DNA of 64,000 bases from Paenibacillus taihuensis (GTDB taxonomy: Bacteria > Bacillota > Bacilli > Paenibacillales > Paenibacillaceae): NCBI RefSeq assembly GCF_003386535.1, contig NZ_QTTN01000005.1, forward strand, positions 1-64,000, read 5' to 3'. Each line of letters opens with the position of its first letter. Positions within the stretch are counted from its first letter, which is position 1. The translations under genes were made by a program, and so were the position numbers. Shown here piece by piece: positions 1-64,000 of the stretch. Under the pieces are notes generated by a model. It searched no databases, had not been told where the DNA came from, and saw only the letters and a list, made by a program, of their open reading frames with translations.

Positions 1-61
1 CCCCAACGGGGATAATCATGGAGGAGCCGGATGCGATGACCCGCACGTCCGGATCTGTGAG

Positions 62-87
62 AGGCCCATGCAATTGCGCATGGGCCT
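62..87. terminator. Inverted repeat upstream of the RtcB gene
   Basis: Nine-base arms AGGCCCATG and CATGGGCCT flank an 8-base loop. T-rich sequence follows only after several bases, so termination would be weak. It may end a gene lying left of the window. The first 61 bases hold no gene I can identify. Confidence 0.4.
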
Positions 88-136
88 ACTCGATTGTGTT
101 TTCATCATTTTCAAAACGAGGAGAAATAACACCTAT

Positions 137-1603
137 ATGAGCACCAACCCTAACGTCAACAATTCCTATTACCGGCGAATCGATCTGCCAGCAGGCGATC
201 TGCACGTATTCGCCCATGATGATTTATTCCATGCCATGGGAGCCAAAGTGCTCGAGATGGCGAACAACAACCTGCAAATTCCGAATATCCGCTATATGAG
301 CTACACCCCTGACGCCCATGTCGGCGTAGGCACCTGCATCGGCACGACTGCCGTGTGGGGCATGCGGGACGGCTTCGTATCGCCGTCGATTGTCGGCAGC
401 GATATCGGCTGCGGCATGCGAGTGCATCTGACCAATCTGCAAGAGGAGGACCTGCAGGACGTGAAGCTGCGCCGCAAGCTGGTGAAGGCGATCGAGAAAC
501 GCATCCCGGTCGAGAATCACGCCCGAGGCTACTTCTCCGACATACGTCTCGAGGACGTTGTGCGCAAAGGGCTTCACGGTCTCCCGGGCAAATATGTGCC
601 GGATTCCTACACGCCGAAGAAGGCGACCTCGCTCACGCATGTGGAATGCAGCCGATTCCGCTTCGACGAGGGCGAGCTCGATCGCTTGCCGGAGCAGGTC
701 ATTCACCGCGCTCACCGGCAGCTGGGCACACTCGGGAACGGCAATCATTTTATCGAGATTCAGGCACTGCGCATCCATGAAGACAACCGGCACATCGCCG
801 AGCAATGGGGAATCCGCGACGGGCAGGTCGCCGTCATGATTCACTCCGGCTCCCGCTCGTGGGGCGGCTCGGTCAACCAGTACTGCATCTCGCAAGTCGC
901 GAAGACGATGAGCAAGCTGAAGCTCGGAACGGCCGATCCGAAGCTGGTCTACGCGCCGCTTGACAGCGAAGCCGGCCAGACGTACATGAACCTCATGTAC
1001 TCGGCGCTGAATTACGCGACGGTGAACCGGCACTTGATGGCTTTTGCCGTGCGCGATGCCTTCAAAGAAACGTTCGGCTCCGCGGCGGAGCTGAGCACGT
1101 TGTACGATCTCATGCACAACTACGCCTGTGAAGAGAGCTTTAGCTTGAGCCCCGGCTTCGGCGGATCCGGCGAAGAAGAAGAGCTTTTCATCCACCGCAA
1201 AGGAACGACGCGTGCGCTGCCGGCCGGACACCCGGACAATCCGGCGCCGTATCAAGCAACTGGCCACCCGGCGCTCATTCCCGGCTCCATGGGAACGGCA
1301 TCGTACATCATGGTCGGTGCACCCGAGGGAGCGCGCAATTACCACTCCATCTGCCACGGTGCAGGCCGGGTCCGTTCGCGAAACGCGACGAAGCAGCTCG
1401 TCACAGTCGACGAGTTTGCCTCCTCGATGCGCATCGGGCAGGACGACGAAGTGGTGCTGAACCACCGGGGGCTGGAGTCGCTCATCGATGAATCGCCGCA
1501 AGCTTACAAAGATGTAGATCAAATTATCGACAGCGTCGTGGAGGCGCGGCTCGCTTCGGTTGTAGCGAAGTGCCGTCCGCTGGCGGCCGTCAAAGGGGTG
1601 TGA
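137..1603 (+). CDS. rtcB: RtcB-family RNA-splicing/repair ligase
   Basis: 488 residues, an RtcB-type RNA ligase. The family joins RNA 3'-phosphate or 2',3'-cyclic phosphate ends to 5'-OH ends using GTP and Mn2+, through a guanylylated histidine. The family motifs are visible: DIGCGM with D89 and C92, NGNH with N203 and H204, HSGSRSWG with H236, and the CHGAGR nucleophile motif with C406 and H407. I chose ATG 137, preceded by GAGGAG at 118-123, over the longer in-frame ATG at 68. The longer start would begin inside the upstream hairpin. The last codons contain the ribosome binding site of the next gene, an AAA ATPase, so the two are translationally linked. No archease or RtcA gene is seen. The family call is firm; the in vivo substrate is unknown. 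Confidence 0.9.
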   Translation: MSTNPNVNNSYYRRIDLPAGDLHVFAHDDLFHAMGAKVLEMANNNLQIPNIRYMSYTPDAHVGVGTCIGTTAVWGMRDGFVSPSIVGSDIGCGMRVHLTNLQEEDLQDVKLRRKLVKAIEKRIPVENHARGYFSDIRLEDVVRKGLHGLPGKYVPDSYTPKKATSLTHVECSRFRFDEGELDRLPEQVIHRAHRQLGTLGNGNHFIEIQALRIHEDNRHIAEQWGIRDGQVAVMIHSGSRSWGGSVNQYCISQVAKTMSKLKLGTADPKLVYAPLDSEAGQTYMNLMYSALNYATVNRHLMAFAVRDAFKETFGSAAELSTLYDLMHNYACEESFSLSPGFGGSGEEEELFIHRKGTTRALPAGHPDNPAPYQATGHPALIPGSMGTASYIMVGAPEGARNYHSICHGAGRVRSRNATKQLVTVDEFASSMRIGQDDEVVLNHRGLESLIDESPQAYKDVDQIIDSVVEARLASVVAKCRPLAAVKGV

Positions 1604-1608
1604 CACAT

Positions 1609-2913
1609 ATGACGAATATGACGAATATGAGAGTGAAATCAGCAAAGCCGCCTTTTATCGTGAGTGGCGGAGGCGCGCGGGAGCAGAGTGAGTATTTTAA
1701 CTATATTGCCGTCGTTCGGAAGATTACTTCATTCCTGACAGACAGGTTCGGGAGTGAAATTCAGCTCTATTACCAGGATGACAGCCACGAAGCGTGGAAT
1801 GGGCTGGAGGAGGACCTGCGCCGGGGCTATGAGGGCGTGGAGCATGCCGCAAGCTTGTTCGACCTCGTGGAAACGAATGTATTCGTGTATAACACGGACA
1901 ACGATCCGAAGAACAGCGGGTACAAGATCAGGCCAGCCGTCCTCAACAACTTGTTTATCTATATGAAGCACCAAGTGGCGTTCGCCAGAGTGCCGCGTAC
2001 AACGGTAAATGGACTCGGATATGAAAATCTGATATTCGCTGCATCCGATGAAGGAATGCTCAGTTTCTTGCGCGAGATGCGGGAGCGGCAGCTGTCCGAC
2101 CCGAAGATCATCATCTTCACCGATACGCGGGATGGTCTGGAGCAGGAGCGTCATAAGGTCACGGTGGAGGTCAGTCGGAGCGATGTGTTCATGGAAGAGG
2201 AGCTGAAGACGCAAATTTACCGCTCCATCGATGAGTTCTTCTCCAAGGACCGCTCGTTCTTCCAAACCTATGGCATCCCATACAAGAGGGGCATCCTGCT
2301 CTACGGCAAACCGGGCAACGGGAAGACGACGCTCGTCAAATCGATCTCGTCGACCACAAACGCGCCTGTCGCCTACTGGCAAATTACCGAGTACACGAGC
2401 AGCGGCTCCATCCAAGAGGTGTTCGCGGCAGCTGTCCAGATGGCGCCGATGGTGCTCGTGATCGAGGATATCGACTCCATGCCGGAGTCCTGCCGTTCGT
2501 ACTTCTTGAACATCCTAGATGGAGCGACGTCGAAGGAGGGGATCTACCTCATCGGCACGACGAACTATCCGGAGAGGATCGATCCCGCGCTCATGAACCG
2601 CGCCGGCCGCTTCGACCGTGCATACGAAGTGAAGTCGCCGAATGAAGGGATGCGCAGGGACTACTTGCTCTATAAAGGCATGAGCCGCTTCATCAGCGAC
2701 GAGGCGCTTATGCATACGGCACGCCGGACGGAGGGCTTCACGCTCGCGCAGCTGAGCGAGCTGTACGCTTCTGCCGCGCTGCAAATGCACTATGAGAACG
2801 AGGTGAACCTCGAGCACCTCATTGCCGAGATGAAGTCCGATTATGACAAAGGCCGCAGCAGGGAGTGGATGACCGATGGTCAATCGAAGAAGCTTGGGTT
2901 CGTGCTTGGCTAG
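1609..2913 (+). CDS. BCS1-like AAA+ ATPase
   Basis: 434 residues. The N-terminal half (about 1-200) has no motif I recognise. The C-terminal half is a classical AAA module: Walker A GKPGNGKT at 233-240, Walker B ending IEDID with E286 and D287, and an arginine-finger segment NRAGRFDR typical of BCS1/FtsH-like AAA proteins. ATG 1609 sits 8 bases after AAAGGGGTG, which lies inside the end of rtcB. That makes an RtcB-AAA transcription unit closed by the hairpin at 2923-2962. The family remodels or unfolds protein complexes; the client here is unknown. Because of the tight coupling I infer that it remodels RtcB-RNA complexes or the large HEAT protein downstream. Confidence 0.82.
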   Translation: MTNMTNMRVKSAKPPFIVSGGGAREQSEYFNYIAVVRKITSFLTDRFGSEIQLYYQDDSHEAWNGLEEDLRRGYEGVEHAASLFDLVETNVFVYNTDNDPKNSGYKIRPAVLNNLFIYMKHQVAFARVPRTTVNGLGYENLIFAASDEGMLSFLREMRERQLSDPKIIIFTDTRDGLEQERHKVTVEVSRSDVFMEEELKTQIYRSIDEFFSKDRSFFQTYGIPYKRGILLYGKPGNGKTTLVKSISSTTNAPVAYWQITEYTSSGSIQEVFAAAVQMAPMVLVIEDIDSMPESCRSYFLNILDGATSKEGIYLIGTTNYPERIDPALMNRAGRFDRAYEVKSPNEGMRRDYLLYKGMSRFISDEALMHTARRTEGFTLAQLSELYASAALQMHYENEVNLEHLIAEMKSDYDKGRSREWMTDGQSKKLGFVLG

Positions 2914-2922
2914 GAAATGCCG

Positions 2923-2962
2923 AAGCGCTGTGCAGATGGATGATGTCTGTGCGGCGCTTTTT
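2923..2962 (+). terminator. Probable terminator after the rtcB-AAA unit
   Basis: Arms AAGCGC and GCGCTT, with an inner CAGA/TCTG pairing, are followed by a T-rich run. It starts ten bases after the AAA stop codon and separates this unit from the next pair of genes. Confidence 0.6.
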
Positions 2963-3089
2963 CCATTGTCCGCCTAATTGTACCGAAAGCAGGAAAGCGG
3001 TTAGAAAAAGAAGAATGTAGGGAGTGATGAAGTCCAACTGATTGGGTCAGATCGGAGACCGGATATTGGAGATTGAGAAGGAGGTTCCC

Positions 3090-3509
3090 GTGAACATTTA
3101 CGTGCTTGTGAAACAAATCGGCAAACGGAAGCCTATTATCGGAGAACATGTGCTTCAGCTGCAAGCTCGCCCAGAGACGCTGCAGCAATTTATTCAGCAA
3201 GTCGTCAAAATCAATGTCGAGCAGTACAACAATCGAACGGTAGATGAGTTGCTTCTGCATGCTTTGACCGAACAAGATATCAAAGAACAGTCGGAGACCG
3301 GGAAGGTCGGCTTCGGCGTGCGATATAACCCGAATCAGCAAGACCTGGCGAAGGCGCTCGAGAATGCGGAGCTGAGCTTTCGGGATGGATTATACAAAGT
3401 GTTCATCAACGAAACAGAGGTCGAGTCATGGGATGCGCAGCTTGCGCTTCAAGAGAATGACCGCGTGCTGTTTCTGAAGTTAACGATGCTGGCAGGCCGT
3501 ATGTGGTAA
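3090..3509 (+). CDS. Small conserved-looking protein paired with the DUF4132-like giant; possible beta-grasp fold
   Basis: 139 residues. GTG 3090 is the likely start: a perfect AAGGAGG (3078-3084) lies 5 bases upstream, whereas the in-frame TTG at 3042 has no comparable site. I cannot assign a family. By eye there is an N-terminal strand pair (NIYVLVKQIG, then HVLQLQ), a helix near residues 32-46, and a C-terminal strand-turn-strand block ending KLTMLAGRMW. That order resembles a beta-grasp (ubiquitin-like) fold with a hydrophobic tail in place of Gly-Gly. This is inference only. Nineteen bases separate it from the 1678-residue protein, so the two are almost certainly co-expressed and probably partners. 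Confidence 0.72.
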   Translation: MNIYVLVKQIGKRKPIIGEHVLQLQARPETLQQFIQQVVKINVEQYNNRTVDELLLHALTEQDIKEQSETGKVGFGVRYNPNQQDLAKALENAELSFRDGLYKVFINETEVESWDAQLALQENDRVLFLKLTMLAGRMW

Positions 3510-3528
3510 TGAGGAGGAGATAATCAAG

Positions 3529-6500
3529 ATGAGGGACTTCACGAAAGAGCAGCAGGACCGAATGGCACGGTACTATGCCGATCTTCGTCAGCGGCTTTCG
3601 AAGCTTGGCAAGCGGCACCGGCAGATCGCTGAACTAATCGTTCAGGACATGGAGAACGAATATGCTTGGCACAGGCATACAGAGGACGTGATCGCGCTTC
3701 TGTGGCGCGAGGGAACGCAGCATATCGAGCAGATTTTTGCGGGGGAGGACTACGAGCTTCTGCGTTTCCTGCTCGGTGATGAACACGCCGCCATCTTCAG
3801 GCAGCTGTGGGACCGTGCGACGCAATATCCGTACAGCCAAGGCTACTATCGCCGTTCCTTCCGGACTAGCGAACAGACTTTTGTACATATGGAAAGAAAC
3901 ATGACGCGCTTGTGGGCGGCCATTCAGTTTAGAGCGCTGGATCAGAAGTATGAGCCTTCGTTAATCGTCTCAGACATGGCGAACTATCCGTTCCTGTGCG
4001 ATTACATGGCGTACGAGCTGGATAAGGGCAATGCGGAGCTTCTGGAAAAAGCTCGTGCCATCATCTACGAGGATAATAGCGCAGGGCTGCTGACTCGCAA
4101 TATTGTGAAAGGCCTGCTCATGAGCAGCAGCGCCGAAGCTCATCGGTACGTAGGAGATTTGCTGAAAGCGGCGAAGCTGCAGGAGGGCCTGCGCCAAACG
4201 ATTGCCGAAAGCATGGATGAGACGAGCCGGGAAGGCTTCATCTACATCCTCGGAATCATTATTGAAGAAGAGATGTGGCGCTTCTCCTCCATCGTGAGAG
4301 CTTTCGACGTATGGACGGGACTATCGCTGGACTCGCTTAAGCCGTCGGTCATCAAGAAGTGCTTGCAAGCGGCTTATGCAGGCTTGACCGATGACCAGCT
4401 TCGCGAACAATACTTGCAAAGCGAAGACAGCCAGCTGCTGTATATCGGGCTTTGGGCGGCCGCATTCAACGAAATGGTGCAGACGGTGCAGAAGATCATC
4501 GATATTGCGGAGCATGGTGCCAAGTATCAGCAGGTGGCTGCGCTCCAGTTCGTCATGCAATGCCAGGCATCGGATTTCCAGCAGCGGATCGCTGTTTACT
4601 TCTTGGAGAATTCCGATCTGGAAGTACTCGGCTGGGCAGCGAAAAATCTGTATGCCAACAGCAATATCTATCATATCCGATACTCGGAATTGAGCGACTT
4701 GAAGCTCGGGCAAGGGTCGGAGTCTGACTGGACGCTATTCGAGAAGTTAAGACAGCTGCTGGAGCGGATGCCAGGCAAGGAGCTTACGCTGCCAAGTCAT
4801 GGCCTATTCCCGGATTCGGCGCTGACCGCCAATGAAATATGCGGCAAAATGCTCTCCGTTTCGTACAACTGCGGGGATATTTCCATGTGCAAGCTGCTGC
4901 TCGGCTATCGGGATAAAATGCAGCCGGATATTCGCGGCGCGGCCCTTAGGCTCAGCACGATAGGTGATATTGAGGCTGCCGATCGGGAGCTGCTGCTTGC
5001 GATGCTCGGAGATAAAAGCGCGGAGGTCCGAGCGGTTGCCAAGTCAGCGGTGGAGCGGCTTAAGCTTACTTCTCCCGAACTGAGAACCGTCGAGGATCTG
5101 CTCCAGTACAAAGCCGGCGACATTCGCAAGACAGCGATTCAATTGCTGCAGGGTCAGCCTCAGGGACAACTTGTGGCCTCCATTGAGCGCCTCCTGTCCG
5201 ATAAGAAGGAAGATAAGCGGCTTGGCGGACTGGACTTGGTGTTGTCGCTGCAGCCGAATACGGCTGAGTATGAGGCATGCACGCAGCTTGTGGGAGAGAT
5301 GACGGCGCCATCTGCGCGCGAACGCGTCTTGATGGAGCAAATTATCGGAACGGACACGGAGAGCTACGGTCCTGAGAACGGCTATGGACTCTATGATCCT
5401 TCACTCGAGTTCATTTCGTTCCCGGAGCAGCCGGAGGCTTCGCCATCGATGATCGGGCGATTGCTGGGCAAAGGGCCCGATTTCAGCGGGATTACGGATA
5501 TCCTAAGCTCCACGCCTGCTGAGCTGCATGCACGGTTAAAGGAATGGAGCGAGCTGATCGGCGCATATCGCGATTTCGAGTATGAAGTCGACAGCTATGA
5601 CGGCGGTCGGGAGAAGCTGCTGCTCGGATCGCTCGAATGGGGGCTTCGGCCTGTGGCCGGTACAACCAGCGAACGAGAAGATCGTATGCTTGACGATTAT
5701 CCGCTTGCAGAGGAATGGCGCGCGCTAGCCCGCAAGCAACAGCTGACGCCGGCTCGGTTGATCGAGCTGCAGTATTATTTGAGTCTATCTCGGCCGGATC
5801 ACTGGCATCATGTGGTTACGCTTGAGGCGTTCTTGAAGTCGTTCCCGATTCTTGCGGTGAAGAAGTGGCTGAATTCCTCGGCGATCGACCAGTTTGACCG
5901 TTTGAGAGAAGGAATGCCATACTTGCGAATGATTGGGCAACTGCTGGAACTCTTGTATGACGAGTGCGATAAAGAGGCGTGCTACGACATCGTTTATAAA
6001 GCCGCGGCGGATGTTTATGAGAGCCTGAAGCAAGGAATCGCCGATCATCATAAGCCGCTTGCGATTCAGGAAGTGATTTTCCCGCAGGAGCATTCCCGCG
6101 TCTACTACCATAACGAGAGGCAGAAGATCGAATTCACGGATGTGGTCAAAGCGCAGGAGGTTAGCTTCTGGATCAGGCAACTGAAGGAGTTCTATCAGCG
6201 GGACGATAAGCGGTTCGAGGAAGGCTTCAAGCTGCTGTACCGCTACGCAAGAATCCATGAATGGGAAGCGGATGAAGTTCTTGATCTGGCTGCATACGCG
6301 AGAGCGCTGGAGCTTGGCATCATTACGGAGATTGAGCTGTATAAGGAACTGCTGGGAAGGCCGGCTGGCGTTGACCACCTGCAGTCTATGCAACGTGAGC
6401 ATATCAAGACTAGCCTGACCACGTATCCAAAAGCAGCGAAAGTGGTTACCAATGTCGCTCAGCGGGTTGTCGAGATCGAGCTGAAGCGGGGAGACAGCGA

Positions 6501-8565
6501 CACGCCGGTCAGCCGTTTGGCGCAAAAGGTGGACCGCTACGAGGGCATGCGGCACATGGTCCAGTGCCTGCTCGGGCTCGGGCAGAAGGATTCGCTCGCA
6601 AGAGGATATTTCTACTCCTGGGGCAGCAAGTCGAAGAAAGAGATGATCAGCCACCTGCTGAAGGGCTGTTATCCTGCCGCCGGCGAGGATGCCGATACGT
6701 TGAAATCGCTGCTGCAAGGGCATCAAATCCATGATCAACGACTCGTTGATGTCGCCATGTATGCGCCGCAATGGGTAAGCATCGTCGAACAATATCTCGG
6801 CTGGGAAGGGCTGGCCTCGACCTGCTGGTATTTCCATGCGCATGTCAGCGAGATGTTCACGAAGGAGAAGGAAACGATCGTCGGCCGGTATTCGCCGATC
6901 TCGCCGATGGATCTGAACGAGGGCGCCTTCGACATCGCATGGTTCCTTGAAGCGTATAAGGCGATCGGCGAGAAACGGTTCCGATATGTCTATGAAAGCG
7001 CCAAGTATATCTCTGACGGCGCCAATCACAGGCGGTCGCAGCTGTTCGCGGATGCGGTGCTCGGCAAGCTGGATGCCGAGCAGGTCGGCGCCGAGCTTTC
7101 TTCGAAGCGGAACAAGAACCATGTGCTTAGCTTCGGACTCATTCCGCTGCCGGAGGACAACAGGCAGGGCGCGCTTATCCGGCGATACGAGCTGCTGCAG
7201 CAATTCGCGAAGGAGAGCAAGCAGTTCGGCGCGCAGAGACGGGACAGCGAAGGGAAGGCGGTTCGGCTCGCGCTCGATAATTTGGCGCGCGGAGCGGGCT
7301 TCTCGGACGTGACGCGGATGACATGGCGCGTGGAGGCGGAGCAATTTAAGCAGATCGCCGTCTATTTCGAGCCTATGACGGTGGAAGACTGGCAGCTCCA
7401 ATTGGCGCTGGACGCTTCAGGCAAGACGATGCTGCAAGTGGCCAAGGCGGGTAAGCCTGTCAGCAAGCTGCCGGATAAGCTGAAGAAGAACGAGACGGTT
7501 CTGCAGCTGAAGGAAGTACAGAAGAAGCTGAAGGATCAGTACAGCCGTTCGAGGGAAGCGCTGGAGCGGGCCATGGTGACGGAAGAGCCGTTCACCTTCG
7601 AGGAGCTTCGCATCATTCAAGAGAATCGGGTCATTGCGCCGCTTATTCAGGCATTGGTGTTCAAGTCAGGCGAAGAGCTTGGATACTTAACCGGGGGCGG
7701 ACTTCTCGATCCGGATGGCGTGGAGACGCAGCTTGGCGATAGCGATCTCGTCTGGGTGGCTCATCCTGTGCATCTCTTTATGAGCGGCACATGGGCGCTG
7801 TATCAGCGCGAGATGATGGCGCGTCAGACGGTACAGCCATTCAAGCAAGTGTTCCGCGAGCTGTATCTGCCGAACGAGGATGAGCTGCTCAAAGGCACAA
7901 CGTCAAGCCGTTATGCGGGACATCAGATTCAGCCACGCAAGGCAGCAGCCTTGCTGAAATCGCGCCTTTGGACAGTGAGTTATGAAGAAGGCCTGCAAAA
8001 GGTGTTCCATAAGCAGGATGTCATTGCCACGATGTATGCGATGGCGGATTGGTTCTCGCCGGCTGAAGTTGAGGCGCCGACGATTGAATCCGTCGCTTAC
8101 TACAGCCGCCGCACCGGAAAGCCGCTGCATGTATCGGAGATTCCGCCGGTGCTCTTCTCTGAAATCATGCGCGATATCGACCTTGTCGTTAGTGTTGCTC
8201 ATGTCGGCGGCGTTGATCCGGAAGCAAGTCTGTCTACAGTCGAGATGCGCGCTGCATTAGTACGCGAATTGTTGCCGCTCTTGAAGCTCGACAATGTGAC
8301 CATCAAAGGCTCGCAAGCTTTTATCGTCGGAGCGCTCGGCGAATATACCGTTCATCTTGGCAGTGGTATCGTCCACCGACAGGCAGCTGGCGCACTGAAC
8401 ATCATTCCGGTTCACAGTCAGCAGCGGGGAAGGCTGTTCCTGCCATTCGTCGATGAAGATCCGCGGACAGCGGAAGTGATATCGAAGGTGCTGCTGCTGG
8501 CAGAGGATCGGAAGATTAAAGATCCTGCCATATTGCAACAGTTGCAGGATCGAGTTACGAATTGA
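3529..8565 (+). CDS. Giant HEAT-repeat protein, DUF4132/DUF5724 (MolR-like) family
   Basis: 1678 residues, no signal peptide or membrane segment, helix rich. Start ATG 3529 follows GAGGAGGAGAT. Residues about 430-640 contain HEAT-like helix pairs (for example around DKSAEVRAVAKSAVERL). The C-terminal segment, ending with FLPFVDEDPRTAEVISK and AEDRKIKDPAIL, matches what I recall of the DUF4132/DUF5724 group, often named MolR-like. Biochemical function is unknown. Published genomic surveys place DUF4132 proteins beside AAA ATPases, as here. It probably forms a large scaffold acted on by the AAA protein encoded about 600 bases upstream. The family call rests on memory of the C-terminal pattern. 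Confidence 0.78.
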   Translation: MRDFTKEQQDRMARYYADLRQRLSKLGKRHRQIAELIVQDMENEYAWHRHTEDVIALLWREGTQHIEQIFAGEDYELLRFLLGDEHAAIFRQLWDRATQYPYSQGYYRRSFRTSEQTFVHMERNMTRLWAAIQFRALDQKYEPSLIVSDMANYPFLCDYMAYELDKGNAELLEKARAIIYEDNSAGLLTRNIVKGLLMSSSAEAHRYVGDLLKAAKLQEGLRQTIAESMDETSREGFIYILGIIIEEEMWRFSSIVRAFDVWTGLSLDSLKPSVIKKCLQAAYAGLTDDQLREQYLQSEDSQLLYIGLWAAAFNEMVQTVQKIIDIAEHGAKYQQVAALQFVMQCQASDFQQRIAVYFLENSDLEVLGWAAKNLYANSNIYHIRYSELSDLKLGQGSESDWTLFEKLRQLLERMPGKELTLPSHGLFPDSALTANEICGKMLSVSYNCGDISMCKLLLGYRDKMQPDIRGAALRLSTIGDIEAADRELLLAMLGDKSAEVRAVAKSAVERLKLTSPELRTVEDLLQYKAGDIRKTAIQLLQGQPQGQLVASIERLLSDKKEDKRLGGLDLVLSLQPNTAEYEACTQLVGEMTAPSARERVLMEQIIGTDTESYGPENGYGLYDPSLEFISFPEQPEASPSMIGRLLGKGPDFSGITDILSSTPAELHARLKEWSELIGAYRDFEYEVDSYDGGREKLLLGSLEWGLRPVAGTTSEREDRMLDDYPLAEEWRALARKQQLTPARLIELQYYLSLSRPDHWHHVVTLEAFLKSFPILAVKKWLNSSAIDQFDRLREGMPYLRMIGQLLELLYDECDKEACYDIVYKAAADVYESLKQGIADHHKPLAIQEVIFPQEHSRVYYHNERQKIEFTDVVKAQEVSFWIRQLKEFYQRDDKRFEEGFKLLYRYARIHEWEADEVLDLAAYARALELGIITEIELYKELLGRPAGVDHLQSMQREHIKTSLTTYPKAAKVVTNVAQRVVEIELKRGDSDTPVSRLAQKVDRYEGMRHMVQCLLGLGQKDSLARGYFYSWGSKSKKEMISHLLKGCYPAAGEDADTLKSLLQGHQIHDQRLVDVAMYAPQWVSIVEQYLGWEGLASTCWYFHAHVSEMFTKEKETIVGRYSPISPMDLNEGAFDIAWFLEAYKAIGEKRFRYVYESAKYISDGANHRRSQLFADAVLGKLDAEQVGAELSSKRNKNHVLSFGLIPLPEDNRQGALIRRYELLQQFAKESKQFGAQRRDSEGKAVRLALDNLARGAGFSDVTRMTWRVEAEQFKQIAVYFEPMTVEDWQLQLALDASGKTMLQVAKAGKPVSKLPDKLKKNETVLQLKEVQKKLKDQYSRSREALERAMVTEEPFTFEELRIIQENRVIAPLIQALVFKSGEELGYLTGGGLLDPDGVETQLGDSDLVWVAHPVHLFMSGTWALYQREMMARQTVQPFKQVFRELYLPNEDELLKGTTSSRYAGHQIQPRKAAALLKSRLWTVSYEEGLQKVFHKQDVIATMYAMADWFSPAEVEAPTIESVAYYSRRTGKPLHVSEIPPVLFSEIMRDIDLVVSVAHVGGVDPEASLSTVEMRAALVRELLPLLKLDNVTIKGSQAFIVGALGEYTVHLGSGIVHRQAAGALNIIPVHSQQRGRLFLPFVDEDPRTAEVISKVLLLAEDRKIKDPAILQQLQDRVTN

Positions 8566-8571
8566 TACACT

Positions 8572-8610
8572 AGAGAGCCTTGCCGTCCCATCGGTGAGGC
8601 TCTCTTCCTT
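8572..8610 (+). terminator. Terminator after the DUF4132-like gene
   Basis: Perfect nine-base arms AGAGAGCCT and AGGCTCTCT are followed by TCTTCCTTT. It begins six bases after the stop codon. Confidence 0.75.
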
Positions 8611-8746
8611 TGATGGTTGAATTTCCCGGAATGCTTTTAACGAAACACGTCATTACAGTTAATCTTGCCTTCACAGGTTGCCCTTACACTAGAAAAATGC
8701 CGCACGAAAATTTACATGTGAGCGATCCGACTAGAGGGGGCATGGA

Positions 8747-9130
8747 ATGGGAATTCATACGTACTTTCGATCGTTGAACGAGCTGGAGCGCATCATTCGC
8801 TGCCCGGGCAAATTCAAGTTTGAAGAACATAGCGTTGCCGCGCATTCCTGGAAAGTGGTTCAGTATGCGAAGACGCTTGCGGATATCGAAGAGAAGAACG
8901 GCGCCGTCGTCAATTGGAAGAAGCTTTATGAGATTACGAGCAGCCACGATTACGGCGAAATCTTCATTGGGGACATTAAGACGCCGGTTAAGCATTCGTC
9001 ACGGCAGCTTCGTCTGTTAATTCAGCAGGTGGAGGAAGGAATGGTGTACAACTTTATCGAGGAGCATATCCCATCCATCGATATTAAGCGAATTACCGAA
9101 GAAGCACTGGCGCATGAAACGGAGAAGTAA
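8747..9130 (+). CDS. Short HD-domain protein, YfbR-like nucleotidase family
   Basis: 127 residues. EEHSVAAHSW and SSHDYGEIFIGDIKTPVK match the HxxH and HD/E metal-binding pattern of YfbR-like HD phosphohydrolases, which act on deoxynucleoside 5'-monophosphates. Family members are usually near 200 residues with further helices after the point where this one stops. It therefore looks C-terminally shortened, although no frameshift remnant is obvious downstream. ATG 8747 follows AGAGGGGG by six bases. It is monocistronic between two hairpins. Activity is uncertain because of the missing C-terminal part. Confidence 0.7.
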   Translation: MGIHTYFRSLNELERIIRCPGKFKFEEHSVAAHSWKVVQYAKTLADIEEKNGAVVNWKKLYEITSSHDYGEIFIGDIKTPVKHSSRQLRLLIQQVEEGMVYNFIEEHIPSIDIKRITEEALAHETEK

Positions 9131-9158
9131 TCGCATTTGTCATAGCCAAGAAAGCTAA

Positions 9159-9190
9159 AGCCCAGGCGGGTCAACGTCTGGGCTGAATGG
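9159..9190. terminator. Hairpin between convergent HD and TetR genes
   Basis: Seven-base arms AGCCCAG (9159-9165) and CTGGGCT (9178-9184). On the minus strand the stem is followed by a TTTAG-CTTTC stretch. It probably serves both converging genes, though the T tract is weak. Confidence 0.5.
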
Positions 9191-9206
9191 TGTCTGAATG
9201 AGGCGA

Positions 9207-10106
9207 TTAGAGCAACTTGGCGCGTTTGGTCTCGCACAGCCTCTCCAGCTGCGTGGCTATAACGACTAATTCGTGCTGCGTTTGCAGCAGGCCGATCAAG
9301 GCGCGAACAAGCACCATACGCGGACGCTCATCAGCGGTTTCCTCTTTCAACAGATGAGCTGCTTCATGGAGCTCTGCTCGGCGCGCGTTCGTTACCTGCA
9401 GCTCTTGGATGGTACTCATTAGCTTGCCGAGCGTCATGTGCAGCTGCTCATCAGCCGGAACGTGGCAGCCATGCAAGCCGCTTTCGATAAACTGCGACAT
9501 CGTCTCGGCATTCAGAATCGGCTCAGGCTTCGACTTCAGAATGCCTGCAGCCATCTCGTCCATACGGTCGACGACAAAGTTTGCCATCCGATTGTAATCG
9601 AACGGGCTCGTAATAAGCGTGGTCATAATCATATATTCCTTCAAAATGCCGGCGTACAGCGAGATGAGATCCCACTTGTTCTTCTCAACCTCAGGTCCAT
9701 AGACATTGACGATCATCTCTGCAAAAGAACAAAGCATCTGCGAGCGCATCTGTTTAAGAAATTTGGAGAAGGCGCCGTCTTCGTTCATGGGCAGTTCATA
9801 GAAGTCCTTTATGCTGTACTTAAACTCCAGGAAGAACTCGAACTGGCGATGCGACTGCCGAATGAATCGTTCTCGCGGCGACAGCGACAGATCCGACTTG
9901 ATCCGATCCGCTTCATCGAACATGGCCTGCGCCCGGTTCCGATACACCTCCACGAGCAAGTCTTCCTTCGATGCAAAAATTTTATATAAAGAACCTTTGG
10001 CAATACCGCAGTCGTTGGCGATATCTTGGATAGAAGTGGCAGCATAGCCCTTCTGCGAGAAGATCTGCATGGCTGATCCGATAATTTTATCTTTAAGCAA
10101 ACTCAA
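9207..10106 (-). CDS. TetR-family transcriptional regulator
   Basis: 299 residues from TTG 10106. That start lies 7 bases after an AGAGGGG ribosome binding site; the longer in-frame TTG at 10124 would place the start upstream of this site. The N-terminus is a standard TetR DNA-binding domain (SAMQIFSQKGYAATSIQDIAN, then CGIAKGSLYKIFASKEDLL). The rest is an effector/dimerisation domain, with an unusually long C-terminal helical extension of about 80 residues beyond a typical 200-residue TetR. It is divergent from a DHA2 drug exporter. Two inverted repeats in the shared region are its likely operators, so it probably represses both genes until a substrate of the pump binds. Confidence 0.85.
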   Translation of the reverse strand: MSLLKDKIIGSAMQIFSQKGYAATSIQDIANDCGIAKGSLYKIFASKEDLLVEVYRNRAQAMFDEADRIKSDLSLSPRERFIRQSHRQFEFFLEFKYSIKDFYELPMNEDGAFSKFLKQMRSQMLCSFAEMIVNVYGPEVEKNKWDLISLYAGILKEYMIMTTLITSPFDYNRMANFVVDRMDEMAAGILKSKPEPILNAETMSQFIESGLHGCHVPADEQLHMTLGKLMSTIQELQVTNARRAELHEAAHLLKEETADERPRMVLVRALIGLLQTQHELVVIATQLERLCETKRAKLL

Positions 10107-10131
10107 AGTGATTCCCCTCTTCAAAAAAGGA

Positions 10132-10162
10132 TTGACAACGGACTGTCTGTTGATGATATTAT
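10132..10162 (+). promoter_or_regulatory. Promoter and first operator of the DHA2 exporter
   Basis: TTGACA at 10132-10137 is a perfect -35. A -10 (GATATT or TATTAT) follows around 10155-10162. Inside it, CAACGGAC (10136-10143) and GTCTGTTG (10145-10152) form a 17-base palindrome with one mismatch. This is the usual position for a TetR operator blocking RNA polymerase. Confidence 0.6.
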
Positions 10163-10166
10163 ATGT

Positions 10167-10204
10167 CGTGACCGATGAGTTTTCAACAAAAACGATTGGT
10201 CACG
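10167..10204 (+). promoter_or_regulatory. Second inverted repeat, candidate TetR operator
   Basis: Ten-base arms CGTGACCGAT (10167-10176) and ATTGGTCACG (10195-10204) match in nine of ten positions. They flank an 18-base spacer just downstream of the -10. It may be a second TetR site or an mRNA leader hairpin. Confidence 0.5.
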
Positions 10205-10243
10205 AATCAAGAGAGAAGAATTACAGGGAGAGAAGGTAGAACG

Positions 10244-11731
10244 ATGTCTCAACAAACAGCAACGGCATCATCAGCCGAATTCTCGATCAAGAGCATTATT
10301 GCCCCGCTTTTGGCCGTTATCGTCGGTATGATTATGGTTATTCTAGACAGCACGGTCGTTAACGTAGCGCTGACCAAATTCCAAACGGAGTTTAACGCGA
10401 CGATTAATACGGTGCAATGGACATTTACGGGGTATACACTCGCACTGTCGGCGGTTATTCCGCTTGCCGGCTGGATGACCGATAAATTTGGCTCCAAACG
10501 CATATTTCTCATTACGATCACGCTATTCACGATCGGTTCCGTTCTTTGCGGAACGGCACAATCGGTTGAACAGCTGATCATTTACCGCGTCATTCAAGGT
10601 CTTGGCGGCGGTATGGTTATGCCGATTGGTATGGCGATTATTTTCCGTCTTGCTCCTCAAGATAAGCGCGGCTCGATTATGGGCATGCTAGGCATACCGA
10701 TGCTGCTTGCTCCTGCACTTGGTCCGATTCTGTCGGGCTGGCTGATTGAAGCTGTATCTTGGCACTGGATCTTCTTGATCAACTTGCCGATCGGTATTGT
10801 CGGTCTTATCGTAGGTTCGAAATATCTGCCGAAATGGGAGTCCAATAAAGCGCCGGCTCTGGACATTGTCGGGATGATTCTGGCACCAATCGCATTCGCA
10901 TCCCTGGCATACGGCGTAAGCGAAGGCGGCCGTGTAAGCTGGTCAGCCGAGAACACGCTCTGGGGTCTGATCGGCGGCGGTATTGCTCTGCTTCTGTTCA
11001 TCTTCGTTGAGCTGCGTCACAAGCAGCCGCTGCTTGAGCTGCGCGTGTTCCGTTCTTCGGACTTTACGCGTGGCGCGCTGCTGGTCTGGATCGTTCAAAT
11101 CGCTCTGTTTGGCGCGATGATTCTGATGCCGGTATTCTTGCAACAGATCCGCCACTACACGCCGCTTGAGACAGGTATTATTATGCTGCCGCAAGCCATT
11201 GGTTCCATGATCTTCATGCCAATCGGCGGTCGTCTGTTCGACAAGATCGGCGCGCGTCCGCTGGCGCTGGTCGGCTTGCTGCTCGTCGGAGGCGCGATGT
11301 TCCTGCTGCATAACATCACCCTCGATACGAAGCTCATCATGATCCTCATTCCGCTGTTCATGATCGGCTGCGGCATGGGTCTGTCGATGATGTCTCTGAA
11401 CACACATGTATTGAACTCGGCGCCGCGTCGTTTGGTGACGCGCGTTACGCCGCTTACGACAGCGGCTCAGCAGGTTGTGACTTCGTTCGCAGTTGCCGGC
11501 CTTACTGGCTACATGACAACACGCACGACAGATCACATGAAGACGATCGGTGCCAACGGAAATCCGCTTGATGCTGCGGTCAACGCGTTTCACGATACGT
11601 TCTTCCTGTCATTCTGCATTGTGTTGTTCGGTATCGTGTTCAGTTTGTTCCTTCGCAAGCCGAAGCCGCAGATTGAAACTCCGGCTCCAGGTGCAGAGCA
11701 AGTGGATAAAGCAATGATGATGGGTCACTAA
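10244..11731 (+). CDS. DHA2-family (EmrB/QacA-type) multidrug MFS transporter
   Basis: 495 residues, about 14 membrane segments, proton-driven drug efflux. Visible signatures are the motif-C-like LDSTVVNVALTKFQ in TM1, loop 2-3 GWMTDKFGSKRIF, and the DHA2 segment IQGLGGGMVMPIGMAI. Start ATG 10244 follows GAGAAGGTAG. The in-frame ATG at 10175 is rejected because it lies inside the operator region. It is divergently controlled by the adjacent TetR gene and ends in a strong terminator. Substrates cannot be read from sequence. Confidence 0.9.
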   Translation: MSQQTATASSAEFSIKSIIAPLLAVIVGMIMVILDSTVVNVALTKFQTEFNATINTVQWTFTGYTLALSAVIPLAGWMTDKFGSKRIFLITITLFTIGSVLCGTAQSVEQLIIYRVIQGLGGGMVMPIGMAIIFRLAPQDKRGSIMGMLGIPMLLAPALGPILSGWLIEAVSWHWIFLINLPIGIVGLIVGSKYLPKWESNKAPALDIVGMILAPIAFASLAYGVSEGGRVSWSAENTLWGLIGGGIALLLFIFVELRHKQPLLELRVFRSSDFTRGALLVWIVQIALFGAMILMPVFLQQIRHYTPLETGIIMLPQAIGSMIFMPIGGRLFDKIGARPLALVGLLLVGGAMFLLHNITLDTKLIMILIPLFMIGCGMGLSMMSLNTHVLNSAPRRLVTRVTPLTTAAQQVVTSFAVAGLTGYMTTRTTDHMKTIGANGNPLDAAVNAFHDTFFLSFCIVLFGIVFSLFLRKPKPQIETPAPGAEQVDKAMMMGH

Positions 11732-11745
11732 TTATTGGATTGTGT

Positions 11746-11787
11746 AAGGTTGAGCAGAAGAGTTTCTCTTCTGCTCAACCTTTTTTG
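11746..11787 (+). terminator. Strong intrinsic terminator of the DHA2 exporter
   Basis: Long perfect stem (AAGGTTGAGCAGAAGA with its complement), a five-base loop and a run of six T. Confidence 0.93.
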
Positions 11788-11875
11788 CTATCCCCGTGAG
11801 GCGCTTTTGCCGTATAATCGAAGTGATTAATAACCAATTATTGGAGCGCGGCTAACGCGATTGGAGGCGGAAGAA

Positions 11876-12991
11876 ATGGGGCTGTTTTCCTTCTTGAAAG
11901 GCCAGTTTATTGAAGTCATCGAATGGGTGGAGGATACGAATTCGATCGTATACCGGTTCCCTGCGTATGATAATGCCATTAAGATGGGTGCACAGCTGAC
12001 GGTCCGCGAAGGCCAGGCTGCCATCTTCTTGAATGAGGGCACGATCGCAGACGTGTTCGGACCGGGCATGTATAAGCTCAGCACGCAGAATATGCCTGTA
12101 TTGACGGCGCTTAAAGCATGGAAGCATGCCTTCAACTCCCCGTTCAAAGCGGATGTGTATTTTGTAAATACGACGACGATTACCGATCAGAAGTGGGGCA
12201 CGTCGAACCCCATCATTATGCGAGATAAAGAAATCGGCGTGATTCGCGCCCGGGGCTTCGGCAATTATTCGTTCCGAGTGACCGATCCGGCCCTGTTCAT
12301 GAAGGGCATCTTCGGGGCAAAAGGAGAATTTCATCCCGACCAAATCGGCGGCTATTTCAAAACGATGATTGTGTCAGGCGTGAGCGATCTGCTTGCGGAA
12401 TCCGATGTGTCGGTCATTGATCTGGCAAGGCAGTACGATGAGCTGAGCGCGCAGGCTTCTGCCAAGCTGCAGCTGAATTTCACGGCGATCGGGCTTGAGC
12501 TGACGGCGCTTGTGATCGAGAACATTTCGCTCCCTGAGGATGTAGAGAAGATGATCGACCGCAGATCGTCGATGAACATCGCGGGCAATCTGGATCAGTA
12601 TGTGAAGTTCCAATCTGCCGAAGCGATCCGGGAAGCGGCGGAGCACGGAGGCGACGGTTTGGCGGGAGCGGGAGTCGGACTCGGAGCAGGACTCTCGATG
12701 GGCCAGTTGTTCACGCAATCGCTTGCTGGAGCGGCGAAGCCGGCTGAGACGCCGGAGGCGAAGGATGCAATGGCGAGCGAGGCGAAAGAAGCGAAAGAAG
12801 CGGTTCCCGCTGGGCAGGAGCAGGCTGGAAGTACGGTGCCATGCAGCAACTGCAGCCATCCGCTCGGGGAGAAGGATAAATTCTGCTCCGAGTGCGGAAC
12901 TGCGCGTCCGGAGCTCATCTTCTGCGGAGAATGCGGTACGCCTCGGAAGGCTGGAATGAAGTTCTGTACCAACTGCGGCACTAAAATGTAA
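11876..12991 (+). CDS. YdjI-like SPFH-domain protein with C-terminal zinc ribbons
   Basis: 371 residues. Residues 1-240 are an SPFH (stomatin/flotillin-like) domain of the YdjI, or virion-core-like, type. A Gly/Ala-rich linker follows, then two CxxC zinc-ribbon pairs (CSNCSHPLGEKDKFCSECG and FCGECGTPRKAGMKFCTNCG). ATG 11876 follows GGAGGCGG by five bases; the TTG at 11861 in the same frame is weaker. In Bacillus subtilis the homologue lies in the pspA-ydjGHI envelope-stress operon. Here a YdjG-like zinc-ribbon gene follows after 14 bases but no pspA is present. The role is probably membrane-associated scaffolding under envelope stress. Confidence 0.82.
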   Translation: MGLFSFLKGQFIEVIEWVEDTNSIVYRFPAYDNAIKMGAQLTVREGQAAIFLNEGTIADVFGPGMYKLSTQNMPVLTALKAWKHAFNSPFKADVYFVNTTTITDQKWGTSNPIIMRDKEIGVIRARGFGNYSFRVTDPALFMKGIFGAKGEFHPDQIGGYFKTMIVSGVSDLLAESDVSVIDLARQYDELSAQASAKLQLNFTAIGLELTALVIENISLPEDVEKMIDRRSSMNIAGNLDQYVKFQSAEAIREAAEHGGDGLAGAGVGLGAGLSMGQLFTQSLAGAAKPAETPEAKDAMASEAKEAKEAVPAGQEQAGSTVPCSNCSHPLGEKDKFCSECGTARPELIFCGECGTPRKAGMKFCTNCGTKM

Positions 12992-13005
12992 AGGATGATT
13001 CGATT

Positions 13006-14136
13006 ATGGCGACCAATGAGTCCTTGAAGGCCGATGACCAATCGACGTCCTTTCCATGTCCTTCGTGCGGCGGCAAGATGCAGTTCGATGTCGACAGCCA
13101 GTCGTTGAAATGCGTCTATTGCGGCAGTGAGGCTGCGATTGAGGCAGAAGCTGGTGTAGAACCGGTTGAATATGAGCTTGATTTTGACGATGAGCATGAT
13201 GCTCATTTGACGGATTGGGGCGTGGAGCAGCAGGTCGTCAAGTGCGACAGCTGCGGCGGCGAAATGCTGCTGCCCGAGAGCCAGACCGCGCTCGTCTGCG
13301 CGTTCTGCTCCTCGCCGAAGGTGCTGCCGCAAGGGGCGGCGGACAGTATCCGTCCGGAGTCGCTCATTCCTTTTCAGATTAGTAAGGATGAAGCTGTGAC
13401 GGCCTTCAATGTGTGGCGGAAGCGGCGATGGTTCATCCCGAGCGCTTTTAAGAAGCAATCCGTTACTTCGAGCGTGAACGGGGTTTATGTCCCTTTCTGG
13501 ACATTCGATGCGGAGTCGTATTCGACTTATCGGGTGGAGATCGGTACGTATCACTATCGGCATGAGACGCGCACAAGAGTCGTGAACGGCAAGACGGAGA
13601 CGTATACGGAGCAGGTGCGCTACACCGTATGGCATTGGAGCAGCGGCGATTACGACCGTGTGTTCGATGACGTGCTCATCCCTGCCTCTGGGCAGTATGA
13701 CAGCAAGCTGCTGAAGAAGCTGAACGACTTCGAATTGGAGGACCTGGTGCCGTACAAACCCGAGTATCTGAGCGGGTTCATTGCGGAGCGATACACCGTC
13801 TCGCTGAAGGAAGGCGCGCAGCAGGCGGATGAATGGATGGCTTCGGCGCTCCGAAGCGAAATTCGGGGACAGATCCACGGCGACGAGGTTCGCAATTTGG
13901 ATATCGATACGAGGTATTCGAACCGGACGTATAAGCATATTTTGCTGCCGGTGTGGAATGCGAGCTATATGTACAAGAACAAGTCGTACCGGTACATGGT
14001 CAACGGCGAAACCGGCGAAGTCATCGGCCGCGTGCCGCGAAGCGCGTGGAAGATCACGCTGTTCGTGCTGTTCTGGGTCGCGGTAGCGGTGGGTATTGTT
14101 ATTGCGGTGATGGGCGGATCGGGCTCGCCGCAATAG
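13006..14136 (+). CDS. YdjG-like TFIIB-type zinc-ribbon membrane protein
   Basis: 376 residues. Two N-terminal zinc ribbons (CPSCGGKMQF...CVYCGS, then CDSCGGEMLL...CAFCSS) are followed by a beta-rich middle region with WTFDAESY and TVWHWSSGDYDRVF. One C-terminal membrane helix (about residues 348-370) is followed by a short tail. The layout matches the B. subtilis YdjG family. ATG 13006 lies 14 bases after the SPFH gene, so the two form an operon. I infer a tail-anchored adaptor that brings the SPFH protein to the membrane. Confidence 0.78.
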   Translation: MATNESLKADDQSTSFPCPSCGGKMQFDVDSQSLKCVYCGSEAAIEAEAGVEPVEYELDFDDEHDAHLTDWGVEQQVVKCDSCGGEMLLPESQTALVCAFCSSPKVLPQGAADSIRPESLIPFQISKDEAVTAFNVWRKRRWFIPSAFKKQSVTSSVNGVYVPFWTFDAESYSTYRVEIGTYHYRHETRTRVVNGKTETYTEQVRYTVWHWSSGDYDRVFDDVLIPASGQYDSKLLKKLNDFELEDLVPYKPEYLSGFIAERYTVSLKEGAQQADEWMASALRSEIRGQIHGDEVRNLDIDTRYSNRTYKHILLPVWNASYMYKNKSYRYMVNGETGEVIGRVPRSAWKITLFVLFWVAVAVGIVIAVMGGSGSPQ

Positions 14137-14160
14137 AGCCGGCGCGCGCCCCCTGCACGC

Positions 14161-14345
14161 TAAACGGTTGCCACGGGGGCTATCTGGCCGCAAGAGGCGA
14201 TTTTGGAACGCTCACGGTTGCTGCGTCGGCTATTTGTCGATGTTGATAGCGAATTCGGCTGTTTTGGATCAAATAAGCGCTATGGCAACCGTTTAGATTT
14301 TAAGAAGGGCTGTTTCTGGGCAAATAGGCGCTGTGGTAACAGTTA
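14161..14345. repeat. Intergenic repeat array, family A (two forward, two inverted units)
   Basis: Units of about 24 bases at 14161-14184 and 14211-14234 (forward), and 14272-14295 and 14322-14345 (inverted). The first forward and first inverted copy share TAAACGGTTGCCA exactly. Spacers are about 26-37 bases. The forward and inverted units could pair into one long imperfect cruciform. It lies in the intergenic space where two genes converge. No coding potential is seen. Confidence 0.8.
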
Positions 14346-14353
14346 GAAGCACA

Positions 14354-14388
14354 AAAAGCACAACCATCACAGGTTGTGCTTTTTCTCT
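14354..14388. terminator. Bidirectional terminator between zinc-ribbon and mqnD genes
   Basis: AAAAAGCACAACC and GGTTGTGCTTTTT form a stem with A- and T-runs on both sides, so it can act on both strands. Confidence 0.88.
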
Positions 14389-14394
14389 ATTAGT

Positions 14395-15228
14395 TTACCG
14401 GCGCAGCTTGGCGAGGTCGAACTCGGGGACGAGTCCTTCCTTGGCGGCGCGACCGAGCAGTGCTTCAACCGCTGCGTAACCGTCTTCGCCGAGATTCGCG
14501 GAGAACTCGTTGACGTAAAGTGCGATATGCTGCTTTTGCACATCGGGAGACATCTCTTGCGCGTGCTCCATGACGTAGCCTTGGGACACCTCGGGATGCT
14601 CCCAAGCATATTCAACGGAATCGCGAATCCAAGTCGTGAGCGACTCGATGTCGAGCGAGCGGCGGGCGATGATGGCGCCGAGCGGAATCGGCAGGCCTGT
14701 ATCGGCTTCCCACCAGCTGCCGAGGTCGGCGAGCAGGTTCAGGCCGTAGTTCTGGTACGTGAAGCGGGCCTCGTGGATCACGAGGCCGGCATCGATCGTG
14801 CCTTCCTTGACCGCAGGCATAATTTCATGGAACGGCATGACGATGATTTCCATCTGGCCGCCGGCCACTTGCTGTGCTGCCCAGAGGCGGAACAGCAGGT
14901 AGGCCGTGGAGCGCTCGCTTGGTACTGCGACACGTTTGCCTGCAAGCGAAGCTGCCGTCGTGGAGCCGTCCTTGGTCAGGACGAGCGGACCGCAGCCGCG
15001 TCCGAGTGCGCCGCCGCAAGGCAGAAGCGCGTAATCGTCGAGCACCCATGGGAGTGCGGCGTAGGAAATCTTCAGCACTTCCGGGCCTGTCCGGTTCGCG
15101 GCGAGATTGTTGGTGATGTCGATATCGGCATAGGTGACGTTAAACTCCGGCGCACCTGGAATAAGCCCATGAACCAGGGCGTGAAAAACGAACGTATCGT
15201 TCGGGCAAGGCGAGAACGCTATATTCAT
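14395..15228 (-). CDS. mqnD: 1,4-dihydroxy-6-naphthoate synthase
   Basis: 277 residues, MqnD of the futalosine menaquinone pathway. It converts cyclic dehypoxanthine futalosine to 1,4-dihydroxy-6-naphthoate. The N-terminal SPCPNDTFVFHAL with the ITNNLAANRTGPEVLKISYAA block is characteristic of the MqnA/MqnD periplasmic-binding-like fold. Its ATG overlaps the mqnB stop codon as ATGA, so translation is coupled. Other pathway genes (mqnA, mqnC, mqnE) are not in the window. Confidence 0.92.
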   Translation of the reverse strand: MNIAFSPCPNDTFVFHALVHGLIPGAPEFNVTYADIDITNNLAANRTGPEVLKISYAALPWVLDDYALLPCGGALGRGCGPLVLTKDGSTTAASLAGKRVAVPSERSTAYLLFRLWAAQQVAGGQMEIIVMPFHEIMPAVKEGTIDAGLVIHEARFTYQNYGLNLLADLGSWWEADTGLPIPLGAIIARRSLDIESLTTWIRDSVEYAWEHPEVSQGYVMEHAQEMSPDVQKQHIALYVNEFSANLGEDGYAAVEALLGRAAKEGLVPEFDLAKLRR

Positions 15229-15938
15229 CCTAAGAGCACCTCCGCAAGAAATGTACTAGCTTGTTCGAGCGCACGCAGCGCATCGCCGATGCGCCACGCA
15301 TCGCGGTCACGCGGGCCGACCGCGTTCGAGATTGCGCGCAGCTCCAGCGCGGGAACCCCCGCTTGCTGCGCTGCTGTTGCGACGCCGAAGCCTTCCATCG
15401 CTTCGGCGGCCGCGCCGGGCACGCGCCGCTCATGCTCCGCAGCGGTGGCGGCGGTGCCCGTCGCCGTTGTGACCGTGAGCACAGGACCCGTGCTCACGGT
15501 CAGGCCGGCTTCGCCGCCGAGCTTCGCCGCCAGCGCGCTCGCGAGGCGGGCGTCGGCCGCAATGCGGGATGAGCCGAAGCCGAGCTCATCCACGCTTGCG
15601 AAGCCGTCCGGGGTCTCGACCCCGAGATCGGCGGCGATGATGTCGGTCGCGACGACGAGCGACCCGATAGGCGCCCGCCCAGGGAAGCCGCCCGCGATGC
15701 CGGCGCTGATCACGAGGCGGTACGCCCAAGCGCCGGCCCCCGTGCCCGCCGAGGCCAGCTTCGCGGCGGTGCCCGCCGCTGCTGCGGCAGGGCCAACGCC
15801 TGCAGCGACGACATCGAACCGGTCGTTGCCCTGCAGTCCGCGCAGCACGGCGTCCCGCTCCGCATCGACCGCTGTCACAATCAGAACGCGTCCAAGACAA
15901 CTGGCAGTGCCTGCGATTTGCACAACTTCTTCACTCAT
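15225..15938 (-). CDS. mqnB: Futalosine hydrolase
   Basis: 237 residues, a nucleoside phosphorylase-like hydrolase that removes hypoxanthine from futalosine. Visible signatures are VTAVDAERDAVLRGL, the Gly/Ala-rich AAGVGPAAAAAG loop, SAGIAGGFPGRAPIGSLV, and EAMEGFGVATAAQQAG near the C-terminus. ATG 15938 follows a perfect AAGGAGG, so the longer frame to 15980 is not used. First gene of the mqnB-mqnD operon. The sequence is Ala/Gly-rich with very high GC relative to its neighbours. Confidence 0.9.
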   Translation of the reverse strand: MSEEVVQIAGTASCLGRVLIVTAVDAERDAVLRGLQGNDRFDVVAAGVGPAAAAAGTAAKLASAGTGAGAWAYRLVISAGIAGGFPGRAPIGSLVVATDIIAADLGVETPDGFASVDELGFGSSRIAADARLASALAAKLGGEAGLTVSTGPVLTVTTATGTAATAAEHERRVPGAAAEAMEGFGVATAAQQAGVPALELRAISNAVGPRDRDAWRIGDALRALEQASTFLAEVLLG

Positions 15939-16048
15939 TTGTAAATCCTCCTTCCAAGAAACACGAAACGGTATAAACACTTCCTTTTAATTGTACCGCC
16001 CTCATCGGGCAAGTTCAAATTGCGGAGGCTCCCGCCGGGTCGATCCCT

Positions 16049-16232
16049 CTAAGGAACCGTACGAGCACTATTTCGCCGAAAGCTCCATTCATGAATTTCT
16101 AAGGAACCGTACAGGCCTTATTGGGACAATCTTCAGGGAAAAAGGACCAATTTGAGACGAATAGTGTTCATACGATTCCTTAGCGCTCCAAATCGACTCA
16201 AAAGGCCGAATAAGGTGCTTTGAGTTCCTTAG
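16049..16232. repeat. Intergenic repeat array, family B, locus 1 (F-F-R-R)
   Basis: Four units of about 25 bases begin or end with CTAAGGAA (or its complement) and carry a CGTAC core and a CTTATT end: 16049-16074 and 16099-16123 forward, 16159-16183 and 16208-16232 inverted. The same family recurs at 39043-39227 with the same F-F-R-R order. The 467-base gap between mqnB and the oxidoreductase gene holds only this array and no ORF I trust. Confidence 0.85.
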
Positions 16233-16405
16233 CCAGGTGGGCGAGCGTGCTGAGCGTGAGGCATGTTAAGTGGATATGGGTTAAAAGCGTGCTGATAGAG
16301 TGCGCGAGTCGTGCTGCAAGCGTAAACTAGCCGCAAAGCGCCGACTTGAGCCGCAGCGCCCATAAGAGTAAGCTGGGAAGGTGATATTAAGGATGAGGTG
16401 ACAGA

Positions 16406-17380
16406 ATGAAAGCTTTAGTGTTTCATACATTCGGCGGGCCGGAGGTGCTGGCGCTGCAAGAGATTCCTGATCCGGAGCTCAAAGCAGGCACAGTAAAGGT
16501 ACGCACGGGGGCGATCGGTCTGAACTATGCCGATATTTATCGCCGCCGCGGCAATTACCACTTGGTCGGCCAGCCGCCATACATACTCGGCTACGAAGGA
16601 GCCGGCGAAATCGTTGAAGTCGCATCGGATGTGACGGGCTTTGGGGTTGGCGATCGGATTGGCTTCGCCGATGTGCCGCATGCGAATGCAGAGTTCGTCG
16701 TCGTACCGGCTGACCGTGCGATTAAGCTGCCAGACGGCATCAGCTACGAGGCTGCCGCGTCCGTGCTGCTGCAAGGATTGACGGCACACTACCTCGTGAA
16801 CGACAGCTACAAGGTGCAAGCCGGCGACATGGTGCTCGTCCATGCCGCGGCAGGCGGCGTCGGCCAACTTATGATCCAGCTGTGCAAAGCGAAAGGCGCG
16901 CGAGTCGTCGGTTTGACGTCAAGCCCGGCAAAGCGCGAAGCGGCGCTAGCCACAGGCGCCGACGAAGTATTCCTATATGGCGACGACTGGGTGAGCAGCG
17001 TGCTGGCATGGTCTCAGCAGCAGCAGGCTGAGGGCGTCGATGTCGCCTACGATTCCGTCGGCTCGACGCTGATGGATAGCTTCAAAGCCGTGCGCATGCG
17101 CGGCACGGTCGTCTTCTTCGGCATGGCGGGCGGCGACCCGCAGCCTGTCGATCCGCGCATGCTGATGGACACGAGCAAGACGTTGACGGGCGGCGATCTG
17201 TGGAACCATGTGACGACGGCGGAGGAGCGGAATCGCCGGGCGGGTTCGCTCTTTGCGGACATGCTTGAAGGCAAGCTCCAGCTCGTTGAACCGAAGACGT
17301 TCCCGCTTGCAGACGGTGCAGAGGCGCATCGATACTTGGAGAGCCGGGCGAGCACAGGCAAAATTTTGCTTATTCCGTAA
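16406..17380 (+). CDS. NADPH:quinone oxidoreductase, MDR superfamily (zinc-independent)
   Basis: 324 residues. An N-terminal GroES-like domain (GLNYADIYRRRGNY) is followed by a Rossmann domain with HAAAGGVGQLMIQLCKAKGARVVG, the quinone reductase signature. Zinc-ligand cysteines are absent, as in QOR-type members. It reduces quinones or enones using NADPH. ATG 16406 follows GGATGAGGTGACAG. It stands alone, about 50 bases before a small conserved gene. Confidence 0.88.
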   Translation: MKALVFHTFGGPEVLALQEIPDPELKAGTVKVRTGAIGLNYADIYRRRGNYHLVGQPPYILGYEGAGEIVEVASDVTGFGVGDRIGFADVPHANAEFVVVPADRAIKLPDGISYEAAASVLLQGLTAHYLVNDSYKVQAGDMVLVHAAAGGVGQLMIQLCKAKGARVVGLTSSPAKREAALATGADEVFLYGDDWVSSVLAWSQQQQAEGVDVAYDSVGSTLMDSFKAVRMRGTVVFFGMAGGDPQPVDPRMLMDTSKTLTGGDLWNHVTTAEERNRRAGSLFADMLEGKLQLVEPKTFPLADGAEAHRYLESRASTGKILLIP

Positions 17381-17430
17381 GTGTGCTACAATGAAAGCAC
17401 CTATTAAATCACGCACAGGAGATGACAACT

Positions 17431-17709
17431 ATGAGCGAACAGATCAATATGAATGAGCTTATCTCGTTTATCGCAGGCAAGACGAAAGCGGATCCGGCCA
17501 GCATCGAGCAGGTGCTGAAGCATGAGCAAGCGTACATCAACAACGCGCCTGAAGATAAGAACGGCGAAGTGAACATCGACAGCGACGAGCTTGTCGACTA
17601 CATCCTTAGCCGTCCCGGTCACAAGCTGGACGAGCCGACTGTCGAGCAAATTCTCGATGCAGAGATGGACTACTTGATGGACAAAGGAATTGCAGGCTAC
17701 GCCGACTAA
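17431..17709 (+). CDS. Small acidic hypothetical protein
   Basis: 92 residues from ATG 17431, which lies 9 bases after AGGAG; the ATG at 17422 is too close to the site. The protein is strongly acidic and helical (NELISFIAGKTKADPASIEQVLKHE region), with no signal peptide and no cysteine. I do not recognise a family. It is followed by a strong terminator, which supports a real gene, and is probably transcribed with the oxidoreductase 50 bases upstream. Confidence 0.72.
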   Translation: MSEQINMNELISFIAGKTKADPASIEQVLKHEQAYINNAPEDKNGEVNIDSDELVDYILSRPGHKLDEPTVEQILDAEMDYLMDKGIAGYAD

Positions 17710-17743
17710 TTCGTCCACCTGCAGAAGCATACGAAACATAAGG

Positions 17744-17778
17744 GACGCGTCACCTTCCGAGGTGACGCGTCTTTTCTA
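17744..17778 (+). terminator. Strong intrinsic terminator
   Basis: Perfect twelve-base arms starting GACGCGTCACCT, a four-base loop, then TTTT. Confidence 0.9.
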
Positions 17779-17899
17779 TTTATTTCCACATACTTGCACG
17801 AATGCCGTTCCTCTTAGCGCTTGGCAAGCACATACATGAAGTAGTAGATTGCTAGATTGTCAGACAAGCATAAAAGCCGCTAAGGGGGACCCGTTCGAT

Positions 17900-19468
17900 A
17901 TGCCGCATACAGCGTTAGCCAATTGGTTCAGAGAGAGATATAAAGAAACGATGGGAGATGAAGATTGGCATTGGCGGGCTCCGCATCCGCTCGCTTCACG
18001 GCCTTCGAAGCGGCCCGCGCCTGTATCGCAAGCGGGACATGATCCTGCACCCAGCCGCGCTGCGTCCGCATCCCCGCGAATTGCGATCGTCGGAGCAGGC
18101 CTTGCCGGGCTTACGTGCGCCTACCGGCTTCAGCAAGCGGGCTATTCCGCGACGATATTCGAAGCGGATCATCGGCGCTTTAGCGGGCGCTGCGATTCGA
18201 AGCGGGGGGTTTTTGACGAAGGGCAAGTGATCGAACGGGGCGGCATGCTGATCGATACGGGGCATATGGCGCTGCGCGGGCTTATTGATGAACTGGGTCT
18301 GACGACGACGGATCTGATCGCGTCTCAGGCGGCGGGGACGGAGCCCCTTTACTATTTTGATGGACAGCCTTATACCCTTGAGGAGGCAGCCGCGGATTTC
18401 AGACAGGTCATTCCGAAGCTGAACGCGGATGTGCGGCAGGCGGGATTCCCGGCAACCTACAATCAGTATACGGCAAGAGCGCTTGAGCTGGACCAGATGT
18501 CGGTTATCGACTGGATTGAAGAGAGCGTCCCTGGGGGCACAAAGTCAAAGCTCGGGAGGCTGATCGATATCGCCTGCAATATCGAGTATGGGGCAGAGTC
18601 TGAGGAGCAGAGCGCGCTGAATTTTATCTATCTGCACGAACAGGTGGGGGAGGACGATACGTTCTCGGTCTTCGGCATATCGGATGAGCGGTTTCAGGTC
18701 AAGGGCGGCAACGACCAGATCGTGCACCGGCTCGTGGACAGGCTCGCGCCCGGCAATATTCGCAGAGGCACTCGGCTGATTGCGATTGAGGAGCGGCTGG
18801 ACGGGACGTATCAGCTCACACTTCAGGACCGGGCGGGAATCTATAAAATCGAAGTAGAAGTGGTCGTGTTGACGCTGCCTTTCTCCATTCTGCGCAGCTC
18901 GGTCGATTACAGCAAGGCTGGCTTTCGTCCGTTGAAAATCGCGGCGATTGAAGAGCTCGGCATGGGGGCAAACAGCAAGCTCCATCTGCAGTTCAAGGAG
19001 CGCTACTGGACGAAGCTTGGCTACAACGGGGATACGATCGCGGACACGGGGTATCAAAATACGTTCGACGTCACTCGCGGTCAGGCCGGCGAGTCGGGCA
19101 TTCTCGTTCAGTACACGGGCGGCCATGTCGCGGAGGGCATGCATCTGGGATCGCCAATCGAGAGGGCGCATCAATTCCTGCAGCAGCTCGAGCCGTTGCT
19201 TCCAGGCATCTCCGCGCAGTGGAACGGCAAGGCGGCACGCGATCATTGGGTGCATAATCCGTTCTCGCTCGGCTCCTACTCCTATCGCAAAATCGGTCAG
19301 TTTACGAAGTTCGCAGGCATCGAAGGCGAGTCGGAGGGCCAGCGGGGGAATTGTTATTTTGCCGGGGAGCATACCTCGGTCGTCTATCAAGGATATATGA
19401 ACGGGGCGGTCGAGAGCGGCGAACAGGCTGCCGATCGCATTAAAAAAGGCGTCAGCCGGTCCATATAG
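17900..19468 (+). CDS. Flavin-containing amine oxidase / FAD-dependent oxidoreductase
   Basis: 522 residues. A basic, proline-rich N-terminal segment of about 55 residues precedes the FAD-binding Rossmann motif IAIVGAGLAGLTCAYRLQQAG and the EADHRRFSGR region. The C-terminal FAD-contact motif is CYFAGEHTSVVYQGYMNGAVESG, the monoamine oxidase/L-amino acid oxidase pattern. It oxidises a primary or secondary amine or amino acid to an imine with H2O2. ATG 17900 is used because AAGGGGG lies upstream; a TTG at 17849 would be the alternative. No transporter or regulator is adjacent, so the substrate is unknown. Confidence 0.85.
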   Translation: MPHTALANWFRERYKETMGDEDWHWRAPHPLASRPSKRPAPVSQAGHDPAPSRAASASPRIAIVGAGLAGLTCAYRLQQAGYSATIFEADHRRFSGRCDSKRGVFDEGQVIERGGMLIDTGHMALRGLIDELGLTTTDLIASQAAGTEPLYYFDGQPYTLEEAAADFRQVIPKLNADVRQAGFPATYNQYTARALELDQMSVIDWIEESVPGGTKSKLGRLIDIACNIEYGAESEEQSALNFIYLHEQVGEDDTFSVFGISDERFQVKGGNDQIVHRLVDRLAPGNIRRGTRLIAIEERLDGTYQLTLQDRAGIYKIEVEVVVLTLPFSILRSSVDYSKAGFRPLKIAAIEELGMGANSKLHLQFKERYWTKLGYNGDTIADTGYQNTFDVTRGQAGESGILVQYTGGHVAEGMHLGSPIERAHQFLQQLEPLLPGISAQWNGKAARDHWVHNPFSLGSYSYRKIGQFTKFAGIEGESEGQRGNCYFAGEHTSVVYQGYMNGAVESGEQAADRIKKGVSRSI

Positions 19469-19490
19469 GTCCTAAGCTGACGCCTTTCGT
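19445..19490. terminator. Bidirectional hairpin overlapping the oxidase 3' end
   Basis: AAAGGCGTCAGC (19445-19456) and GCTGACGCCTTT (19476-19487) form a perfect twelve-base stem that includes the last codons. It probably also terminates the minus-strand DUF4023-like gene. Confidence 0.75.
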
Positions 19491-19613
19491 CTATTTATTC
19501 GTGCTATGCTGCTTGTTGGCGAGCTGCTTGGCCGGATTCTTGCCTTTCTTATTATGCTCGGCCTTATTCTGCGTGTCATTCAGCTTGTTTACAAAATCAC
19601 TCGTTTGATCCAC
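19491..19613 (-). CDS. 40-residue DUF4023-like small protein
   Basis: GTG 19613 to TAG 19491, 40 residues beginning MDQTSDFVNKLNDTQ and ending QLANKQHSTNK. A perfect GAAGGAGG lies 7 bases before the start. The very polar, Lys/Asn/Gln-rich sequence with NPAKQLANKQH resembles, from memory, the short DUF4023 proteins of Bacillus and Paenibacillus, whose function is unknown. Composition is reminiscent of small acid-soluble spore proteins. It is too short for ordinary ORF thresholds, but the start signal and the terminator support it. Confidence 0.68.
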   Translation of the reverse strand: MDQTSDFVNKLNDTQNKAEHNKKGKNPAKQLANKQHSTNK

Positions 19614-19777
19614 AGGTGTCCCTCCTTCTAGGCTCAGGTGCGCATATAGTCTGCCCATCTGCCGGCAGTAAACATGCAGGTTCGGCAGTCTATCCGGCTG
19701 CGGTTACGGTATAATACAAGTAGCTGTTGAAGTCCGCCGAACCAGCGGCTTCTTCTGCATGATTATCTCCCTCATAG

Positions 19778-19960
19778 TGGATATTTCCAATATAGAACGG
19801 CTCTTTGAGCAATATTTGCAAGCTATAATGGAAAAATCCACCCACTCCCGTCCGGTATAAGCGGAAATCGCGCTTTTAGCCGATAATGAATGGATAAATT
19901 CAATATAGCCGGGCAAAATCGCCGAAATCGGCTCAAATGATTGGAAAAATCCAATATAGC
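19778..19960. repeat. Intergenic repeat array, family C, locus 1
   Basis: Four units built on TGGATAAATCCAATATAG: 19778-19795 (forward), 19823-19841 (inverted), 19891-19909 and 19942-19960 (forward). Each unit contains the short palindrome TGGAT-N-ATCCA and a flanking ATATAG. The same family recurs at 38764-38951. The last unit overlaps the frame that precedes the TSUP gene. Confidence 0.85.
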
Positions 19961-20009
19961 AACTCAAACTCAAACTCAAACTCAAACTCAAACTCAAACT
20001 CTAACTCAA
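19961..20009. repeat. Hexanucleotide microsatellite (AACTCA)n
   Basis: About eight near-perfect copies of AACTCA, with one copy varied to AACTCT. It lies directly after the last family C unit and 49 bases before the TSUP start codon. In frame it would read Thr-Gln repeats, but the real start is probably downstream. Confidence 0.9.
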
Positions 20010-20057
20010 ACGCTGCCTGCCATTATTCTACTTTTTGGAAAAGAGGGTCTATCACTC

Positions 20058-20891
20058 GTGAATCCAGACGCCTTCATGTGGGACTTGCCCACAATGCTTG
20101 TCCTGTTCGTGCTCGGCCTTGTCGCTTCCACCTTCGGCGCTATCGTCGGGCTTGGAGGCGGCGTTATTCTCGTGCCCGCGCTGCTGCTGCTCGGCCCGTC
20201 TATGCTCGGCATGGATGTCGATACGACGCTCGCGGTCGGCGTCTCCCTCGGCGTACTCGTGTTCACGTCGCTGTCGTCGACGCTGACGTTCATGCGCGAG
20301 GGCAAGACGGACCTCCGCAGCGCGCTCTTCTTCGCCATCTCTAGCGGGCCGATGTCGATGGCTGGAGCAAGTCTTACCTCGCTCTTCAACCCGGACATGT
20401 TCCGCCGGGCGTTCGGTATCTTCATGCTGGTCATGGTCGTTCTGATGCTACTGCGCAGCCGGATCAAGCCGTATCGGGGGCGCTGGCGCTACAACCGCTT
20501 GTACGTCGATGACAGCGGGACTGTCAAGCACTACGGCTATAACGCGCTTCCTGCGCTGCTTATCGGCGGCATAGTTGGGCTTGTCGCTGGGCTGCTTGGC
20601 ATTGGCGGCGGCGTGCTGCTTATTCCGGCCATGCTGCTGCTGTTCAGCTTTCCGCCGCATATTGCGACAGCGACCTCGATGGCTGTAATTTTCATCTCCG
20701 CCTTGCTCGGCAGCGCCGTCCACCTGTACCGCGGGGAGTGGGACTGGGTGCTCGTCCTATCGCTGGCGCCGGGTGCGCTCATTGGCGGTTGGCTAGGCGC
20801 AATCATCTCCCGCCGGATCGGCGGTGTGCTGCTCGTGCGGATTATGTGCGCGGCTTTGCTGTTATTTGCCTGCCGCATGATCATTACATAG
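20058..20891 (+). CDS. TSUP-family (TauE/SafE-like) anion/sulfur-compound exporter
   Basis: 277 residues, seven to eight membrane segments, with the duplicated TSUP signatures VASTFGAIVGLGGGVILVPALLLLG and VAGLLGIGGGVLLIPAMLLLF. Family members move sulfite, sulfoacetate or similar anions. I place the start at GTG 20058, downstream of AAGAGGG. Reading from 19941 would add a Thr-Gln-repeat tail encoded by the microsatellite and a repeat unit, and the family usually begins near this GTG. An AraC regulator starts 17 bases downstream. Confidence 0.8.
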   Translation: MNPDAFMWDLPTMLVLFVLGLVASTFGAIVGLGGGVILVPALLLLGPSMLGMDVDTTLAVGVSLGVLVFTSLSSTLTFMREGKTDLRSALFFAISSGPMSMAGASLTSLFNPDMFRRAFGIFMLVMVVLMLLRSRIKPYRGRWRYNRLYVDDSGTVKHYGYNALPALLIGGIVGLVAGLLGIGGGVLLIPAMLLLFSFPPHIATATSMAVIFISALLGSAVHLYRGEWDWVLVLSLAPGALIGGWLGAIISRRIGGVLLVRIMCAALLLFACRMIIT

Positions 20892-20908
20892 GGGAGGGCT
20901 CTTATTTC

Positions 20909-21880
20909 ATGGCTTCGATAATCGGTGTAAGTTTGCTGCAGCTCGCGCCTTATGTGCGTTATGTGCACTACAATGAGGGCGACGAGCACTACCGTGTACC
21001 TCGGCGAGTGATCTATGACTATGAATTCATCTATATTACGCGAGGCAGCGCGCTCTTCACGCTTGGCGAGGAGGAGCTTCTGCTAAAAGCAGGCGACCTG
21101 CACGTTATTCCTCCGTTCACCGTGAATGCGTGCCGAGTTACGCAAGGCGGCTCGTTCTCGTATTACGCCTGCCACTTTGATCCGCTCTATATGGGAGAGG
21201 AGCAGGATTTCTCTGATGATATCTACGTCAGCGTCGATTATGCCAATCTGCCCGAAGTGCCGGTGCAGGAAGAGCTGCTGGAGCGTCCTGTTCTGCGGTT
21301 CACGGACTTCGAGCTGCCGCCGTATGTGCACTTCGGCGCAGCGCGTGAAGTGACCGAGCGGTTCGCGGACCTGCTTGCTTTGTTCAGCACGCGGCCATTC
21401 GGCTACCAGGCGCGGATGCGCGCTTGCCTGCTCGATATTGTCGGCCTGCTGCTCGAGGAGACGCATACGGCGGAGGGGATCAAGCAGGACAGCCCGCATA
21501 AAGCGATGATCGCCGAGATGATCGGGCTGATGCAGCGCGGCGATGCAGACCAGGCCGAGCCCGATATCGACGGCGTTGCCCGCAGCTATGGCATGACGCC
21601 GAAGTATGCGCGGACGCTGTTCAAGCAAGCGACCGGGCTGTCCTTGACCCGCTATCTAGCGACGCTTCGGATGGAGCGGGCGAAGGAGTTGCTGCGCAGG
21701 GGCGGTCTGTCTATCGCCGAGATCGCCGCGCAATGCGGCTATGACGATCTCCATTACTTCAGCCGCCTGTTCAAGAAGCTGGAAGGGATGCCGCCGCGAG
21801 CCTATGGAGATTCGCTGCGCGGATCATCGTCCTTACTATTTTCATCGTCTCCATCGTCTTCGTCCTCTTCGTCGTCGTAG
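20909..21880 (+). CDS. AraC-family transcriptional regulator
   Basis: 323 residues from ATG 20909, 10 bases after AGGGGAGGG. An N-terminal cupin-like sensing domain (EFIYITRGSALFTLGEEELLLKAGDLHVIPP) is followed by two helix-turn-helix motifs (about residues 210-300) ending CGYDDLHYFSRLFKKLEGMPPRAY. The C-terminus is an odd low-complexity serine tail of about 20 residues encoded by repeated TCGTC/TCATC triplets. It sits between the TSUP gene and a GH99-like gene on the same strand and probably regulates the latter. Confidence 0.86.
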   Translation: MASIIGVSLLQLAPYVRYVHYNEGDEHYRVPRRVIYDYEFIYITRGSALFTLGEEELLLKAGDLHVIPPFTVNACRVTQGGSFSYYACHFDPLYMGEEQDFSDDIYVSVDYANLPEVPVQEELLERPVLRFTDFELPPYVHFGAAREVTERFADLLALFSTRPFGYQARMRACLLDIVGLLLEETHTAEGIKQDSPHKAMIAEMIGLMQRGDADQAEPDIDGVARSYGMTPKYARTLFKQATGLSLTRYLATLRMERAKELLRRGGLSIAEIAAQCGYDDLHYFSRLFKKLEGMPPRAYGDSLRGSSSLLFSSSPSSSSSSSS

Positions 21881-22016
21881 TTGGGTTCTTGTCGCCGTTT
21901 GTGCAAAAAGAAGCGCTTACGCTCCAAATACATCACCAACCCGGTTGATGTAGGATGAACCTAATAGAATCTTGAATTTTGAATCTGGATTCAATTCTCC
22001 GGGAGGGTATCAGCCG

Positions 22017-23144
22017 ATGAGCAAACGGTATGAAGCAGCGGTTTACTATTTTCCGAACTATCATGTGGACCCGCGGAACGAAGCTTGGCACGGCAAAGGC
22101 TGGACGGAATGGGAGCTGACGAAGCGGGCAACGCCGCGGTTCGAAGGGCATGAGCAGCCGAAGGTGCCGCTGTGGGGTTACGAGGACGAGGCAGACCCAG
22201 CCGTGCTGGCACGAAAAATCGACGCCGCGGCTGATCACGGCATTGACGCGTTTATTTTCGACTGGTACTGGTACGAGGATGGTCCGTACTTGGACCGCGC
22301 GCTGGAGAAGGGATTCCTTGAGGCGCCGAACAGCGACCGCTTGAAGTTCGCGCTCATGTGGGCGAACCACGATTGGATCGATATTCACCCGGCTCAGCGG
22401 AGCAAGCCGCTCAATGTGCTCGCGGAAGGGACGGTCAGCCGGACGGCGTTCACGCAGGCAACGGATCATATGATTCAGACGTACTTCAACCGCTCGAACT
22501 ACTGGCGCGTCGACGGCAAGCTCTACTTCTCGGTGTATGAGCTGATGAGTCTCGTGAAAGGTCTTGGCGGCATCGATGCGACGAAGGAAGCGCTGGACGA
22601 CTTCCGAGATCGCGTGCGCGCGGCGGGACTTGGCGAGCTCCATCTGAACGGGGTCGTATGGGGCGTGCAGATTCTTCCGGGCGAGGAGCGCATCTCGAAT
22701 CCGGCAGAGATGATTACGGCGCTTGGCATCGACAGCGTATCCTCGTATGTTTGGATTCACCATCAGGAGCTGCCGGTGTTTCCAGAGACGCCTTACGCAG
22801 AGATTGCGGAGAAGTCCGCCGAAGATTGGGAGAAATTCAGCGGCGCCTACGGCGTGCCGTACCTCCCGAACGTGACGATGGGCTGGGACTCATCGCCGCG
22901 CACGGTACAATCCGATGTCTATGAGAATCTCGGCTACCCGCATATGGGCATGCTGTCCGGCAACACGCCGGAGCTGTTCCGGCAGTCGCTTGAGCGGATG
23001 AGAGCTTTCCTGGACCGGGACATCAACGGGTTCAAGGCGTTCACGATCAATGCCTGGAATGAATGGACCGAAGGCAGCTATTTGGAGCCGGATACGAAGA
23101 ACGGCATGGCCTACCTGGAAGCGGTCAAGCAGGTGTTTGGCTGA
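22017..23144 (+). CDS. GH99-like / WbsX-type glycan-active protein
   Basis: 375 residues. The opening YEAAVYYFPNYHVDPRNEAWHGKGWTEWE, then FDWYWYEDGPYLDRALEKGF and the C-terminal NAWNEWTEGSYLEPD, are the hallmark of the WbsX/GH99-like family, a TIM barrel related to endo-alpha-mannosidases and found in O-antigen loci. There is no signal peptide, so it is cytoplasmic. ATG 22017 follows GGGAGGG by nine bases. It stands alone after an AraC regulator, without the usual polysaccharide genes. Whether it is a hydrolase or a transferase cannot be told from sequence. Confidence 0.82.
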   Translation: MSKRYEAAVYYFPNYHVDPRNEAWHGKGWTEWELTKRATPRFEGHEQPKVPLWGYEDEADPAVLARKIDAAADHGIDAFIFDWYWYEDGPYLDRALEKGFLEAPNSDRLKFALMWANHDWIDIHPAQRSKPLNVLAEGTVSRTAFTQATDHMIQTYFNRSNYWRVDGKLYFSVYELMSLVKGLGGIDATKEALDDFRDRVRAAGLGELHLNGVVWGVQILPGEERISNPAEMITALGIDSVSSYVWIHHQELPVFPETPYAEIAEKSAEDWEKFSGAYGVPYLPNVTMGWDSSPRTVQSDVYENLGYPHMGMLSGNTPELFRQSLERMRAFLDRDINGFKAFTINAWNEWTEGSYLEPDTKNGMAYLEAVKQVFG

Positions 23145-23148
23145 TTGT

Positions 23149-23188
23149 AAAAAGGAGCGGGCACACTTGGTGTGCCCGCTCCTTTTGT
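23149..23188 (+). terminator. Strong intrinsic terminator
   Basis: Arms GGAGCGGGCACAC and GTGTGCCCGCTCC around a three-base loop, flanked by A- and T-runs, five bases after the GH99-like stop codon. Confidence 0.93.
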
Positions 23189-23235
23189 TATCGTAAGTGA
23201 TTCCCGCCCCGGCCGTTTACCACTTCGGACTTTGG

Positions 23236-23421
23236 ATAAGTGCAAATAGGCACTTATTAAAGGTGGAATCACGGTAATGCGCCGGTATAAGTGCAATAAT
23301 GCACTTATTTTCGGCAGAATAAGCGATTCCGCCGTGGTAGGCCAGAAATTAGTGTATATTTGCACCTATTCCGGGAGAAAGGAGACTAGGCAAGTGGAAT
23401 AAGTGTATTTTTGCACTTATA
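23236..23421. repeat. Intergenic repeat array, family D, locus 1
   Basis: Four palindromic units of the type ATAAGTGC-N-GCACTTAT at 23236-23258, 23287-23309, 23349-23370 and 23398-23421, with cores rich in A and T. The family recurs at 51311-51495. It lies in the intergenic space between convergent genes, after a terminator. Confidence 0.86.
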
Positions 23422-23442
23422 CGCGAGTATTCTTAGGAGCCT

Positions 23443-26298
23443 TCACTCAATCCAGCTCGCCTCAAGCAGCACCGCCTGCAGCTCCTGCTCCCCGTCGAGC
23501 AGCAGCGCGCTCGCTGCCTCGTGATCGTCAGCCTGCAGCGCAGCTTGCAGCTTCGCCATCAAATCGGCTAACCGGTCGGCGCCGATGTTGGAGGCGACGC
23601 CCTTCAGCGTGTGGACATGCAGCACCGCGTTCTTCACGTCGCCGGCTGCGATAGCTTCGCGCGCCTCTCGCAGGCCGATCGCGTGTTTGTTCGCGAACAG
23701 CCCGATGATCTGGCGGTACAACGCTGTGTTCCCGCTTAGCCGCCCAATCGCGGCGGCTTGGTCGAGATGCGGCGCAGCTTTGGCGGCCGCAGCTTCCGCC
23801 GCCCCGGCGGCCGTTTCTTGCTCCCGCGTCCGCTGCATATGGCGCTGAAGCATGCTGTACAGGTCGATCGGATCGAACGGCTTCGTCAAGTACCCGTTCA
23901 TGCCGACCGACAGCACCTCGTTCTCCACGCCTTTCATTGCGTCGGCGGTCATGGCAATAATCGGGACTTCCGCGCGGCCTGCCACCGACTGGCGAATCGC
24001 CTTGGTCGCTTCGTAGCCATCCATCACCGGCATTTGCAGATCCATCAGAATCGCGTCATACCTTCGCTCTGCCGCATATTGCACGGCAATTTCGCCGTTA
24101 TTCGCGACGTCGACGCCAATGCCGACTTCGCGGAGCAGCTCTCTGGCAACGAGCTGATTAATCTCGTTATCCTCAACGAGCAGCACGACGGCATCCTGGA
24201 GCGATGCGAATTGAATCGAGTAATCCGTCGTCGACCGCTTCGACGCAAAATGCGGCTGAAACAGCGTAATGATCTCGTTATAGAGCTGGGATTGGCTAAT
24301 CGGGTGAAGCAGTGTTTTGGCTATGGCAGCCGACTGTGAAGCCATTTGGAGCTCCGCCTCATGGTAGGCGCTAATTAAGATGATCGATTGGCTCGGCGAA
24401 GTGAACATAGCGTGGATTGTGTCCGCAAGACGGAGCACATCCGTACCGCTCAACCTCCAGTCCAGCAGGATCAAATCATATATGCCGCCGCGGGATATAT
24501 TTTGCAACGCATCCTCTGCACTTTGCGCAGTGCTGACGACGAACTGGAACTGCTCCAGCTGGCTGCACAGCACCCGCTGCATTTGGCTGTCGTCACAAAT
24601 AATAAGGACGCGCAGAAATGTCAGCTGCGGACTAATTTCCTGTGCGGCAACGGCGGGAATTGCAGCTACCGTGAACGGCGCCTTGAATGTGAAGCTGCTT
24701 CCGCTGCCAACCTTGCTCTCGACATCAATTTTCCCTCCCATGAGCTCCGCCAAATTTTTGCTGATGATAAGTCCGAGTCCGGTTCCTCCGAATTTCCGTG
24801 TTGTGGTCATATCGGCCTGTGTAAACTCTTTGAATAAGCTGCCAAGCTGTTCTTCGTTCATTCCAATGCCGGTGTCGCGAATGTTGAAGGACAGCACCGA
24901 CGTCTGATCCCGCTGCAAGATTCGATTGACGGAGATCGTAATTTGCCCCTGCGACGTGAACTTGATCGCATTATTGGCCAGATTGAGCACAATTTGGAGT
25001 ACCCGGAAAGGATCGCCGACGAGCATCTGCGGCACATCGGGATGTACGAAGAAGTGGAACCGCAGGCCTTTCTCATTGGCCTTAAAGCTCATCATGCTCG
25101 ATACATTGTACAGCACCTCGTACAGGTCGAACTCGACCTTTTCCAGCACGATTTTGCCAGCTTCAATCTTGGAGAAGTCCAGGATGTCATTTACGATGGT
25201 GAGCAAGCTCTTCGCCGCCGTTATGATCTTGTCGATGTAGCCCCGCTGCTGCTCGTCGAGCCGCGATTGCTGCAGGATATAATTCAGTCCCACGATGGCG
25301 TTGATCGGCGTCCGGATCTCATGGCTCATCTGCGCGAGAAACTGGCTTTTGGCGCGGCTGGCGGCATCGGCCTCCTTGCGTTTCTGCAGATCGGTAATAT
25401 CGATCGCGTTGCCGATGATGTCTGTGAGCTGTCCGTTCTGAATGACCGGCTGCAGGGTGATATGTACGGCAATTCCAGCCATCATCGTCTCGTAGGAGAC
25501 CGTCTCGTCGTTCGAGAATTTGGTGTGATTCTGGTCCAGAAAATCAATGAAGTCGTCTTTGAAAAGCTCGGTTTCGGCAAAAGACTTGTTATGCAGCATC
25601 GATGGCAGCAGTCCGATCTTCTTAAGCAGCTGCCCTTCCGCGAGATTGTAGTAGTACGTACCGTGCTTCGGCTGGAAGCGGAACGTAAGTCCGGGCTGCA
25701 TGCGCAGCATGCCGATCATGTCTTGTTCCACTTGCGTGATGCGATTGCGGTTGTGGTGGTTGTGGACTAAGTAGTAGAGAAAGCCCGCGATTAAGAAGGA
25801 GTAGCAAGCTTGGCTGACGATGTATGCCCAAACGGTTTCTAGGGTGATTTGGCCTGCAAGCCATAGCACGAAGTAGTAGTAATTGAGCAGAAACAGGGAG
25901 CCGACGATCCACTTGACCCCGTATGATTTGATGCGAGTGAACAGATAGCCGGTACCGAAAGCAGCGGAGAAACCAATCGCCATCTGCACCAGATTAAGCG
26001 AGCCTTCCTTCAAATAACGTCCAATATAGACGACGATGAGCTCCGCAATGGCCCCGATTGGACCGCCGAAATAGGAGGCCAGCATAAGGGCGATGCCACG
26101 CATGTTCAGCGGTGTATTATTGGTCGTCGTAATGCTGAAGAACAGCAACATAACGCCCAAAAGGCCGAACACGGCGCCCGCTGTCAGCTTATATTTCCAG
26201 GTTGGTTGCGGATCACGTTCATCGCGAATGAAGAAGGGGGAGGCAAAGAAGAGATAGACCGACAAAATAGCGAAATTGAGGATAAGGTCCCTAAGCAA
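23443..26298 (-). CDS. Hybrid sensor histidine kinase with LytS-like 5TM sensor, two receivers and HPt
   Basis: 951 residues. Residues 1-185 are a membrane domain of the 5TM-LYT type (NTPLNMRGIALMLASYFGGPIGA). About 190-310 is a PAS-like region. HisKA follows with phospho-His H326 (SHEIRTP), then HATPase with NLANNAIKF, DTGIGM and GGTGLGL. Receiver 1 keeps D613, receiver 2 keeps D753 (LMDLQMP), and the C-terminal HPt keeps H896 (HTLKG). It is therefore a complete phosphorelay except for a DNA-binding or effector output. Start TTG 26298 follows a GAAGGTGAT site. No cognate regulator is adjacent, so the partner is elsewhere. Confidence 0.9.
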   Translation of the reverse strand: MLRDLILNFAILSVYLFFASPFFIRDERDPQPTWKYKLTAGAVFGLLGVMLLFFSITTTNNTPLNMRGIALMLASYFGGPIGAIAELIVVYIGRYLKEGSLNLVQMAIGFSAAFGTGYLFTRIKSYGVKWIVGSLFLLNYYYFVLWLAGQITLETVWAYIVSQACYSFLIAGFLYYLVHNHHNRNRITQVEQDMIGMLRMQPGLTFRFQPKHGTYYYNLAEGQLLKKIGLLPSMLHNKSFAETELFKDDFIDFLDQNHTKFSNDETVSYETMMAGIAVHITLQPVIQNGQLTDIIGNAIDITDLQKRKEADAASRAKSQFLAQMSHEIRTPINAIVGLNYILQQSRLDEQQRGYIDKIITAAKSLLTIVNDILDFSKIEAGKIVLEKVEFDLYEVLYNVSSMMSFKANEKGLRFHFFVHPDVPQMLVGDPFRVLQIVLNLANNAIKFTSQGQITISVNRILQRDQTSVLSFNIRDTGIGMNEEQLGSLFKEFTQADMTTTRKFGGTGLGLIISKNLAELMGGKIDVESKVGSGSSFTFKAPFTVAAIPAVAAQEISPQLTFLRVLIICDDSQMQRVLCSQLEQFQFVVSTAQSAEDALQNISRGGIYDLILLDWRLSGTDVLRLADTIHAMFTSPSQSIILISAYHEAELQMASQSAAIAKTLLHPISQSQLYNEIITLFQPHFASKRSTTDYSIQFASLQDAVVLLVEDNEINQLVARELLREVGIGVDVANNGEIAVQYAAERRYDAILMDLQMPVMDGYEATKAIRQSVAGRAEVPIIAMTADAMKGVENEVLSVGMNGYLTKPFDPIDLYSMLQRHMQRTREQETAAGAAEAAAAKAAPHLDQAAAIGRLSGNTALYRQIIGLFANKHAIGLREAREAIAAGDVKNAVLHVHTLKGVASNIGADRLADLMAKLQAALQADDHEAASALLLDGEQELQAVLLEASWIE

Positions 26299-26417
26299 GC
26301 GCGATCACCTTCCGATTCTGTTGTCCTATCTAATGTAACGCATAACGGGATTAGCTGTATAGGACTATGTTTACAATTGATGGCAGATTTGATCGCAAGG
26401 AAGGAGCTGTTATCGAT

Positions 26418-26441
26418 AAAAAAACCCTTCGCGGTGAAGGG
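26418..26441 (-). terminator. Intrinsic terminator of the Bcr/CflA gene
   Basis: On the minus strand CCCTTC-ACCGC-GAAGGG is followed by a run of seven T. It is about 36 bases past the stop codon. Confidence 0.85.
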
Positions 26442-26476
26442 ATTTTGGTTCGAGCGTGTATAGGTTAGGAATTAGA

Positions 26477-27706
26477 CTAAGAAGCTCTTGCCTGTGCTTT
26501 GCGCGCAAGCAGGAAGTAGAGCAGGAGCGCGCTGACATCCAGCGCAGCGATGATGATGCCCATCGGAATCGCCGTTCCGCTGCCGGCAATGCCGACGAAC
26601 GGCGCAACGATCGAGCCGAACATGAAGGACATGAGCCCTTGCAGCGCCGATGCACTGCCGGCCGATTGCCCTTGACCCTGCATCGCGAGCGAGAAGCCCA
26701 TCGTCGACACTATCCCGACGCTTGCGACGACGAAGAAGAGGGGGATAAGTACGAGCACCAGCTGGGCGTGAGCGAGCAGCATCGCAAGCAGGACGACGCC
26801 GCCAACCGCGGCGATGCTAAGGCCAGTGACGAGCAGCTTCACTTCGTTGAAGCGGCCAGCGAGGCGTCCCGCCAATTGGCTGGCGAGAATGATGCCAAGC
26901 CCGTTAATGGCGAAGCAGAGGCTGAACATCTGCGGCGATACACCGTAGATGTCCTGCAGCACGAACGGCGAACCGGAGATGTAAGCGAACATCGCCGCCA
27001 TGACGAAGCCTTGCGCGAGGGCGTAGCCCATGAACACGCGGTCGGTGAGCAGGCGGCGGAACGTAATCACCGTGTTCAGTATGCCGCCTTTGGCTCGCCG
27101 CTCACGCGGCAATGTCTCTGGCAAGCCGAACAGTACGGCGACGAACATGATAAGTCCGATGGAGGCGAGTACGACGAACACGCCTTGCCAGGTCGTGAAG
27201 TGCAGCAGTTGCCCGCCTACAATTGGCGCGGCAATCGGCGCGATGCCGTTGACGAGCATGAGCAGCGCGAAGAACCGCGTCAGCTCTGGGCCGGTGTACA
27301 AGTCGCGCACGACGGCGCGCGCGATAACGATGCCCGCCGAGCCGGCGAGCCCTTGGATGAAGCGCAGCACGATGAATGTGCCGATCGACGGCGCGATAGC
27401 GCAGAGCAGCGAGGATACGGCGTACAGGATGAGGCCGGTCAGCAGCGGCCCTCTGCGGCCGCGCACGTCGCTGACCGGGCCGGCGAAGAGCTGGCCGATC
27501 GCGAGCCCGATGAGGCACGCCGTCAGGCTGAGCTGCGCGAGCGATGTGCTCGTATGCAGGTCGTTCGCGAGCTTCGGCAGCGCAGGCAAATACATATCGA
27601 GCGACAGCGGTCCGAACGCGCTGAGCGAGCCGAGCACCGCTGCGGTCCACAGCCGCCGGGAACGGGGCATGGCCGCAGGCAGGCTGGTAGCTTGATCGTT
27701 TATCAT
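26477..27706 (-). CDS. Bcr/CflA-family drug-resistance MFS transporter
   Basis: 409 residues, 12 membrane segments. The family opening (LSAFGPLSLDMYLPALPKLANDL), the loop GPVSDVRGRRGPLLTGL and RFIQGLAGSAGIVIARAVVRDLY are typical of Bcr/CflA exporters, which pump bicyclomycin, sulfonamides, chloramphenicol or cysteine-type compounds. ATG 27706 follows an AAAGGAAT site about 12 bases upstream. It is monocistronic and divergent from the amino-acid ABC operon. Substrate unknown. Confidence 0.88.
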   Translation of the reverse strand: MINDQATSLPAAMPRSRRLWTAAVLGSLSAFGPLSLDMYLPALPKLANDLHTSTSLAQLSLTACLIGLAIGQLFAGPVSDVRGRRGPLLTGLILYAVSSLLCAIAPSIGTFIVLRFIQGLAGSAGIVIARAVVRDLYTGPELTRFFALLMLVNGIAPIAAPIVGGQLLHFTTWQGVFVVLASIGLIMFVAVLFGLPETLPRERRAKGGILNTVITFRRLLTDRVFMGYALAQGFVMAAMFAYISGSPFVLQDIYGVSPQMFSLCFAINGLGIILASQLAGRLAGRFNEVKLLVTGLSIAAVGGVVLLAMLLAHAQLVLVLIPLFFVVASVGIVSTMGFSLAMQGQGQSAGSASALQGLMSFMFGSIVAPFVGIAGSGTAIPMGIIIAALDVSALLLYFLLARKAQARAS

Positions 27707-27917
27707 AGAGCGGATGATTCCTTTCTTTGTTGCGATTTTGTTGCATGAGATGACCTTAGAAGCCGGCCGATTATAAGATGAAACCCATTATAGAACCGCC
27801 CCCAAAGGCTGTCAACGAACAAGCCCGGTATTCTGGCGAACGGGTGGAAGCCCAGGAGGAATGAACCAACTGCGAAGCTGGCATACTATCCAAAGATAGG
27901 CAAAGGGAGGCATTTTT

Positions 27918-28745
27918 ATGATCAATTGGCATTGGCGATCTATGCGAAATACGGGGCTCGCGGCAGTCGTGCTGCTGTCACTTACGGCATGCGGCAAGAA
28001 CAATGATTCGGGAAACAATGTAGCGGAAGCTCCGGGCAAAACGACTCTGCTCGATTCCATCAAGTCCAGCGGTGAAATCAAGATCGGGACGGAAGGCACG
28101 TATGCGCCGTTCTCGTTTCACGATAAAGACGGGAAGCTGACCGGCTTCGATGTGGAAGTTGCGGAGGAAGTGGCGAAGCGAATCGGCGTGAAGCCGAACT
28201 TTGTGGAGACGAAGTGGGACGGCATGCTGGCGGGGCTTGATGCGAAAAGGTTCGATATGGTCGCCAACGAAGTGACGATTCGGGAGGACCGCCAGGCGAA
28301 ATATGATTTCTCCGACCCGTATATCGTTTCGAAGGCGGTCCTCATCGTGAAGGACAGCAACAACGATATTAAGAAGCTGGCTGATTTGAAGGGCAAAAAA
28401 TCAGGCCAATCCCTCACGAGCGACCTTGGCGATATTGCGAAGGGCAACGGAGCGGAGATCGTGCAGATCGACGGCTTCAACCAGGCGATCGACCTGCTCG
28501 TGTCGGGGCGGATCGATGCAACGATCAATGATAAGCTGAGCTATCTGGATCTGAAGAAGCAGAAGCCGGATGTACCGATCAAGGTCGTCGATGAGACGAA
28601 TAACGCGTCGCAGAGCGGACTGCTGTTCCATAAAGGCAATGGGGAGCTGGTGACCGCAGTGAATAAAGCATTGTCGGATATGAAGGCAGACGGGAAGTAC
28701 CTGGAGATATCGACCAAATATTTTGGCGAGGATGTATCGAAGTAG
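27918..28745 (+). CDS. Amino-acid (cystine-type) ABC transporter substrate-binding lipoprotein
   Basis: 275 residues. Lipoprotein signal with lipobox LTAC, modified cysteine C25. SBP family 3 fold: GEIKIGTEGTYAPFSFHDKDGKLTGFDVEVAEEVAKRIG, then MVANEVTIREDRQAKYDFSDPY. The closest pattern I know is the cystine-binding TcyA/FliY-like group, so cystine is a reasonable guess. ATG follows AAAGGGAGG by nine bases. First gene of a three-gene importer operon with permease and ATPase. Acts at the outer face of the membrane. Confidence 0.88.
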   Translation: MINWHWRSMRNTGLAAVVLLSLTACGKNNDSGNNVAEAPGKTTLLDSIKSSGEIKIGTEGTYAPFSFHDKDGKLTGFDVEVAEEVAKRIGVKPNFVETKWDGMLAGLDAKRFDMVANEVTIREDRQAKYDFSDPYIVSKAVLIVKDSNNDIKKLADLKGKKSGQSLTSDLGDIAKGNGAEIVQIDGFNQAIDLLVSGRIDATINDKLSYLDLKKQKPDVPIKVVDETNNASQSGLLFHKGNGELVTAVNKALSDMKADGKYLEISTKYFGEDVSK

Positions 28746-28763
28746 TGAAGGCGGTTAGTCCTT

Positions 28764-29441
28764 ATGAGTGATCATTCAGAGCGGCTGTGGCAGATTTTTA
28801 CCGATTCGTTTCTGCCTCTGCTGCACGCGGGAGTTGCTTTTACTGTACCGCTGACGCTCATCTCGTTCGTGCTCGGCCTGCTGCTCGCACTGGTGACTGC
28901 ACTCGTGCGCCTTTCCGACATCCCCGTGCTGTCCTGGATCGCGCGCTTCTATGTGTGGATTATTCGCGGTACGCCTCTGATTGTGCAGCTGTTTATTATC
29001 TTCTACGGGCTGCCGAGCCTTGGCATTCTCATTAACGCGTTTCCAGCAGCGGTGATCGGCTTTACGCTTAGCGTCGGCGCTTATGGCTCCGAGATTATCC
29101 GGGCGGCGATCATCTCGATTCCGCGCGGGCAGTGGGAGGCAGCGTACTCGCTTGGGCAGACGAGGCTGCAGGCGCTGCGCCGGATTATTTTGCCGCAGGC
29201 TGCGAGAGTGTCTGTACCGCCATTGTCGAACTCGTTCATCAGCTTGGTGAAGGATACGTCGCTGGCGGCAACGGTGACGGTCATCGAGCTGTTCGCGAAG
29301 GGGCAGCAGATAGTGGCGGCGACGTATGAGCCCATGCTCATTTATTGCGAGGTGGCGCTGATCTATCTCATTCTGTGTACAGTGCTTGCGGTGCTGCAGC
29401 GCAGACTTGAGCGGTATTATGAGCGGTTTGATGTGAGGTAA
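28764..29441 (+). CDS. Amino-acid ABC transporter permease
   Basis: 225 residues, about five membrane helices, HisM/TcyB type. The EAA loop GQWEAAYSLGQTRLQALRRIILPQAARVSVPPLSNSF contacts the ATPase. It starts 18 bases after the binding-protein stop codon and is followed 21 bases later by the ATPase gene. Confidence 0.9.
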   Translation: MSDHSERLWQIFTDSFLPLLHAGVAFTVPLTLISFVLGLLLALVTALVRLSDIPVLSWIARFYVWIIRGTPLIVQLFIIFYGLPSLGILINAFPAAVIGFTLSVGAYGSEIIRAAIISIPRGQWEAAYSLGQTRLQALRRIILPQAARVSVPPLSNSFISLVKDTSLAATVTVIELFAKGQQIVAATYEPMLIYCEVALIYLILCTVLAVLQRRLERYYERFDVR

Positions 29442-29462
29442 GAAGGAGGCGGGTGGCGAGCA

Positions 29463-30215
29463 ATGGCGATGATTGAGGTGCGTGGCCTGACGAAAACCTT
29501 CGGAGAGGTGGCTGTGCTGAAGGGCATCGACTTAACGCTGGAACGGGGCAGCGTGCTCGTCATTATTGGGCCGTCCGGCTCCGGCAAGTCGACGCTGCTG
29601 CGCTGCTTGAACGTGCTGGAGACGCCGAGTTCCGGCACGATTGCAATCGGCAATGCTGGCATTGCATTCGCGGGCGGCACTCGGGTGCGACAGGCGGATG
29701 TGCTTCAGCTGCGGCGGCAGTCGGGCATGGTGTTCCAGGCGTATCATCTGTTCCCGCATATGACGGCGCTTCAGAACGTGATGGAAGGGCAGATCACATC
29801 GCTGCGCCGGCCGAAGGAAGAGGCGCGGGAGAGGGCTATGCGGCTGCTCGCGAAAGTCGGGCTCGAGACGAGAGCGGACTCGTACCCGCACCAGCTATCC
29901 GGCGGTCAGCAGCAGCGGGTGGGCATTGCGCGGGCGATGTCGATCGATCCGCAGCTGCTCCTGTTCGACGAGCCGACCTCGGCGCTTGACCCGGAGCTTG
30001 TGCGGGAAGTGCTGAAGGTCATCCGCGAGCTGGCGCAGGAGGGGCGGACGATGATTGTCGTCACGCACGAAATGAAGTTCGCCCGCGAGGTGGCGGATCG
30101 GATCATTCTAATCGATGAAGGCGTCATCGTGGAAGAGGGACCGCCTGAGCAGCTGTTCGGCAGCCCGAAGCAGGAGCGGACGAGGCAGTTTTTGTCGCGA
30201 ATTATGGGCGACTGA
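29463..30215 (+). CDS. Amino-acid ABC transporter ATP-binding protein
   Basis: 250 residues. Walker [11 protein letters not shown]-loop in [14 protein letters not shown], signature [14 protein letters not shown], Walker [14 protein letters not shown] and switch histidine in VVTHE are all present. Energises the polar amino-acid importer encoded by the two preceding genes. An insert of about ten residues ([16 protein letters not shown]) before the Q-loop is common in this group. The operon ends with the terminator at 30269. Confidence 0.92.
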
Positions 30216-30268
30216 GCGGAGTCGTAGTGGTAATAAAGCAAGTGTAAACGGGAGCGGTATTTGTTGTT

Positions 30269-30298
30269 GCGGCAGAGCGAGGGCTCTGCCGCTTTTTC
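30269..30298 (+). terminator. Terminator of the amino-acid ABC operon
   Basis: Perfect ten-base arms GCGGCAGAGC and GCTCTGCCGC, a four-base loop and five T. Confidence 0.93.
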
Positions 30299-30326
30299 GT
30301 GTGTTGCGCGGCCGTGAGGGTGGGTG

Positions 30327-30620
30327 CTGAGAGAGCTTATATGGTCTCTCGCAGTTGAAAATGCGAGAGAAAGAAGCTGAGAGAGCCAAAACGGATTTCT
30401 CGCAGTCGAACCACCGGGAATAGGTTGCTGAGAAATCCAATATGGCTCTCTTAGCACCAGAAGTAGCTGGAATGGCATGTTGCGGTGAGCTGAGAGTCGG
30501 AAAATCCGTCTCTCAGGAGCAGATTCGCTGGAAAAACTCGCTGAGAGTCGGAAAACCCGACTCTCGCTCATCCGCCATCGACGAAACAGGTCACTGTGGA
30601 GCCTGAGAGTCGGAAAACCC
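30327..30620. repeat. Intergenic repeat array, family E, locus 1 (six units)
   Basis: Units of the type CTGAGAGTCGGAAAATCC followed by its closing arm GACTCTC: 30327-30353, 30377-30404, 30426-30454, 30489-30515, 30541-30566, and a truncated copy at 30602-30620. The third unit is the inverted version of the second. The family recurs at 57349-57488. No ORF is convincing here. Confidence 0.86.
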
Positions 30621-30897
30621 CCAACCTAGGCGCTAGGCACCTATACACACCGTACAACTATCAATCAGAGATAGATATCAATAATTGATAGGAGATGGTT
30701 TTCATAGAGTTAGGGATATTGACCAGTACGAGCCATCCGCCGTGTACATATAAATACAGTACATCACTGCTATAGCAGGCAGTCGCAGGGAGGGAATCTA
30801 TGAAAATTGCAGCACGAGGAAGGTAGCCATCCCGCAAGCTTAAGAAGGTTCCGAAAGGAGAATAGAAGATTAGAGAATCTTGAAAAGAGGGTAAAGC
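30621..30897 (+). other. Long leader of the ArsB-like gene, no assigned element
   Basis: About 277 bases without a credible ORF. It contains small inverted repeats (ACTATCAATC near 30657 with TTGATAG near 30686, and CTGCTATAGCAG near 30768). I compared it by eye with the common Firmicute riboswitch cores and could not match one. It may hold the promoter and an unassigned structured leader. Confidence 0.35.
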
Positions 30898-32232
30898 ATG
30901 CACGACATCATGGACATTCTCACCGTATGTATATTCTTCCTGACGATCGGCTTCATCTTCTGGAAACCGAATATTAACGAGGCGATACCGGCGACCGTTG
31001 GCGCCGCGCTGGTGATGCTGACCGGCACCGTAACGCTCTCCGACCTCGGCGCAATTACAGAGACCATAAGCGGTGCCGCCATTACCATCATCGCGACCAT
31101 CGTCATGGCGATCGTTCTTGAAAGCTTCGGCTTCTTCAATTGGGCAGCCGAAATCCTCACCCGCTCAGCCCGAGGCTCCGGCATTCGCTTGTTTTGGCTG
31201 ACGAACCTGTTCTGTTTTCTAATGACGCTCTTCGTCAACAACGACGGCAGCATCCTCATTACCACCCCAATCCTGCTCATGATGCTGAAGAACATAGGGC
31301 TCAAAAATCACCAGAAAATCCCTTATCTGCTCTCCGGCGCATTGATCGCCACCGCATCCAGCGCTCCGATTGGCGTCAGCAACATCGTCAACCTCATCGC
31401 GCTCAAGATCGTCCACATGAGCCTCTACATGCAAGCGGCGATGATGTTTGTTCCGGCATCGATCGGGCTGCTGCTGCTCGCTTTCCTGCTGTTCGCCGTC
31501 TTTTACCGCACATTGCCGAAGAAGCTGCCCGAAATACCTTCATGGAAGCTGACACCCGGAGGCCATCCGCTCATGGGAGAAGCGCCGCCGAAGGCATACC
31601 GCGCCAATCTTATGCGAGGTATCTTGATCTTCGTTTTTTGCGTCAGAATTAGCCTGTTCGTTGCTTCATATCTGCATTTTCCGATATCGGCAATGGCTGT
31701 AATCGGCTCCGTGCTCCTGCTTGGATGGCGCTGGTTCCACCTCAAGGTACCGCCAATCGATATGCTGAAGAAGACGCCTTGGTATATTTTGATCTTTGCT
31801 TTTAGTATGTACGTCATCATCTATGGACTCAGAAATATCGGCCTGACCGAGTGGCTCATCCACTTCCTGCAGCCCCTTGTTACCGGCAGCCTGCTGCATG
31901 CGAGCGTGTTGATGGGCGGCCTGCTCAGCGTCTTATCCAATATGTTCAACAACCATCCGGCTCTCATGGTCGGCACGCTTACTTTAACGAATATGGGACT
32001 CGATCCTCTAACGCTGAAAGTCTCCTATCTTGCAAGCGTAATCGGAAGCGACGTCGGCTCGCTCCTGCTGCCGATCGGTACGCTGGCCACGATTATGTGG
32101 ATGCACATCATGAGGAAAGGCGGCGTGAAGATCACCTGGGGCCAATATGTGAAAGTGACGATAGTGGTGATTCCGATTACGGTGCTGTTTACGCTGGTAT
32201 TGCTGCACTACTGGGTTTCGTGGATATTTTGA
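30898..32232 (+). CDS. ArsB/NhaD-superfamily ion transporter (ArsB-like)
   Basis: 444 residues, about 11-12 membrane helices. Several blocks parallel staphylococcal ArsB: FFVNND-like LFVNNDGSILITTPILLMM, PWYILIFAFSMYVIIYGLRN, and VIGSDVGSLLLPIGTLATIMWMHI followed by KITWGQYVK. ArsB exports arsenite or antimonite. There is no arsR, arsC or arsA nearby, so the substrate may be another anion. ATG 30898 lies 6 bases after AGAGGG. Monocistronic with a long leader. Confidence 0.78.
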   Translation: MHDIMDILTVCIFFLTIGFIFWKPNINEAIPATVGAALVMLTGTVTLSDLGAITETISGAAITIIATIVMAIVLESFGFFNWAAEILTRSARGSGIRLFWLTNLFCFLMTLFVNNDGSILITTPILLMMLKNIGLKNHQKIPYLLSGALIATASSAPIGVSNIVNLIALKIVHMSLYMQAAMMFVPASIGLLLLAFLLFAVFYRTLPKKLPEIPSWKLTPGGHPLMGEAPPKAYRANLMRGILIFVFCVRISLFVASYLHFPISAMAVIGSVLLLGWRWFHLKVPPIDMLKKTPWYILIFAFSMYVIIYGLRNIGLTEWLIHFLQPLVTGSLLHASVLMGGLLSVLSNMFNNHPALMVGTLTLTNMGLDPLTLKVSYLASVIGSDVGSLLLPIGTLATIMWMHIMRKGGVKITWGQYVKVTIVVIPITVLFTLVLLHYWVSWIF

Positions 32233-32274
32233 ACAATTCTATAAACAATTCTAAAACAGTGAGGGGGTACTAGT

Positions 32275-32955
32275 TTGAATGACTTCAAGTCGTTAATCGG
32301 TAACAAGGTCGTGATAGAAGTGTCGGGCAAGCGGATGCTGCCGGGCAAGCTGATCGACGTCGGTTCCGACATGGTTGTCCTCCTGCATCAGCTGCGGTAT
32401 CTCTATATTCCGCTGGCGCATGTGCACAATCTGAAGGTGGATTTCTTGGGGGAGGAAGGAAGTGAGGGCAGCGACCAGGCTGACGAGCCATCCGTAGGAC
32501 TTCAAGTGGAAGATATGAATGTAGCGAAAATATTACAGGAAGCCAAGGGTCTCTTCGTCGAGATTTATGTCAGCGGCAACAAGTCGATTCACGGGCATTT
32601 GAACGGCATTATGAATGATTATTTTACACTCTACTCGCCCATTTACGGCACGGTCTATATCGCGACGCACCATATGAAGTGGCTGATTCCGTATCCAACA
32701 TCGCATGTTCCTTATGCCAAGTCGACAGGCACCATTCCGGCAGGACAAACACAGTCAAATAGTGCCAAGACATTGGGCGAGCTATTCAAGAAAGAGGAGG
32801 GCAAAATGGCGGTCATCGACCTGAGCAGCGCCTCCGAGAGAATCGGCGTCATCAAGCGCATAAGCGGCAGCGGCATGATCAATTTGATCGACGCAGAAGG
32901 CTATAGCACGCTGCACAATATCGTGCATGTGAAGACGATGGTTGTTCCGAAGTAG
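32275..32955 (+). CDS. DUF2642-like protein with duplicated Sm-like beta barrel
   Basis: 226 residues from TTG 32275, 7 bases after GAGGGGG. Two or three similar beta modules are visible: GNKVVIEVSGKRMLPGKLIDVGSDMVVLL near the N-terminus, LFVEIYVSGNKSIHGHLNGIMNDYFTLY in the middle, and RIGVIKRISGSGMINLI at the end. This looks like the DUF2642 group of Bacilli, several members of which are spore-coat related. Function unknown. Linkers are acidic and low complexity. Confidence 0.68.
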   Translation: MNDFKSLIGNKVVIEVSGKRMLPGKLIDVGSDMVVLLHQLRYLYIPLAHVHNLKVDFLGEEGSEGSDQADEPSVGLQVEDMNVAKILQEAKGLFVEIYVSGNKSIHGHLNGIMNDYFTLYSPIYGTVYIATHHMKWLIPYPTSHVPYAKSTGTIPAGQTQSNSAKTLGELFKKEEGKMAVIDLSSASERIGVIKRISGSGMINLIDAEGYSTLHNIVHVKTMVVPK

Positions 32956-33257
32956 GGAGTTTGGGAGTTTAGGAGGCGGAGGGTATCATGAACGTCACGG
33001 CCCCACGCAAAAAAAGAGACCTTCGGTAGAAGGCCTGAAAAGAGATTCATGCACACCATAGTTTATGTATACGAGAGAGAGAAGGCGTGAGGAATTTGTC
33101 CGCGCAGACAAGCTTGCGTGACCAAAAATAGATAGATGCCGCGGGGCTGCTGAGAAAGCAACCTTTTTTGTGCACTCGTCCTTTCGAACTATGCATTTTC
33201 TCTTCCAAAGGCCTATATATTTTAATCATAAGACGAGAGGTGTGAGGTGCTGAAGGG
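32956..33257. other. 302-base gap with two hairpins and no trusted gene
   Basis: AGACCTTC/GAAGGCCT near 33020-33040 is followed on the minus strand by a T-run. GGCTGCT/AGCAACC near 33155-33175 is followed on the plus strand by six T. Either could be a terminator of the DUF2642-like gene. An 87-codon minus frame here (33047-33310) overlaps the fixA start and lacks a good start signal, so I do not call it. Confidence 0.4.
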
Positions 33258-34073
33258 ATGCTGCATATTGTCGCCTGCATTAAGCAGGTGCCGGATACGA
33301 AGATCATCAAGATGAATCCGAAGACGAATACGATGGATCGTGCCAGCGCTCCGGCGATTCTGAATCCCTATGATGCGCATGCGGTGGAGGAAGCGGTTCG
33401 ATTGAAGCAGCGCTACGGGGGCATCGTGTCCGTCCTGACGATGGGACCGCCGCCGGCTGTCAAAGCGATTCGCAAATGCATCGAGATCGGCGCAGACGAG
33501 GGCTATATGATTTCGGATCGGGCGTTCGCCGGCGCGGACACGCTGGCTACAAGCTACGCATTAACGAAAGCGCTTCAAAAAATCGGCAAGGAGCAGCCGA
33601 TCGATCTTATTATTTGCGGCAAAATGACGATCGACGGCGACACTGGCCAAGTCGGACCTGGCATTGCGCGTCGACTAGACATTCCTCCTCTAACGAGCGT
33701 GAAGAAGATTGTTGAGATCGACAAGGAGAAGGGCATTGCGATTCTCCACCGCAAGCTGGAGGACGGCTATGAGGTCGTCTCTTCCACGCTGCCATGCTTG
33801 TTCTCCGTCGAGAAAGAGATCAACGAGGTGCCTTATTCATCGATGCCGAATATGCTGCGGGCGGCACGGTATAATCCGCATATTTGGTCGGTGAACGAGC
33901 TGGAGGATGTGGACCGTACTCAGCTGGGCCTTAAAGGCTCGCCTACGATCGTTTCCTCCGTCTGGGCGCCGCAGAAGCCGCAGGGCGGGCATATGCTCGA
34001 GGGCACAACGGGTGAACAGGTGAACCAACTGCTCGGCATTCTGCTTGCGAAGAAGGAATTGTTCGAAGCCTAG
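33258..34073 (+). CDS. fixA: Electron transfer flavoprotein beta subunit, FixA type
   Basis: 271 residues. CIKQVPDT at the N-terminus and the beta-ETF signature region (TSYALTKALQKIGKEQPIDLIICGKMTIDGDTGQVGPGIARRL) define FixA. With FixB it forms a flavoprotein that, in FixABCX complexes, bifurcates electrons from NADH to ferredoxin/flavodoxin and quinone. First gene of fixABCX; fixB begins 17 bases after its stop. Confidence 0.93.
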   Translation: MLHIVACIKQVPDTKIIKMNPKTNTMDRASAPAILNPYDAHAVEEAVRLKQRYGGIVSVLTMGPPPAVKAIRKCIEIGADEGYMISDRAFAGADTLATSYALTKALQKIGKEQPIDLIICGKMTIDGDTGQVGPGIARRLDIPPLTSVKKIVEIDKEKGIAILHRKLEDGYEVVSSTLPCLFSVEKEINEVPYSSMPNMLRAARYNPHIWSVNELEDVDRTQLGLKGSPTIVSSVWAPQKPQGGHMLEGTTGEQVNQLLGILLAKKELFEA

Positions 34074-34090
34074 ATAGGAGGCGAATCCTC

Positions 34091-35113
34091 TTGAATTTCG
34101 ATGATTACCGCGGAACGTGGGTGTTCATGGAAGTGAAGGACGGCGCGATAGCGTCCGTCTCGCTGGAGCTGCTCGGCGCGGGCAGGCAGCTGGCGGATAA
34201 GCGGAGCAGCGAGCTCGCCGGCGTTCTGATCGGCGATGGCGTGACGTCGCTCGCGCAGGAAGTGATCGAGTACGGGGCGGACGTCGTGTACGTCTACGAT
34301 GCGCCGATCTATAAACATTACCGCACAGAGACATATATGAAAGCGCTTTTAGCGTGCGTGGAGAAATTTAAGCCGGAGATCTTGCTCTACGGTGCGACCT
34401 CCACCGGCAAGGACCTGGCAAGCGCGGTGGCGACGGACCTGCCGACCGGTCTGACGGCGGATACGACGCAGCTCGATGTCGAAGAGGACACCGGCCTGCT
34501 GCTGGCGAGCCGTCCGGCTTTCGGCGGCAACATTATGGCGACGATTCTATGTAAGAAATACCGGCCGCAGATGGCGACGGTGAGGCCGAAGGTCGTGCGC
34601 GCTTTGCCGCGCGATAAGGAGCGTACGGGCGTTATCTTCGAGGAATCGATACCGATCCATGAGGACGATATCCGCACGAAGGTGCTTGAAATTGTGCGCA
34701 ATACCATCCAGACGGTGCGCATTAGCGAGGCGGACATTATCGTGTCCGGGGGCAAAGGGATGGGCAGCGCGGCAGGCTTTCAGCTCATTCACAAGCTGGC
34801 GGAGGTGCTCGGCGGAGCGGTCGGCGCAAGCCGGGACGTTGTTGAAGCCGGCTGGGTCGGCCACCATCATCAGGTCGGACAGACGGGCGTAACGGTGACG
34901 CCGAAGATTTACTTCGCCATCGGCATATCAGGCGCCATCCAGCACATCGTCGGGATGCAGAACTCGGGGCTCATCATCGCGATCAACAAGGACCCGAATG
35001 CGTTAATCTTTCAATCCTGCCACTACGGCATTGTCGGTGACGCGTTCGAGATTATCCCGCTGCTCATCGAGCAGTTCAGGGGCGCGCTCGGCAAGCCGGC
35101 GCTGGCGACGTAG
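34091..35113 (+). CDS. fixB: Electron transfer flavoprotein alpha subunit, FixB type
   Basis: 340 residues from TTG 34091, 8 bases after AGGAGG. The C-terminal FAD-binding domain has IVSGGKGMGSAAGFQLIHKLAEVLGGAVGASRDVVEAGW and GQTGVTVTPKIYFAIGISGAIQHIVGM, the alpha-ETF signature. Partner of FixA. No ferredoxin-type N-terminal fusion is present. Confidence 0.93.
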   Translation: MNFDDYRGTWVFMEVKDGAIASVSLELLGAGRQLADKRSSELAGVLIGDGVTSLAQEVIEYGADVVYVYDAPIYKHYRTETYMKALLACVEKFKPEILLYGATSTGKDLASAVATDLPTGLTADTTQLDVEEDTGLLLASRPAFGGNIMATILCKKYRPQMATVRPKVVRALPRDKERTGVIFEESIPIHEDDIRTKVLEIVRNTIQTVRISEADIIVSGGKGMGSAAGFQLIHKLAEVLGGAVGASRDVVEAGWVGHHHQVGQTGVTVTPKIYFAIGISGAIQHIVGMQNSGLIIAINKDPNALIFQSCHYGIVGDAFEIIPLLIEQFRGALGKPALAT

Positions 35114-35131
35114 ACGAAGGGAGAATTCACG

Positions 35132-36427
35132 ATGCCTGAGAAGTTCGATTGTATCGTCGTCGGCGCGGGGCCGGCGGGCATTGCTTGCGCCTACGAGCTG
35201 GCGAAGGCCGGCGTCAAAGTATTGCTGCTCGAGCGGGGCGAGTACCCCGGCTCGAAGAACGTGATGGGCGGCGTGCTGTACCGGCAGATGATGGAGGACG
35301 TGATTCCGGAGTTTTACAAGGATGCGCCCGTGGAGCGCCCGATTGTCGAGCAGCGCTTCATGATGATGGATAAAGAATCGGCCATTACCTTCGGCTACAA
35401 AGGGCTGGAGTGGGCGCGCGAGCCATACAACAACTTCACCGTGCTGCGGGCCAAGTTCGACCAATGGTTCGCAGGCAAGGCCGTCGAGCAGGGTGCGCTG
35501 CTGATCAACGAGACCGTCGTTCTCTCCTGCATCGTCGAGAACGGTAAGGTGGTCGGCGTGCAGACCGACCGCCCGGACGGCCAGCTGTATGCAGACGTCG
35601 TCGTGCTTGCCGACGGGGTGAACTCGCTGCTGGCGAAGTCGCTCGGCTTCCACAAGGAGTTCAAGCCCGATGAAGTCGCGCTCGCGACGATGGAAATCTT
35701 GAAGCTCGATAAGAAGGTGATCGAGGATCGGTTCAATCTCGAAGAAGGGCAAGGCTGTACGATCGAGCTGTTCGGCGACGCGACCAAGGGCATTCTCGGC
35801 ACAGGGTTCCTCTACACGAACAAGGATACGCTGAGCCTCGGCGTCGGCACGCTGCTCTCCGGCATGATCAAGCATAAGCTGAAGCCGCATCATCTGCTTG
35901 ATTATGTGAAGAATCACCCGATGGTACGCCCGTACGTGCAAGGTGCGGAGCCGCAGGAGTATCTCGCCCATCTCATTCCGGAGGGCGGCTACCATTCCAT
36001 GCCGAAGGTCGTCGGCGAAGGCGTGCTCGTTGTCGGCGATGCCGCGCAGCTCGTCAACGCGATTCACCGCGAAGGCTCGAACATGGCGATGACGTCGGGC
36101 CGTCTGGCGGCTGCCGCCATTGTGGAGGCGAAAGCGGCGGGCGATTTCTCGGAGGCGTTTCTGGACCGTTACCGGAAGGAGCTGATGGCGGGCTTCGTCG
36201 GCCAGGATTTGAAGAAATACAAAGACTCGACGCACCATTTTGACAAATTCCCGCAGTACTTCGAGCAGTACATCCCAATGATGAACCGCGCGATGAGCCA
36301 AATGTTCACCGTCGACGGCACCTCGAAGCGGGAGAAGCAGAAAAAAATATGGCGGGATCTCGGCTCAGCCAAGGAGAAGGTGAAAATCGCGCGGGATATG
36401 TACCGGGCGTGGAAGGTGATGAAGTGA
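35132..36427 (+). CDS. fixC: FixC-type electron transfer flavoprotein:quinone oxidoreductase
   Basis: 431 residues. The FAD motif VVGAGPAGIACAYELAKAGVKVLLLERG at the N-terminus and VGDAAQLVNAIHREGSNMAMTSGRLAA near residue 300 define FixC. It is peripheral to the membrane and passes the high-potential electrons to menaquinone. Its TGA overlaps the fixX ATG as TGATG, so the two are translationally coupled. The futalosine menaquinone genes in the same window fit a menaquinone acceptor. Confidence 0.93.
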   Translation: MPEKFDCIVVGAGPAGIACAYELAKAGVKVLLLERGEYPGSKNVMGGVLYRQMMEDVIPEFYKDAPVERPIVEQRFMMMDKESAITFGYKGLEWAREPYNNFTVLRAKFDQWFAGKAVEQGALLINETVVLSCIVENGKVVGVQTDRPDGQLYADVVVLADGVNSLLAKSLGFHKEFKPDEVALATMEILKLDKKVIEDRFNLEEGQGCTIELFGDATKGILGTGFLYTNKDTLSLGVGTLLSGMIKHKLKPHHLLDYVKNHPMVRPYVQGAEPQEYLAHLIPEGGYHSMPKVVGEGVLVVGDAAQLVNAIHREGSNMAMTSGRLAAAAIVEAKAAGDFSEAFLDRYRKELMAGFVGQDLKKYKDSTHHFDKFPQYFEQYIPMMNRAMSQMFTVDGTSKREKQKKIWRDLGSAKEKVKIARDMYRAWKVMK

Positions 36428-36723
36428 TGAGCGATGAGGCGAAAGCGCAATCCATTGAAGAGAAGCAATATTTGCTCAGATTCAACGCGGATACGAAATC
36501 GCATCTGACCGTACTTGATGCCGAGGTGTGCATGACCAGCTGTCCGGACAAAATCTGCACGATCTTCTGTCCGGCAGAAGTGTACAAGTGGGAGGAAATC
36601 CGCATGCATGTCGGCTACGAAGGCTGTCATGAATGCGGAAGCTGCCGCATCGGCTGTCCGCACCAGAATATTAAATGGGAATACCCGAAAGGTGGTCACG
36701 GAATCGTTTTCAGACTGGGGTGA
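36427..36723 (+). CDS. fixX: FixX ferredoxin-like protein
   Basis: 98 residues from ATG 36427, which overlaps the fixC stop. Cysteine motif CHECGSCRIGCPH near the C-terminus, with the preceding CMTSCPDKICTIFCP, gives the 4Fe-4S site(s) typical of FixX. It links FixC to the quinone pool. The in-frame start at 36349 lies inside fixC and is rejected. Confidence 0.92.
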   Translation: MSDEAKAQSIEEKQYLLRFNADTKSHLTVLDAEVCMTSCPDKICTIFCPAEVYKWEEIRMHVGYEGCHECGSCRIGCPHQNIKWEYPKGGHGIVFRLG

Positions 36724-36729
36724 TAACGA

Positions 36730-36876
36730 TTGTTCGAGGTCGGCGACTATGTGGTGTTCTTGCTGGACGGTGCTAAAGGGACGATTGTAGAAGTAGGATT
36801 GGATGGCTTTTGCCACATTGCATGGGAGGATCGCTTCGTCAGCTGGGAACGGGAGGAGTTGTTAGAGAAAATTTAA
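36730..36876 (+). CDS. 48-residue protein at the end of the fixABCX operon
   Basis: TTG 36730 to TAA 36876, preceded by GGGGTGAT that overlaps the fixX stop. The sequence begins MFEVGDYVVFLLDGAKGTIV and ends RFVSWEREELLEKI, compact and beta rich, like a small SH3/KOW-type barrel. One cysteine. The terminator at 36884 follows directly, so the gene is the last one of the operon. No function known; I infer an accessory or assembly factor. Confidence 0.66.
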   Translation: MFEVGDYVVFLLDGAKGTIVEVGLDGFCHIAWEDRFVSWEREELLEKI

Positions 36877-36883
36877 TAATTTG

Positions 36884-36923
36884 GAAGCCATTGGTACTGC
36901 CTCGTGCAGACAATGGCTTTTTT
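36884..36923 (+). terminator. Terminator of the fix operon
   Basis: GAAGCCATTG and CAATGGCTTTTTT form the stem and T-run eight bases after the small gene's stop codon. Confidence 0.82.
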
Positions 36924-37015
36924 ACTTTAATTTACATAAATTTGTCGAAAGTAAGCAGGAATATGGGCGGTTTTTGTCGAAATTGTCGCTATCGGCTCGG
37001 AAGGGGGCAGGTAGT

Positions 37016-38713
37016 ATGATCCGTACTCAAGGTTTATCAACTCGCTTCATGGTCAGCGGAATCGTCGTATTATCTGTTCTTATCACCGTTGTGATCAGTT
37101 TAATCACAAGCTATCGCAGCGAGAAGAACTCACTTATTTCAATGAGCTTTCAGATGAATTCCATGTACGCGAGCAAAATCGCAGGAACCGTCAACGAGCT
37201 GTTCATCTCGGAGAAGTCCAGCATGAAGGCGAATGCGGAGCAGGTCGCGAAGCATTGGGCACAGCCGGAGATGGACGAACTGACGGCATATATCAAGCGT
37301 TCGAATTCGATGTTCAATACGATCATCGTTATCGATAAGGACGGGATCATGCGCAGCATTTCGCCGGAGATGTCGCCGCCGCTGATGGGCAAGAAGATCA
37401 CGTCGCAAGGTACGCTGCAAGCGCTGAAGGAACGGAAGCCGCTCATATCCGAGCCTTATATCAGTGCGGCGAATGCGCTCGTTGTGCTGGTCAGCCACCC
37501 GGTATATGACGCGAAAGGCGAATATCTGGGCTTTATCGGCGGCACGATTCGGCTGCATGAGTCGAATTTGCTGAATGCTATTCTTGGTCAGCAGGCTGGG
37601 GAGGGCGGAGGCGTGGGGGCAAGCGCCGGTGCGAGCGCAGGTACGAGTGCAAGTGCAATTGCAAGTGCGGGTGCGAGCGCAGGTACGAGTGCAAGTACAA
37701 GCTCAAATGCAAGTACAGGAAATGGCTCGTATTCTTACGTTGTCAGCTCCACCGGGGCGTTGTTGTATCATCCGGATAAGAGCCGGATCGGTCAGCACGT
37801 GCTGGAGAATCCGATCTTTTCGGATTTGGCGGCAGGCCGGAGCGGCACCAAGCGCATTACGAATACGTTAGGCGTCGACATGCTGGCCAGCTATTCCTAT
37901 ATCGAAGAAACGGGCTGGGGCATCGTTTCCCAGACGCCGACCTCCATCGTGCTTGAGGACGCGAAGCGCCCGATGGTGCATATCGCGACTTATGTCGTCT
38001 CGATCATGCTCGTCATCTTGATCGCCATCTATTGGCTGATCGGGCGGATGTCGCAGCCGCTCACGAAGCTCGCGCAGTATGCTGTGATGCTCTCCACGAC
38101 AAAATCGCTGCAAGCGGACGTTCCGCGTATACATACGTGGAACCGTGAAGCGAATGCGCTGCATCGCGCCTTCGTCATGGCGTTCAGCCGGATTCGGACG
38201 CAGCTCGATCATCTGTCGCTGGAGGCGCAGACCGATGCGCTTACCGGACTGAACAACCGCCGGACGATGGACAAATATATCGGCACATGGCTGCAGCGGG
38301 AAATTCCGTTCACGATCATGCTGCTGGATCTCGACCATTTCAAGCAGGTCAATGACAACTACGGGCACGAGAAGGGCGACGAAGTGCTGAAGTTTCTCGC
38401 TTCGAGCATGCGTGCGCTGTTCGAGGAGAATCATATTTGCTGCCGCTACGGCGGTGAAGAGTTCGTTGTGCTGCTGCCGGAGGCGGACGAGGGTGAGGCG
38501 TTACGCTACGCGAGTCAGCTGCGCCGCTTCATGGCGGAGACGAACAGTCCGGTGGGCAGGCCGGTAACGCTGTCGATCGGCATTGCGCGGTACCCCGACA
38601 TCGCGCAGGATGCCGAAATGCTGTTCCGCAGCGCGGATGAGGCGCTGTATCGCGCGAAGCATCTAGGACGCAACCGGATTGAATCGGCTAGCAATGCGGT
38701 GGTTGTATCTTAG
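37016..38713 (+). CDS. Membrane diguanylate cyclase with dCache sensor
   Basis: 565 residues. TM helix at about 12-32, an extracellular dCache-like domain to about 320, a second TM near 326-345, HAMP-like linker, then GGDEF with the active motif GGEEF at 479-483 (RYGGEEF) and LDLDHFKQVNDNYGHEKGD upstream. It makes c-di-GMP. ATG 37016 follows AAGGGGGCAGG. Residues about 194-238 are a Gly/Ala/Ser/Thr low-complexity insert from a DNA repeat inside the sensor domain. Confidence 0.88.
   Translation: MIRTQGLSTRFMVSGIVVLSVLITVVISLITSYRSEKNSLISMSFQMNSMYASKIAGTVNELFISEKSSMKANAEQVAKHWAQPEMDELTAYIKRSNSMFNTIIVIDKDGIMRSISPEMSPPLMGKKITSQGTLQALKERKPLISEPYISAANALVVLVSHPVYDAKGEYLGFIGGTIRLHESNLLNAILGQQAGEGGGVGASAGASAGTSASAIASAGASAGTSASTSSNASTGNGSYSYVVSSTGALLYHPDKSRIGQHVLENPIFSDLAAGRSGTKRITNTLGVDMLASYSYIEETGWGIVSQTPTSIVLEDAKRPMVHIATYVVSIMLVILIAIYWLIGRMSQPLTKLAQYAVMLSTTKSLQADVPRIHTWNREANALHRAFVMAFSRIRTQLDHLSLEAQTDALTGLNNRRTMDKYIGTWLQREIPFTIMLLDLDHFKQVNDNYGHEKGDEVLKFLASSMRALFEENHICCRYGGEEFVVLLPEADEGEALRYASQLRRFMAETNSPVGRPVTLSIGIARYPDIAQDAEMLFRSADEALYRAKHLGRNRIESASNAVVVS
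37600..37730 (+). repeat. Imperfect short tandem repeat inside the dCache coding region
   Basis: Repeats of six-base type (GGTGCGAGCGCA, GGTACGAGTGCA and similar) including a near-exact duplication of about 24 bases at roughly 37630 and 37669. In frame it encodes Ala/Ser/Gly/Thr alternation. Confidence 0.8.
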
Positions 38714-38763
38714 CGAGGCTTGAAGCGTGGCGTAGAGCTTGCGGCATGCTCCCGGGGGCGTAT

Positions 38764-38951
38764 CTATATTGGATTTATCCACTGAAGAGAGGCTTAATCA
38801 GCGAAAAATGCAGCCTATAATGGAAAAATCCACTCATTTCTGCTGGTAAGCGGCACTTTAAGCCTATTCAGTCAAAAATGAATGGAAATATCCAATATAG
38901 CTGCCTCAGACCGCTGTTTTTAGTCGAAATGAGTGGATAAATCCAACATAG
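38764..38951. repeat. Intergenic repeat array, family C, locus 2 (R-R-F-F)
   Basis: Units at 38764-38782 and 38815-38833 (inverted), 38883-38900 and 38934-38951 (forward), the same TGGATAAATCCAATATAG type as at 19778-19960. Spacing is again about 30-50 bases. Confidence 0.85.
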
Positions 38952-38960
38952 CGATTATAA

Positions 38961-38994
38961 AGAGGGCTGACCAATAGTTGATGGTCAGCCCTCT
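38961..38994. terminator. Perfect hairpin between arrays C and B
   Basis: Thirteen-base arms AGAGGGCTGACCA and its complement, with an eight-base loop. No long T-run follows, so it may be a terminator or an mRNA-stabilising hairpin for the dCache gene. Confidence 0.6.
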
Positions 38995-39042
38995 CTGTTG
39001 TACCGTACTCCCCGTACTCTTCCAGCCCCGCTCGACCCCTTG

Positions 39043-39227
39043 CTAAGGAATCGTACGGTGCTTATTCGGTGATTTATCGTCCATTCGACGCTCTAAGGAA
39101 CCACAGGAAGCTTATATGGTGTTACACGTCAGAAATTTCTCTCTGAACTGGCAAATAGCGTGTGTGGAGTTCCTTAGCTATCCCTGGCCGCCAATTTCGC
39201 CCGGATAGTGTCGCTGGAGTTCCTTAG
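39043..39227. repeat. Intergenic repeat array, family B, locus 2 (F-F-R-R)
   Basis: Units at 39043-39067 and 39093-39118 (forward), 39152-39177 and 39203-39227 (inverted), matching locus 1 at 16049-16232. The last unit supplies the TAA stop codon of the minus-strand GGDEF-EAL gene. Confidence 0.85.
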
Positions 39228-41593
39228 AGTTGGGCGGCACTGTGATGGCTGCCTAGAATATGCTTCGCGACCTCGGCGGGTCTCGGCGGATAGTAGAGAT
39301 AGCCCTGAATCTCATGGCAGTCGTTCTTCTGCAAGAACGAGAATTGCTCGTTCGTCTCGACGCCCTCAGCAATGATGGTCAGCTCCATATGCTTGGCCAT
39401 CAGCAGCATCGCCAGGATAATCGCCTCATCCTTCGGCTCATTGCCGATACCGTTCACGAAGGAGCGGTCAATCTTGATCTTGTCGACAGGGAGCCGCTTC
39501 AAGTAGCTTAGCGACGAATAGTGCGTGCCGAAGTCGTCGATCGATACCCGGACGTTGTCTCCCCGCAGCTCCTGCAGCACGGCGGCGTTGTTGTCGTGCA
39601 TCGCCATGTTCTCGGTGATCTCGAGCTCCAGGTAAGCGGGATCGAGCCCGGTCTCGGCGAGGATCGCTTTCACTTGCAACGCCAGGTCGTAGCGCGGCGA
39701 GAACTGCCGCGCCGACAGATTGACGGCGATGGTGACCGGCGGCAAGCCGGCGTCCTGCCACGCCTTGTTCTGCGCGCAGGCGGTGCGCAGCACCCATTCG
39801 CCGATCGGGACCATGAGCCCCGACTCCTCGGCGATCGGAATGAAGATGGCCGGGGAGATCGGGCCGATCTTCGGGTGATTCCACCGTAGCAGCGCTTCGA
39901 GGCCGGCGATGCGTCCGGTCGCGATCTCGATCTGCGGCTGGTAATAGATCTCGAACTCCTGATGGTCGAGCGCGCGCCGCAGACTGTTCTTGATGTACAT
40001 CTTTTGCTGCATGTCAGAGCCTAACGTTTCGTCGTAAATCCGGTATGTATTCTTGCCTTCTTCCTTCGCCTGATACATCGCCGCATCGGCGTACTTCATC
40101 AGCGTATCGGCATCCTGGCTATGATCCGGGAAGATCGTAATCCCGATGCTCGCAGTGACGAAGTGCTCCACCTGCTGCATCGTAAACGGTTCATAGAACA
40201 GGTTCATGAGCCGCTGCGCGAGCTGATGCACCTGTTCGATATCGCTTAGCGCGGGCAAAATAATCGTAAACTCATCGCCGCCGATCCGCGACAGTGCCTC
40301 GCCTAGAATAAGAGGTTGTTGCAGCCGCTGACCAACCTCCTTCAGCAGCATATCGCCGTAGGAATGACCTAGCGTGTCGTTGATCAGCTTGAACTGGTCG
40401 AGATCGATGAAGAATAGCGCGAACCGCTCCTTGCCGCTCGTGTGGGAGGCGACAAACTCATCGAGCCGGTCGTGAAAATACATCCGATTATGCAAGCCCG
40501 TCACCGAATCGTGGAAAGCAACTCTGCGCAGGTTCCGCTCGCTTCCCTCCAACAGGAGATATTGCTTGCGCAGCTCGTCCTCCGCAACGCTCAGCTTCTC
40601 GAAGGTGGCGGCTAGCTGCGTATTGGCAGTCGTCAAGTTATTCGTCCGCTCGATCACCATCGCTTGGAGCTTATGTTTCTGTGTGAGCTGCAGGTAGATA
40701 ATATAGATGAGCAGGGCGCAGCCCAGTGAGCACAGCAGTCGCAAAATACGGATTCTCGTATCGATTAGCGCGAGCTTCGCCGCGTTTGGCACGGCTGCCA
40801 GCTGCCAGGCACCTTCGCCCAAGCTGACTTCCGTCAGCTGGGGAGAATGATTGAACAGCGCGCCGTCTCCGAATATCGTTTGTCCGGCAGCTTTTACCGC
40901 AATCTTGATTCCTTTGTTCTCTTTCGTAAGGCCAGACTCGGCTAGAATCGGCGGCACATCCAGCACGACCGAGACGAATCCCCAGAACCTGCCGTTTAGA
41001 AAAACAGACTGTCGCGTCAGAATGCCAAGGCCGCCCTGAGTCAGCTCGAATGGACCGAAGACCGTCATCTGGTCGATGCGTTTCGTCCGCTCGGCATTTT
41101 CGCGAATGGCCGGGCTTTCATGCGTAAACAGGTTCATGCCAATAATGCTTTCGTTGTTCTGGAGCGGGTAGACGTATTCGGCGATACCGTCCGGGTAGAC
41201 GGATAAATTGCGGATGCCTTGAATCGGTTGGATAAAATTAGCGGCGAACTCATCGAACTGCTTATGACTGAGCGTATCGTTGTTCATGAGCGATGTATCG
41301 ACGAATGCCTTCAGCCCGTCAGAGAGCAGCATTCTGCGCTCGAGTGAAAGCGCGAGTGAGGAAGCGTTGGCAGCAAGCTCGATGGACGCATCGTGATTGA
41401 GATCCTTGTGCATCCAATGGCTGTAAAAGTCTGTGATCCAGTAGAAAGTGCCGCCAAGCAGGATGGAGATGATTACGATTAGAAGCCATATTCTGCGCGG
41501 AGTTTTATAACGCAGTGGGGCAGATTGAGGTAACGTATCCATTATGTAACCGCCCCTTCGAAATTCATCAGTACCATACCAACCATTCGGCAT
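39224..41593 (-). CDS. GGDEF-EAL c-di-GMP protein with CHASE-like sensor
   Basis: 789 residues. TM near 35-55, a CHASE-like extracellular domain to about 300, TM near 300-325, coiled-coil linker, GGDEF with an intact GGDEF motif (about 438-442), then EAL with an intact EAL motif (about 566-568), ENMAM and DDFGTHYSSL (the usual Gly-Tyr is His-Tyr). Both catalytic centres look competent, so it may be bifunctional. ATG 41593 follows GGAAGGAG by 11 bases; ATG 41542, 17 codons later, also has a good site. It sits opposite the dCache cyclase, suggesting paired control of c-di-GMP. Confidence 0.88.
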   Translation of the reverse strand: MPNGWYGTDEFRRGGYIMDTLPQSAPLRYKTPRRIWLLIVIISILLGGTFYWITDFYSHWMHKDLNHDASIELAANASSLALSLERRMLLSDGLKAFVDTSLMNNDTLSHKQFDEFAANFIQPIQGIRNLSVYPDGIAEYVYPLQNNESIIGMNLFTHESPAIRENAERTKRIDQMTVFGPFELTQGGLGILTRQSVFLNGRFWGFVSVVLDVPPILAESGLTKENKGIKIAVKAAGQTIFGDGALFNHSPQLTEVSLGEGAWQLAAVPNAAKLALIDTRIRILRLLCSLGCALLIYIIYLQLTQKHKLQAMVIERTNNLTTANTQLAATFEKLSVAEDELRKQYLLLEGSERNLRRVAFHDSVTGLHNRMYFHDRLDEFVASHTSGKERFALFFIDLDQFKLINDTLGHSYGDMLLKEVGQRLQQPLILGEALSRIGGDEFTIILPALSDIEQVHQLAQRLMNLFYEPFTMQQVEHFVTASIGITIFPDHSQDADTLMKYADAAMYQAKEEGKNTYRIYDETLGSDMQQKMYIKNSLRRALDHQEFEIYYQPQIEIATGRIAGLEALLRWNHPKIGPISPAIFIPIAEESGLMVPIGEWVLRTACAQNKAWQDAGLPPVTIAVNLSARQFSPRYDLALQVKAILAETGLDPAYLELEITENMAMHDNNAAVLQELRGDNVRVSIDDFGTHYSSLSYLKRLPVDKIKIDRSFVNGIGNEPKDEAIILAMLLMAKHMELTIIAEGVETNEQFSFLQKNDCHEIQGYLYYPPRPAEVAKHILGSHHSAAQL

Positions 41594-41732
41594 TAATCGA
41601 CAATCTCCTTCCTAATTCGGTATAATTGACTGTCGCAAATTTGATAAATTATTGCAAAAGCACCAACATAGAGCTGGTCCAATTCGATTATGACAGATAT
41701 GAATAGCCTAAAACCGAGAGGAAGAGATCGTT

Positions 41733-42758
41733 ATGAATAGATGGCACCTACTGCCTAAGGTTGATCTGCACGTTCATCTGGATGGCAGTCTTCGTCCGGA
41801 CACTGCGATGGCAATTGCTGCGGCAGAAGGTATTGAGCTGCCTGCCAGCGATGAAGCAGGGCTTATTCCGTACATGCAGGTGGACGATGAATGTCGCAGT
41901 CTGCCGGAGTATCTGAGCAAGTTTGATTTTACGACACAGTTCATGCAGTCGGGCGCGGCGTTGGAGCGGATTGCGTACGAGACGCTAGCGCAGGCGGCAT
42001 CCCATAACTGTCGGTATATTGAGGTGCGTTTCGCGCCGCAGCTGCATCGCCGCCGGGGACTTGCGATGGATGAAGCGATTCATCATGTCATCGCTGGGAT
42101 GAAGTGTGCGGAGCAGCAGTTCGACATTGTTGGACGGGCTATTGCGATCTGCATGCGTCATCATGAGCGGAAGGACAACCTTGAAGTCATCGAGGCCGCT
42201 GCAAAATTCGAAGGGAAGGGGCTCGTTGCCGTTGATTTGGCCGGCGATGAGGCTTCATTCCCGCCTGAGCTGTTCCGCGAAGTGTTCGCGCTGGCGCACA
42301 AGCGGTCATTGCCGGTGACGATTCATGCCGGGGAAGCGGCAGGCGCTCAGAATGTCTACGAAGCGGTGAAGAATCTGGGTGCTTCGCGTATTGGGCATGG
42401 GGTGCGGCTGCGGGAAAATCCAGCGATTCTCCAAATGATTCTGGAGCAGCGGATTCCGCTTGAAATGTGCCCGGTGAGCAACATTCAGACGAAGGCTGTA
42501 GCCGACTGGGGCGTCTATCCGATCCGCGAGTACTTCGAGAAGGGGCTGCTCGTGACGCTGAATACGGACAACCCAAGCGTCTCAGGCACTGACATTACAA
42601 GGGAGTACCGGATTGTGTCGGAACGGTTTGACTTCACGGACGCTGAGCTCGCTGCGATTATTCGCAATGGAGTGAATGCAGCGTTTCTTGAGGACTCGGC
42701 GAAGCAGCTGCTGAAACAGCGGGTAGAGCAGGATTTGGCCGCACTCGGCATAAAATAA
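41733..42758 (+). CDS. add: Adenosine deaminase
   Basis: 341 residues, metal-dependent hydrolase that converts adenosine to inosine. Zinc ligands H13 and H15 (LHVHLDGS), H198 with catalytic E201 in HAGEA, GHG in ASRIGHGVRL, and NTDNP with the metal-binding Asp are all present. ATG 41733 follows GAGAGGAAGAG. Monocistronic, about 190 bases from the divergent GGDEF-EAL gene. Confidence 0.93.
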   Translation: MNRWHLLPKVDLHVHLDGSLRPDTAMAIAAAEGIELPASDEAGLIPYMQVDDECRSLPEYLSKFDFTTQFMQSGAALERIAYETLAQAASHNCRYIEVRFAPQLHRRRGLAMDEAIHHVIAGMKCAEQQFDIVGRAIAICMRHHERKDNLEVIEAAAKFEGKGLVAVDLAGDEASFPPELFREVFALAHKRSLPVTIHAGEAAGAQNVYEAVKNLGASRIGHGVRLRENPAILQMILEQRIPLEMCPVSNIQTKAVADWGVYPIREYFEKGLLVTLNTDNPSVSGTDITREYRIVSERFDFTDAELAAIIRNGVNAAFLEDSAKQLLKQRVEQDLAALGIK

Positions 42759-42906
42759 ATGCGATCATCCGTTCGCCATATGGAAGGGTTTTACTGCATC
42801 ATATCGAACTAGTAGGAGGATGGCTGGAGCTTGATGAGGTCGTTGGAACTTTTGAAACCTTTGAAGCTTTAGACGCCATACCACAGATCGAGGAGGCAGT
42901 CACGTC

Positions 42907-44022
42907 ATGGGAAAACGGGTAGTACTGTTAATCGGCACGAATAAAGGGCTCTTCCAATATTCCGCAGACTTGGAGCGTAAGAATTGGGAGCTGAAAGGAC
43001 CTTTCTTGTCAGGCTGGGAAGTGTACAGCGTGCTTGGCGATAGCCGAGGAGAAGGCGAGAGCGTCAATCGGATCTTTGCGGGGACGTCGCATGCGGCGTA
43101 CGGTGCATCGATTCGGGTATCCGACGATTTCGGCGAGACCTGGCGGCAAATTGAGGACAGCCCTTCGTATTCGCCGGAGAGCGGATTCTCTTTGAATCGG
43201 ATCTGGCAGCTGATTCCCGGCGCGGCTGATGAGCCGAACACCGTGTATGCAGGTGCGGAGGAAGCGGGGCTCTTCGTGAGCTATGACCGCGGCGAGCATT
43301 GGCGCGAGCTGCAAGGCTTGACGCAGCATCCGACCCGGCCGAACTGGTTCCCGGGTGCAGGAGGCATGTGCTTGCACACGATCATCATCCATCCGACGAA
43401 TAAGAAGCGGATGTGGGTAGCGATGTCGGCAGTCGGCGTATTCCGGACGGATGATGGCGGCGAGACCTGGCAGGCACGCAACGTAGGCTTGTCGCGTGTG
43501 CCGACTGGACAGCCGGAAGACGAAGTGGGCCGCTGCGTGCACAAAATGGTTCTTGATCCGGCAAATCCGGATGTTCTCTATATGCAGGAGCATGGCGGCG
43601 TATTCAAATCCATCGATGGCGGCGACAGCTGGTTCGCGATCGAGGAGGGGCTTACGCTGCAGGACGGCGACGCGCCGTTCGGCTTCCCGATCAGCGTTTC
43701 GCCAAGCGGCGACCTGTTCCTCCTGCCGCTTGAAAGCGATGAGCGGCGTATGATGAAAGGCGGCAAGCTGCTCGTATATAGCATGCGTCCTGGCAGCAAT
43801 AGCTGGGAGCCGATCGGCGATGTCATACCGGACGAGGTGCGGCATGTGAGCGTGCTGCGCGACGCAATGACTGTGGACGGGCTCGATCCGTACGGCCTTT
43901 ATTTCGGCACGACGTCCGGCGAGATCTTCTGCTCGCTTGATCGCGGCGTGACGTGGGATCGGCTGCCGGGGCAGTTCTCGCGTATACTCACCGTAAAAAC
44001 TTGGATCATTGAGGAGCAATGA
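42907..44022 (+). CDS. BNR/Asp-box beta-propeller protein (sialidase-like)
   Basis: 371 residues, no signal peptide. Repeated Asp-box motifs (SDDFGETW, SYDRGEHW, TDDGGETW, SIDGGDSW, SLDRGVTW) mark a sialidase- or YCF48-type propeller of about five to six blades. Catalytic arginines of true sialidases are not evident. Its stop codon overlaps the start of a MoaD-like gene as ATGA, and an E1-like gene follows. The linkage suggests it is a partner or substrate of a sulfur-carrier system and not a glycosidase. Confidence 0.82.
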   Translation: MGKRVVLLIGTNKGLFQYSADLERKNWELKGPFLSGWEVYSVLGDSRGEGESVNRIFAGTSHAAYGASIRVSDDFGETWRQIEDSPSYSPESGFSLNRIWQLIPGAADEPNTVYAGAEEAGLFVSYDRGEHWRELQGLTQHPTRPNWFPGAGGMCLHTIIIHPTNKKRMWVAMSAVGVFRTDDGGETWQARNVGLSRVPTGQPEDEVGRCVHKMVLDPANPDVLYMQEHGGVFKSIDGGDSWFAIEEGLTLQDGDAPFGFPISVSPSGDLFLLPLESDERRMMKGGKLLVYSMRPGSNSWEPIGDVIPDEVRHVSVLRDAMTVDGLDPYGLYFGTTSGEIFCSLDRGVTWDRLPGQFSRILTVKTWIIEEQ

Positions 44023-44306
44023 GCGTGGGCGTGCGAATTACAGTAACCGTACCTATGCTGCTGAGTGACTGTACGAAGGGCCGTTCCGCTTTTGAGCTGG
44101 AGGCCGACACGCTGCAAGGCGCGTTGCAGCTGCTCGTGGCGGAGTATCCGCTGCTCAAGGTGCATCTCTACAATGAGCACGGCGAGGTACGGAAGCATGT
44201 GCTGATTTATTACAATAATGATAACATCGCCTGGCTCGATAAGCTCGACATTCCGCTCGCGGCAGGGGACAAGCTGCGCGTGCTGCAGGCCGTGTCAGGC
44301 GGCTAA
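44019..44306 (+). CDS. MoaD/ThiS-like sulfur-carrier protein
   Basis: 95 residues with a beta-grasp pattern ending in VSGG. The C-terminal Gly-Gly is exactly positioned for adenylation and thiocarboxylation by an E1-like enzyme, and such an enzyme is encoded 24 bases downstream. ATG 44019 overlaps the propeller stop codon. It could serve molybdopterin, thiamine, cysteine or a dedicated pathway; nothing in the window identifies the final product. Confidence 0.86.
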   Translation: MSVGVRITVTVPMLLSDCTKGRSAFELEADTLQGALQLLVAEYPLLKVHLYNEHGEVRKHVLIYYNNDNIAWLDKLDIPLAAGDKLRVLQAVSGG

Positions 44307-44330
44307 AACAAGAGAAGGGAGCCATTCAAC

Positions 44331-45449
44331 GTGGAACAATCACCATCACCATCGATGCGATCGGAATCGGAAACGGAACCGGGATCAAATAACGCAGGCG
44401 AGCGAGGCGATGAGCGCACCGGCCAGCGGGAGCGCTACTCGCGGCAAATGCTGTTCCCGCCGATTGGCGCCTCGGGGCAGCAGAAGATCGCAGCCGCCAT
44501 AGTTGTCGTGGTCGGCATGGGTGCGCTCGGCACCGTCATCGCCAATCACATGGCGAGAGCCGGCGTCGGCAAGCTGCGCATCGTCGACCGCGACTACGTC
44601 GAGCGCAGCAACCTGCAGCGGCAAATGCTGTACGACGAAGAGGACGTCCAGCATTTGCGGCCGAAGGTCGTCGCTGCCGAGCGGAAGCTATCGCGCATTA
44701 ACAGCGATATCGCCATCGAGCCGGTCGTCTCGCATGTGACCGCCGATAATGCCGAAGCGCTGATCGCTGGCGCCGACCTGGTGCTCGACGGCACGGATAA
44801 CTTCCAGACGCGGCTGCTCCTGAACGATGTCTGCTTCAAGCTCGGCATCCCGTTCATCTATGGCGGCGCTGTCAGCTCCAACGGCATGACCGCGGTGTTC
44901 ATCCCCGGTCAAACCTCCTGCTTGCGCTGCCTGCTCGGTTCCGGCGACACCGGCAGCGGCGGCGACACCTGCGATACCGTCGGCGTTATCTCGCCGATTA
45001 TCGACATTATCGCCTCTCTCCAAGCAGTCGAGGCGCTAAAGCTGATGGTGGGCGCGACCAGTGCGACGCGCCAAGGCTTGCTCTCGCTGGAGATTTGGCA
45101 GCATCAAATGATGAATCTGAAGCTGCCGCCGCAGAGGGCGAATTGCCCGACCTGCAGCCTGAAGCAGTATCCAACGCTCTCGCAGGGGGATAACGAAGCC
45201 GATCATCGCCCCGTTACATTGTGCGGCCGCGAAACCGTACAGATTGGCGGCAATCGCGCCATCGATCTTAAGCTTATGGCCGATCGTCTCGAACGCTCCT
45301 GCACCGTGACGCGCAATCCGTATTTGCTGAAGGCGGAGCTGCCCGAAGGCGAGCGTCTTGTCCTGTTTCCGGACGGACGCGTGCTCGTCCAGGGGACGGA
45401 AGATATCGCCAGGGCGCAGTCACTTTACGATCGCTACATCGGATCTTAA
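44331..45449 (+). CDS. ThiF/MoeB/HesA-family E1-like adenylyltransferase
   Basis: 372 residues from GTG 44331. Residues about 30-60 give RYSRQMLFPPIG, then the nucleotide site VVVGMGALGT and RDYVERSNLQRQMLY. Zinc pairs CLRC and CPTC are present, and a Cys in GGDTCDTVGVISPIID sits at the usual catalytic or persulfide position. A C-terminal extension of about 80 residues has no rhodanese motif that I can see. Activates the carrier encoded just upstream. Confidence 0.88.
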   Translation: MEQSPSPSMRSESETEPGSNNAGERGDERTGQRERYSRQMLFPPIGASGQQKIAAAIVVVVGMGALGTVIANHMARAGVGKLRIVDRDYVERSNLQRQMLYDEEDVQHLRPKVVAAERKLSRINSDIAIEPVVSHVTADNAEALIAGADLVLDGTDNFQTRLLLNDVCFKLGIPFIYGGAVSSNGMTAVFIPGQTSCLRCLLGSGDTGSGGDTCDTVGVISPIIDIIASLQAVEALKLMVGATSATRQGLLSLEIWQHQMMNLKLPPQRANCPTCSLKQYPTLSQGDNEADHRPVTLCGRETVQIGGNRAIDLKLMADRLERSCTVTRNPYLLKAELPEGERLVLFPDGRVLVQGTEDIARAQSLYDRYIGS

Positions 45450-45557
45450 TTTTATTTTTTGGTAAATGCGTATAGAAGAGGTCTCGTCCGCTTATAATAG
45501 CAGAGGGCAAGCGTTTTCCCGGTACGAAATGCAGGTACTCGAGACCCAACAACCTCA

Positions 45558-45586
45558 TTGCTTTTCAAACATAGTTATGCTAATAT
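45558..45586 (+). promoter_or_regulatory. Predicted sigma-A promoter of the cold-shock gene
   Basis: TTGCTT (45558-45563), a 17-base spacer, TAATAT (45581-45586). The start site would be near 45593, giving a leader of about 140 bases. Confidence 0.6.
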
Positions 45587-45614
45587 GATCTTAGTCATGA
45601 AAGAACCTGAATTC

Positions 45615-45680
45615 ACATATTGAAAAGGGTTGTCATTTTGTGCGAGATGGTACCTTTTTCAATGTGTGATTTTTTTATTT
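45615..45680 (+). promoter_or_regulatory. Terminator-like hairpin in the cold-shock leader
   Basis: CACATATTGAAAAGGG (45615-45630) pairs with CCTTTTTCAATGTGTG (45654-45669) with two mismatches, and a run of seven T follows. It lies between the promoter and the start codon. It could attenuate csp at warm temperature, or simply end the E1-like transcript. Confidence 0.55.
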
Positions 45681-45734
45681 GTCGTAAACGAATAAAAAGT
45701 ACATGTTAATTTAATTTTTTGGAGGTAATTCCAC

Positions 45735-45935
45735 ATGCAACAAGGAACAGTTAAATGGTTTAACGCTGAGAAAGGCTTCGGTTTCATCGAAGTTGAAGGC
45801 GGCAACGATGTATTCGTACACTTCTCCGCAATCGTAGGCGAAGGCTTCAAGACTCTTGACGAAGGCCAACGCGTTGAGTTCAACGTAGTTCAAGGCAACC
45901 GTGGTCCACAAGCTGAGAACGTTGTAAAACTGTAA
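45735..45935 (+). CDS. Cold-shock protein (CspA/CspB family)
   Basis: 66 residues, single-strand nucleic-acid binding beta barrel. RNP1 (KGFGFI) and RNP2 (VFVHF) motifs are intact. It acts as an RNA chaperone in the cytoplasm. Start ATG follows GGAGGT by eight bases. The AT-rich leader with a hairpin is typical of cold-inducible csp genes. Confidence 0.95.
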
Positions 45936-45955
45936 TAGTTTTATTACGATCAATG

Positions 45956-45991
45956 AAACTGCCCTTAACTTAGGTTAAGGGCAGTTTTTTT
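45956..45991 (+). terminator. Terminator of the cold-shock gene
   Basis: AAACTGCCCTTAAC and its complement around a four-base loop, followed by a T-run. Confidence 0.93.
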
Positions 45992-46003
45992 ATGCATCAT
46001 TTC

Positions 46004-46420
46004 TTATTCGTAATATCGAGTTAGCTCGACAGGGATGTTATTTCGCATGAAGTAGGTGTCGATCGACTCGCCCTCGTCAGGCTGCTCATTATGCAGCAAT
46101 AGTTGAACCGCGAACTCATTCGCCTCGGTTTCGTAGCGCCCCGCAACGAAGAAGGAGCTCTCGTCCAGAAAGAAACGGCTGATCCCCCGGTGAAGCTGAT
46201 CATGCCCAAGCTCATGTGCGCAGACAGCCCGCTGCCATACTTCGGAGAGGTTCTGGTTAATCGCAATAAACCGGCGCCGAAGCGTTCGAAGGTAGTAACC
46301 TCGGCAGCTTTCCGGCAGGTCAAGAAACTGAACGTGTACCTTCAAATGAGCTGCCAGCTTGAACGGGTCGGCAGTGCCATGTTTACGAACAAGCTTGCAG
46401 ACAATCTGTTCAATGCTCAT
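46004..46420 (-). CDS. immA: ImmA/IrrE-family metallopeptidase
   Basis: 138 residues. HELGH zinc-protease motif in the middle with a downstream Glu-rich ETEANEFAVQLL segment. ImmA proteins cleave the partner ImmR repressor after DNA damage or peptide signalling in ICEBs1-like elements and phages. The gene lies 14 bases downstream of the XRE regulator on the same strand. Confidence 0.85.
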   Translation of the reverse strand: MSIEQIVCKLVRKHGTADPFKLAAHLKVHVQFLDLPESCRGYYLRTLRRRFIAINQNLSEVWQRAVCAHELGHDQLHRGISRFFLDESSFFVAGRYETEANEFAVQLLLHNEQPDEGESIDTYFMRNNIPVELTRYYE

Positions 46421-46434
46421 CCTACTCCCCCAAA

Positions 46435-46851
46435 TTAGCTTTCTGAACTAGGCTTGCTCCGTTTATTCATCTTCTTGGCATCCCAGAACATGCCCTCCAT
46501 GTAGCCCAGAACGCGCGCCTTGTCTTCCGCGGAGAGGGGAACGCCGTCAAACATAACCTCCTGCTGATTCAGGAAGGTTTTGAAATCTCTGACGTCCTTC
46601 CGCGTCGCAAATTCCGGAATCGCAGCCGTTCCATCGCCGATCGCATCGAGTGAAGTCGGATTCTCAGAACGACCGAGCAAATAGTCGACCGTTGTATGCA
46701 GCACATCTGCAAGGTCGCTAAGCATCTCATTATTCGGCGTGCTGTAGCCCGTCTCATAGTTGGATATTGTCGTTTTCTTCGCGTTTACAAGCTCCGCTAA
46801 TTGCTCTTGTGTATAATTCATCGCTTTGCGCCGCTGCTTTAAACGATCCAT
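46435..46851 (-). CDS. XRE-family repressor, ImmR-like
   Basis: 138 residues. N-terminal HTH (MDRLKQRRKAMNYTQEQLAELVNAKKTTISNYETGYSTPNNEML) is a Cro/CI type domain; the C-terminal part is acidic and helical. ATG 46851 is chosen because upstream in-frame codons run through the operator and promoter region. Coupled to immA and divergent from a holin gene. Expected to repress both directions through the operator-like repeats at 46886-47008. Confidence 0.85.
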   Translation of the reverse strand: MDRLKQRRKAMNYTQEQLAELVNAKKTTISNYETGYSTPNNEMLSDLADVLHTTVDYLLGRSENPTSLDAIGDGTAAIPEFATRKDVRDFKTFLNQQEVMFDGVPLSAEDKARVLGYMEGMFWDAKKMNKRSKPSSES

Positions 46852-46885
46852 TAACACATATACCGACCACCTGTTCGTATGTAAG

Positions 46886-47008
46886 TTCAAGTATATTGTA
46901 CTACACCGTAGGGAAAAAGCAACATTATTCAAGTATCTCAGATTATTGGATTGACATTCCAAGAATATGGAACTACGATTGAGTTATCCAAGTAAGTTGG
47001 ACTACGAT
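46886..47008. promoter_or_regulatory. Divergent immR/holin promoters with four operator-like repeats
   Basis: Four similar motifs at 46886-46904, 46928-46946, 46957-46979 and 46986-47008, of the type TTCCAAGAATATGGAACTAC. The third fills the spacer of a promoter TTGACA (46951-46956) - 17 bases - TACGAT (46974-46979) driving the holin gene. The first overlaps the -10 of a minus-strand promoter TTGCTT - 16 bases - TACAAT (complement at 46895-46900) driving immR. Confidence 0.65.
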
Positions 47009-47033
47009 GCTTTATCACAAGAGGAGGGGAACT

Positions 47034-47420
47034 ATGTTGTCTATACTGTTCGAGCTGCTGGGAGGGTGGGATAAGGCGCTGCACGTATTAGTCGTAATCA
47101 TGATTGCGGAATATTTTACAGGCATGCTGGTCGCAATTAGGCAGAGGAAGGTCAATGGTGATGTGATGGGCTGGAGCATCGTTCGTAAAATCTTGATCCT
47201 CTTCGTCGTTGGACTAGCCGCTCTGCTTGACGGGTGGAATGAACAGGGTCCGCCGATCTTTCGTATGGCTGCGATCTATTTCTATTGCGGGCGTGAAGGG
47301 CTTTCGCTGCTTGACCAATTAGGTGCTAATGGCATACCGCTGCCTCGGGTGCTGAAGGACTTTCTGAAACAGCTGAGTGAACAGAAGAGCGAGCGGAACA
47401 GCCGGAAGTCCAGGCTATAA
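47034..47420 (+). CDS. Phage-type holin family protein
   Basis: 128 residues from ATG 47034 after GAGGAGGGGA. Two to three membrane helices (LHVLVVIMIAEYFTGMLVAI and ILILFVVGLAALLDG) and a charged C-terminal tail (EQKSERNSRKSR) match the phage_holin_4 family (toxin secretion/phage lysis). No endolysin gene is adjacent, so this seems to be a remnant of a mobile element or a domesticated holin under ImmR control. Confidence 0.82.
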   Translation: MLSILFELLGGWDKALHVLVVIMIAEYFTGMLVAIRQRKVNGDVMGWSIVRKILILFVVGLAALLDGWNEQGPPIFRMAAIYFYCGREGLSLLDQLGANGIPLPRVLKDFLKQLSEQKSERNSRKSRL

Positions 47421-47427
47421 TTGCTGC

Positions 47428-47472
47428 TTGCCGCTGGACAAGCTTATGCTACAATAAAAGAACAAATGTTCG
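47428..47472 (+). promoter_or_regulatory. Helicase promoter with LexA-type SOS box
   Basis: TTGCCG (47428-47433), 16-base spacer, TACAAT (47450-47455). GAACAAATGTTC at 47460-47471, followed by G, fits the Gram-positive LexA box CGAAC-RNRY-GTTYG at every position except the first base. It overlaps the expected transcription start. Confidence 0.7.
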
Positions 47473-47502
47473 AAATTTAGTCCGTGGTTACAGGAGAATG
47501 AG

Positions 47503-49887
47503 ATGCCAAACAAAGTTCAGCTGTCGGTGCGATCGCTCGTCGAGTATGCGTATTTAAGCGGAGATATTGAATCGGGCTTCCGGACGACGACCTCGCTGAC
47601 GGAAGGGACGAAGGCGCATCAGCGCATTCAGAAGCAGTACGGCGAGCAGGATGAGAAGGAAGTGTACGTGAGCGTGGAGATCGAGAAGGACGGTCTCTTC
47701 TTTGTCATTGACGGGCGCTGCGATGGGCTTCTTGCCGCGAGCGAAGAAGACGGCCTTCTCACGGTAGACGAGATCAAGTCGACGTCCGGCAGGCTGCCGG
47801 AGCTGCTGGAGCACACGTACCCCGTCCACTGGGCACAGGCCAAATGCTACGCCTACATCATCACGCGGGACCGCGGCCTCGACGAAATCACCGTCCAGCT
47901 GACTTATGTGCAGGTAGACACCGAGGAGGAGCGGCGGTTCCAGCAGCGTGCGACGGCGGCCGAGCTGGAGCAGTTCGTCCACGAGATGATCAGCTGCTAT
48001 TATACCCGCGCCAAGCAGCAGCTGCAGCACGAGGAGAAGCGCGATCGCAGCATCAAGGAACTGGCGTTTCCTTTTCCTGCGTATCGGGAAGGACAGCGCA
48101 AGCTTGCGGGGGCGGTCTACCAATCGATCGCGAGCGGGCATAAGCTATTTGCCAAGGCGCCTACAGGCATCGGCAAGACGATCTCGACGATCTTCCCGGC
48201 GGTCAAAGCGATCGGGGAGGGCGTGCTGCAGCGCGTTCTTTATTTGACGGCAAAGACGATTACGCGGACGTCGGCGGAGGAAGCTTGGGCACTGCTTGAG
48301 GCGAAAGGGCTGCATATGCAGGTCGTCACCCTCACGGCGAAGGAGAAAATCTGCTTCCAAGAGGAAGTGCGCTGCTCCAAGGAGCACTGCCCGTACGCGG
48401 ATGGCTACTACGACCGGATTAACGGGGCGTTGCTCGACCTGCGCACGAACGAGACGCGCATCACCCGCGAAGTGATTGAGACTTATGCGCGCAAGCATAC
48501 GGTATGCCCGTTCGAATTCGCGCTTGATGCGGCTTACGGGGCGGATGCCATGATCTGCGACTACAACTATGTCTTCGATCCCCGCGTCAACCTGCAGCGG
48601 ATGTTCGAGGAGCGGAAGAAGCGCACCGCCGTACTGATCGATGAAGCGCATAATCTTGTCGACAGGGCACGCGAGATGTACTCGAGCACGCTCGATAAAG
48701 CGGAATTCCTTGAGGTGCAGCGCGCCTATAAGAGCAAGCCGAGCTTCACTGCGCCTGCCGTGCATGCAGCTGCCAAAGCGGTGAACGATTACTTCATCGC
48801 GCTGCGCAAGTCCATCGGCGAGCAGAAGCAAGAGGTGGCCAAGGAGCTGCCCGAGCAGCTGGTCGGACTTATCGAGCAGTTCAGTAACGAGGCGGAGCGC
48901 GAATTGCTCAGCTCTAACAGTGGAGAGGCGAATCCGCAGCTGCTGGAGCTGTATTTTCGCTGTCAGAGCTTCGTTCGTATCGCCAAGCTGTACGACGAGC
49001 GGTACGTCACGTACACGGAATGCCAGCGCAGCGATGTGCATATGAAGCTGTTCTGCCTCGATCCGTCGCATCTGCTGCGCACGATGAGCAAGGGCTACAG
49101 GTCGATCGTGTTCTTCTCGGCGACGCTGACGCCGCTGCACTATTACATGGACATGCTCGGCGGCGACGGCGAGGCGGATTATTCGGTCGTGGTGCCGTCT
49201 CCGTTCACGTCGGAGCAGCTTGAAGTGGGCATCAGCCCGCTGTCGACGCGCTATCAGGACCGGGAGCGGACCATTGACCGGGTCGTGGAGCAGATCGGGC
49301 GGCTGACGGAGCAGAGGCAGGGCAATTATCTCGTGTTTTTCCCCTCGTATGCGTACATGAATGAGGCGGTAGAGCGGTTCTTATCAGCTAATCAGGATAA
49401 AATAGAAGCCGGGAGCATGAGAGCAATCGTGCAGGGAACGCGGATGTCGGAGGAGGAGCGAGAAGGGTTTCTGGCTGCTTTTCAGGCGGATACGCAGGAA
49501 ACGCTTATAGGATTCGCCGTCATGGGCGGGATTTTCTCGGAGGGGATCGACCTTGTCGGAGACCGCCTGATCGGCGTTGCGGTCGTCGGCGTCGGGCTGC
49601 CGCAGGTGGGCCTCGAACGCGATATTATGAAGGCGTATTTCGATGAGACCGGGCGAAACGGCTTCGAGTATGCGTTTCTGTTTCCCGGCATGAATAAAGT
49701 GCTGCAGGCGGGCGGTCGTCTCATCCGGTCCGAGCAAGACCGTGGAAGTCTGCTGTTGATCGACGACCGCTACCTGCAGCCCCAATATAATCGTCTGCTG
49801 CCGCAGGAGTGGCTGAATTACCGCGTCCTGCGCCGCTCAGACAAGCATTACACGGTAGATCCATACACCTTCGACCCGCGCGGCTGA
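47503..49887 (+). CDS. XPD/DinG-family DNA helicase with N-terminal PD-(D/E)XK nuclease-like domain
   Basis: 794 residues. N-terminal part carries a PD-(D/E)XK-like core (IDGRCDGLL...LTVDEIKST). The helicase part has Walker A APTGIGKT, DEAH (LIDEAHN), and cysteines in KICFQEEVRCSKEHCPYADG plus CPFEF that would hold the 4Fe-4S cluster of XPD-like enzymes. C-terminal motifs V and VI include GIFSEGIDLVGDRLIG and QAGGRLIRSEQDRG. It probably acts in DNA repair and unwinds 5' to 3'. A LexA-type box precedes it, so it is likely SOS-induced. Its 3' end overlaps the convergent anti-sigma gene by 40 bases. Confidence 0.88.
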   Translation: MPNKVQLSVRSLVEYAYLSGDIESGFRTTTSLTEGTKAHQRIQKQYGEQDEKEVYVSVEIEKDGLFFVIDGRCDGLLAASEEDGLLTVDEIKSTSGRLPELLEHTYPVHWAQAKCYAYIITRDRGLDEITVQLTYVQVDTEEERRFQQRATAAELEQFVHEMISCYYTRAKQQLQHEEKRDRSIKELAFPFPAYREGQRKLAGAVYQSIASGHKLFAKAPTGIGKTISTIFPAVKAIGEGVLQRVLYLTAKTITRTSAEEAWALLEAKGLHMQVVTLTAKEKICFQEEVRCSKEHCPYADGYYDRINGALLDLRTNETRITREVIETYARKHTVCPFEFALDAAYGADAMICDYNYVFDPRVNLQRMFEERKKRTAVLIDEAHNLVDRAREMYSSTLDKAEFLEVQRAYKSKPSFTAPAVHAAAKAVNDYFIALRKSIGEQKQEVAKELPEQLVGLIEQFSNEAERELLSSNSGEANPQLLELYFRCQSFVRIAKLYDERYVTYTECQRSDVHMKLFCLDPSHLLRTMSKGYRSIVFFSATLTPLHYYMDMLGGDGEADYSVVVPSPFTSEQLEVGISPLSTRYQDRERTIDRVVEQIGRLTEQRQGNYLVFFPSYAYMNEAVERFLSANQDKIEAGSMRAIVQGTRMSEEEREGFLAAFQADTQETLIGFAVMGGIFSEGIDLVGDRLIGVAVVGVGLPQVGLERDIMKAYFDETGRNGFEYAFLFPGMNKVLQAGGRLIRSEQDRGSLLLIDDRYLQPQYNRLLPQEWLNYRVLRRSDKHYTVDPYTFDPRG

Positions 49888-50627
49888 TCGCCCGTATCGT
49901 CAGGCTCCAGCGTAATGCCGATACTGTCAAAATCCAGCTTCGCCGATTCGATCGGCATCGCCAGCAGTCCGACTCCGCGGTCGGATTGGCCGACTCGGAA
50001 CGTGCCTGCGCTCTTGCGGACGCCGTCCTTAATGAGCCAGACCTGATACGCTTCGCTGCCGCTGGTCGTCGCTGCTCCGAACAGATAGACGACGAACTGC
50101 TTGCTCTGTCCGTTGTCGACGATACAAGCGACGCCGGAGGATTTGCCGGCGAGCATGCCTGTAGCTTTAAGCGAGACAATCTCCGTTATTTGCGCGGCCG
50201 ATACATTCAGCGCCTGCTCCACGGGGAGCGGAGCGCTCTGCTGCTCGCTGCGAAGCTGCCAATTCCACGCCCCCATGAGCACGAGGCCGGCTACGGCTGC
50301 TGTCAGTAATGCGGGAGTCAGCCTGCGGAATACGCTGCTGCTGCTTCTTCGCAGCGATGTATAACGCAAGGAGCGGCCATTATCTGCCGGCTGCACGACA
50401 AGGGCTGCATCCATAACCTGCTGCTTCAGATCAGACGGCGGTTCGATTTGTTGAATATCCGTAGGAAGCGCCTCCCATACCGTGCGCAGTTCCTCAAGCT
50501 CTTGCTGGCAGGCTTCGCAATGAGGGAGGTGAAGTTCGAAGGCGGCTTTCTCCTCTGCTGTGCACGCATCCGATACATATTCGAGGCAAAGCTCGCATAT
50601 AGACGGCTGCTGTTCTCTCTTCTCCAT
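49848..50627 (-). CDS. Anti-sigma factor, RskA/zinc-finger type
   Basis: 259 residues. The N-terminal HxxxCxxC-like anti-sigma zinc domain (ELHLPHCEACQQELEEL region) is followed by one TM helix (about residues 105-125) and an extracellular RskA-like domain (YQVWLIKDGVRKSAGTFRV). Binds and inhibits the ECF sigma factor encoded just upstream. ATG 50627 overlaps the sigma stop codon as TGATG, with GAGGAGGGA five bases before it. Confidence 0.87.
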   Translation of the reverse strand: MEKREQQPSICELCLEYVSDACTAEEKAAFELHLPHCEACQQELEELRTVWEALPTDIQQIEPPSDLKQQVMDAALVVQPADNGRSLRYTSLRRSSSSVFRRLTPALLTAAVAGLVLMGAWNWQLRSEQQSAPLPVEQALNVSAAQITEIVSLKATGMLAGKSSGVACIVDNGQSKQFVVYLFGAATTSGSEAYQVWLIKDGVRKSAGTFRVGQSDRGVGLLAMPIESAKLDFDSIGITLEPDDTGDQPRGSKVYGSTV

Positions 50628-51199
50628 CACAATCCCTCCTCCTCTGCCGGCAAATGTCTGCGTAATATTTTTAACGTTTGATGTAAACGGTTCTTAACGG
50701 TGCCAAGCGGCTGGTTATAGGCGACGGCCAGCTCACTTAAGCTGTAGCCCTGCCAATAGAAATGCTCCAGCAGCATAATTTGCTGCGAGGACAAGTGCCG
50801 ATACGCGCTGCGGATCTGCTCCTTGAGCGACTGCCGTTCTGCTCGCTCCTCAGGTGTTGGGGCGGCTGAATCCGGGATACGTTCGAGTTCTTCGGGCTCG
50901 AAGGGAAGGATCGGAGCATTCTGCCGTCGCTGCTTGCGCAGCCAATCCGTCGTTATGTTGCGGGTGACGGTGAGCAGCCAGCTCGTGAACCGGCCCTTCT
51001 CCGGATTGTAGTCCGAGTCGGTCGTCCACAGTCTTAGGAAGACAGACTGAACGATATCCCTTGCGGCGGGTTCATCCTTGAGCGCCTTAATCGCAAAAGA
51101 ATAGACGAGCCCCGCATAGCGGTCGTATAGCGTGGACAGTGCTTTCTGCTGCTTGCATTTGATGAGCAGCATCAATTCATAATCGCCAAGATTGTGCAT
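50627..51199 (-). CDS. ECF-type RNA polymerase sigma factor
   Basis: 190 residues. Region 2 (YDRYAGLVYSFAIKALKDEPAARDIVQSVFLRLW) and region 4 (LSSQQIMLLEHFYWQGYSLSELAVAYNQPLGTVKNRLHQTLKILR) are clear, resembling the SigK/RskA-partner group. Start ATG 51199 follows GGGAGG. Encoded with its anti-sigma factor; the cupredoxin genes on the same strand upstream may be targets. Confidence 0.92.
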   Translation of the reverse strand: MHNLGDYELMLLIKCKQQKALSTLYDRYAGLVYSFAIKALKDEPAARDIVQSVFLRLWTTDSDYNPEKGRFTSWLLTVTRNITTDWLRKQRRQNAPILPFEPEELERIPDSAAPTPEERAERQSLKEQIRSAYRHLSSQQIMLLEHFYWQGYSLSELAVAYNQPLGTVKNRLHQTLKILRRHLPAEEEGL

Positions 51200-51310
51200 G
51201 TGAGCTGGCCTCCCGGTCAGACATCATAGAGAATAACCGTGACTGATTGTTAGAGTTTTCCTTCCTTGAATTTTACCACTAATTCTCGAGAAAAAGCTGT
51301 CTTGGTACGC

Positions 51311-51495
51311 GATAAGTGCGAATATACACGTAACAGAAGATGAATCACTCAACGGCGCGGGAATAGGTGCAAAAATGCAACTATTTTCGACTAAATAGAC
51401 GGTTTCACCGAATTGAGACAGAAATAAGTGGCTTTTTGCACTTATTCCGGATGAAACATCGTGAAATTGCAAAATAGATGCATATTTGCACTAAA
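51311..51495. repeat. Intergenic repeat array, family D, locus 2
   Basis: Four units at 51311-51332, 51361-51385, 51423-51446 and 51472-51495 of the ATAAGTGC-N-GCACTTAT type, as at 23236-23421, but more diverged. The 395-base gap between the sigma and cupredoxin genes otherwise holds only the hairpin GGGTAAC/GTTACCC (51553-51583), which may end the cupredoxin transcript. Confidence 0.8.
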
Positions 51496-51594
51496 CAGGA
51501 ACGATTGCACGCTGATTCGCGAACTCTCCGACAGGGGACTTCTACGAACGGAGGGTAACCATCCCAAGAGAGGACAGTTACCCCATGTGAACAT

Positions 51595-52377
51595 TTATTT
51601 TGCGACGATGATCGTCGCCTGCATGCCGGGATGCGGCGCGCAGTGATATTCGAACGAGCCTTCATCGTTGAAGGTAATGACCTTGCCTTCGTCCTTGCCG
51701 AGCAAATCGGTGTCGAAGATGCCATCGTCAGATGTCGCTGAATGCTTCACATCGTCCCGGTTAATAAACTTGACCGTGTCACCCGGGTGAATCGTCAACT
51801 TATCCGGCGAGAATGAAAAATCCTTAATTTCCACGACATACTGCTTGCTCTGCGGCTTCGTGTCCGTGCTGCCGGCCGCCGGTTTGTCGGCTGGCTTCGT
51901 AGTCGACGGCTTATCAGCAGGCTTCGTTGTATCCTTGGCCGGAGTCTTGCCGCCTTTGTCGTCGCCAGGTTCGGCCTTGGAGCCGCCGCCCTTGTCGTCG
52001 CCAGCATCGCTCTTCGAATCCGCTCCGCTCACATCGCTCGCTGCTTCGGCATTTTTCGAATCAGAACCGCCGCTGCTTCCTGCATTCCCGGCAGTCGTAC
52101 TGTCGTCCGATGCGGCTGGCGAGCTGGAATCGTCAGTCGCGCTAGCCGAATCCCCGCCTGCCGAGTTATCCGCCGTCTGCGTCGTTGCCGTATTCGTCGT
52201 GGTCGCCGAGTCGTCTGCTGCTATATGGCTTTGATTTTGAGAATTTTGCTCTGCTGCCGAATCTTTCTTGCCGCATGCAATCAGGCTCAATGCGACAACA
52301 AGCAGCAGGCATAGGAGGAAGAAGCCCTTTCGACGACTGACGGGTTTCCTATTCATGAGTTTCCAGGGCATATGCAT
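51595..52377 (-). CDS. Cupredoxin-domain lipoprotein with long disordered linker
   Basis: 260 residues. Lipoprotein signal with lipobox LIAC, then about 120 residues of Ser/Thr/Ala/Asp and Lys/Pro-rich low complexity (DKGG and KPADKP repeats), then a plastocyanin-like domain with copper ligands H in DVKHSA and C, H, M in YHCAPHPGM. It is an extracellular type-1 copper protein, anchored by lipid and lifted through the wall by the linker. It starts four bases after the upstream cupredoxin gene. ATG 52356 is an alternative start. Confidence 0.87.
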   Translation of the reverse strand: MHMPWKLMNRKPVSRRKGFFLLCLLLVVALSLIACGKKDSAAEQNSQNQSHIAADDSATTTNTATTQTADNSAGGDSASATDDSSSPAASDDSTTAGNAGSSGGSDSKNAEAASDVSGADSKSDAGDDKGGGSKAEPGDDKGGKTPAKDTTKPADKPSTTKPADKPAAGSTDTKPQSKQYVVEIKDFSFSPDKLTIHPGDTVKFINRDDVKHSATSDDGIFDTDLLGKDEGKVITFNDEGSFEYHCAPHPGMQATIIVAK

Positions 52378-52381
52378 TCAC

Positions 52382-53980
52382 TCACTTTACAATAATTTGG
52401 CCAGTCATGAACTTCTTGTGCGGCTCGCAATAGTAATCGTAAGTGCCCGGCTTCGTCAGCGTAATCGTGTGCGATTCGCCTTTCTTCATAAGCGGCAGCT
52501 TGAAGCTTCCGTCTACGGCAACTGCGTTGTGCTCCATATCATCGAAATTCGTGAACACGATTTGCGATCCGGCTTCGACTGTAAGCGGACCTGTGCCGAA
52601 GGAGTAATCCTTGATATCGATGTGATACGTCTTCACTGCAGGCGCTGCTGCTCCTGCCGTCGTACCTGTGAATTTCGCTGGATCAACCACGTACCAGACG
52701 TTGCCCACGCCTTGCCCAACTGCGTCGCCGTGCTTCACATCCTTGATGAAGTAGTACAGCGGATAGCCTTTGTACGTCGTTTGCTTGCTGCCGTCAGCGC
52801 GTGTAATCGTTCCGAAGTCGGAGCTAGCTACGCCAGTCGGCGCGCTGCTTCCTTTCGCGAGATATGCCGGCCAGTTCGCCAAGCAAGTGCCTTCGCAGAC
52901 GCTCTTATTCATTGTATCTTTGTCAAAATAGTACAGCGTGCGGCCATTCTCGTCTGTCAGGTAGTTGCCGAGCGTCGCGGAAGTGCCGACCATAGCGGCA
53001 TAGTCTTGTTTCGCTACGAACCAAACGACGCCGACGGCTTCACCGTTCACGTCACCAGCAGCCATATCTTTGGCAAAATAGTACAGCGGCCAGCCTTTAT
53101 ACGTTGTCTGCTCCGTACCATCCGCACGTTTATAGACGCCGAAATCGTCCGCGTTCATCGAGGACGGAATTTGCAGCTTGTCGGCGTAGAAGATCGGCCA
53201 AGCGGTCAAACATTGACCTTGGCACGACTCCAGATTCGCAGCATCCTTCGTGAAATAGTAGAGCGTGCGGCCTGCGCTGTCAGTCAGGTATGTGCCGAGC
53301 TTCGCGTTCTTGCCAAGTCCGATGCGCGTGCCGCTAGGCTGCACAGCGGTTTTAGCAATGACGCCGCGGTCTTGCAGCTGCGCGAACAGCGTCATGCCCG
53401 CAGGTGTCTTTCCATTGAGGGACTCGATCAGTGCTGTTGCGATATCGTTGTTCGTCAGCATCGATACGCCTGCGATTTGCGTGAGACCCTTGCCCGCCGC
53501 AAAAGAGATCGTATCCGCATACTTGTAATCCGTGCCGGACTTGTAACCAAGCGCCTCGAGCAGCACTTTGTAGAACTGCTGCGCGCTGATCATCTCAAGC
53601 GGATCGAACTTGCCGCCGCCGATGCCGTTCCAGCCGAGCTCCGCGTGTGCTTTCAGGTAAGCGAGTACGGGCTTATTCGCCGTGCCTACTTGTGTAGCGT
53701 CCGCGAAATTATCCGTGCCTGTGTAAGCAAGCGCATCCTGCAGCTTGCCTTGAAGGCGCAGGGAGATGATTGCGGCCTGAAGGCGCGTGGACATTTTGCC
53801 CAGATAGTCGTTCGATACGCCATTGCCGTCGCCAATAAGCAGGCCGAGCTTCGCAGCTGCTTCGGCATCGGTTGCCGCAACGTTCATCTCTTCCTCTGCG
53901 GAAGCACTAAGTACGGGAATCATCAAAGATAAGCATAAGGTGAATGCAAGCAAAAAAAGCCCAAACCTCGTTCTCTTCAT
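52382..53980 (-). CDS. Secreted protein with Lipoprotein_15 repeats and a C-terminal cupredoxin domain
   Basis: 532 residues. Signal peptide with cleavage near SASA-EEE. Residues about 35-210 are a helical region resembling SLH-type counting segments. Two repeats of the secreted COG4315/Lipoprotein_15 type follow, each with GRTLYYF-TKD and CxxxCLxxWP (ESCQGQCLTAWP, SVCEGTCLANWP). A C-terminal cupredoxin has H in MEHNA and C and H in YYCEPHKKFM. Start ATG follows AAAGGAGGATATGACGA. Likely a multi-domain extracellular redox or metal-binding protein. Confidence 0.86.
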   Translation of the reverse strand: MKRTRFGLFLLAFTLCLSLMIPVLSASAEEEMNVAATDAEAAAKLGLLIGDGNGVSNDYLGKMSTRLQAAIISLRLQGKLQDALAYTGTDNFADATQVGTANKPVLAYLKAHAELGWNGIGGGKFDPLEMISAQQFYKVLLEALGYKSGTDYKYADTISFAAGKGLTQIAGVSMLTNNDIATALIESLNGKTPAGMTLFAQLQDRGVIAKTAVQPSGTRIGLGKNAKLGTYLTDSAGRTLYYFTKDAANLESCQGQCLTAWPIFYADKLQIPSSMNADDFGVYKRADGTEQTTYKGWPLYYFAKDMAAGDVNGEAVGVVWFVAKQDYAAMVGTSATLGNYLTDENGRTLYYFDKDTMNKSVCEGTCLANWPAYLAKGSSAPTGVASSDFGTITRADGSKQTTYKGYPLYYFIKDVKHGDAVGQGVGNVWYVVDPAKFTGTTAGAAAPAVKTYHIDIKDYSFGTGPLTVEAGSQIVFTNFDDMEHNAVAVDGSFKLPLMKKGESHTITLTKPGTYDYYCEPHKKFMTGQIIVK

Positions 53981-54023
53981 TCGTCATATCCTCCTTTAAA
54001 GTGGCTGTCATTAGGAGGTAACG

Positions 54024-54155
54024 ATGGAGAGCCCATATCGGTTTGAGCTGAAATTGATTATTTTTAAAAAAAAGTATTCGGTGGTCTATGCTAGCGGTTT
54101 CTCATATACGTTTATCCAGAAGCCATCAATGACGCTGGCGCCGCGATGCGCGTAG
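54024..54155 (+). CDS. Possible 43-residue ORF antisense to the GNAT 3' end
   Basis: ATG 54024 to TAG 54155 preceded by a textbook AGGAGGT with a short spacer. Product begins MESPYRFELKLIIFKKKYSV. The second half overlaps the acetyltransferase gene on the other strand. No family is recognised. Only the ribosome binding site supports it. Confidence 0.25.
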   Translation: MESPYRFELKLIIFKKKYSVVYASGFSYTFIQKPSMTLAPRCA

Positions 54156-54547
54156 CCGTTATTGAGGAATAGCTTCTTGGCTCCGAGCTGGTTGGTGAGG
54201 GCATCAAGATAGATATGCCGGAAGCCGAGCTCTTTCGCCCTCTCTTCCAGTTTCGTCAGCAAGCGCTGGCCGTAGCCGTTCTGCTGATAGTCGGGATGAA
54301 CGCGCAGCCGTTTGATCTCCGCCGTATACTCATCGAGTTTCTTCAGCCCGCCCATCGCAACAACAACCCCATTGGCATTCGTCCCGACGATAAAGTCGCC
54401 GCCGCTGCTGAGATACTGCTCTTCAATCTGAAATATATCATGGTAATGCTCATGCGTTGGCTCTACACCTGCTGCGGATATGACAAGCAGATGCAGCTGC
54501 CAGATGTCATCATGGTCGGCTTGGGAATAGCGTCTAATGTGGATCAA
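54086..54547 (-). CDS. GNAT-family N-acetyltransferase
   Basis: 153 residues. The acetyl-CoA binding pattern RVHPDYQQNGYGQRLLTKLEERAKELG and a C-terminal FLNNGYAHRG segment are typical. Substrate unknown. Monocistronic. Confidence 0.87.
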   Translation of the reverse strand: MIHIRRYSQADHDDIWQLHLLVISAAGVEPTHEHYHDIFQIEEQYLSSGGDFIVGTNANGVVVAMGGLKKLDEYTAEIKRLRVHPDYQQNGYGQRLLTKLEERAKELGFRHIYLDALTNQLGAKKLFLNNGYAHRGASVIDGFWINVYEKPLA

Positions 54548-54784
54548 GGGGCATCGCTCCTTTTCCGAGACAATCTTTGAAAACTCTAAACGTATATGTA
54601 ATATAATCTAACACAAAGACAAGCCTTATTGATAGGATTTTATAGTTCGTCCGCGAAAAATTGGGGTTATTCGCTGTGTTCAGCTATATGTGTGAGGTTT
54701 ATGTAAAAGATAATGGGATTGAATAGCGGATGCTTTTGCTCAATAATGAGAGAAAGCGGTAAAAGAGAAGGAGCTGAGGACGAC

Positions 54785-55297
54785 ATGAAGGTGGTCGTTG
54801 TTTCGGATACTCATATGACACGGATGGCGAAGAAGCTGCCGGAGCGGCTGGTTGAGGAGCTGATGAGCGCGGATGCCATCCTGCACGCAGGTGATTGGAT
54901 GACGCTGTCGGTGCTGGAAATGCTAGAGAGCTATGCCCGAACAGAAGGCGTGGCGGGCAATAATGACGGCAGCGATATCATCGCGAAGCTCGGCTGGCGT
55001 AAGCTGCTGGAGATTGAGGGCGTGCGGGTCGGGCTCGTTCATGGGCATCAAGGGACGGGCGGCCGGTCGGATACGGAGCTGAATGCGTATCGGGCTTTTG
55101 CAAAGGATCAGGCTGACATTGTTGTGTTCGGCCACTCGCATGTTCCTCTGAAGAAGGAACTGAACGGGGTGCTTATGTTTAACCCGGGTTCGCCTACGGA
55201 TAAGAGAAGGCAGGCACAGTACTCGTTTGGCGTATTAGTGATCGAGGGCGGCAAGGTAAAGTCGGCGGAGCATATTTTCTACGATAACAAGAACTGA
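54785..55297 (+). CDS. YfcE/MJ0936-type metallophosphoesterase
   Basis: 170 residues from ATG 54785 after AAGGAG. Metal ligands in VSDTH, HAGD, GNND, HGH and GHSH are all present, followed by NPGSPTDKR, the phosphodiesterase signature. The family hydrolyses phosphodiesters such as cyclic nucleotides or nucleotide-linked compounds. It lies 24 bases upstream of the Tet(M)-like GTPase and is probably co-transcribed. Confidence 0.9.
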   Translation: MKVVVVSDTHMTRMAKKLPERLVEELMSADAILHAGDWMTLSVLEMLESYARTEGVAGNNDGSDIIAKLGWRKLLEIEGVRVGLVHGHQGTGGRSDTELNAYRAFAKDQADIVVFGHSHVPLKKELNGVLMFNPGSPTDKRRQAQYSFGVLVIEGGKVKSAEHIFYDNKN

Positions 55298-55321
55298 CGT
55301 ATAAGAGGGGAATGGCTTACG

Positions 55322-57328
55322 ATGAGCGCGGAGCAGCAGAACTTGCGCAATGTCGGCATCTTCGCCCATGTTGATGCGGGGAAGACGACGACGACGGAGC
55401 AGATGCTTTATCTTAGCGGCCACATTAGGTCGCTCGGCAGCGTAGATACGGGAACGACGCAGACGGATTGGCTCGATGTCGAGCGGGAGCGGGGCATTTC
55501 GGTGCGGGCTGCGGTGACGCGGCTGACGTGGAAGGAGACGCCGATCAATCTGGTCGACACGCCGGGGCATGTCGATTTTCTATCTGAAGTAGAGCGGTCG
55601 CTGCGAGTGATGGACGGCGCGGTGCTGATCGTTTCGGCGGTAGAAGGCGTGCAGGCGCAGACGGAGATTATTTGGCAGGCGCTTCGCGACCTTAAGATCC
55701 CAACGCTGATCTACGTGAACAAGCTGGATCGGATCGGCGCGGACCCATTGGGAGTGTTGGGACAGATTCATCGGCTGATGTCGCCGCAGGCGGTTCCGAT
55801 TATGGCGCCTGATGGAGCGGAGGCGGAATTTAGAGGGTCGGTTTCGGTGGTGGACGAGCAGTCAGTGGAGGGGACGGTTACTCAGGTTGAGTGGGCGGAG
55901 CCCTATCGCCGGATACTGCTTGAGGCGGTGGCGGAGCAGGACGAGGATATGCTCGAAGCTTATTTGGACGGGCAGTCGATCGGCAGGGATAGGCTTACGG
56001 CTGGGCTGATTGATGGCGTGCATCGATGCGCATTGTACCCGGTGCTGTTCGGGGCTTCTGGCCGCGGCATTGGCGTAGAGGCGCTGATGGATGCGGTTGT
56101 GGCGTACTTGCCGGGACCATCGGGGAAGGAAGGGGATGCGGTGTCGGGTGTCATCTTCAAGATGGAGCGGGACCCCGTCATGGGCAAAATCGCATATGTG
56201 CGGTTGTATGGCGGCGTGCTCCGCAACCGGGATACGGTTCTGAACTACAGCCGCGACTTGCAGGATAAAGTGACGCAGATCCGCCGGGTGAACGGGCAGA
56301 AGACCGAGGACATCGGCGTGCTGAAGGCGGGGGATATCGCCGCCGTCTATGGGTGGAGCCGCGCGCGGATTGGCGATATCATCGGCAATCCCGAAGCTGT
56401 TCCCGGCGAGATGAAGCTGGCCGTGCCGCTGCTGACGGTGCAGGTGCATTGGCAGAGCGCCGCGGAGTACCCGGCGGTCGTGGCGGCTTTTCAAGAGCTG
56501 GCGGACGAGGATCCGCTGCTCGACTTGCAATGGCTTCAGGATGAGCGGGAGCTTCATCTGAAGGTGATGGGCCCGATTCAGATGGAGGTGCTGACCTCCA
56601 TTCTGCAGAGCCGGTTCAAGCTGGCGGTGAGCTTCGGCGCACCGTCCGTTATCTATAAGGAGACGCCGGCATCGGCGGGCGAAGGGTTCGTCGCGTATTT
56701 GGCGCCGAAGCCATGCTGGGCGATCCTGCGGTTTGTTATTGAGCCGGGCGAGCGGGGCAGCGGGCTTGTCTATAAGTCGCTGGTGCGAGGCGAGCGTCTG
56801 CTCGAGAGCTACCAGAACGAGGTGGCGCGCCGGGCTCCGGAGGCGCTGCAGCAGGGCTTGCGCGGCTGGGAGGTCACCGACCTGAGCGTGACCTTGGTGG
56901 AGGGGGAGCATCATGTGTGGCATACCCATCCGCTTGATTTTGTCATCGCGACGCCGATGGGCATCATGAACGGGCTCGCGAATGTCGGCACGAAGCTGCT
57001 CGAGCCGATGCTTCGATTTAGGTTATCCGTGCCGGAGGAGTACGGAGGCAAAATCATGAACGAGCTCGTCGTCATGCGCGGCGAATTCGATGCGCCGTCG
57101 GTGCGGCAGGAGCGCATGGAAATCGAGGGGCTGCTGCCGGTGGCGACGACGCTCGATTTCCCCGCGCGGCTCGGCGCCATGACGAAGGGGCGCGGCACGC
57201 TCACGACCTTCTTCGCCAGTTACCGCGAATGCCCGCCGGACGTCGACGTGTCGCGCACGCGCCGCGGCGTCAATCCGCTCGACGAGGCGAAATTCATTCT
57301 CGCGATGCGGAATGCGCTGAGCGGTTAG
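55322..57328 (+). CDS. Tet(M)/Otr(A)-like ribosomal-protection GTPase family protein
   Basis: 668 residues, EF-G-like. GTPase motifs AHVDAGKTTTTE, DTPGHVDF and NKLD are intact, followed by EF-G domains II to V. Tetracycline ribosomal protection proteins carry a domain-IV loop with Tyr-Ser-Pro-Val. At the equivalent place (residues 530-537) this protein has HHVWHTHP. It may therefore be a housekeeping or differently targeted translation factor and not a tetracycline-resistance determinant. Co-transcribed with the phosphodiesterase upstream. The family call is firm; resistance is unproven. Confidence 0.83.
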   Translation: MSAEQQNLRNVGIFAHVDAGKTTTTEQMLYLSGHIRSLGSVDTGTTQTDWLDVERERGISVRAAVTRLTWKETPINLVDTPGHVDFLSEVERSLRVMDGAVLIVSAVEGVQAQTEIIWQALRDLKIPTLIYVNKLDRIGADPLGVLGQIHRLMSPQAVPIMAPDGAEAEFRGSVSVVDEQSVEGTVTQVEWAEPYRRILLEAVAEQDEDMLEAYLDGQSIGRDRLTAGLIDGVHRCALYPVLFGASGRGIGVEALMDAVVAYLPGPSGKEGDAVSGVIFKMERDPVMGKIAYVRLYGGVLRNRDTVLNYSRDLQDKVTQIRRVNGQKTEDIGVLKAGDIAAVYGWSRARIGDIIGNPEAVPGEMKLAVPLLTVQVHWQSAAEYPAVVAAFQELADEDPLLDLQWLQDERELHLKVMGPIQMEVLTSILQSRFKLAVSFGAPSVIYKETPASAGEGFVAYLAPKPCWAILRFVIEPGERGSGLVYKSLVRGERLLESYQNEVARRAPEALQQGLRGWEVTDLSVTLVEGEHHVWHTHPLDFVIATPMGIMNGLANVGTKLLEPMLRFRLSVPEEYGGKIMNELVVMRGEFDAPSVRQERMEIEGLLPVATTLDFPARLGAMTKGRGTLTTFFASYRECPPDVDVSRTRRGVNPLDEAKFILAMRNALSG

Positions 57329-57348
57329 CGTGTGGGCGCCGTTCCGGC

Positions 57349-57488
57349 GCTGAGAGCGGGAAAAGCCGCTCTCAAATACCAAAAAGGGTTAGTTTTCCGT
57401 GCAAACCCGACTGAGAGACGGAAAATCCGACTGTCGAGGTGCGCATCGGGCAATTTCGTGCGTGAGAGTCAGGAAATCCGACTCTCAG
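57349..57488. repeat. Intergenic repeat array, family E, locus 2
   Basis: Units at 57349-57375, 57411-57438 and 57461-57488 of the GAGAGTCGG-N-CCGACTCTC type, as at 30327-30620. A further weaker copy follows near 57525. The array sits between the GTPase gene and the shared terminator. Confidence 0.84.
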
Positions 57489-57572
57489 ATCGGCAAAGGC
57501 GAGTGAGTTTTTTCGTGCGAGCCCAACTGTGAGGTGGGAGCACCTGCGCGAGCGCCGGACCACGCACAATAC

Positions 57573-57613
57573 AAAAAGGCTTAGAGTCAGCATGCCTGAC
57601 TCTAAGCTTTTTT
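57573..57613. terminator. Bidirectional terminator
   Basis: CTTAGAGTCAG and CTGACTCTAAG around a five-base loop, with A-run and T-run on the two sides. It serves the GTPase and the convergent cupin gene. Its stem resembles the family E repeat sequence. Confidence 0.88.
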
Positions 57614-57618
57614 CAGTT

Positions 57619-57957
57619 TCACGCGTTATGCCGGTCGCCGCGCGTTGTTGGGGACGAGACGACGAGGAACTCCGCCGCCTCGTCCGAGAGATTCCGCACT
57701 TGGTGCGCCGTAAGAGGTGGAACCTCTACGCCTTCCTGCGGCGCGAGCTCAACTGCCTCGCCGCCCACTTCAACTGTCAGCGAGCCCGACAGGACAAAAA
57801 AGAACTGCCGCGCTTGCTCGTGATAGTGGCGCACCTCGCTCGTGCCCGCAGGCATGCGCTCGTGGATGACGCTCAGTCGCGCATCCTTCACGAGATGCCA
57901 GCCGTCGCACGCCTCGCCCCACACATAGTGCTCCGCGCTACTCTTACTGACCTTCAT
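57619..57957 (-). CDS. Cupin-domain protein
   Basis: 112 residues. Cupin motif 1 (HYHEQARQFFFVLSGSLTVEVGGE) and motif 2 (VEVPPLTAHQVRNLS) with the usual metal-binding His and Glu-type positions. Small single-domain cupin of unknown substrate, the last gene of a minus-strand pair with the old yellow enzyme. Confidence 0.83.
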   Translation of the reverse strand: MKVSKSSAEHYVWGEACDGWHLVKDARLSVIHERMPAGTSEVRHYHEQARQFFFVLSGSLTVEVGGEAVELAPQEGVEVPPLTAHQVRNLSDEAAEFLVVSSPTTRGDRHNA

Positions 57958-58047
57958 ACTGCTACCACCACGCTTCCCATGCTGCTTACTAATCGCTGTC
58001 TAGCCCAGCCAGCTTCACCGGCACTGCCTCGACAGCCGCCACACAAA

Positions 58048-59082
58048 TCAATACCCGCGCTGGTACTGGCGCGGGATCCACTCGGCGGCATCGGCGCCCT
58101 TCGCGGCGGTCGCTTGCAGCGCATGCAGCGCCCAGTACGGGTCGCGCAGCATGCCGCGCGCGACGGCGACGAGGTCGGCATGGCCATGCGCGAGCGTCGC
58201 GTCCGCCAGCTTCGGCTCGTCGAGCAAGCCGACGGCGATGACGGGCACGCCCAGCGCGTCTTTCATCGCGCGGGCCAAAGGCACTTGATAACCGGCATAT
58301 ATCGCCGGTTTAATCGAACCGACCGGCGCTTCGCCGCCGCTCGATGCATGGAACATATCGACGCCCGCGTCCTGGTAGCGCCGGAAGATCTCAATGCCCT
58401 CTTCGACGGTATAGCCCCCGTCAGAGAACTCCGCAGCAGATACGCGCATAATGAGCGGCATATCTGCCGGCATAACGCTCTTCACGGCGGCGATAACTTC
58501 GCAGCCGAATTTGGCGCGGTCCTGGCCATACTCGTCCTCGCGCTTATTCACCACTGGCGAGTGGAACTGGTGGATCAGGTACCCGTGCGCGCCGTGGAGC
58601 TCAATCGTATCGACGCCTGCTTCTACGGCGCGGCGTGCAGCTTCTCCGAACTTCACGACAAGCGCTTCGATCTCATCCACACGAAGTGCGCGAGGTTTGC
58701 GGTACGACTCGTTAAAAGCAATCGCGGATGGCGCGACTGGCTCTGCCGCATCCTCAGCCTTACGTCCAGCGTGGGCAATTTGGATACCGATTTTGGCACC
58801 ATGACGATGCACTTCATCAATAATCCGGCGATAAGCCGGAATTTGCTCATCCGACCATAAGCCGAGGCAGCGGTCCGTGATGCGGCCGTTCGGCTCAACG
58901 TCGGTCATCTCCATAATAATAAGTCCCGTGCCGCCAATCGCGCGGGAAACGTAGTGTACATAATGCCATTCGTTTGGAGTGCCGTCCTTCGCATCCACCG
59001 AGTATTGGCACATCGGCGCCATTACGATCCGGTTCTTCAAATTCAAGCCTTTCCATGCAAAAGGGGTTGCTAAGCGATTCAT
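58048..59082 (-). CDS. namA: Old yellow enzyme, YqjM/NamA-type NADPH dehydrogenase
   Basis: 344 residues, FMN-dependent ene reductase. Active-site Cys in MAPMCQYS, HxxH in ELHGAHGYLIHQFHSPVVNKREDEYG, and SSGG with the VAVARGMLRDP phosphate site are the YqjM signature. ATG 59082 lies 8 bases after AGGAG; the longer start at 59106 is weaker. It reduces activated alkenes and nitro compounds and acts in oxidative or xenobiotic stress. Confidence 0.9.
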   Translation of the reverse strand: MNRLATPFAWKGLNLKNRIVMAPMCQYSVDAKDGTPNEWHYVHYVSRAIGGTGLIIMEMTDVEPNGRITDRCLGLWSDEQIPAYRRIIDEVHRHGAKIGIQIAHAGRKAEDAAEPVAPSAIAFNESYRKPRALRVDEIEALVVKFGEAARRAVEAGVDTIELHGAHGYLIHQFHSPVVNKREDEYGQDRAKFGCEVIAAVKSVMPADMPLIMRVSAAEFSDGGYTVEEGIEIFRRYQDAGVDMFHASSGGEAPVGSIKPAIYAGYQVPLARAMKDALGVPVIAVGLLDEPKLADATLAHGHADLVAVARGMLRDPYWALHALQATAAKGADAAEWIPRQYQRGY

Positions 59083-59205
59083 CTCTCTCCACTCCTCTAT
59101 GATCAACCTTTGTTTTCACCCATGCAGGCGTGACACATAGCTTCATTTTAGAAAATTTCTTCCAGAAAAAGCAACCATTTTGCTAGGAATTACTTCTTAT
59201 ACAAC

Positions 59206-59252
59206 AAAAAGGCCAAGCTCCGGGGCAACCTGTCGGTGCCTGAACTTGGCTT
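59206..59252 (-). terminator. Terminator of the maltodextrin operon
   Basis: On the minus strand AAGCCAAG pairs with CTTGGCCTT around an internal TGCC-containing hairpin and is followed by TTTTT. It begins about 14 bases after the amylase stop codon. Confidence 0.72.
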
Positions 59253-59265
59253 AATGTCTATCCTC

Positions 59266-60867
59266 TTACGGACTCAACACAACGCTCGAATAAGCGGGAA
59301 TAACCACCTTGCTGCCCTCGAGCTTCGCCGACTTGTCGGTTGCAAGAAGCAGCTTCTTGAACACAGTCGGCTGCGACTTTGTTGCTGCAAGAAGCTCGAC
59401 CGTTTGCGGCTCGCCTGACACGTTATGCAGGACAAGCAGCTGTTTCTCTTTCTCTTTCCCTTTTTCTTCTTCTTTCTCTTCAGCTGATCGCAAGTAGGAG
59501 ACGACAGATTCATTGTCCGTCTCATAGGAAGCGATCGTACCGCTTCTAAGTGCAGGCTCCTGCTTACGCCAGGAGAGAAGTGTGCGATACGTATTGAGCA
59601 GCGAATGCGAATCTTTATCCTCGGCATCCACCGCGATATCGCCTTGATTGTTCGGCTCCCACGTTGTAACGGATGAATTGTCCGACTTGCTGCTCCACGG
59701 GAATGGCTCGCGGATTTGCTCATCCGGCTTATTCCCCGTCATGCCGAGCTCCTCGCCATAGTAGATGAACGCATTGCCGGGCAGCGTCAGCAGCATGGCC
59801 GCCGCCATGCGAGCGTGATTGACGTTGCCTTGAAGCGCCGTCATAACCCGTGCCTGATCGTGGTTGGTCAGGAATGGCGCATCCGTGAACGCGCCGCCGG
59901 AGTTTTTGCTATAGAATTCATGCACGCGCGATAGCGTAAAGCCGATATCCGTCGCCTTTTCAGAACCTGCAACCGCAATGATCTGGGCTGCCAGGTCGAA
60001 ATTGAACGCTGAATTGAGCGCCTTGTCCAGATAAGGTCCAACGATGGCCGTCGTATCCCATACTTCCCCGACAAGGTAAGCGTTCGGATTGACTTCGTTT
60101 AAGCCGGCGCGGAACTGCTGCCACCAGGCTTGGTTCTTCCGCTGAACCGATTTCGAGTTCGCGGTTGTTTTGAAATCGCCGTAAATATGTTTGGCCGCAT
60201 CGAGCCGGAAGCCGTCAACGCCCTTCTTCAACCAATACTGACCGACCTTGATCAATTCCTCGCGAACATGCGGATTGTCGAAATTCAAATCCGGCATCCC
60301 ATCCCAGAAAATACCGAGGTATTGATCGCTGCCGACCTTGTGCCAAGGTGCGGGCCCAGCCGCCCCATCGGCAGGGACATCGCCGCCGAGCTTGCTTGCC
60401 CATACGTACCAATCCCGATATTCGCTGTTTGCCTCGGATTCCGCGTTTTTGAACCAGGGATGCTCTGAGCTCGTATGATTCAGGACGAGATCCATGATGA
60501 CGCGAATGCCCCGCTTGTGGGCTTCGGCGAGCAGCCGCTGGAAATCCTCCATCGTGCCGTATTGATTATTGATGCCGTAATAGTCCGTGACGTCATAGCC
60601 GTGATAGCTTGGGGATGGATTAATTGGCATAAGCCAGATGCCATCCGCACCGAGCGACTTCACGTAATCGAGCTTGGAAGTGACACCGTTCAAATCACCG
60701 ATGCCATCGCCATTGGAGTCTGCAAAAGAGCGGACGAAGATTTCATAGAAAGCATTGCTTGTCTGCTTCGCCTTCCCATCCCCGCCTCCAGAAGAACAAG
60801 CCGATGTCAACAAACAGCCTGCTGCAAGAACCGCAGCTAACATGGTACCTGAACGCCGCCGGATCAT
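59266..60867 (-). CDS. Alpha-amylase family (GH13) lipoprotein
   Basis: 533 residues. Lipobox TSAC with C24, so it is attached to the outer membrane face. GH13 regions are clear: DLVLNHTS, GFRLDAAKH with the nucleophile Asp, LVGEVWD with the acid/base Glu, and FLTNHDQ. It would hydrolyse maltodextrins before import. ATG overlaps the malG stop codon as ATGA. An unusual acidic/basic insert (AEEKEEEKGKEKEKQ) lies in the C-terminal beta domain. Confidence 0.92.
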   Translation of the reverse strand: MIRRRSGTMLAAVLAAGCLLTSACSSGGGDGKAKQTSNAFYEIFVRSFADSNGDGIGDLNGVTSKLDYVKSLGADGIWLMPINPSPSYHGYDVTDYYGINNQYGTMEDFQRLLAEAHKRGIRVIMDLVLNHTSSEHPWFKNAESEANSEYRDWYVWASKLGGDVPADGAAGPAPWHKVGSDQYLGIFWDGMPDLNFDNPHVREELIKVGQYWLKKGVDGFRLDAAKHIYGDFKTTANSKSVQRKNQAWWQQFRAGLNEVNPNAYLVGEVWDTTAIVGPYLDKALNSAFNFDLAAQIIAVAGSEKATDIGFTLSRVHEFYSKNSGGAFTDAPFLTNHDQARVMTALQGNVNHARMAAAMLLTLPGNAFIYYGEELGMTGNKPDEQIREPFPWSSKSDNSSVTTWEPNNQGDIAVDAEDKDSHSLLNTYRTLLSWRKQEPALRSGTIASYETDNESVVSYLRSAEEKEEEKGKEKEKQLLVLHNVSGEPQTVELLAATKSQPTVFKKLLLATDKSAKLEGSKVVIPAYSSVVLSP

Positions 60868-61694
60868 CCTTTGGAAGCACCTGCTGTCAGGCCGCTCACA
60901 AGGAACCGCTGCGTGTACATGTACAATGAAGTGATTGGGATAGCGACGAGCACGCAGCCTGCCGCGAACAGCGTGAATTCCGTACTATTGTAGGAATCGA
61001 CGAGATTCCATAAGCCGACGGCAAGCGTCCATTGCTCCGGCGAGCGCAGAATCGCGCGTGCGAAGATGAAGTCCACCCATGCCCCCGTGAACGTCATCAA
61101 TGAAATGTACGTAATGATCGGACGCGATAGCGGCAGGATAATGCGCATGAAGATGGTCATTTCGCTTGCGCCGTCGATTTTAGCCGCTTCCTCGAGACTG
61201 CGCGGAATCGTGTCGAAGAAGCCTTTTGCCACGAACATACCTAATGCCGAGCCAGCCGAATATACGATGATAAGCGCCCATTTCGTATCGAGGAGGTTAA
61301 ACGTATTCAGGAGAACGAAGATCGCCATAATGCTCAGGAATCCTGGGAACATGCCGAGCACCATAATCGCCATCATCATCGCTTTGCGTCCTCTGAACCG
61401 GAAACGGGAGAAGGCATAAGCGGTTAACAGCTGAATGAGCGTGCCGATGACCATGCTGAGCGTTGCCACCTGCAAGGTGTTCCAATACCAGTGCGCATAC
61501 GGAATATAGCGGTCCGCCCGAGCCCGGAATAGATCGCGATAATGATCAAGCGTCCAAGTCTGCGGAATGAAATGATCGCTGAACAGCGAGTTGCCGACCC
61601 GGAAGGAGGAGAGAACCGTCCAGAGCGCCGGGTAGAGCGACATGACGCCGATAAATGCGAGCAAAATATAGCTGATAAGCAGTCTCGGTTTCAT
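60864..61694 (-). CDS. malG: Maltodextrin ABC transporter permease, MalG type
   Basis: 276 residues, six membrane helices. EAA loop DTIPRSLEEAAKIDGASEMTIFMRIILPLSRP is intact. ATG 61694, after GAGGAGGAC, overlaps the malF stop as ATGA. The longer reading frame to 61835 lies inside malF and is rejected. Works with MalF, MalE and an ATPase that is not in the window. Confidence 0.9.
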   Translation of the reverse strand: MKPRLLISYILLAFIGVMSLYPALWTVLSSFRVGNSLFSDHFIPQTWTLDHYRDLFRARADRYIPYAHWYWNTLQVATLSMVIGTLIQLLTAYAFSRFRFRGRKAMMMAIMVLGMFPGFLSIMAIFVLLNTFNLLDTKWALIIVYSAGSALGMFVAKGFFDTIPRSLEEAAKIDGASEMTIFMRIILPLSRPIITYISLMTFTGAWVDFIFARAILRSPEQWTLAVGLWNLVDSYNSTEFTLFAAGCVLVAIPITSLYMYTQRFLVSGLTAGASKG

Positions 61695-62983
61695 TGAATC
61701 ATGTCCTCCTCTTTGAACGATCTGGTGCGGACGAACATCGTAATGGACAGCGCCGCAATAAACAGGAACAGCAAAATCGAGATCGATGCTGCGATATTGT
61801 ACTGGTTGAAATCGAGTGTCAGCTTGTACAGCCATGTCACGAGCAGGTCCGTCTTGCCGGCGTTATTATACGCAATCGTTGCTGGACCGCCGCCAGTAAG
61901 CAAGTAAATGACGTTGAAGTTGTTGATATTGCCTGCGAATTGCGTAATAAGCAGCGGTGCGGTCGCGAACAGGATGTACGGCAGCGTAATGTTGCGGAAT
62001 TTCATCCAGCCGGAAGCGCCATCCACATCGGCAGCCTCATACAAATCCTTCGGAATCGTCGTCAAGATACCCATTACGAGAATCATGGAAACCGGAACGC
62101 CAATCCACATGTTCACGACGATAACCGATACCTTCGCCCAGAACGGATCGTTAAGCCAAGGCAGGCCTTGCAGACCGAACGCCTCAAAATATTTGTTGAT
62201 TGGACCGAATTTCTCATTCAGCAGGTTCTTCATGATAAGCAGCGATACGAACTGCGGAATCGCATAAGGAAGAACGAAGAGCAGACGCCAGAAGCCTTTG
62301 AACTTGATGCCTTCCTGATTGATCAAGAGCGCAACGAGGATCCCGCCAAAATAACAAGTAACCGTCGCTGTAATCGCCCAGATGAATGTCCAGGTCATGA
62401 CGCCGACGAAGGTGTTGCTCCATACGCCGAGAGTAAAGAGCTTATGGAAGGTGTCAAAGCCGACCCAGTCGACCAAATTTTTAGCAGGTATATGATTGGG
62501 CGACGAATAGTTGGTAAAAGCGATAAGCGATGTAAACACGATCGGCATGACCGTGAATACAAGCACGCCGATAATCGGCAGCGCGAGCAGCATCCAAGGG
62601 AATAAGCCGTTCTGAAGCGGTCTTAGGCTTGCGCCTTGCTCACGTCTGCGTCCGATGGTTACCGCGTCGCGAATATTCAATACATAAATGAAGATAAAGA
62701 CAAGCAGTGCGATCCCGGCAAGAACGCCGTGAATCAACATAAAGATGGAATGATCGCCCGGAACGAGCTTCGACATCTTGCCAACCTTCTCGAGATGAAC
62801 GCCTTTATCGCCTAGTGTAATAAGCCCCTTCAAATAAGAGGGAAGTTTAACGACTGTTGTATAAATGATAGCGGCATGCGCGAGAATCATAACCAAACCC
62901 TTGACGTATTGCCGATTGTAGAGCTGCCCGAGCCCCATGAACAGCGCGGATAGCCATCCAGCCGCTCTTGCGTGTCGATTCAA
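61691..62983 (-). CDS. malF: Maltodextrin ABC transporter permease, MalF type
   Basis: 430 residues from TTG 62983 after AAGGGGTC. An N-terminal hydrophobic segment (SALFMGLGQLYNRQYVKGLVMILAH) resembles the TM extension of Gram-positive MalF/GanP proteins, followed by six core helices and the EAA loop TTIPKDLYEAADVDGASGWMKFRNITLPY. Overlaps malG by four bases. Confidence 0.9.
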   Translation of the reverse strand: MNRHARAAGWLSALFMGLGQLYNRQYVKGLVMILAHAAIIYTTVVKLPSYLKGLITLGDKGVHLEKVGKMSKLVPGDHSIFMLIHGVLAGIALLVFIFIYVLNIRDAVTIGRRREQGASLRPLQNGLFPWMLLALPIIGVLVFTVMPIVFTSLIAFTNYSSPNHIPAKNLVDWVGFDTFHKLFTLGVWSNTFVGVMTWTFIWAITATVTCYFGGILVALLINQEGIKFKGFWRLLFVLPYAIPQFVSLLIMKNLLNEKFGPINKYFEAFGLQGLPWLNDPFWAKVSVIVVNMWIGVPVSMILVMGILTTIPKDLYEAADVDGASGWMKFRNITLPYILFATAPLLITQFAGNINNFNVIYLLTGGGPATIAYNNAGKTDLLVTWLYKLTLDFNQYNIAASISILLFLFIAALSITMFVRTRSFKEEDMIQ

Positions 62984-63009
62984 GCTGATCCGACCCCTTC
63001 CTTAGTAAG

Positions 63010-63042
63010 CCATCCACCCGCCGTAGCACGGCGGGTGGATGG
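63010..63042 (-). promoter_or_regulatory. Perfect hairpin in the malE-malF intergenic region
   Basis: Fourteen-base arms CCATCCACCCGCCG and complement around a five-base loop. No T-run follows on the transcribed minus strand, so it is better read as an mRNA-stabilising or partial-termination element that keeps malE expressed above malFG. Confidence 0.7.
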
Positions 63043-63068
63043 TTTTGGTTTCTATTCGTTATAGGTTA

Positions 63069-64000
63069 TTATTTCGATGTTGCGCTTGCGTCTTTCATTT
63101 TCTTGGACCAGTCGTCCATTGTTGCTTTCGCATCCGCTTTGTCGTTCCACAGGGAAGTGAGAACCGCTTCCTGCGTGGACCAGAATGCGTTCATTTCAGC
63201 GATCTTCGGCATTGGCGTGGAGTTGTTGAACTGCTTCAGGAACACGCTTGCGAATGGATCGCTGCTTACTTTCTCGTTATTAATAACATTGTTGTTGGAA
63301 GGCAGCGTGCCGAAAAGCTCGAAGTTGCGCAATTGATATTTCTCCGAAGAAACAAGCTCTGCGAACAGGTTCGCAGCTACCGGATATTTGGAGTACGCGT
63401 TCACGTAGAAGCCTTTAACGCCGGAGAATGGCATCATTGGCTGACCGTTTGGCAGCGTCGGGAATTCAGCAACGCCAAGGTTCTTCACGCCGTTCTTGAA
63501 CTCTTGCGTCTGCCAAGGACCGCTAACGTTCATCGCAAGCTTGCCGGAAGTGAACAGGCTTGTCTTGATATCGCCTTTGATATCGCCTGCTTTGATTGGC
63601 AGAACCGCATCCTTCAAGCTGGAGAAGAACTTCGCCGCTTCAACGCCGCCTTCGTTATTCAGACCGATATCATTCGCATCCGTGCCGTCCTTGCCGAATA
63701 CATAAGAGCCGTATCCGCCGAAGATGCCCCAGCTCCAGTAGCCGTTGCCAGCTTCCCACATGTAGGCGTATTTATCGTTCTTCGCATCGTTATACGTCTT
63801 CGCGAAGTTGATCACTTCATCCCATGTTTTCGGTGCTTCGCCGTTTGGCACGAGGTCTTTGTTATAGAACACAGCTGTTGTCTCGACGTTCATCGGGTAG
63901 CCGTACAGCTGGCCGTCGATCGTTTGAGCGTCGACTGCTTTCTGCGAATTGTTCGCCTTCGTCTCTTCCGCGAATACTTCGTTCGGCAGAACAACGCCTG
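63069..64000 (-). CDS. malE: Maltose/maltodextrin-binding protein MalE (5' end beyond window)
   Basis: C-terminal 310 or so residues; the frame stays open to the right edge, so the start and lipoprotein signal are outside. Solute-binding family 1 pattern: YGYPMNVETTAVFYNKDLVP, then WSWGIFGGYGSYVFG and MNVSGPWQTQEFK, ending STSK. First visible gene of the malEFG-amylase operon and binds maltodextrins outside the cell. Confidence 0.9.
   Translation of the reverse strand, partial: GVVLPNEVFAEETKANNSQKAVDAQTIDGQLYGYPMNVETTAVFYNKDLVPNGEAPKTWDEVINFAKTYNDAKNDKYAYMWEAGNGYWSWGIFGGYGSYVFGKDGTDANDIGLNNEGGVEAAKFFSSLKDAVLPIKAGDIKGDIKTSLFTSGKLAMNVSGPWQTQEFKNGVKNLGVAEFPTLPNGQPMMPFSGVKGFYVNAYSKYPVAANLFAELVSSEKYQLRNFELFGTLPSNNNVINNEKVSSDPFASVFLKQFNNSTPMPKIAEMNAFWSTQEAVLTSLWNDKADAKATMDDWSKKMKDASATSK

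Follow-up and report, generated by a model that had tools for sequence, protein, structure and literature searches.

Phased four-site repeat arrays of Paenibacillus taihuensis as candidate non-coding partners of a nuclease-like protein family

Nine repeat arrays in a 64,000-nucleotide stretch of the Paenibacillus taihuensis genome (the window) probably belong, as the non-coding component, to a genetic system of two parts, in which a family of ~218-aa nuclease-like proteins would be the second. The initial annotation had sorted these arrays into five families of one design and proposed an undescribed class of dispersed elements, possibly served by one mechanism, an interpretation that was partly supported overall. 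All nine arrays were confirmed at the positions claimed (Table 1). Rfam at gathering score matched no element in the whole window (sole match cspA, 45584-45988) and no description of such elements was found in the literature searched, in keeping with an undescribed class.

Table 1. Arrays of the window, with unit starts (F, forward; R, reverse) and unit identity to the array adjoining the gene of the same type in this genome
Element	Units	Position	Strand	Unit starts or layout	Unit identity
A1	CTAACGGTTG...CTATTTG	14161..14345	.	14162, 14212 (F), 14270, 14321 (R)	0.75; ≤0.53 to the other five arrays
B1	CTAAGGAAC...CTATTTCG	16048..16233	.	16048, 16098 (F), 16160, 16209 (R)	no match among the paralog arrays
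C1	CTATATTGGATTTATCCACTCATTT family	19772..19961	.	ruler scan score 92	0.83
D1	TATAAGTGCAAATATGCACTTATTT family	23234..23422	.	23234, 23285 (F), 23347, 23398 (R)	0.87
E1	GAGAGT...ACTCTC	30326..30620	.	~six near-palindromic units, spacing 51-61 bp	0.68 (E-type gene broken)
C2		38764..38951	.	38764, 38815 (F), 38876, 38927 (R)	0.87
B2		39043..39227	.	39044, 39094 (F), 39152, 39202 (R)	no cognate array found among the paralog arrays
D2		51311..51496	.	51311, 51362 (F), 51422, 51472 (R)	0.84
E2		57349..57488	.	three near-palindromic E units	0.57 (weak)

The elements of families A-D span roughly 185 bp and hold four ~26-bp units in the order F F R R, with unit-start distances of 50-51, ~58-62 and 50-51 bp. 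A sequence-blind scan retrieved A1, B1, B2, C2, D1 and D2 in this order, their unit starts lying 50-51, 58-62 and 49-51 bp apart. In 1.264 Mb of the genome the 49-52 ruler yielded 36 matches at a score of at least 96 versus 0-2 for each of eleven alternative rulers, and dinucleotide-shuffled DNA yielded none even at a score of at least 84, placing the design beyond chance. Direct 25-mer repeats in 0.864 Mb likewise peaked at shifts of 50 (17) and 51 (30), the remaining shifts mostly giving 1-3 and multiples of three reaching 10; a second count, in which G001 was mixed with stretches of this genome, was set aside. At scores of at least 100 the unit orders F F R R, F F F F, F R F R and F R R F were counted 37, 29, 20 and 18 times, the units of families E and F being palindromic or tandem and so also producing matches in orders other than F F R R. 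Among the A-type elements that carry all four A/B anchors (72 of ~156 scanned in all families), the inner distance was 83±1 bp in 64 and 92-93 bp, i.e. one helical turn longer, in eight. Of 118 pattern loci in total, 38 were left out of the element scan and 80 were scanned; these 80 had been selected by a pattern fixing 50 bp in one A-type half, so that only the spacing of the other half and the inner distance count as free evidence there.

The common ruler bears out the view that the families share one design, but they are not wholly unrelated in sequence, A and B having CTAA(C/G)G...YTATT in common; the unit starts of the window families are CTAACGG, CTAAGG, GCTATA, GGATAAG and GCTGAGAG. Three to six units per array had been reported, and this range is found in family E, whose near-palindromic units are separated by spacers that repeat directly with a period of 112 (51+61), while four units are the rule elsewhere. 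The arrays do not lie strictly between genes, since B2 and C1 run ~4 and ~20 bases into the ends of predicted ORFs. Nor are they confined to a few copies: for family C, 211 unit matches with at most three mismatches were detected genome-wide versus none for the reversed-pattern control, an abundance that is lineage-specific.

A/T tracts are common to all families and are phased at ~10.1 bp, with AA/TT, AT and TA in phase against GC, periods of 10.06-10.20 by family, and continuation through the spacers. Scan matches scoring below 91 were excluded before the phase, spacer and placement analyses, as was the GC-rich coding match L042 before those of phase and placement. The phase exceeded the random 99th percentile in 9/9 C, 2/2 D and 11/13 A/B elements, but in only 5/11 of family F and 9/21 of family E, and it ran unbroken across the dyad in 24 A-D elements. 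A period of 10.2 bp obtained from the 51-bp tandems is partly harmonic. Because the common signal is this DNA-level phase, the suggestion that the arrays act as RNA or DNA cruciform elements is disfavored. Single-element RNA folds were stable, yet dissimilar from element to element, and the A and B units, judged by eye, form no hairpins; pairing between spacers 1 and 2 was weak (33% complementarity versus 28% in unrelated elements, n=57), and the E spacers are direct repeats.

In their placement, 34 intergenic elements of this genome comprised 17 convergent, 15 tandem and two divergent cases, compared with 33, 159 and 52, respectively, among its intergenic regions of at least 200 bp, an enrichment at convergent gene ends. 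Phase and placement together would fit elements that are mainly host chromosome-structure sites, i.e. stretches of bent or wrapped DNA that lie downstream of genes and serve gyrase, a nucleoid protein or the cognate protein in supercoiling management. The cognate protein would then be domesticated, with an architectural or regulatory function, and turnover of the elements would stem from duplication under selection. Escherichia coli gyrase motifs are likewise phased and BIME-2 contains gyrase sites (PMC6379681); however, that motif has a 47-36-47 bp layout and a 10.75-bp G/C period, whereas here the ~10.1-bp phase passes through the A-D centers, and a reading as gyrase sites was rejected for its period and center. 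A general host factor also leaves unexplained why unit sequences are matched to paralogs, and we regard a mainly structural role as unlikely.

In a comparison with relatives, six of the nine window elements, B1, B2, C1 and D1 among them, were missing at syntenic sites in the relative G001. At the C2 site of G001 a terminator alone is left between both genes, the E1 site carries a separate E array of its own, and the E2 site a related one. For D2, 12 further genomes of the genus have both flanks, separated by just 32-198 bp. With the nearest genomes only ~82% identical and the flanks too diverged, target-site duplications are unreadable at the empty sites; no case of insertion emerged between close strains, an all-versus-all comparison of the 118 pattern loci giving one distant pair.

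In most families examined, the gene beside one copy encodes a ~218-aa protein, in which a PD-(D/E)XK domain resembling the homing endonuclease I-Bth0305I precedes a winged helix. The Vsr-like fold, with conserved acidic residues and a His, agrees with that of EDxHD homing endonucleases. Cutting is uncertain because the K of D..ExK is mostly replaced at residue 86, where Q was found in 34 of 55 proteins, D in 16, K in three and H in two. VIA-align gave mostly winged-helix entries among the matches listed, a PDB sequence search returned nothing but weak eS25 ribosomal matches, and the second structure model, that of a C-type protein, was weak (pLDDT 73.7). The C-type protein exceeds the cutoff of DUF559, a protein of unknown function in its Pfam entry, by 0.3 bits, and for part of its homologues PF18741 is precomputed, which likens it to DUF559/REase_MTES_1575 (PF04480, PF18741); no connection of DUF559 with extragenic elements appeared in the literature searched. 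Compared with EDxHD/Vsr-like homing endonucleases, the gene here is free-standing, its predicted nuclease has a winged helix, and the gene is accompanied by dispersed non-coding arrays.

The elements proved to be tied to this one protein family, as the idea of a single mechanism anticipated. Five earlier nuclease-bearing loci had been located via the elements, whereas 30 homologues were picked by protein alone; an element lay within 1.5 kb in 29 of these (L298 being the sole exception) and within 150 bp of the gene 3′ end in 22. In this genome six of eight genes adjoin their own array, the two without being one contig-end gene and one gene fragment, and the genes of A and E type are broken. 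Beyond the protein family of the window, elements were present at four of 12 credible loci (L354, L360, L362 and L366), L368 giving GC-rich doubtful matches only, and in G010, with three homologues, no element scoring at least 90 was found within the 120 kb sampled. Protein distance correlated with unit distance (Mantel r 0.86, none of 5000 permutations as high; 7 of 62 homologue loci that lacked an element or whose protein was broken or short were omitted), a correlation for which shared descent alone may account.

NCBI names for the protein include 'transcriptional regulator' and 'BlaI/MecI/CopY family', and its winged helix is similar to MarR/ArsR folds, as expected of an ordinary regulator with the elements as its operators. 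We consider this improbable: among the 30 loci the element lies 3′ of the gene in 27 and 5′ in four, divergent spacers seldom hold elements (6/84 placed; 3/49 in a second set), and the D, E and H residues of the nuclease core are conserved.

With two direct sites at each end and the ends inverted, the layout is reminiscent of Tn7- or Mu-type ends and would suit ordinary MITEs that arose by deletion from a DDE transposon carrying a pair of binding sites at either end. MITEs are described as dispersed non-coding elements of 70-300 bp (PMC3733652). However, neither a phased ruler of four sites nor a cognate nuclease is known to us for bcr1 or other MITEs. In the 14 gene clusters listed for the 80 pattern loci no transposase was recognized, while the nuclease family was recurrent (five loci), and we consider a MITE origin very improbable.

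Hairpins of the REPIN/BIME type, mobilized by a Y1 (IS200/IS605, RAYT) transposase, the enzyme that the initial annotation had suggested looking for, would have a comparable genome ecology of short, intergenic, palindromic, multicopy elements with a cognate gene, but the gene-linked protein has a different fold and PF01797 has no match in this genome (5 of 14 control genomes matched), so that this explanation, barely credible, is already contradicted here unless the assembly has missed a Y1 gene.

The resemblance to REPIN/RAYT (REPtron; TnpA-REP) lies in organization, those systems comprising short intergenic palindromic multicopy elements and a co-evolving cognate nuclease gene that bears its own elements (PMC3116915, PMC8266576, PMC6006769), much as the gene here stands beside its own. 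Unlike them, the present protein is of the PD-(D/E)XK plus winged-helix type, and in place of two hairpins there are four helically phased sites spread across ~185 bp; reading of the unit lists revealed no GTAG- or CGTC-tagged palindrome. E. coli BIME-2, intergenic and gyrase-linked, also shows tandem unit expansion with two spacer types (PMC6379681), as do the E arrays, but it differs in its hosts, in unit sequence and with respect to the cognate gene and the 51/61 ruler.

In the favored two-part system, the protein gene of a family typically bears the element of that family at the 3′ end, with more copies scattered in spacers. The protein would bind bent or wrapped DNA at its four phased sites, all facing the same side, its nuclease would nick or cut and so drive copying of the element into new intergenic places, and new copies would be tolerated chiefly downstream of genes. 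Such a system would resemble REPIN/RAYT in its workings, although its enzyme would be unrelated and would act on double-stranded DNA. More tentatively, a homing-endonuclease-like family could spread, besides its own gene, dispersed non-coding elements wrapped in a nucleosome-like manner, of ~18 turns of 10.1 bp with four dimer sites on one face, whose paralog-specific protein-DNA codes diversify fast and give several independent, mutually blind systems per genome.

The elements, many of which are carried by soil bacteria of the Paenibacillus group, and their cognate genes may constitute a novel type of self-spreading DNA. If so, they would provide a second, enzymatically unrelated route to large populations of short extragenic repeats in bacteria, hitherto linked to HUH enzymes. 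Many paralogs, each with its own unit sequence in one fixed geometry, would offer a natural experiment in protein-DNA co-evolution, and the ~10.1-bp phased, dyad-symmetric 185-bp DNA would allow a direct test of nucleosome-like wrapping by a bacterial protein.

All nine intergenic arrays that the initial annotation had placed in the window (A1, B1, B2, C1, C2, D1, D2, E1 and E2, the letters denoting unit families) were confirmed in its sequence. A sequence-blind scan, set to detect sets of four 25-base units in any of eight orders at unit spacings of 40–65 and 45–75 bp, recovered A1, B1, B2, C2, D1 and D2 in the forward-forward-reverse-reverse order (F F R R), with unit starts 50–51, 58–62 and 49–51 bp apart, and C1 at a score of 92. 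Palindromic units match in further orders besides F F R R, and in 1.264 Mb of mixed stretches from the genome of origin (G000) and a congener (G001) F F R R led with 37 hits at score ≥100, ahead of three further orders with 29, 20 and 18; by these order-by-order counts, families A–D hold strictly to F F R R and E does not. In family E, near-palindromes follow one another in a row and their two spacers are direct repeats with a period of 112 (51 + 61), while elements of a further class from outside the window, F, are largely 51-bp tandems and may be the most repetitive form of the elements. With sampling extended by 1.2 Mb of the 6.79-Mb G000 genome and by 0.4 Mb of G001, G000 yielded 36 elements and G001 15 with a 49–52 bp ruler (the unit-start spacing) at score ≥96, against 0–2 and 0–3 for eleven other rulers; dinucleotide-shuffled G000 DNA gave none with that ruler even at score ≥84, which overturns the reading, allowed for by the initial annotation, of a few copies with no excess over chance. 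A separate count of direct repeats, over 0.864 Mb of G000, peaked at shifts of 50 (17) and 51 bp (30), counts being mostly 1–3 at other shifts and up to 10 at other multiples of three.

Unit sequences differ by family, and an A/T oscillation keeps one phase through units and spacers and dies away at the element ends (53 elements, 106 halves). At 10.2 bp, 36/56 elements exceeded the 99th percentile of random 188-mers (C 9/9, D 2/2, A/B 11/13, E 9/21, F 5/11), with best periods of 10.06 (A/B), 10.10 (D), 10.14 (C) and 10.20 bp (E and F, the value being in part a harmonic of 51 in the tandem F class). With the units masked, spacers and loops alone retained a period of 10.08–10.14 bp and a mean power of 1.74 (147 elements) versus 0.38 for 290 flanks masked in the same way (p = 1e-49). 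AA/TT, AT and TA ran in step, with GC, CG and GG/CC half a turn off (55 A-type elements), and dyad-centred profiles of 24 A–D elements peaked at intervals of about 10 bp between −90 and +90, loop included. A periodicity-only search of G000 (repeats ignored, 160-bp windows, power >12) agreed with the repeat-based phasing, passing 1.25% of intergenic windows at 10.2 bp, ≤0.03% at test periods ≤9.6 or ≥11.0 bp, and 0.012% of coding windows at 10.2 bp. Given this ∼10-bp periodicity, 51 bp corresponds to five turns of the helix and 61 bp to six. All four anchors were present in 72 A/B-type elements, taken from G000, G001 and stretches picked by an A-type pattern (pattern loci). Their inner distance, which the search left free while presetting the 50-bp spacing of one half in pattern-found elements, was 82–84 bp in 64 and one turn longer, 92–93 bp, in 8.

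Of 49 elements of G000 and G001 placed by means of predicted genes, 26 lay between convergent genes, 20 between tandem genes and 3 between divergent genes; seven more overlapped predicted genes. Convergent spacers make up 33 of the 244 G000 intergenic regions ≥200 bp, yet house 17/34 elements; the pattern loci had 30/84 elements convergent, 48 tandem and 6 divergent, out of 65, 233 and 63 such spacers available. The main rival to the mechanism proposed below is that the elements would serve the host by acting on supercoiling near the ends of genes.

The A-type pattern, scanned across one genome for each of 84,980 species, matched at least 118 stretches, the matches listed lying in records titled Paenibacillus, Cohnella, Saccharibacillus, Fontibacillus (the last three also Paenibacillaceae) or Paenibacillaceae MAG, and 73 of 80 scanned pattern loci held complete elements. 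In G014, from another GTDB family, 100 kb contained five elements at score ≥88; additional unit families there (L157, L158, L160; e.g. TTAGTGATCA...TGATCACTAA) keep the ruler unchanged. No element occurred in 100 kb of G012, and the sole match in 120 kb of G010 was GC-rich and coding-like (score 89).

Window positions 8.6–59 kb are block-syntenic with G001, mostly at 80–84% (range 71–88%, blocks >60 bp, short repeats apart). The G001 spacers there are without B1, C1, D1, C2, B2 and D2, for which gaps between aligned blocks in a further genome, G029, are also too small; at the A1 site G001 carries another element with a comparable ruler (51/54–56/50), and at the E1 and E2 sites its own E arrays. 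The D2 locus matched 18 other genomes of the genus, 12 with both flanks, 32–198 bp apart and with no alignment across D2, and six with one flank only. Family C had 211 unit matches in G000; 21 other genomes of the genus gave 0–3 apiece, and a reversed-pattern control up to 1 in them.

Features with positions, and arrays at partner genes of G000
Source	Position	Feature
Window	19961-20020	Tandem AACTCA hexamer run abutting C1
Window	45584-45988	cspA thermoregulator RNA (RF01766, 85.5 bits)
Window	51949-52017	36-bp repeats within predicted coding gene; more copies in G001 counterpart
G000 L118	14307	Mosaic: left/right halves resemble different unit families, ~51-bp ruler kept
G000 L123	6852	Mosaic, as L118
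G000 C3	138880-139521	Partner gene with C element
G000 C3		Broken partner gene with E array
G000 C21		Partner gene with A element
G000 C55		Partner-gene locus, two D
G000 C30, C23		Partner genes with two different F-type arrays
G004 C10	82778-82912	D2 BLAST match, in a congener
G004 C10	83422-84024	Partner-protein homologue, separate search, ~500 bp from D2 match

A gene family with no Pfam hit above cutoff, encoding a ∼218-aa PD-(D/E)XK and winged-helix protein, recurs beside elements in five pattern loci. G000 has nine match places for it, ten by profile, none in the window; six of eight inspected gene loci had an element in the flank, with none beside a gene at a contig end or a gene fragment. 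By unit identity, A1 (0.75), C (0.83–0.87), D (0.84–0.87) and E1 (0.68) were closest to their own gene's array, E2 was weak (0.57 to the E-type gene array), and B1/B2 matched no array beside G000 partner genes. Homologues were found in 123/147 genomes of the window's GTDB family, taken to be Paenibacillaceae from the titles of the pattern matches, and 29 of 30 family loci selected by protein score only had an element within 1.5-kb flanks (3′ side in 27, ≤150 bp from the gene end in 22); a C-type protein query gave 17/19 genus loci with an element, some on the 5′ side only. Elements occurred in 8.6%, 8.0%, 0, 0 and 14.6% of random 3.6-kb pieces of G000, G001, G010, G012 and G014, respectively. 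Four further genus loci (L327, L337, L340, L342) carry repeated 51–52 bp arrays of new unit sequences beside homologue genes. A class-level survey found homologues in 30/250 genomes, 14 outside the family (two of them weak), with an element at 4 of the 12 credible non-family loci. Protein and unit distances correlated (r = 0.856, 0/5000 permutations, 55 loci; 0.49 within and 0.54 outside the A clade), which shows that protein and unit are co-inherited; the correlation fits, as no proof of binding, a matched specificity of the predicted protein-unit pairs.

As the most likely mechanism, we propose that the partner protein would bind the units as dimers and that DNA bending or wrapping, allowed by the phased A/T tracts, would bring four dimers together on one face; the nuclease may initiate copying of the element to other intergenic sites. 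The tyrosine (Y1) transposase suggested initially had 0 matches in the G000 genome, so the enzyme of REPIN/RAYT, a system of very similar ecology, is disfavoured here; REPtrons have a similar life style. In the open literature (5.39 million papers, subscription journals lying mostly outside the search), including text from PMC6379681, PMC12393610, PMC4060949, PMC3733652, PMC6006769, PMC3943268, PMC3116915 and PMC8266576, neither the phased elements nor their tie to the partner protein family was found described. Enzyme, element architecture and helical code are each unlike those of the dispersed-repeat systems that could be compared.
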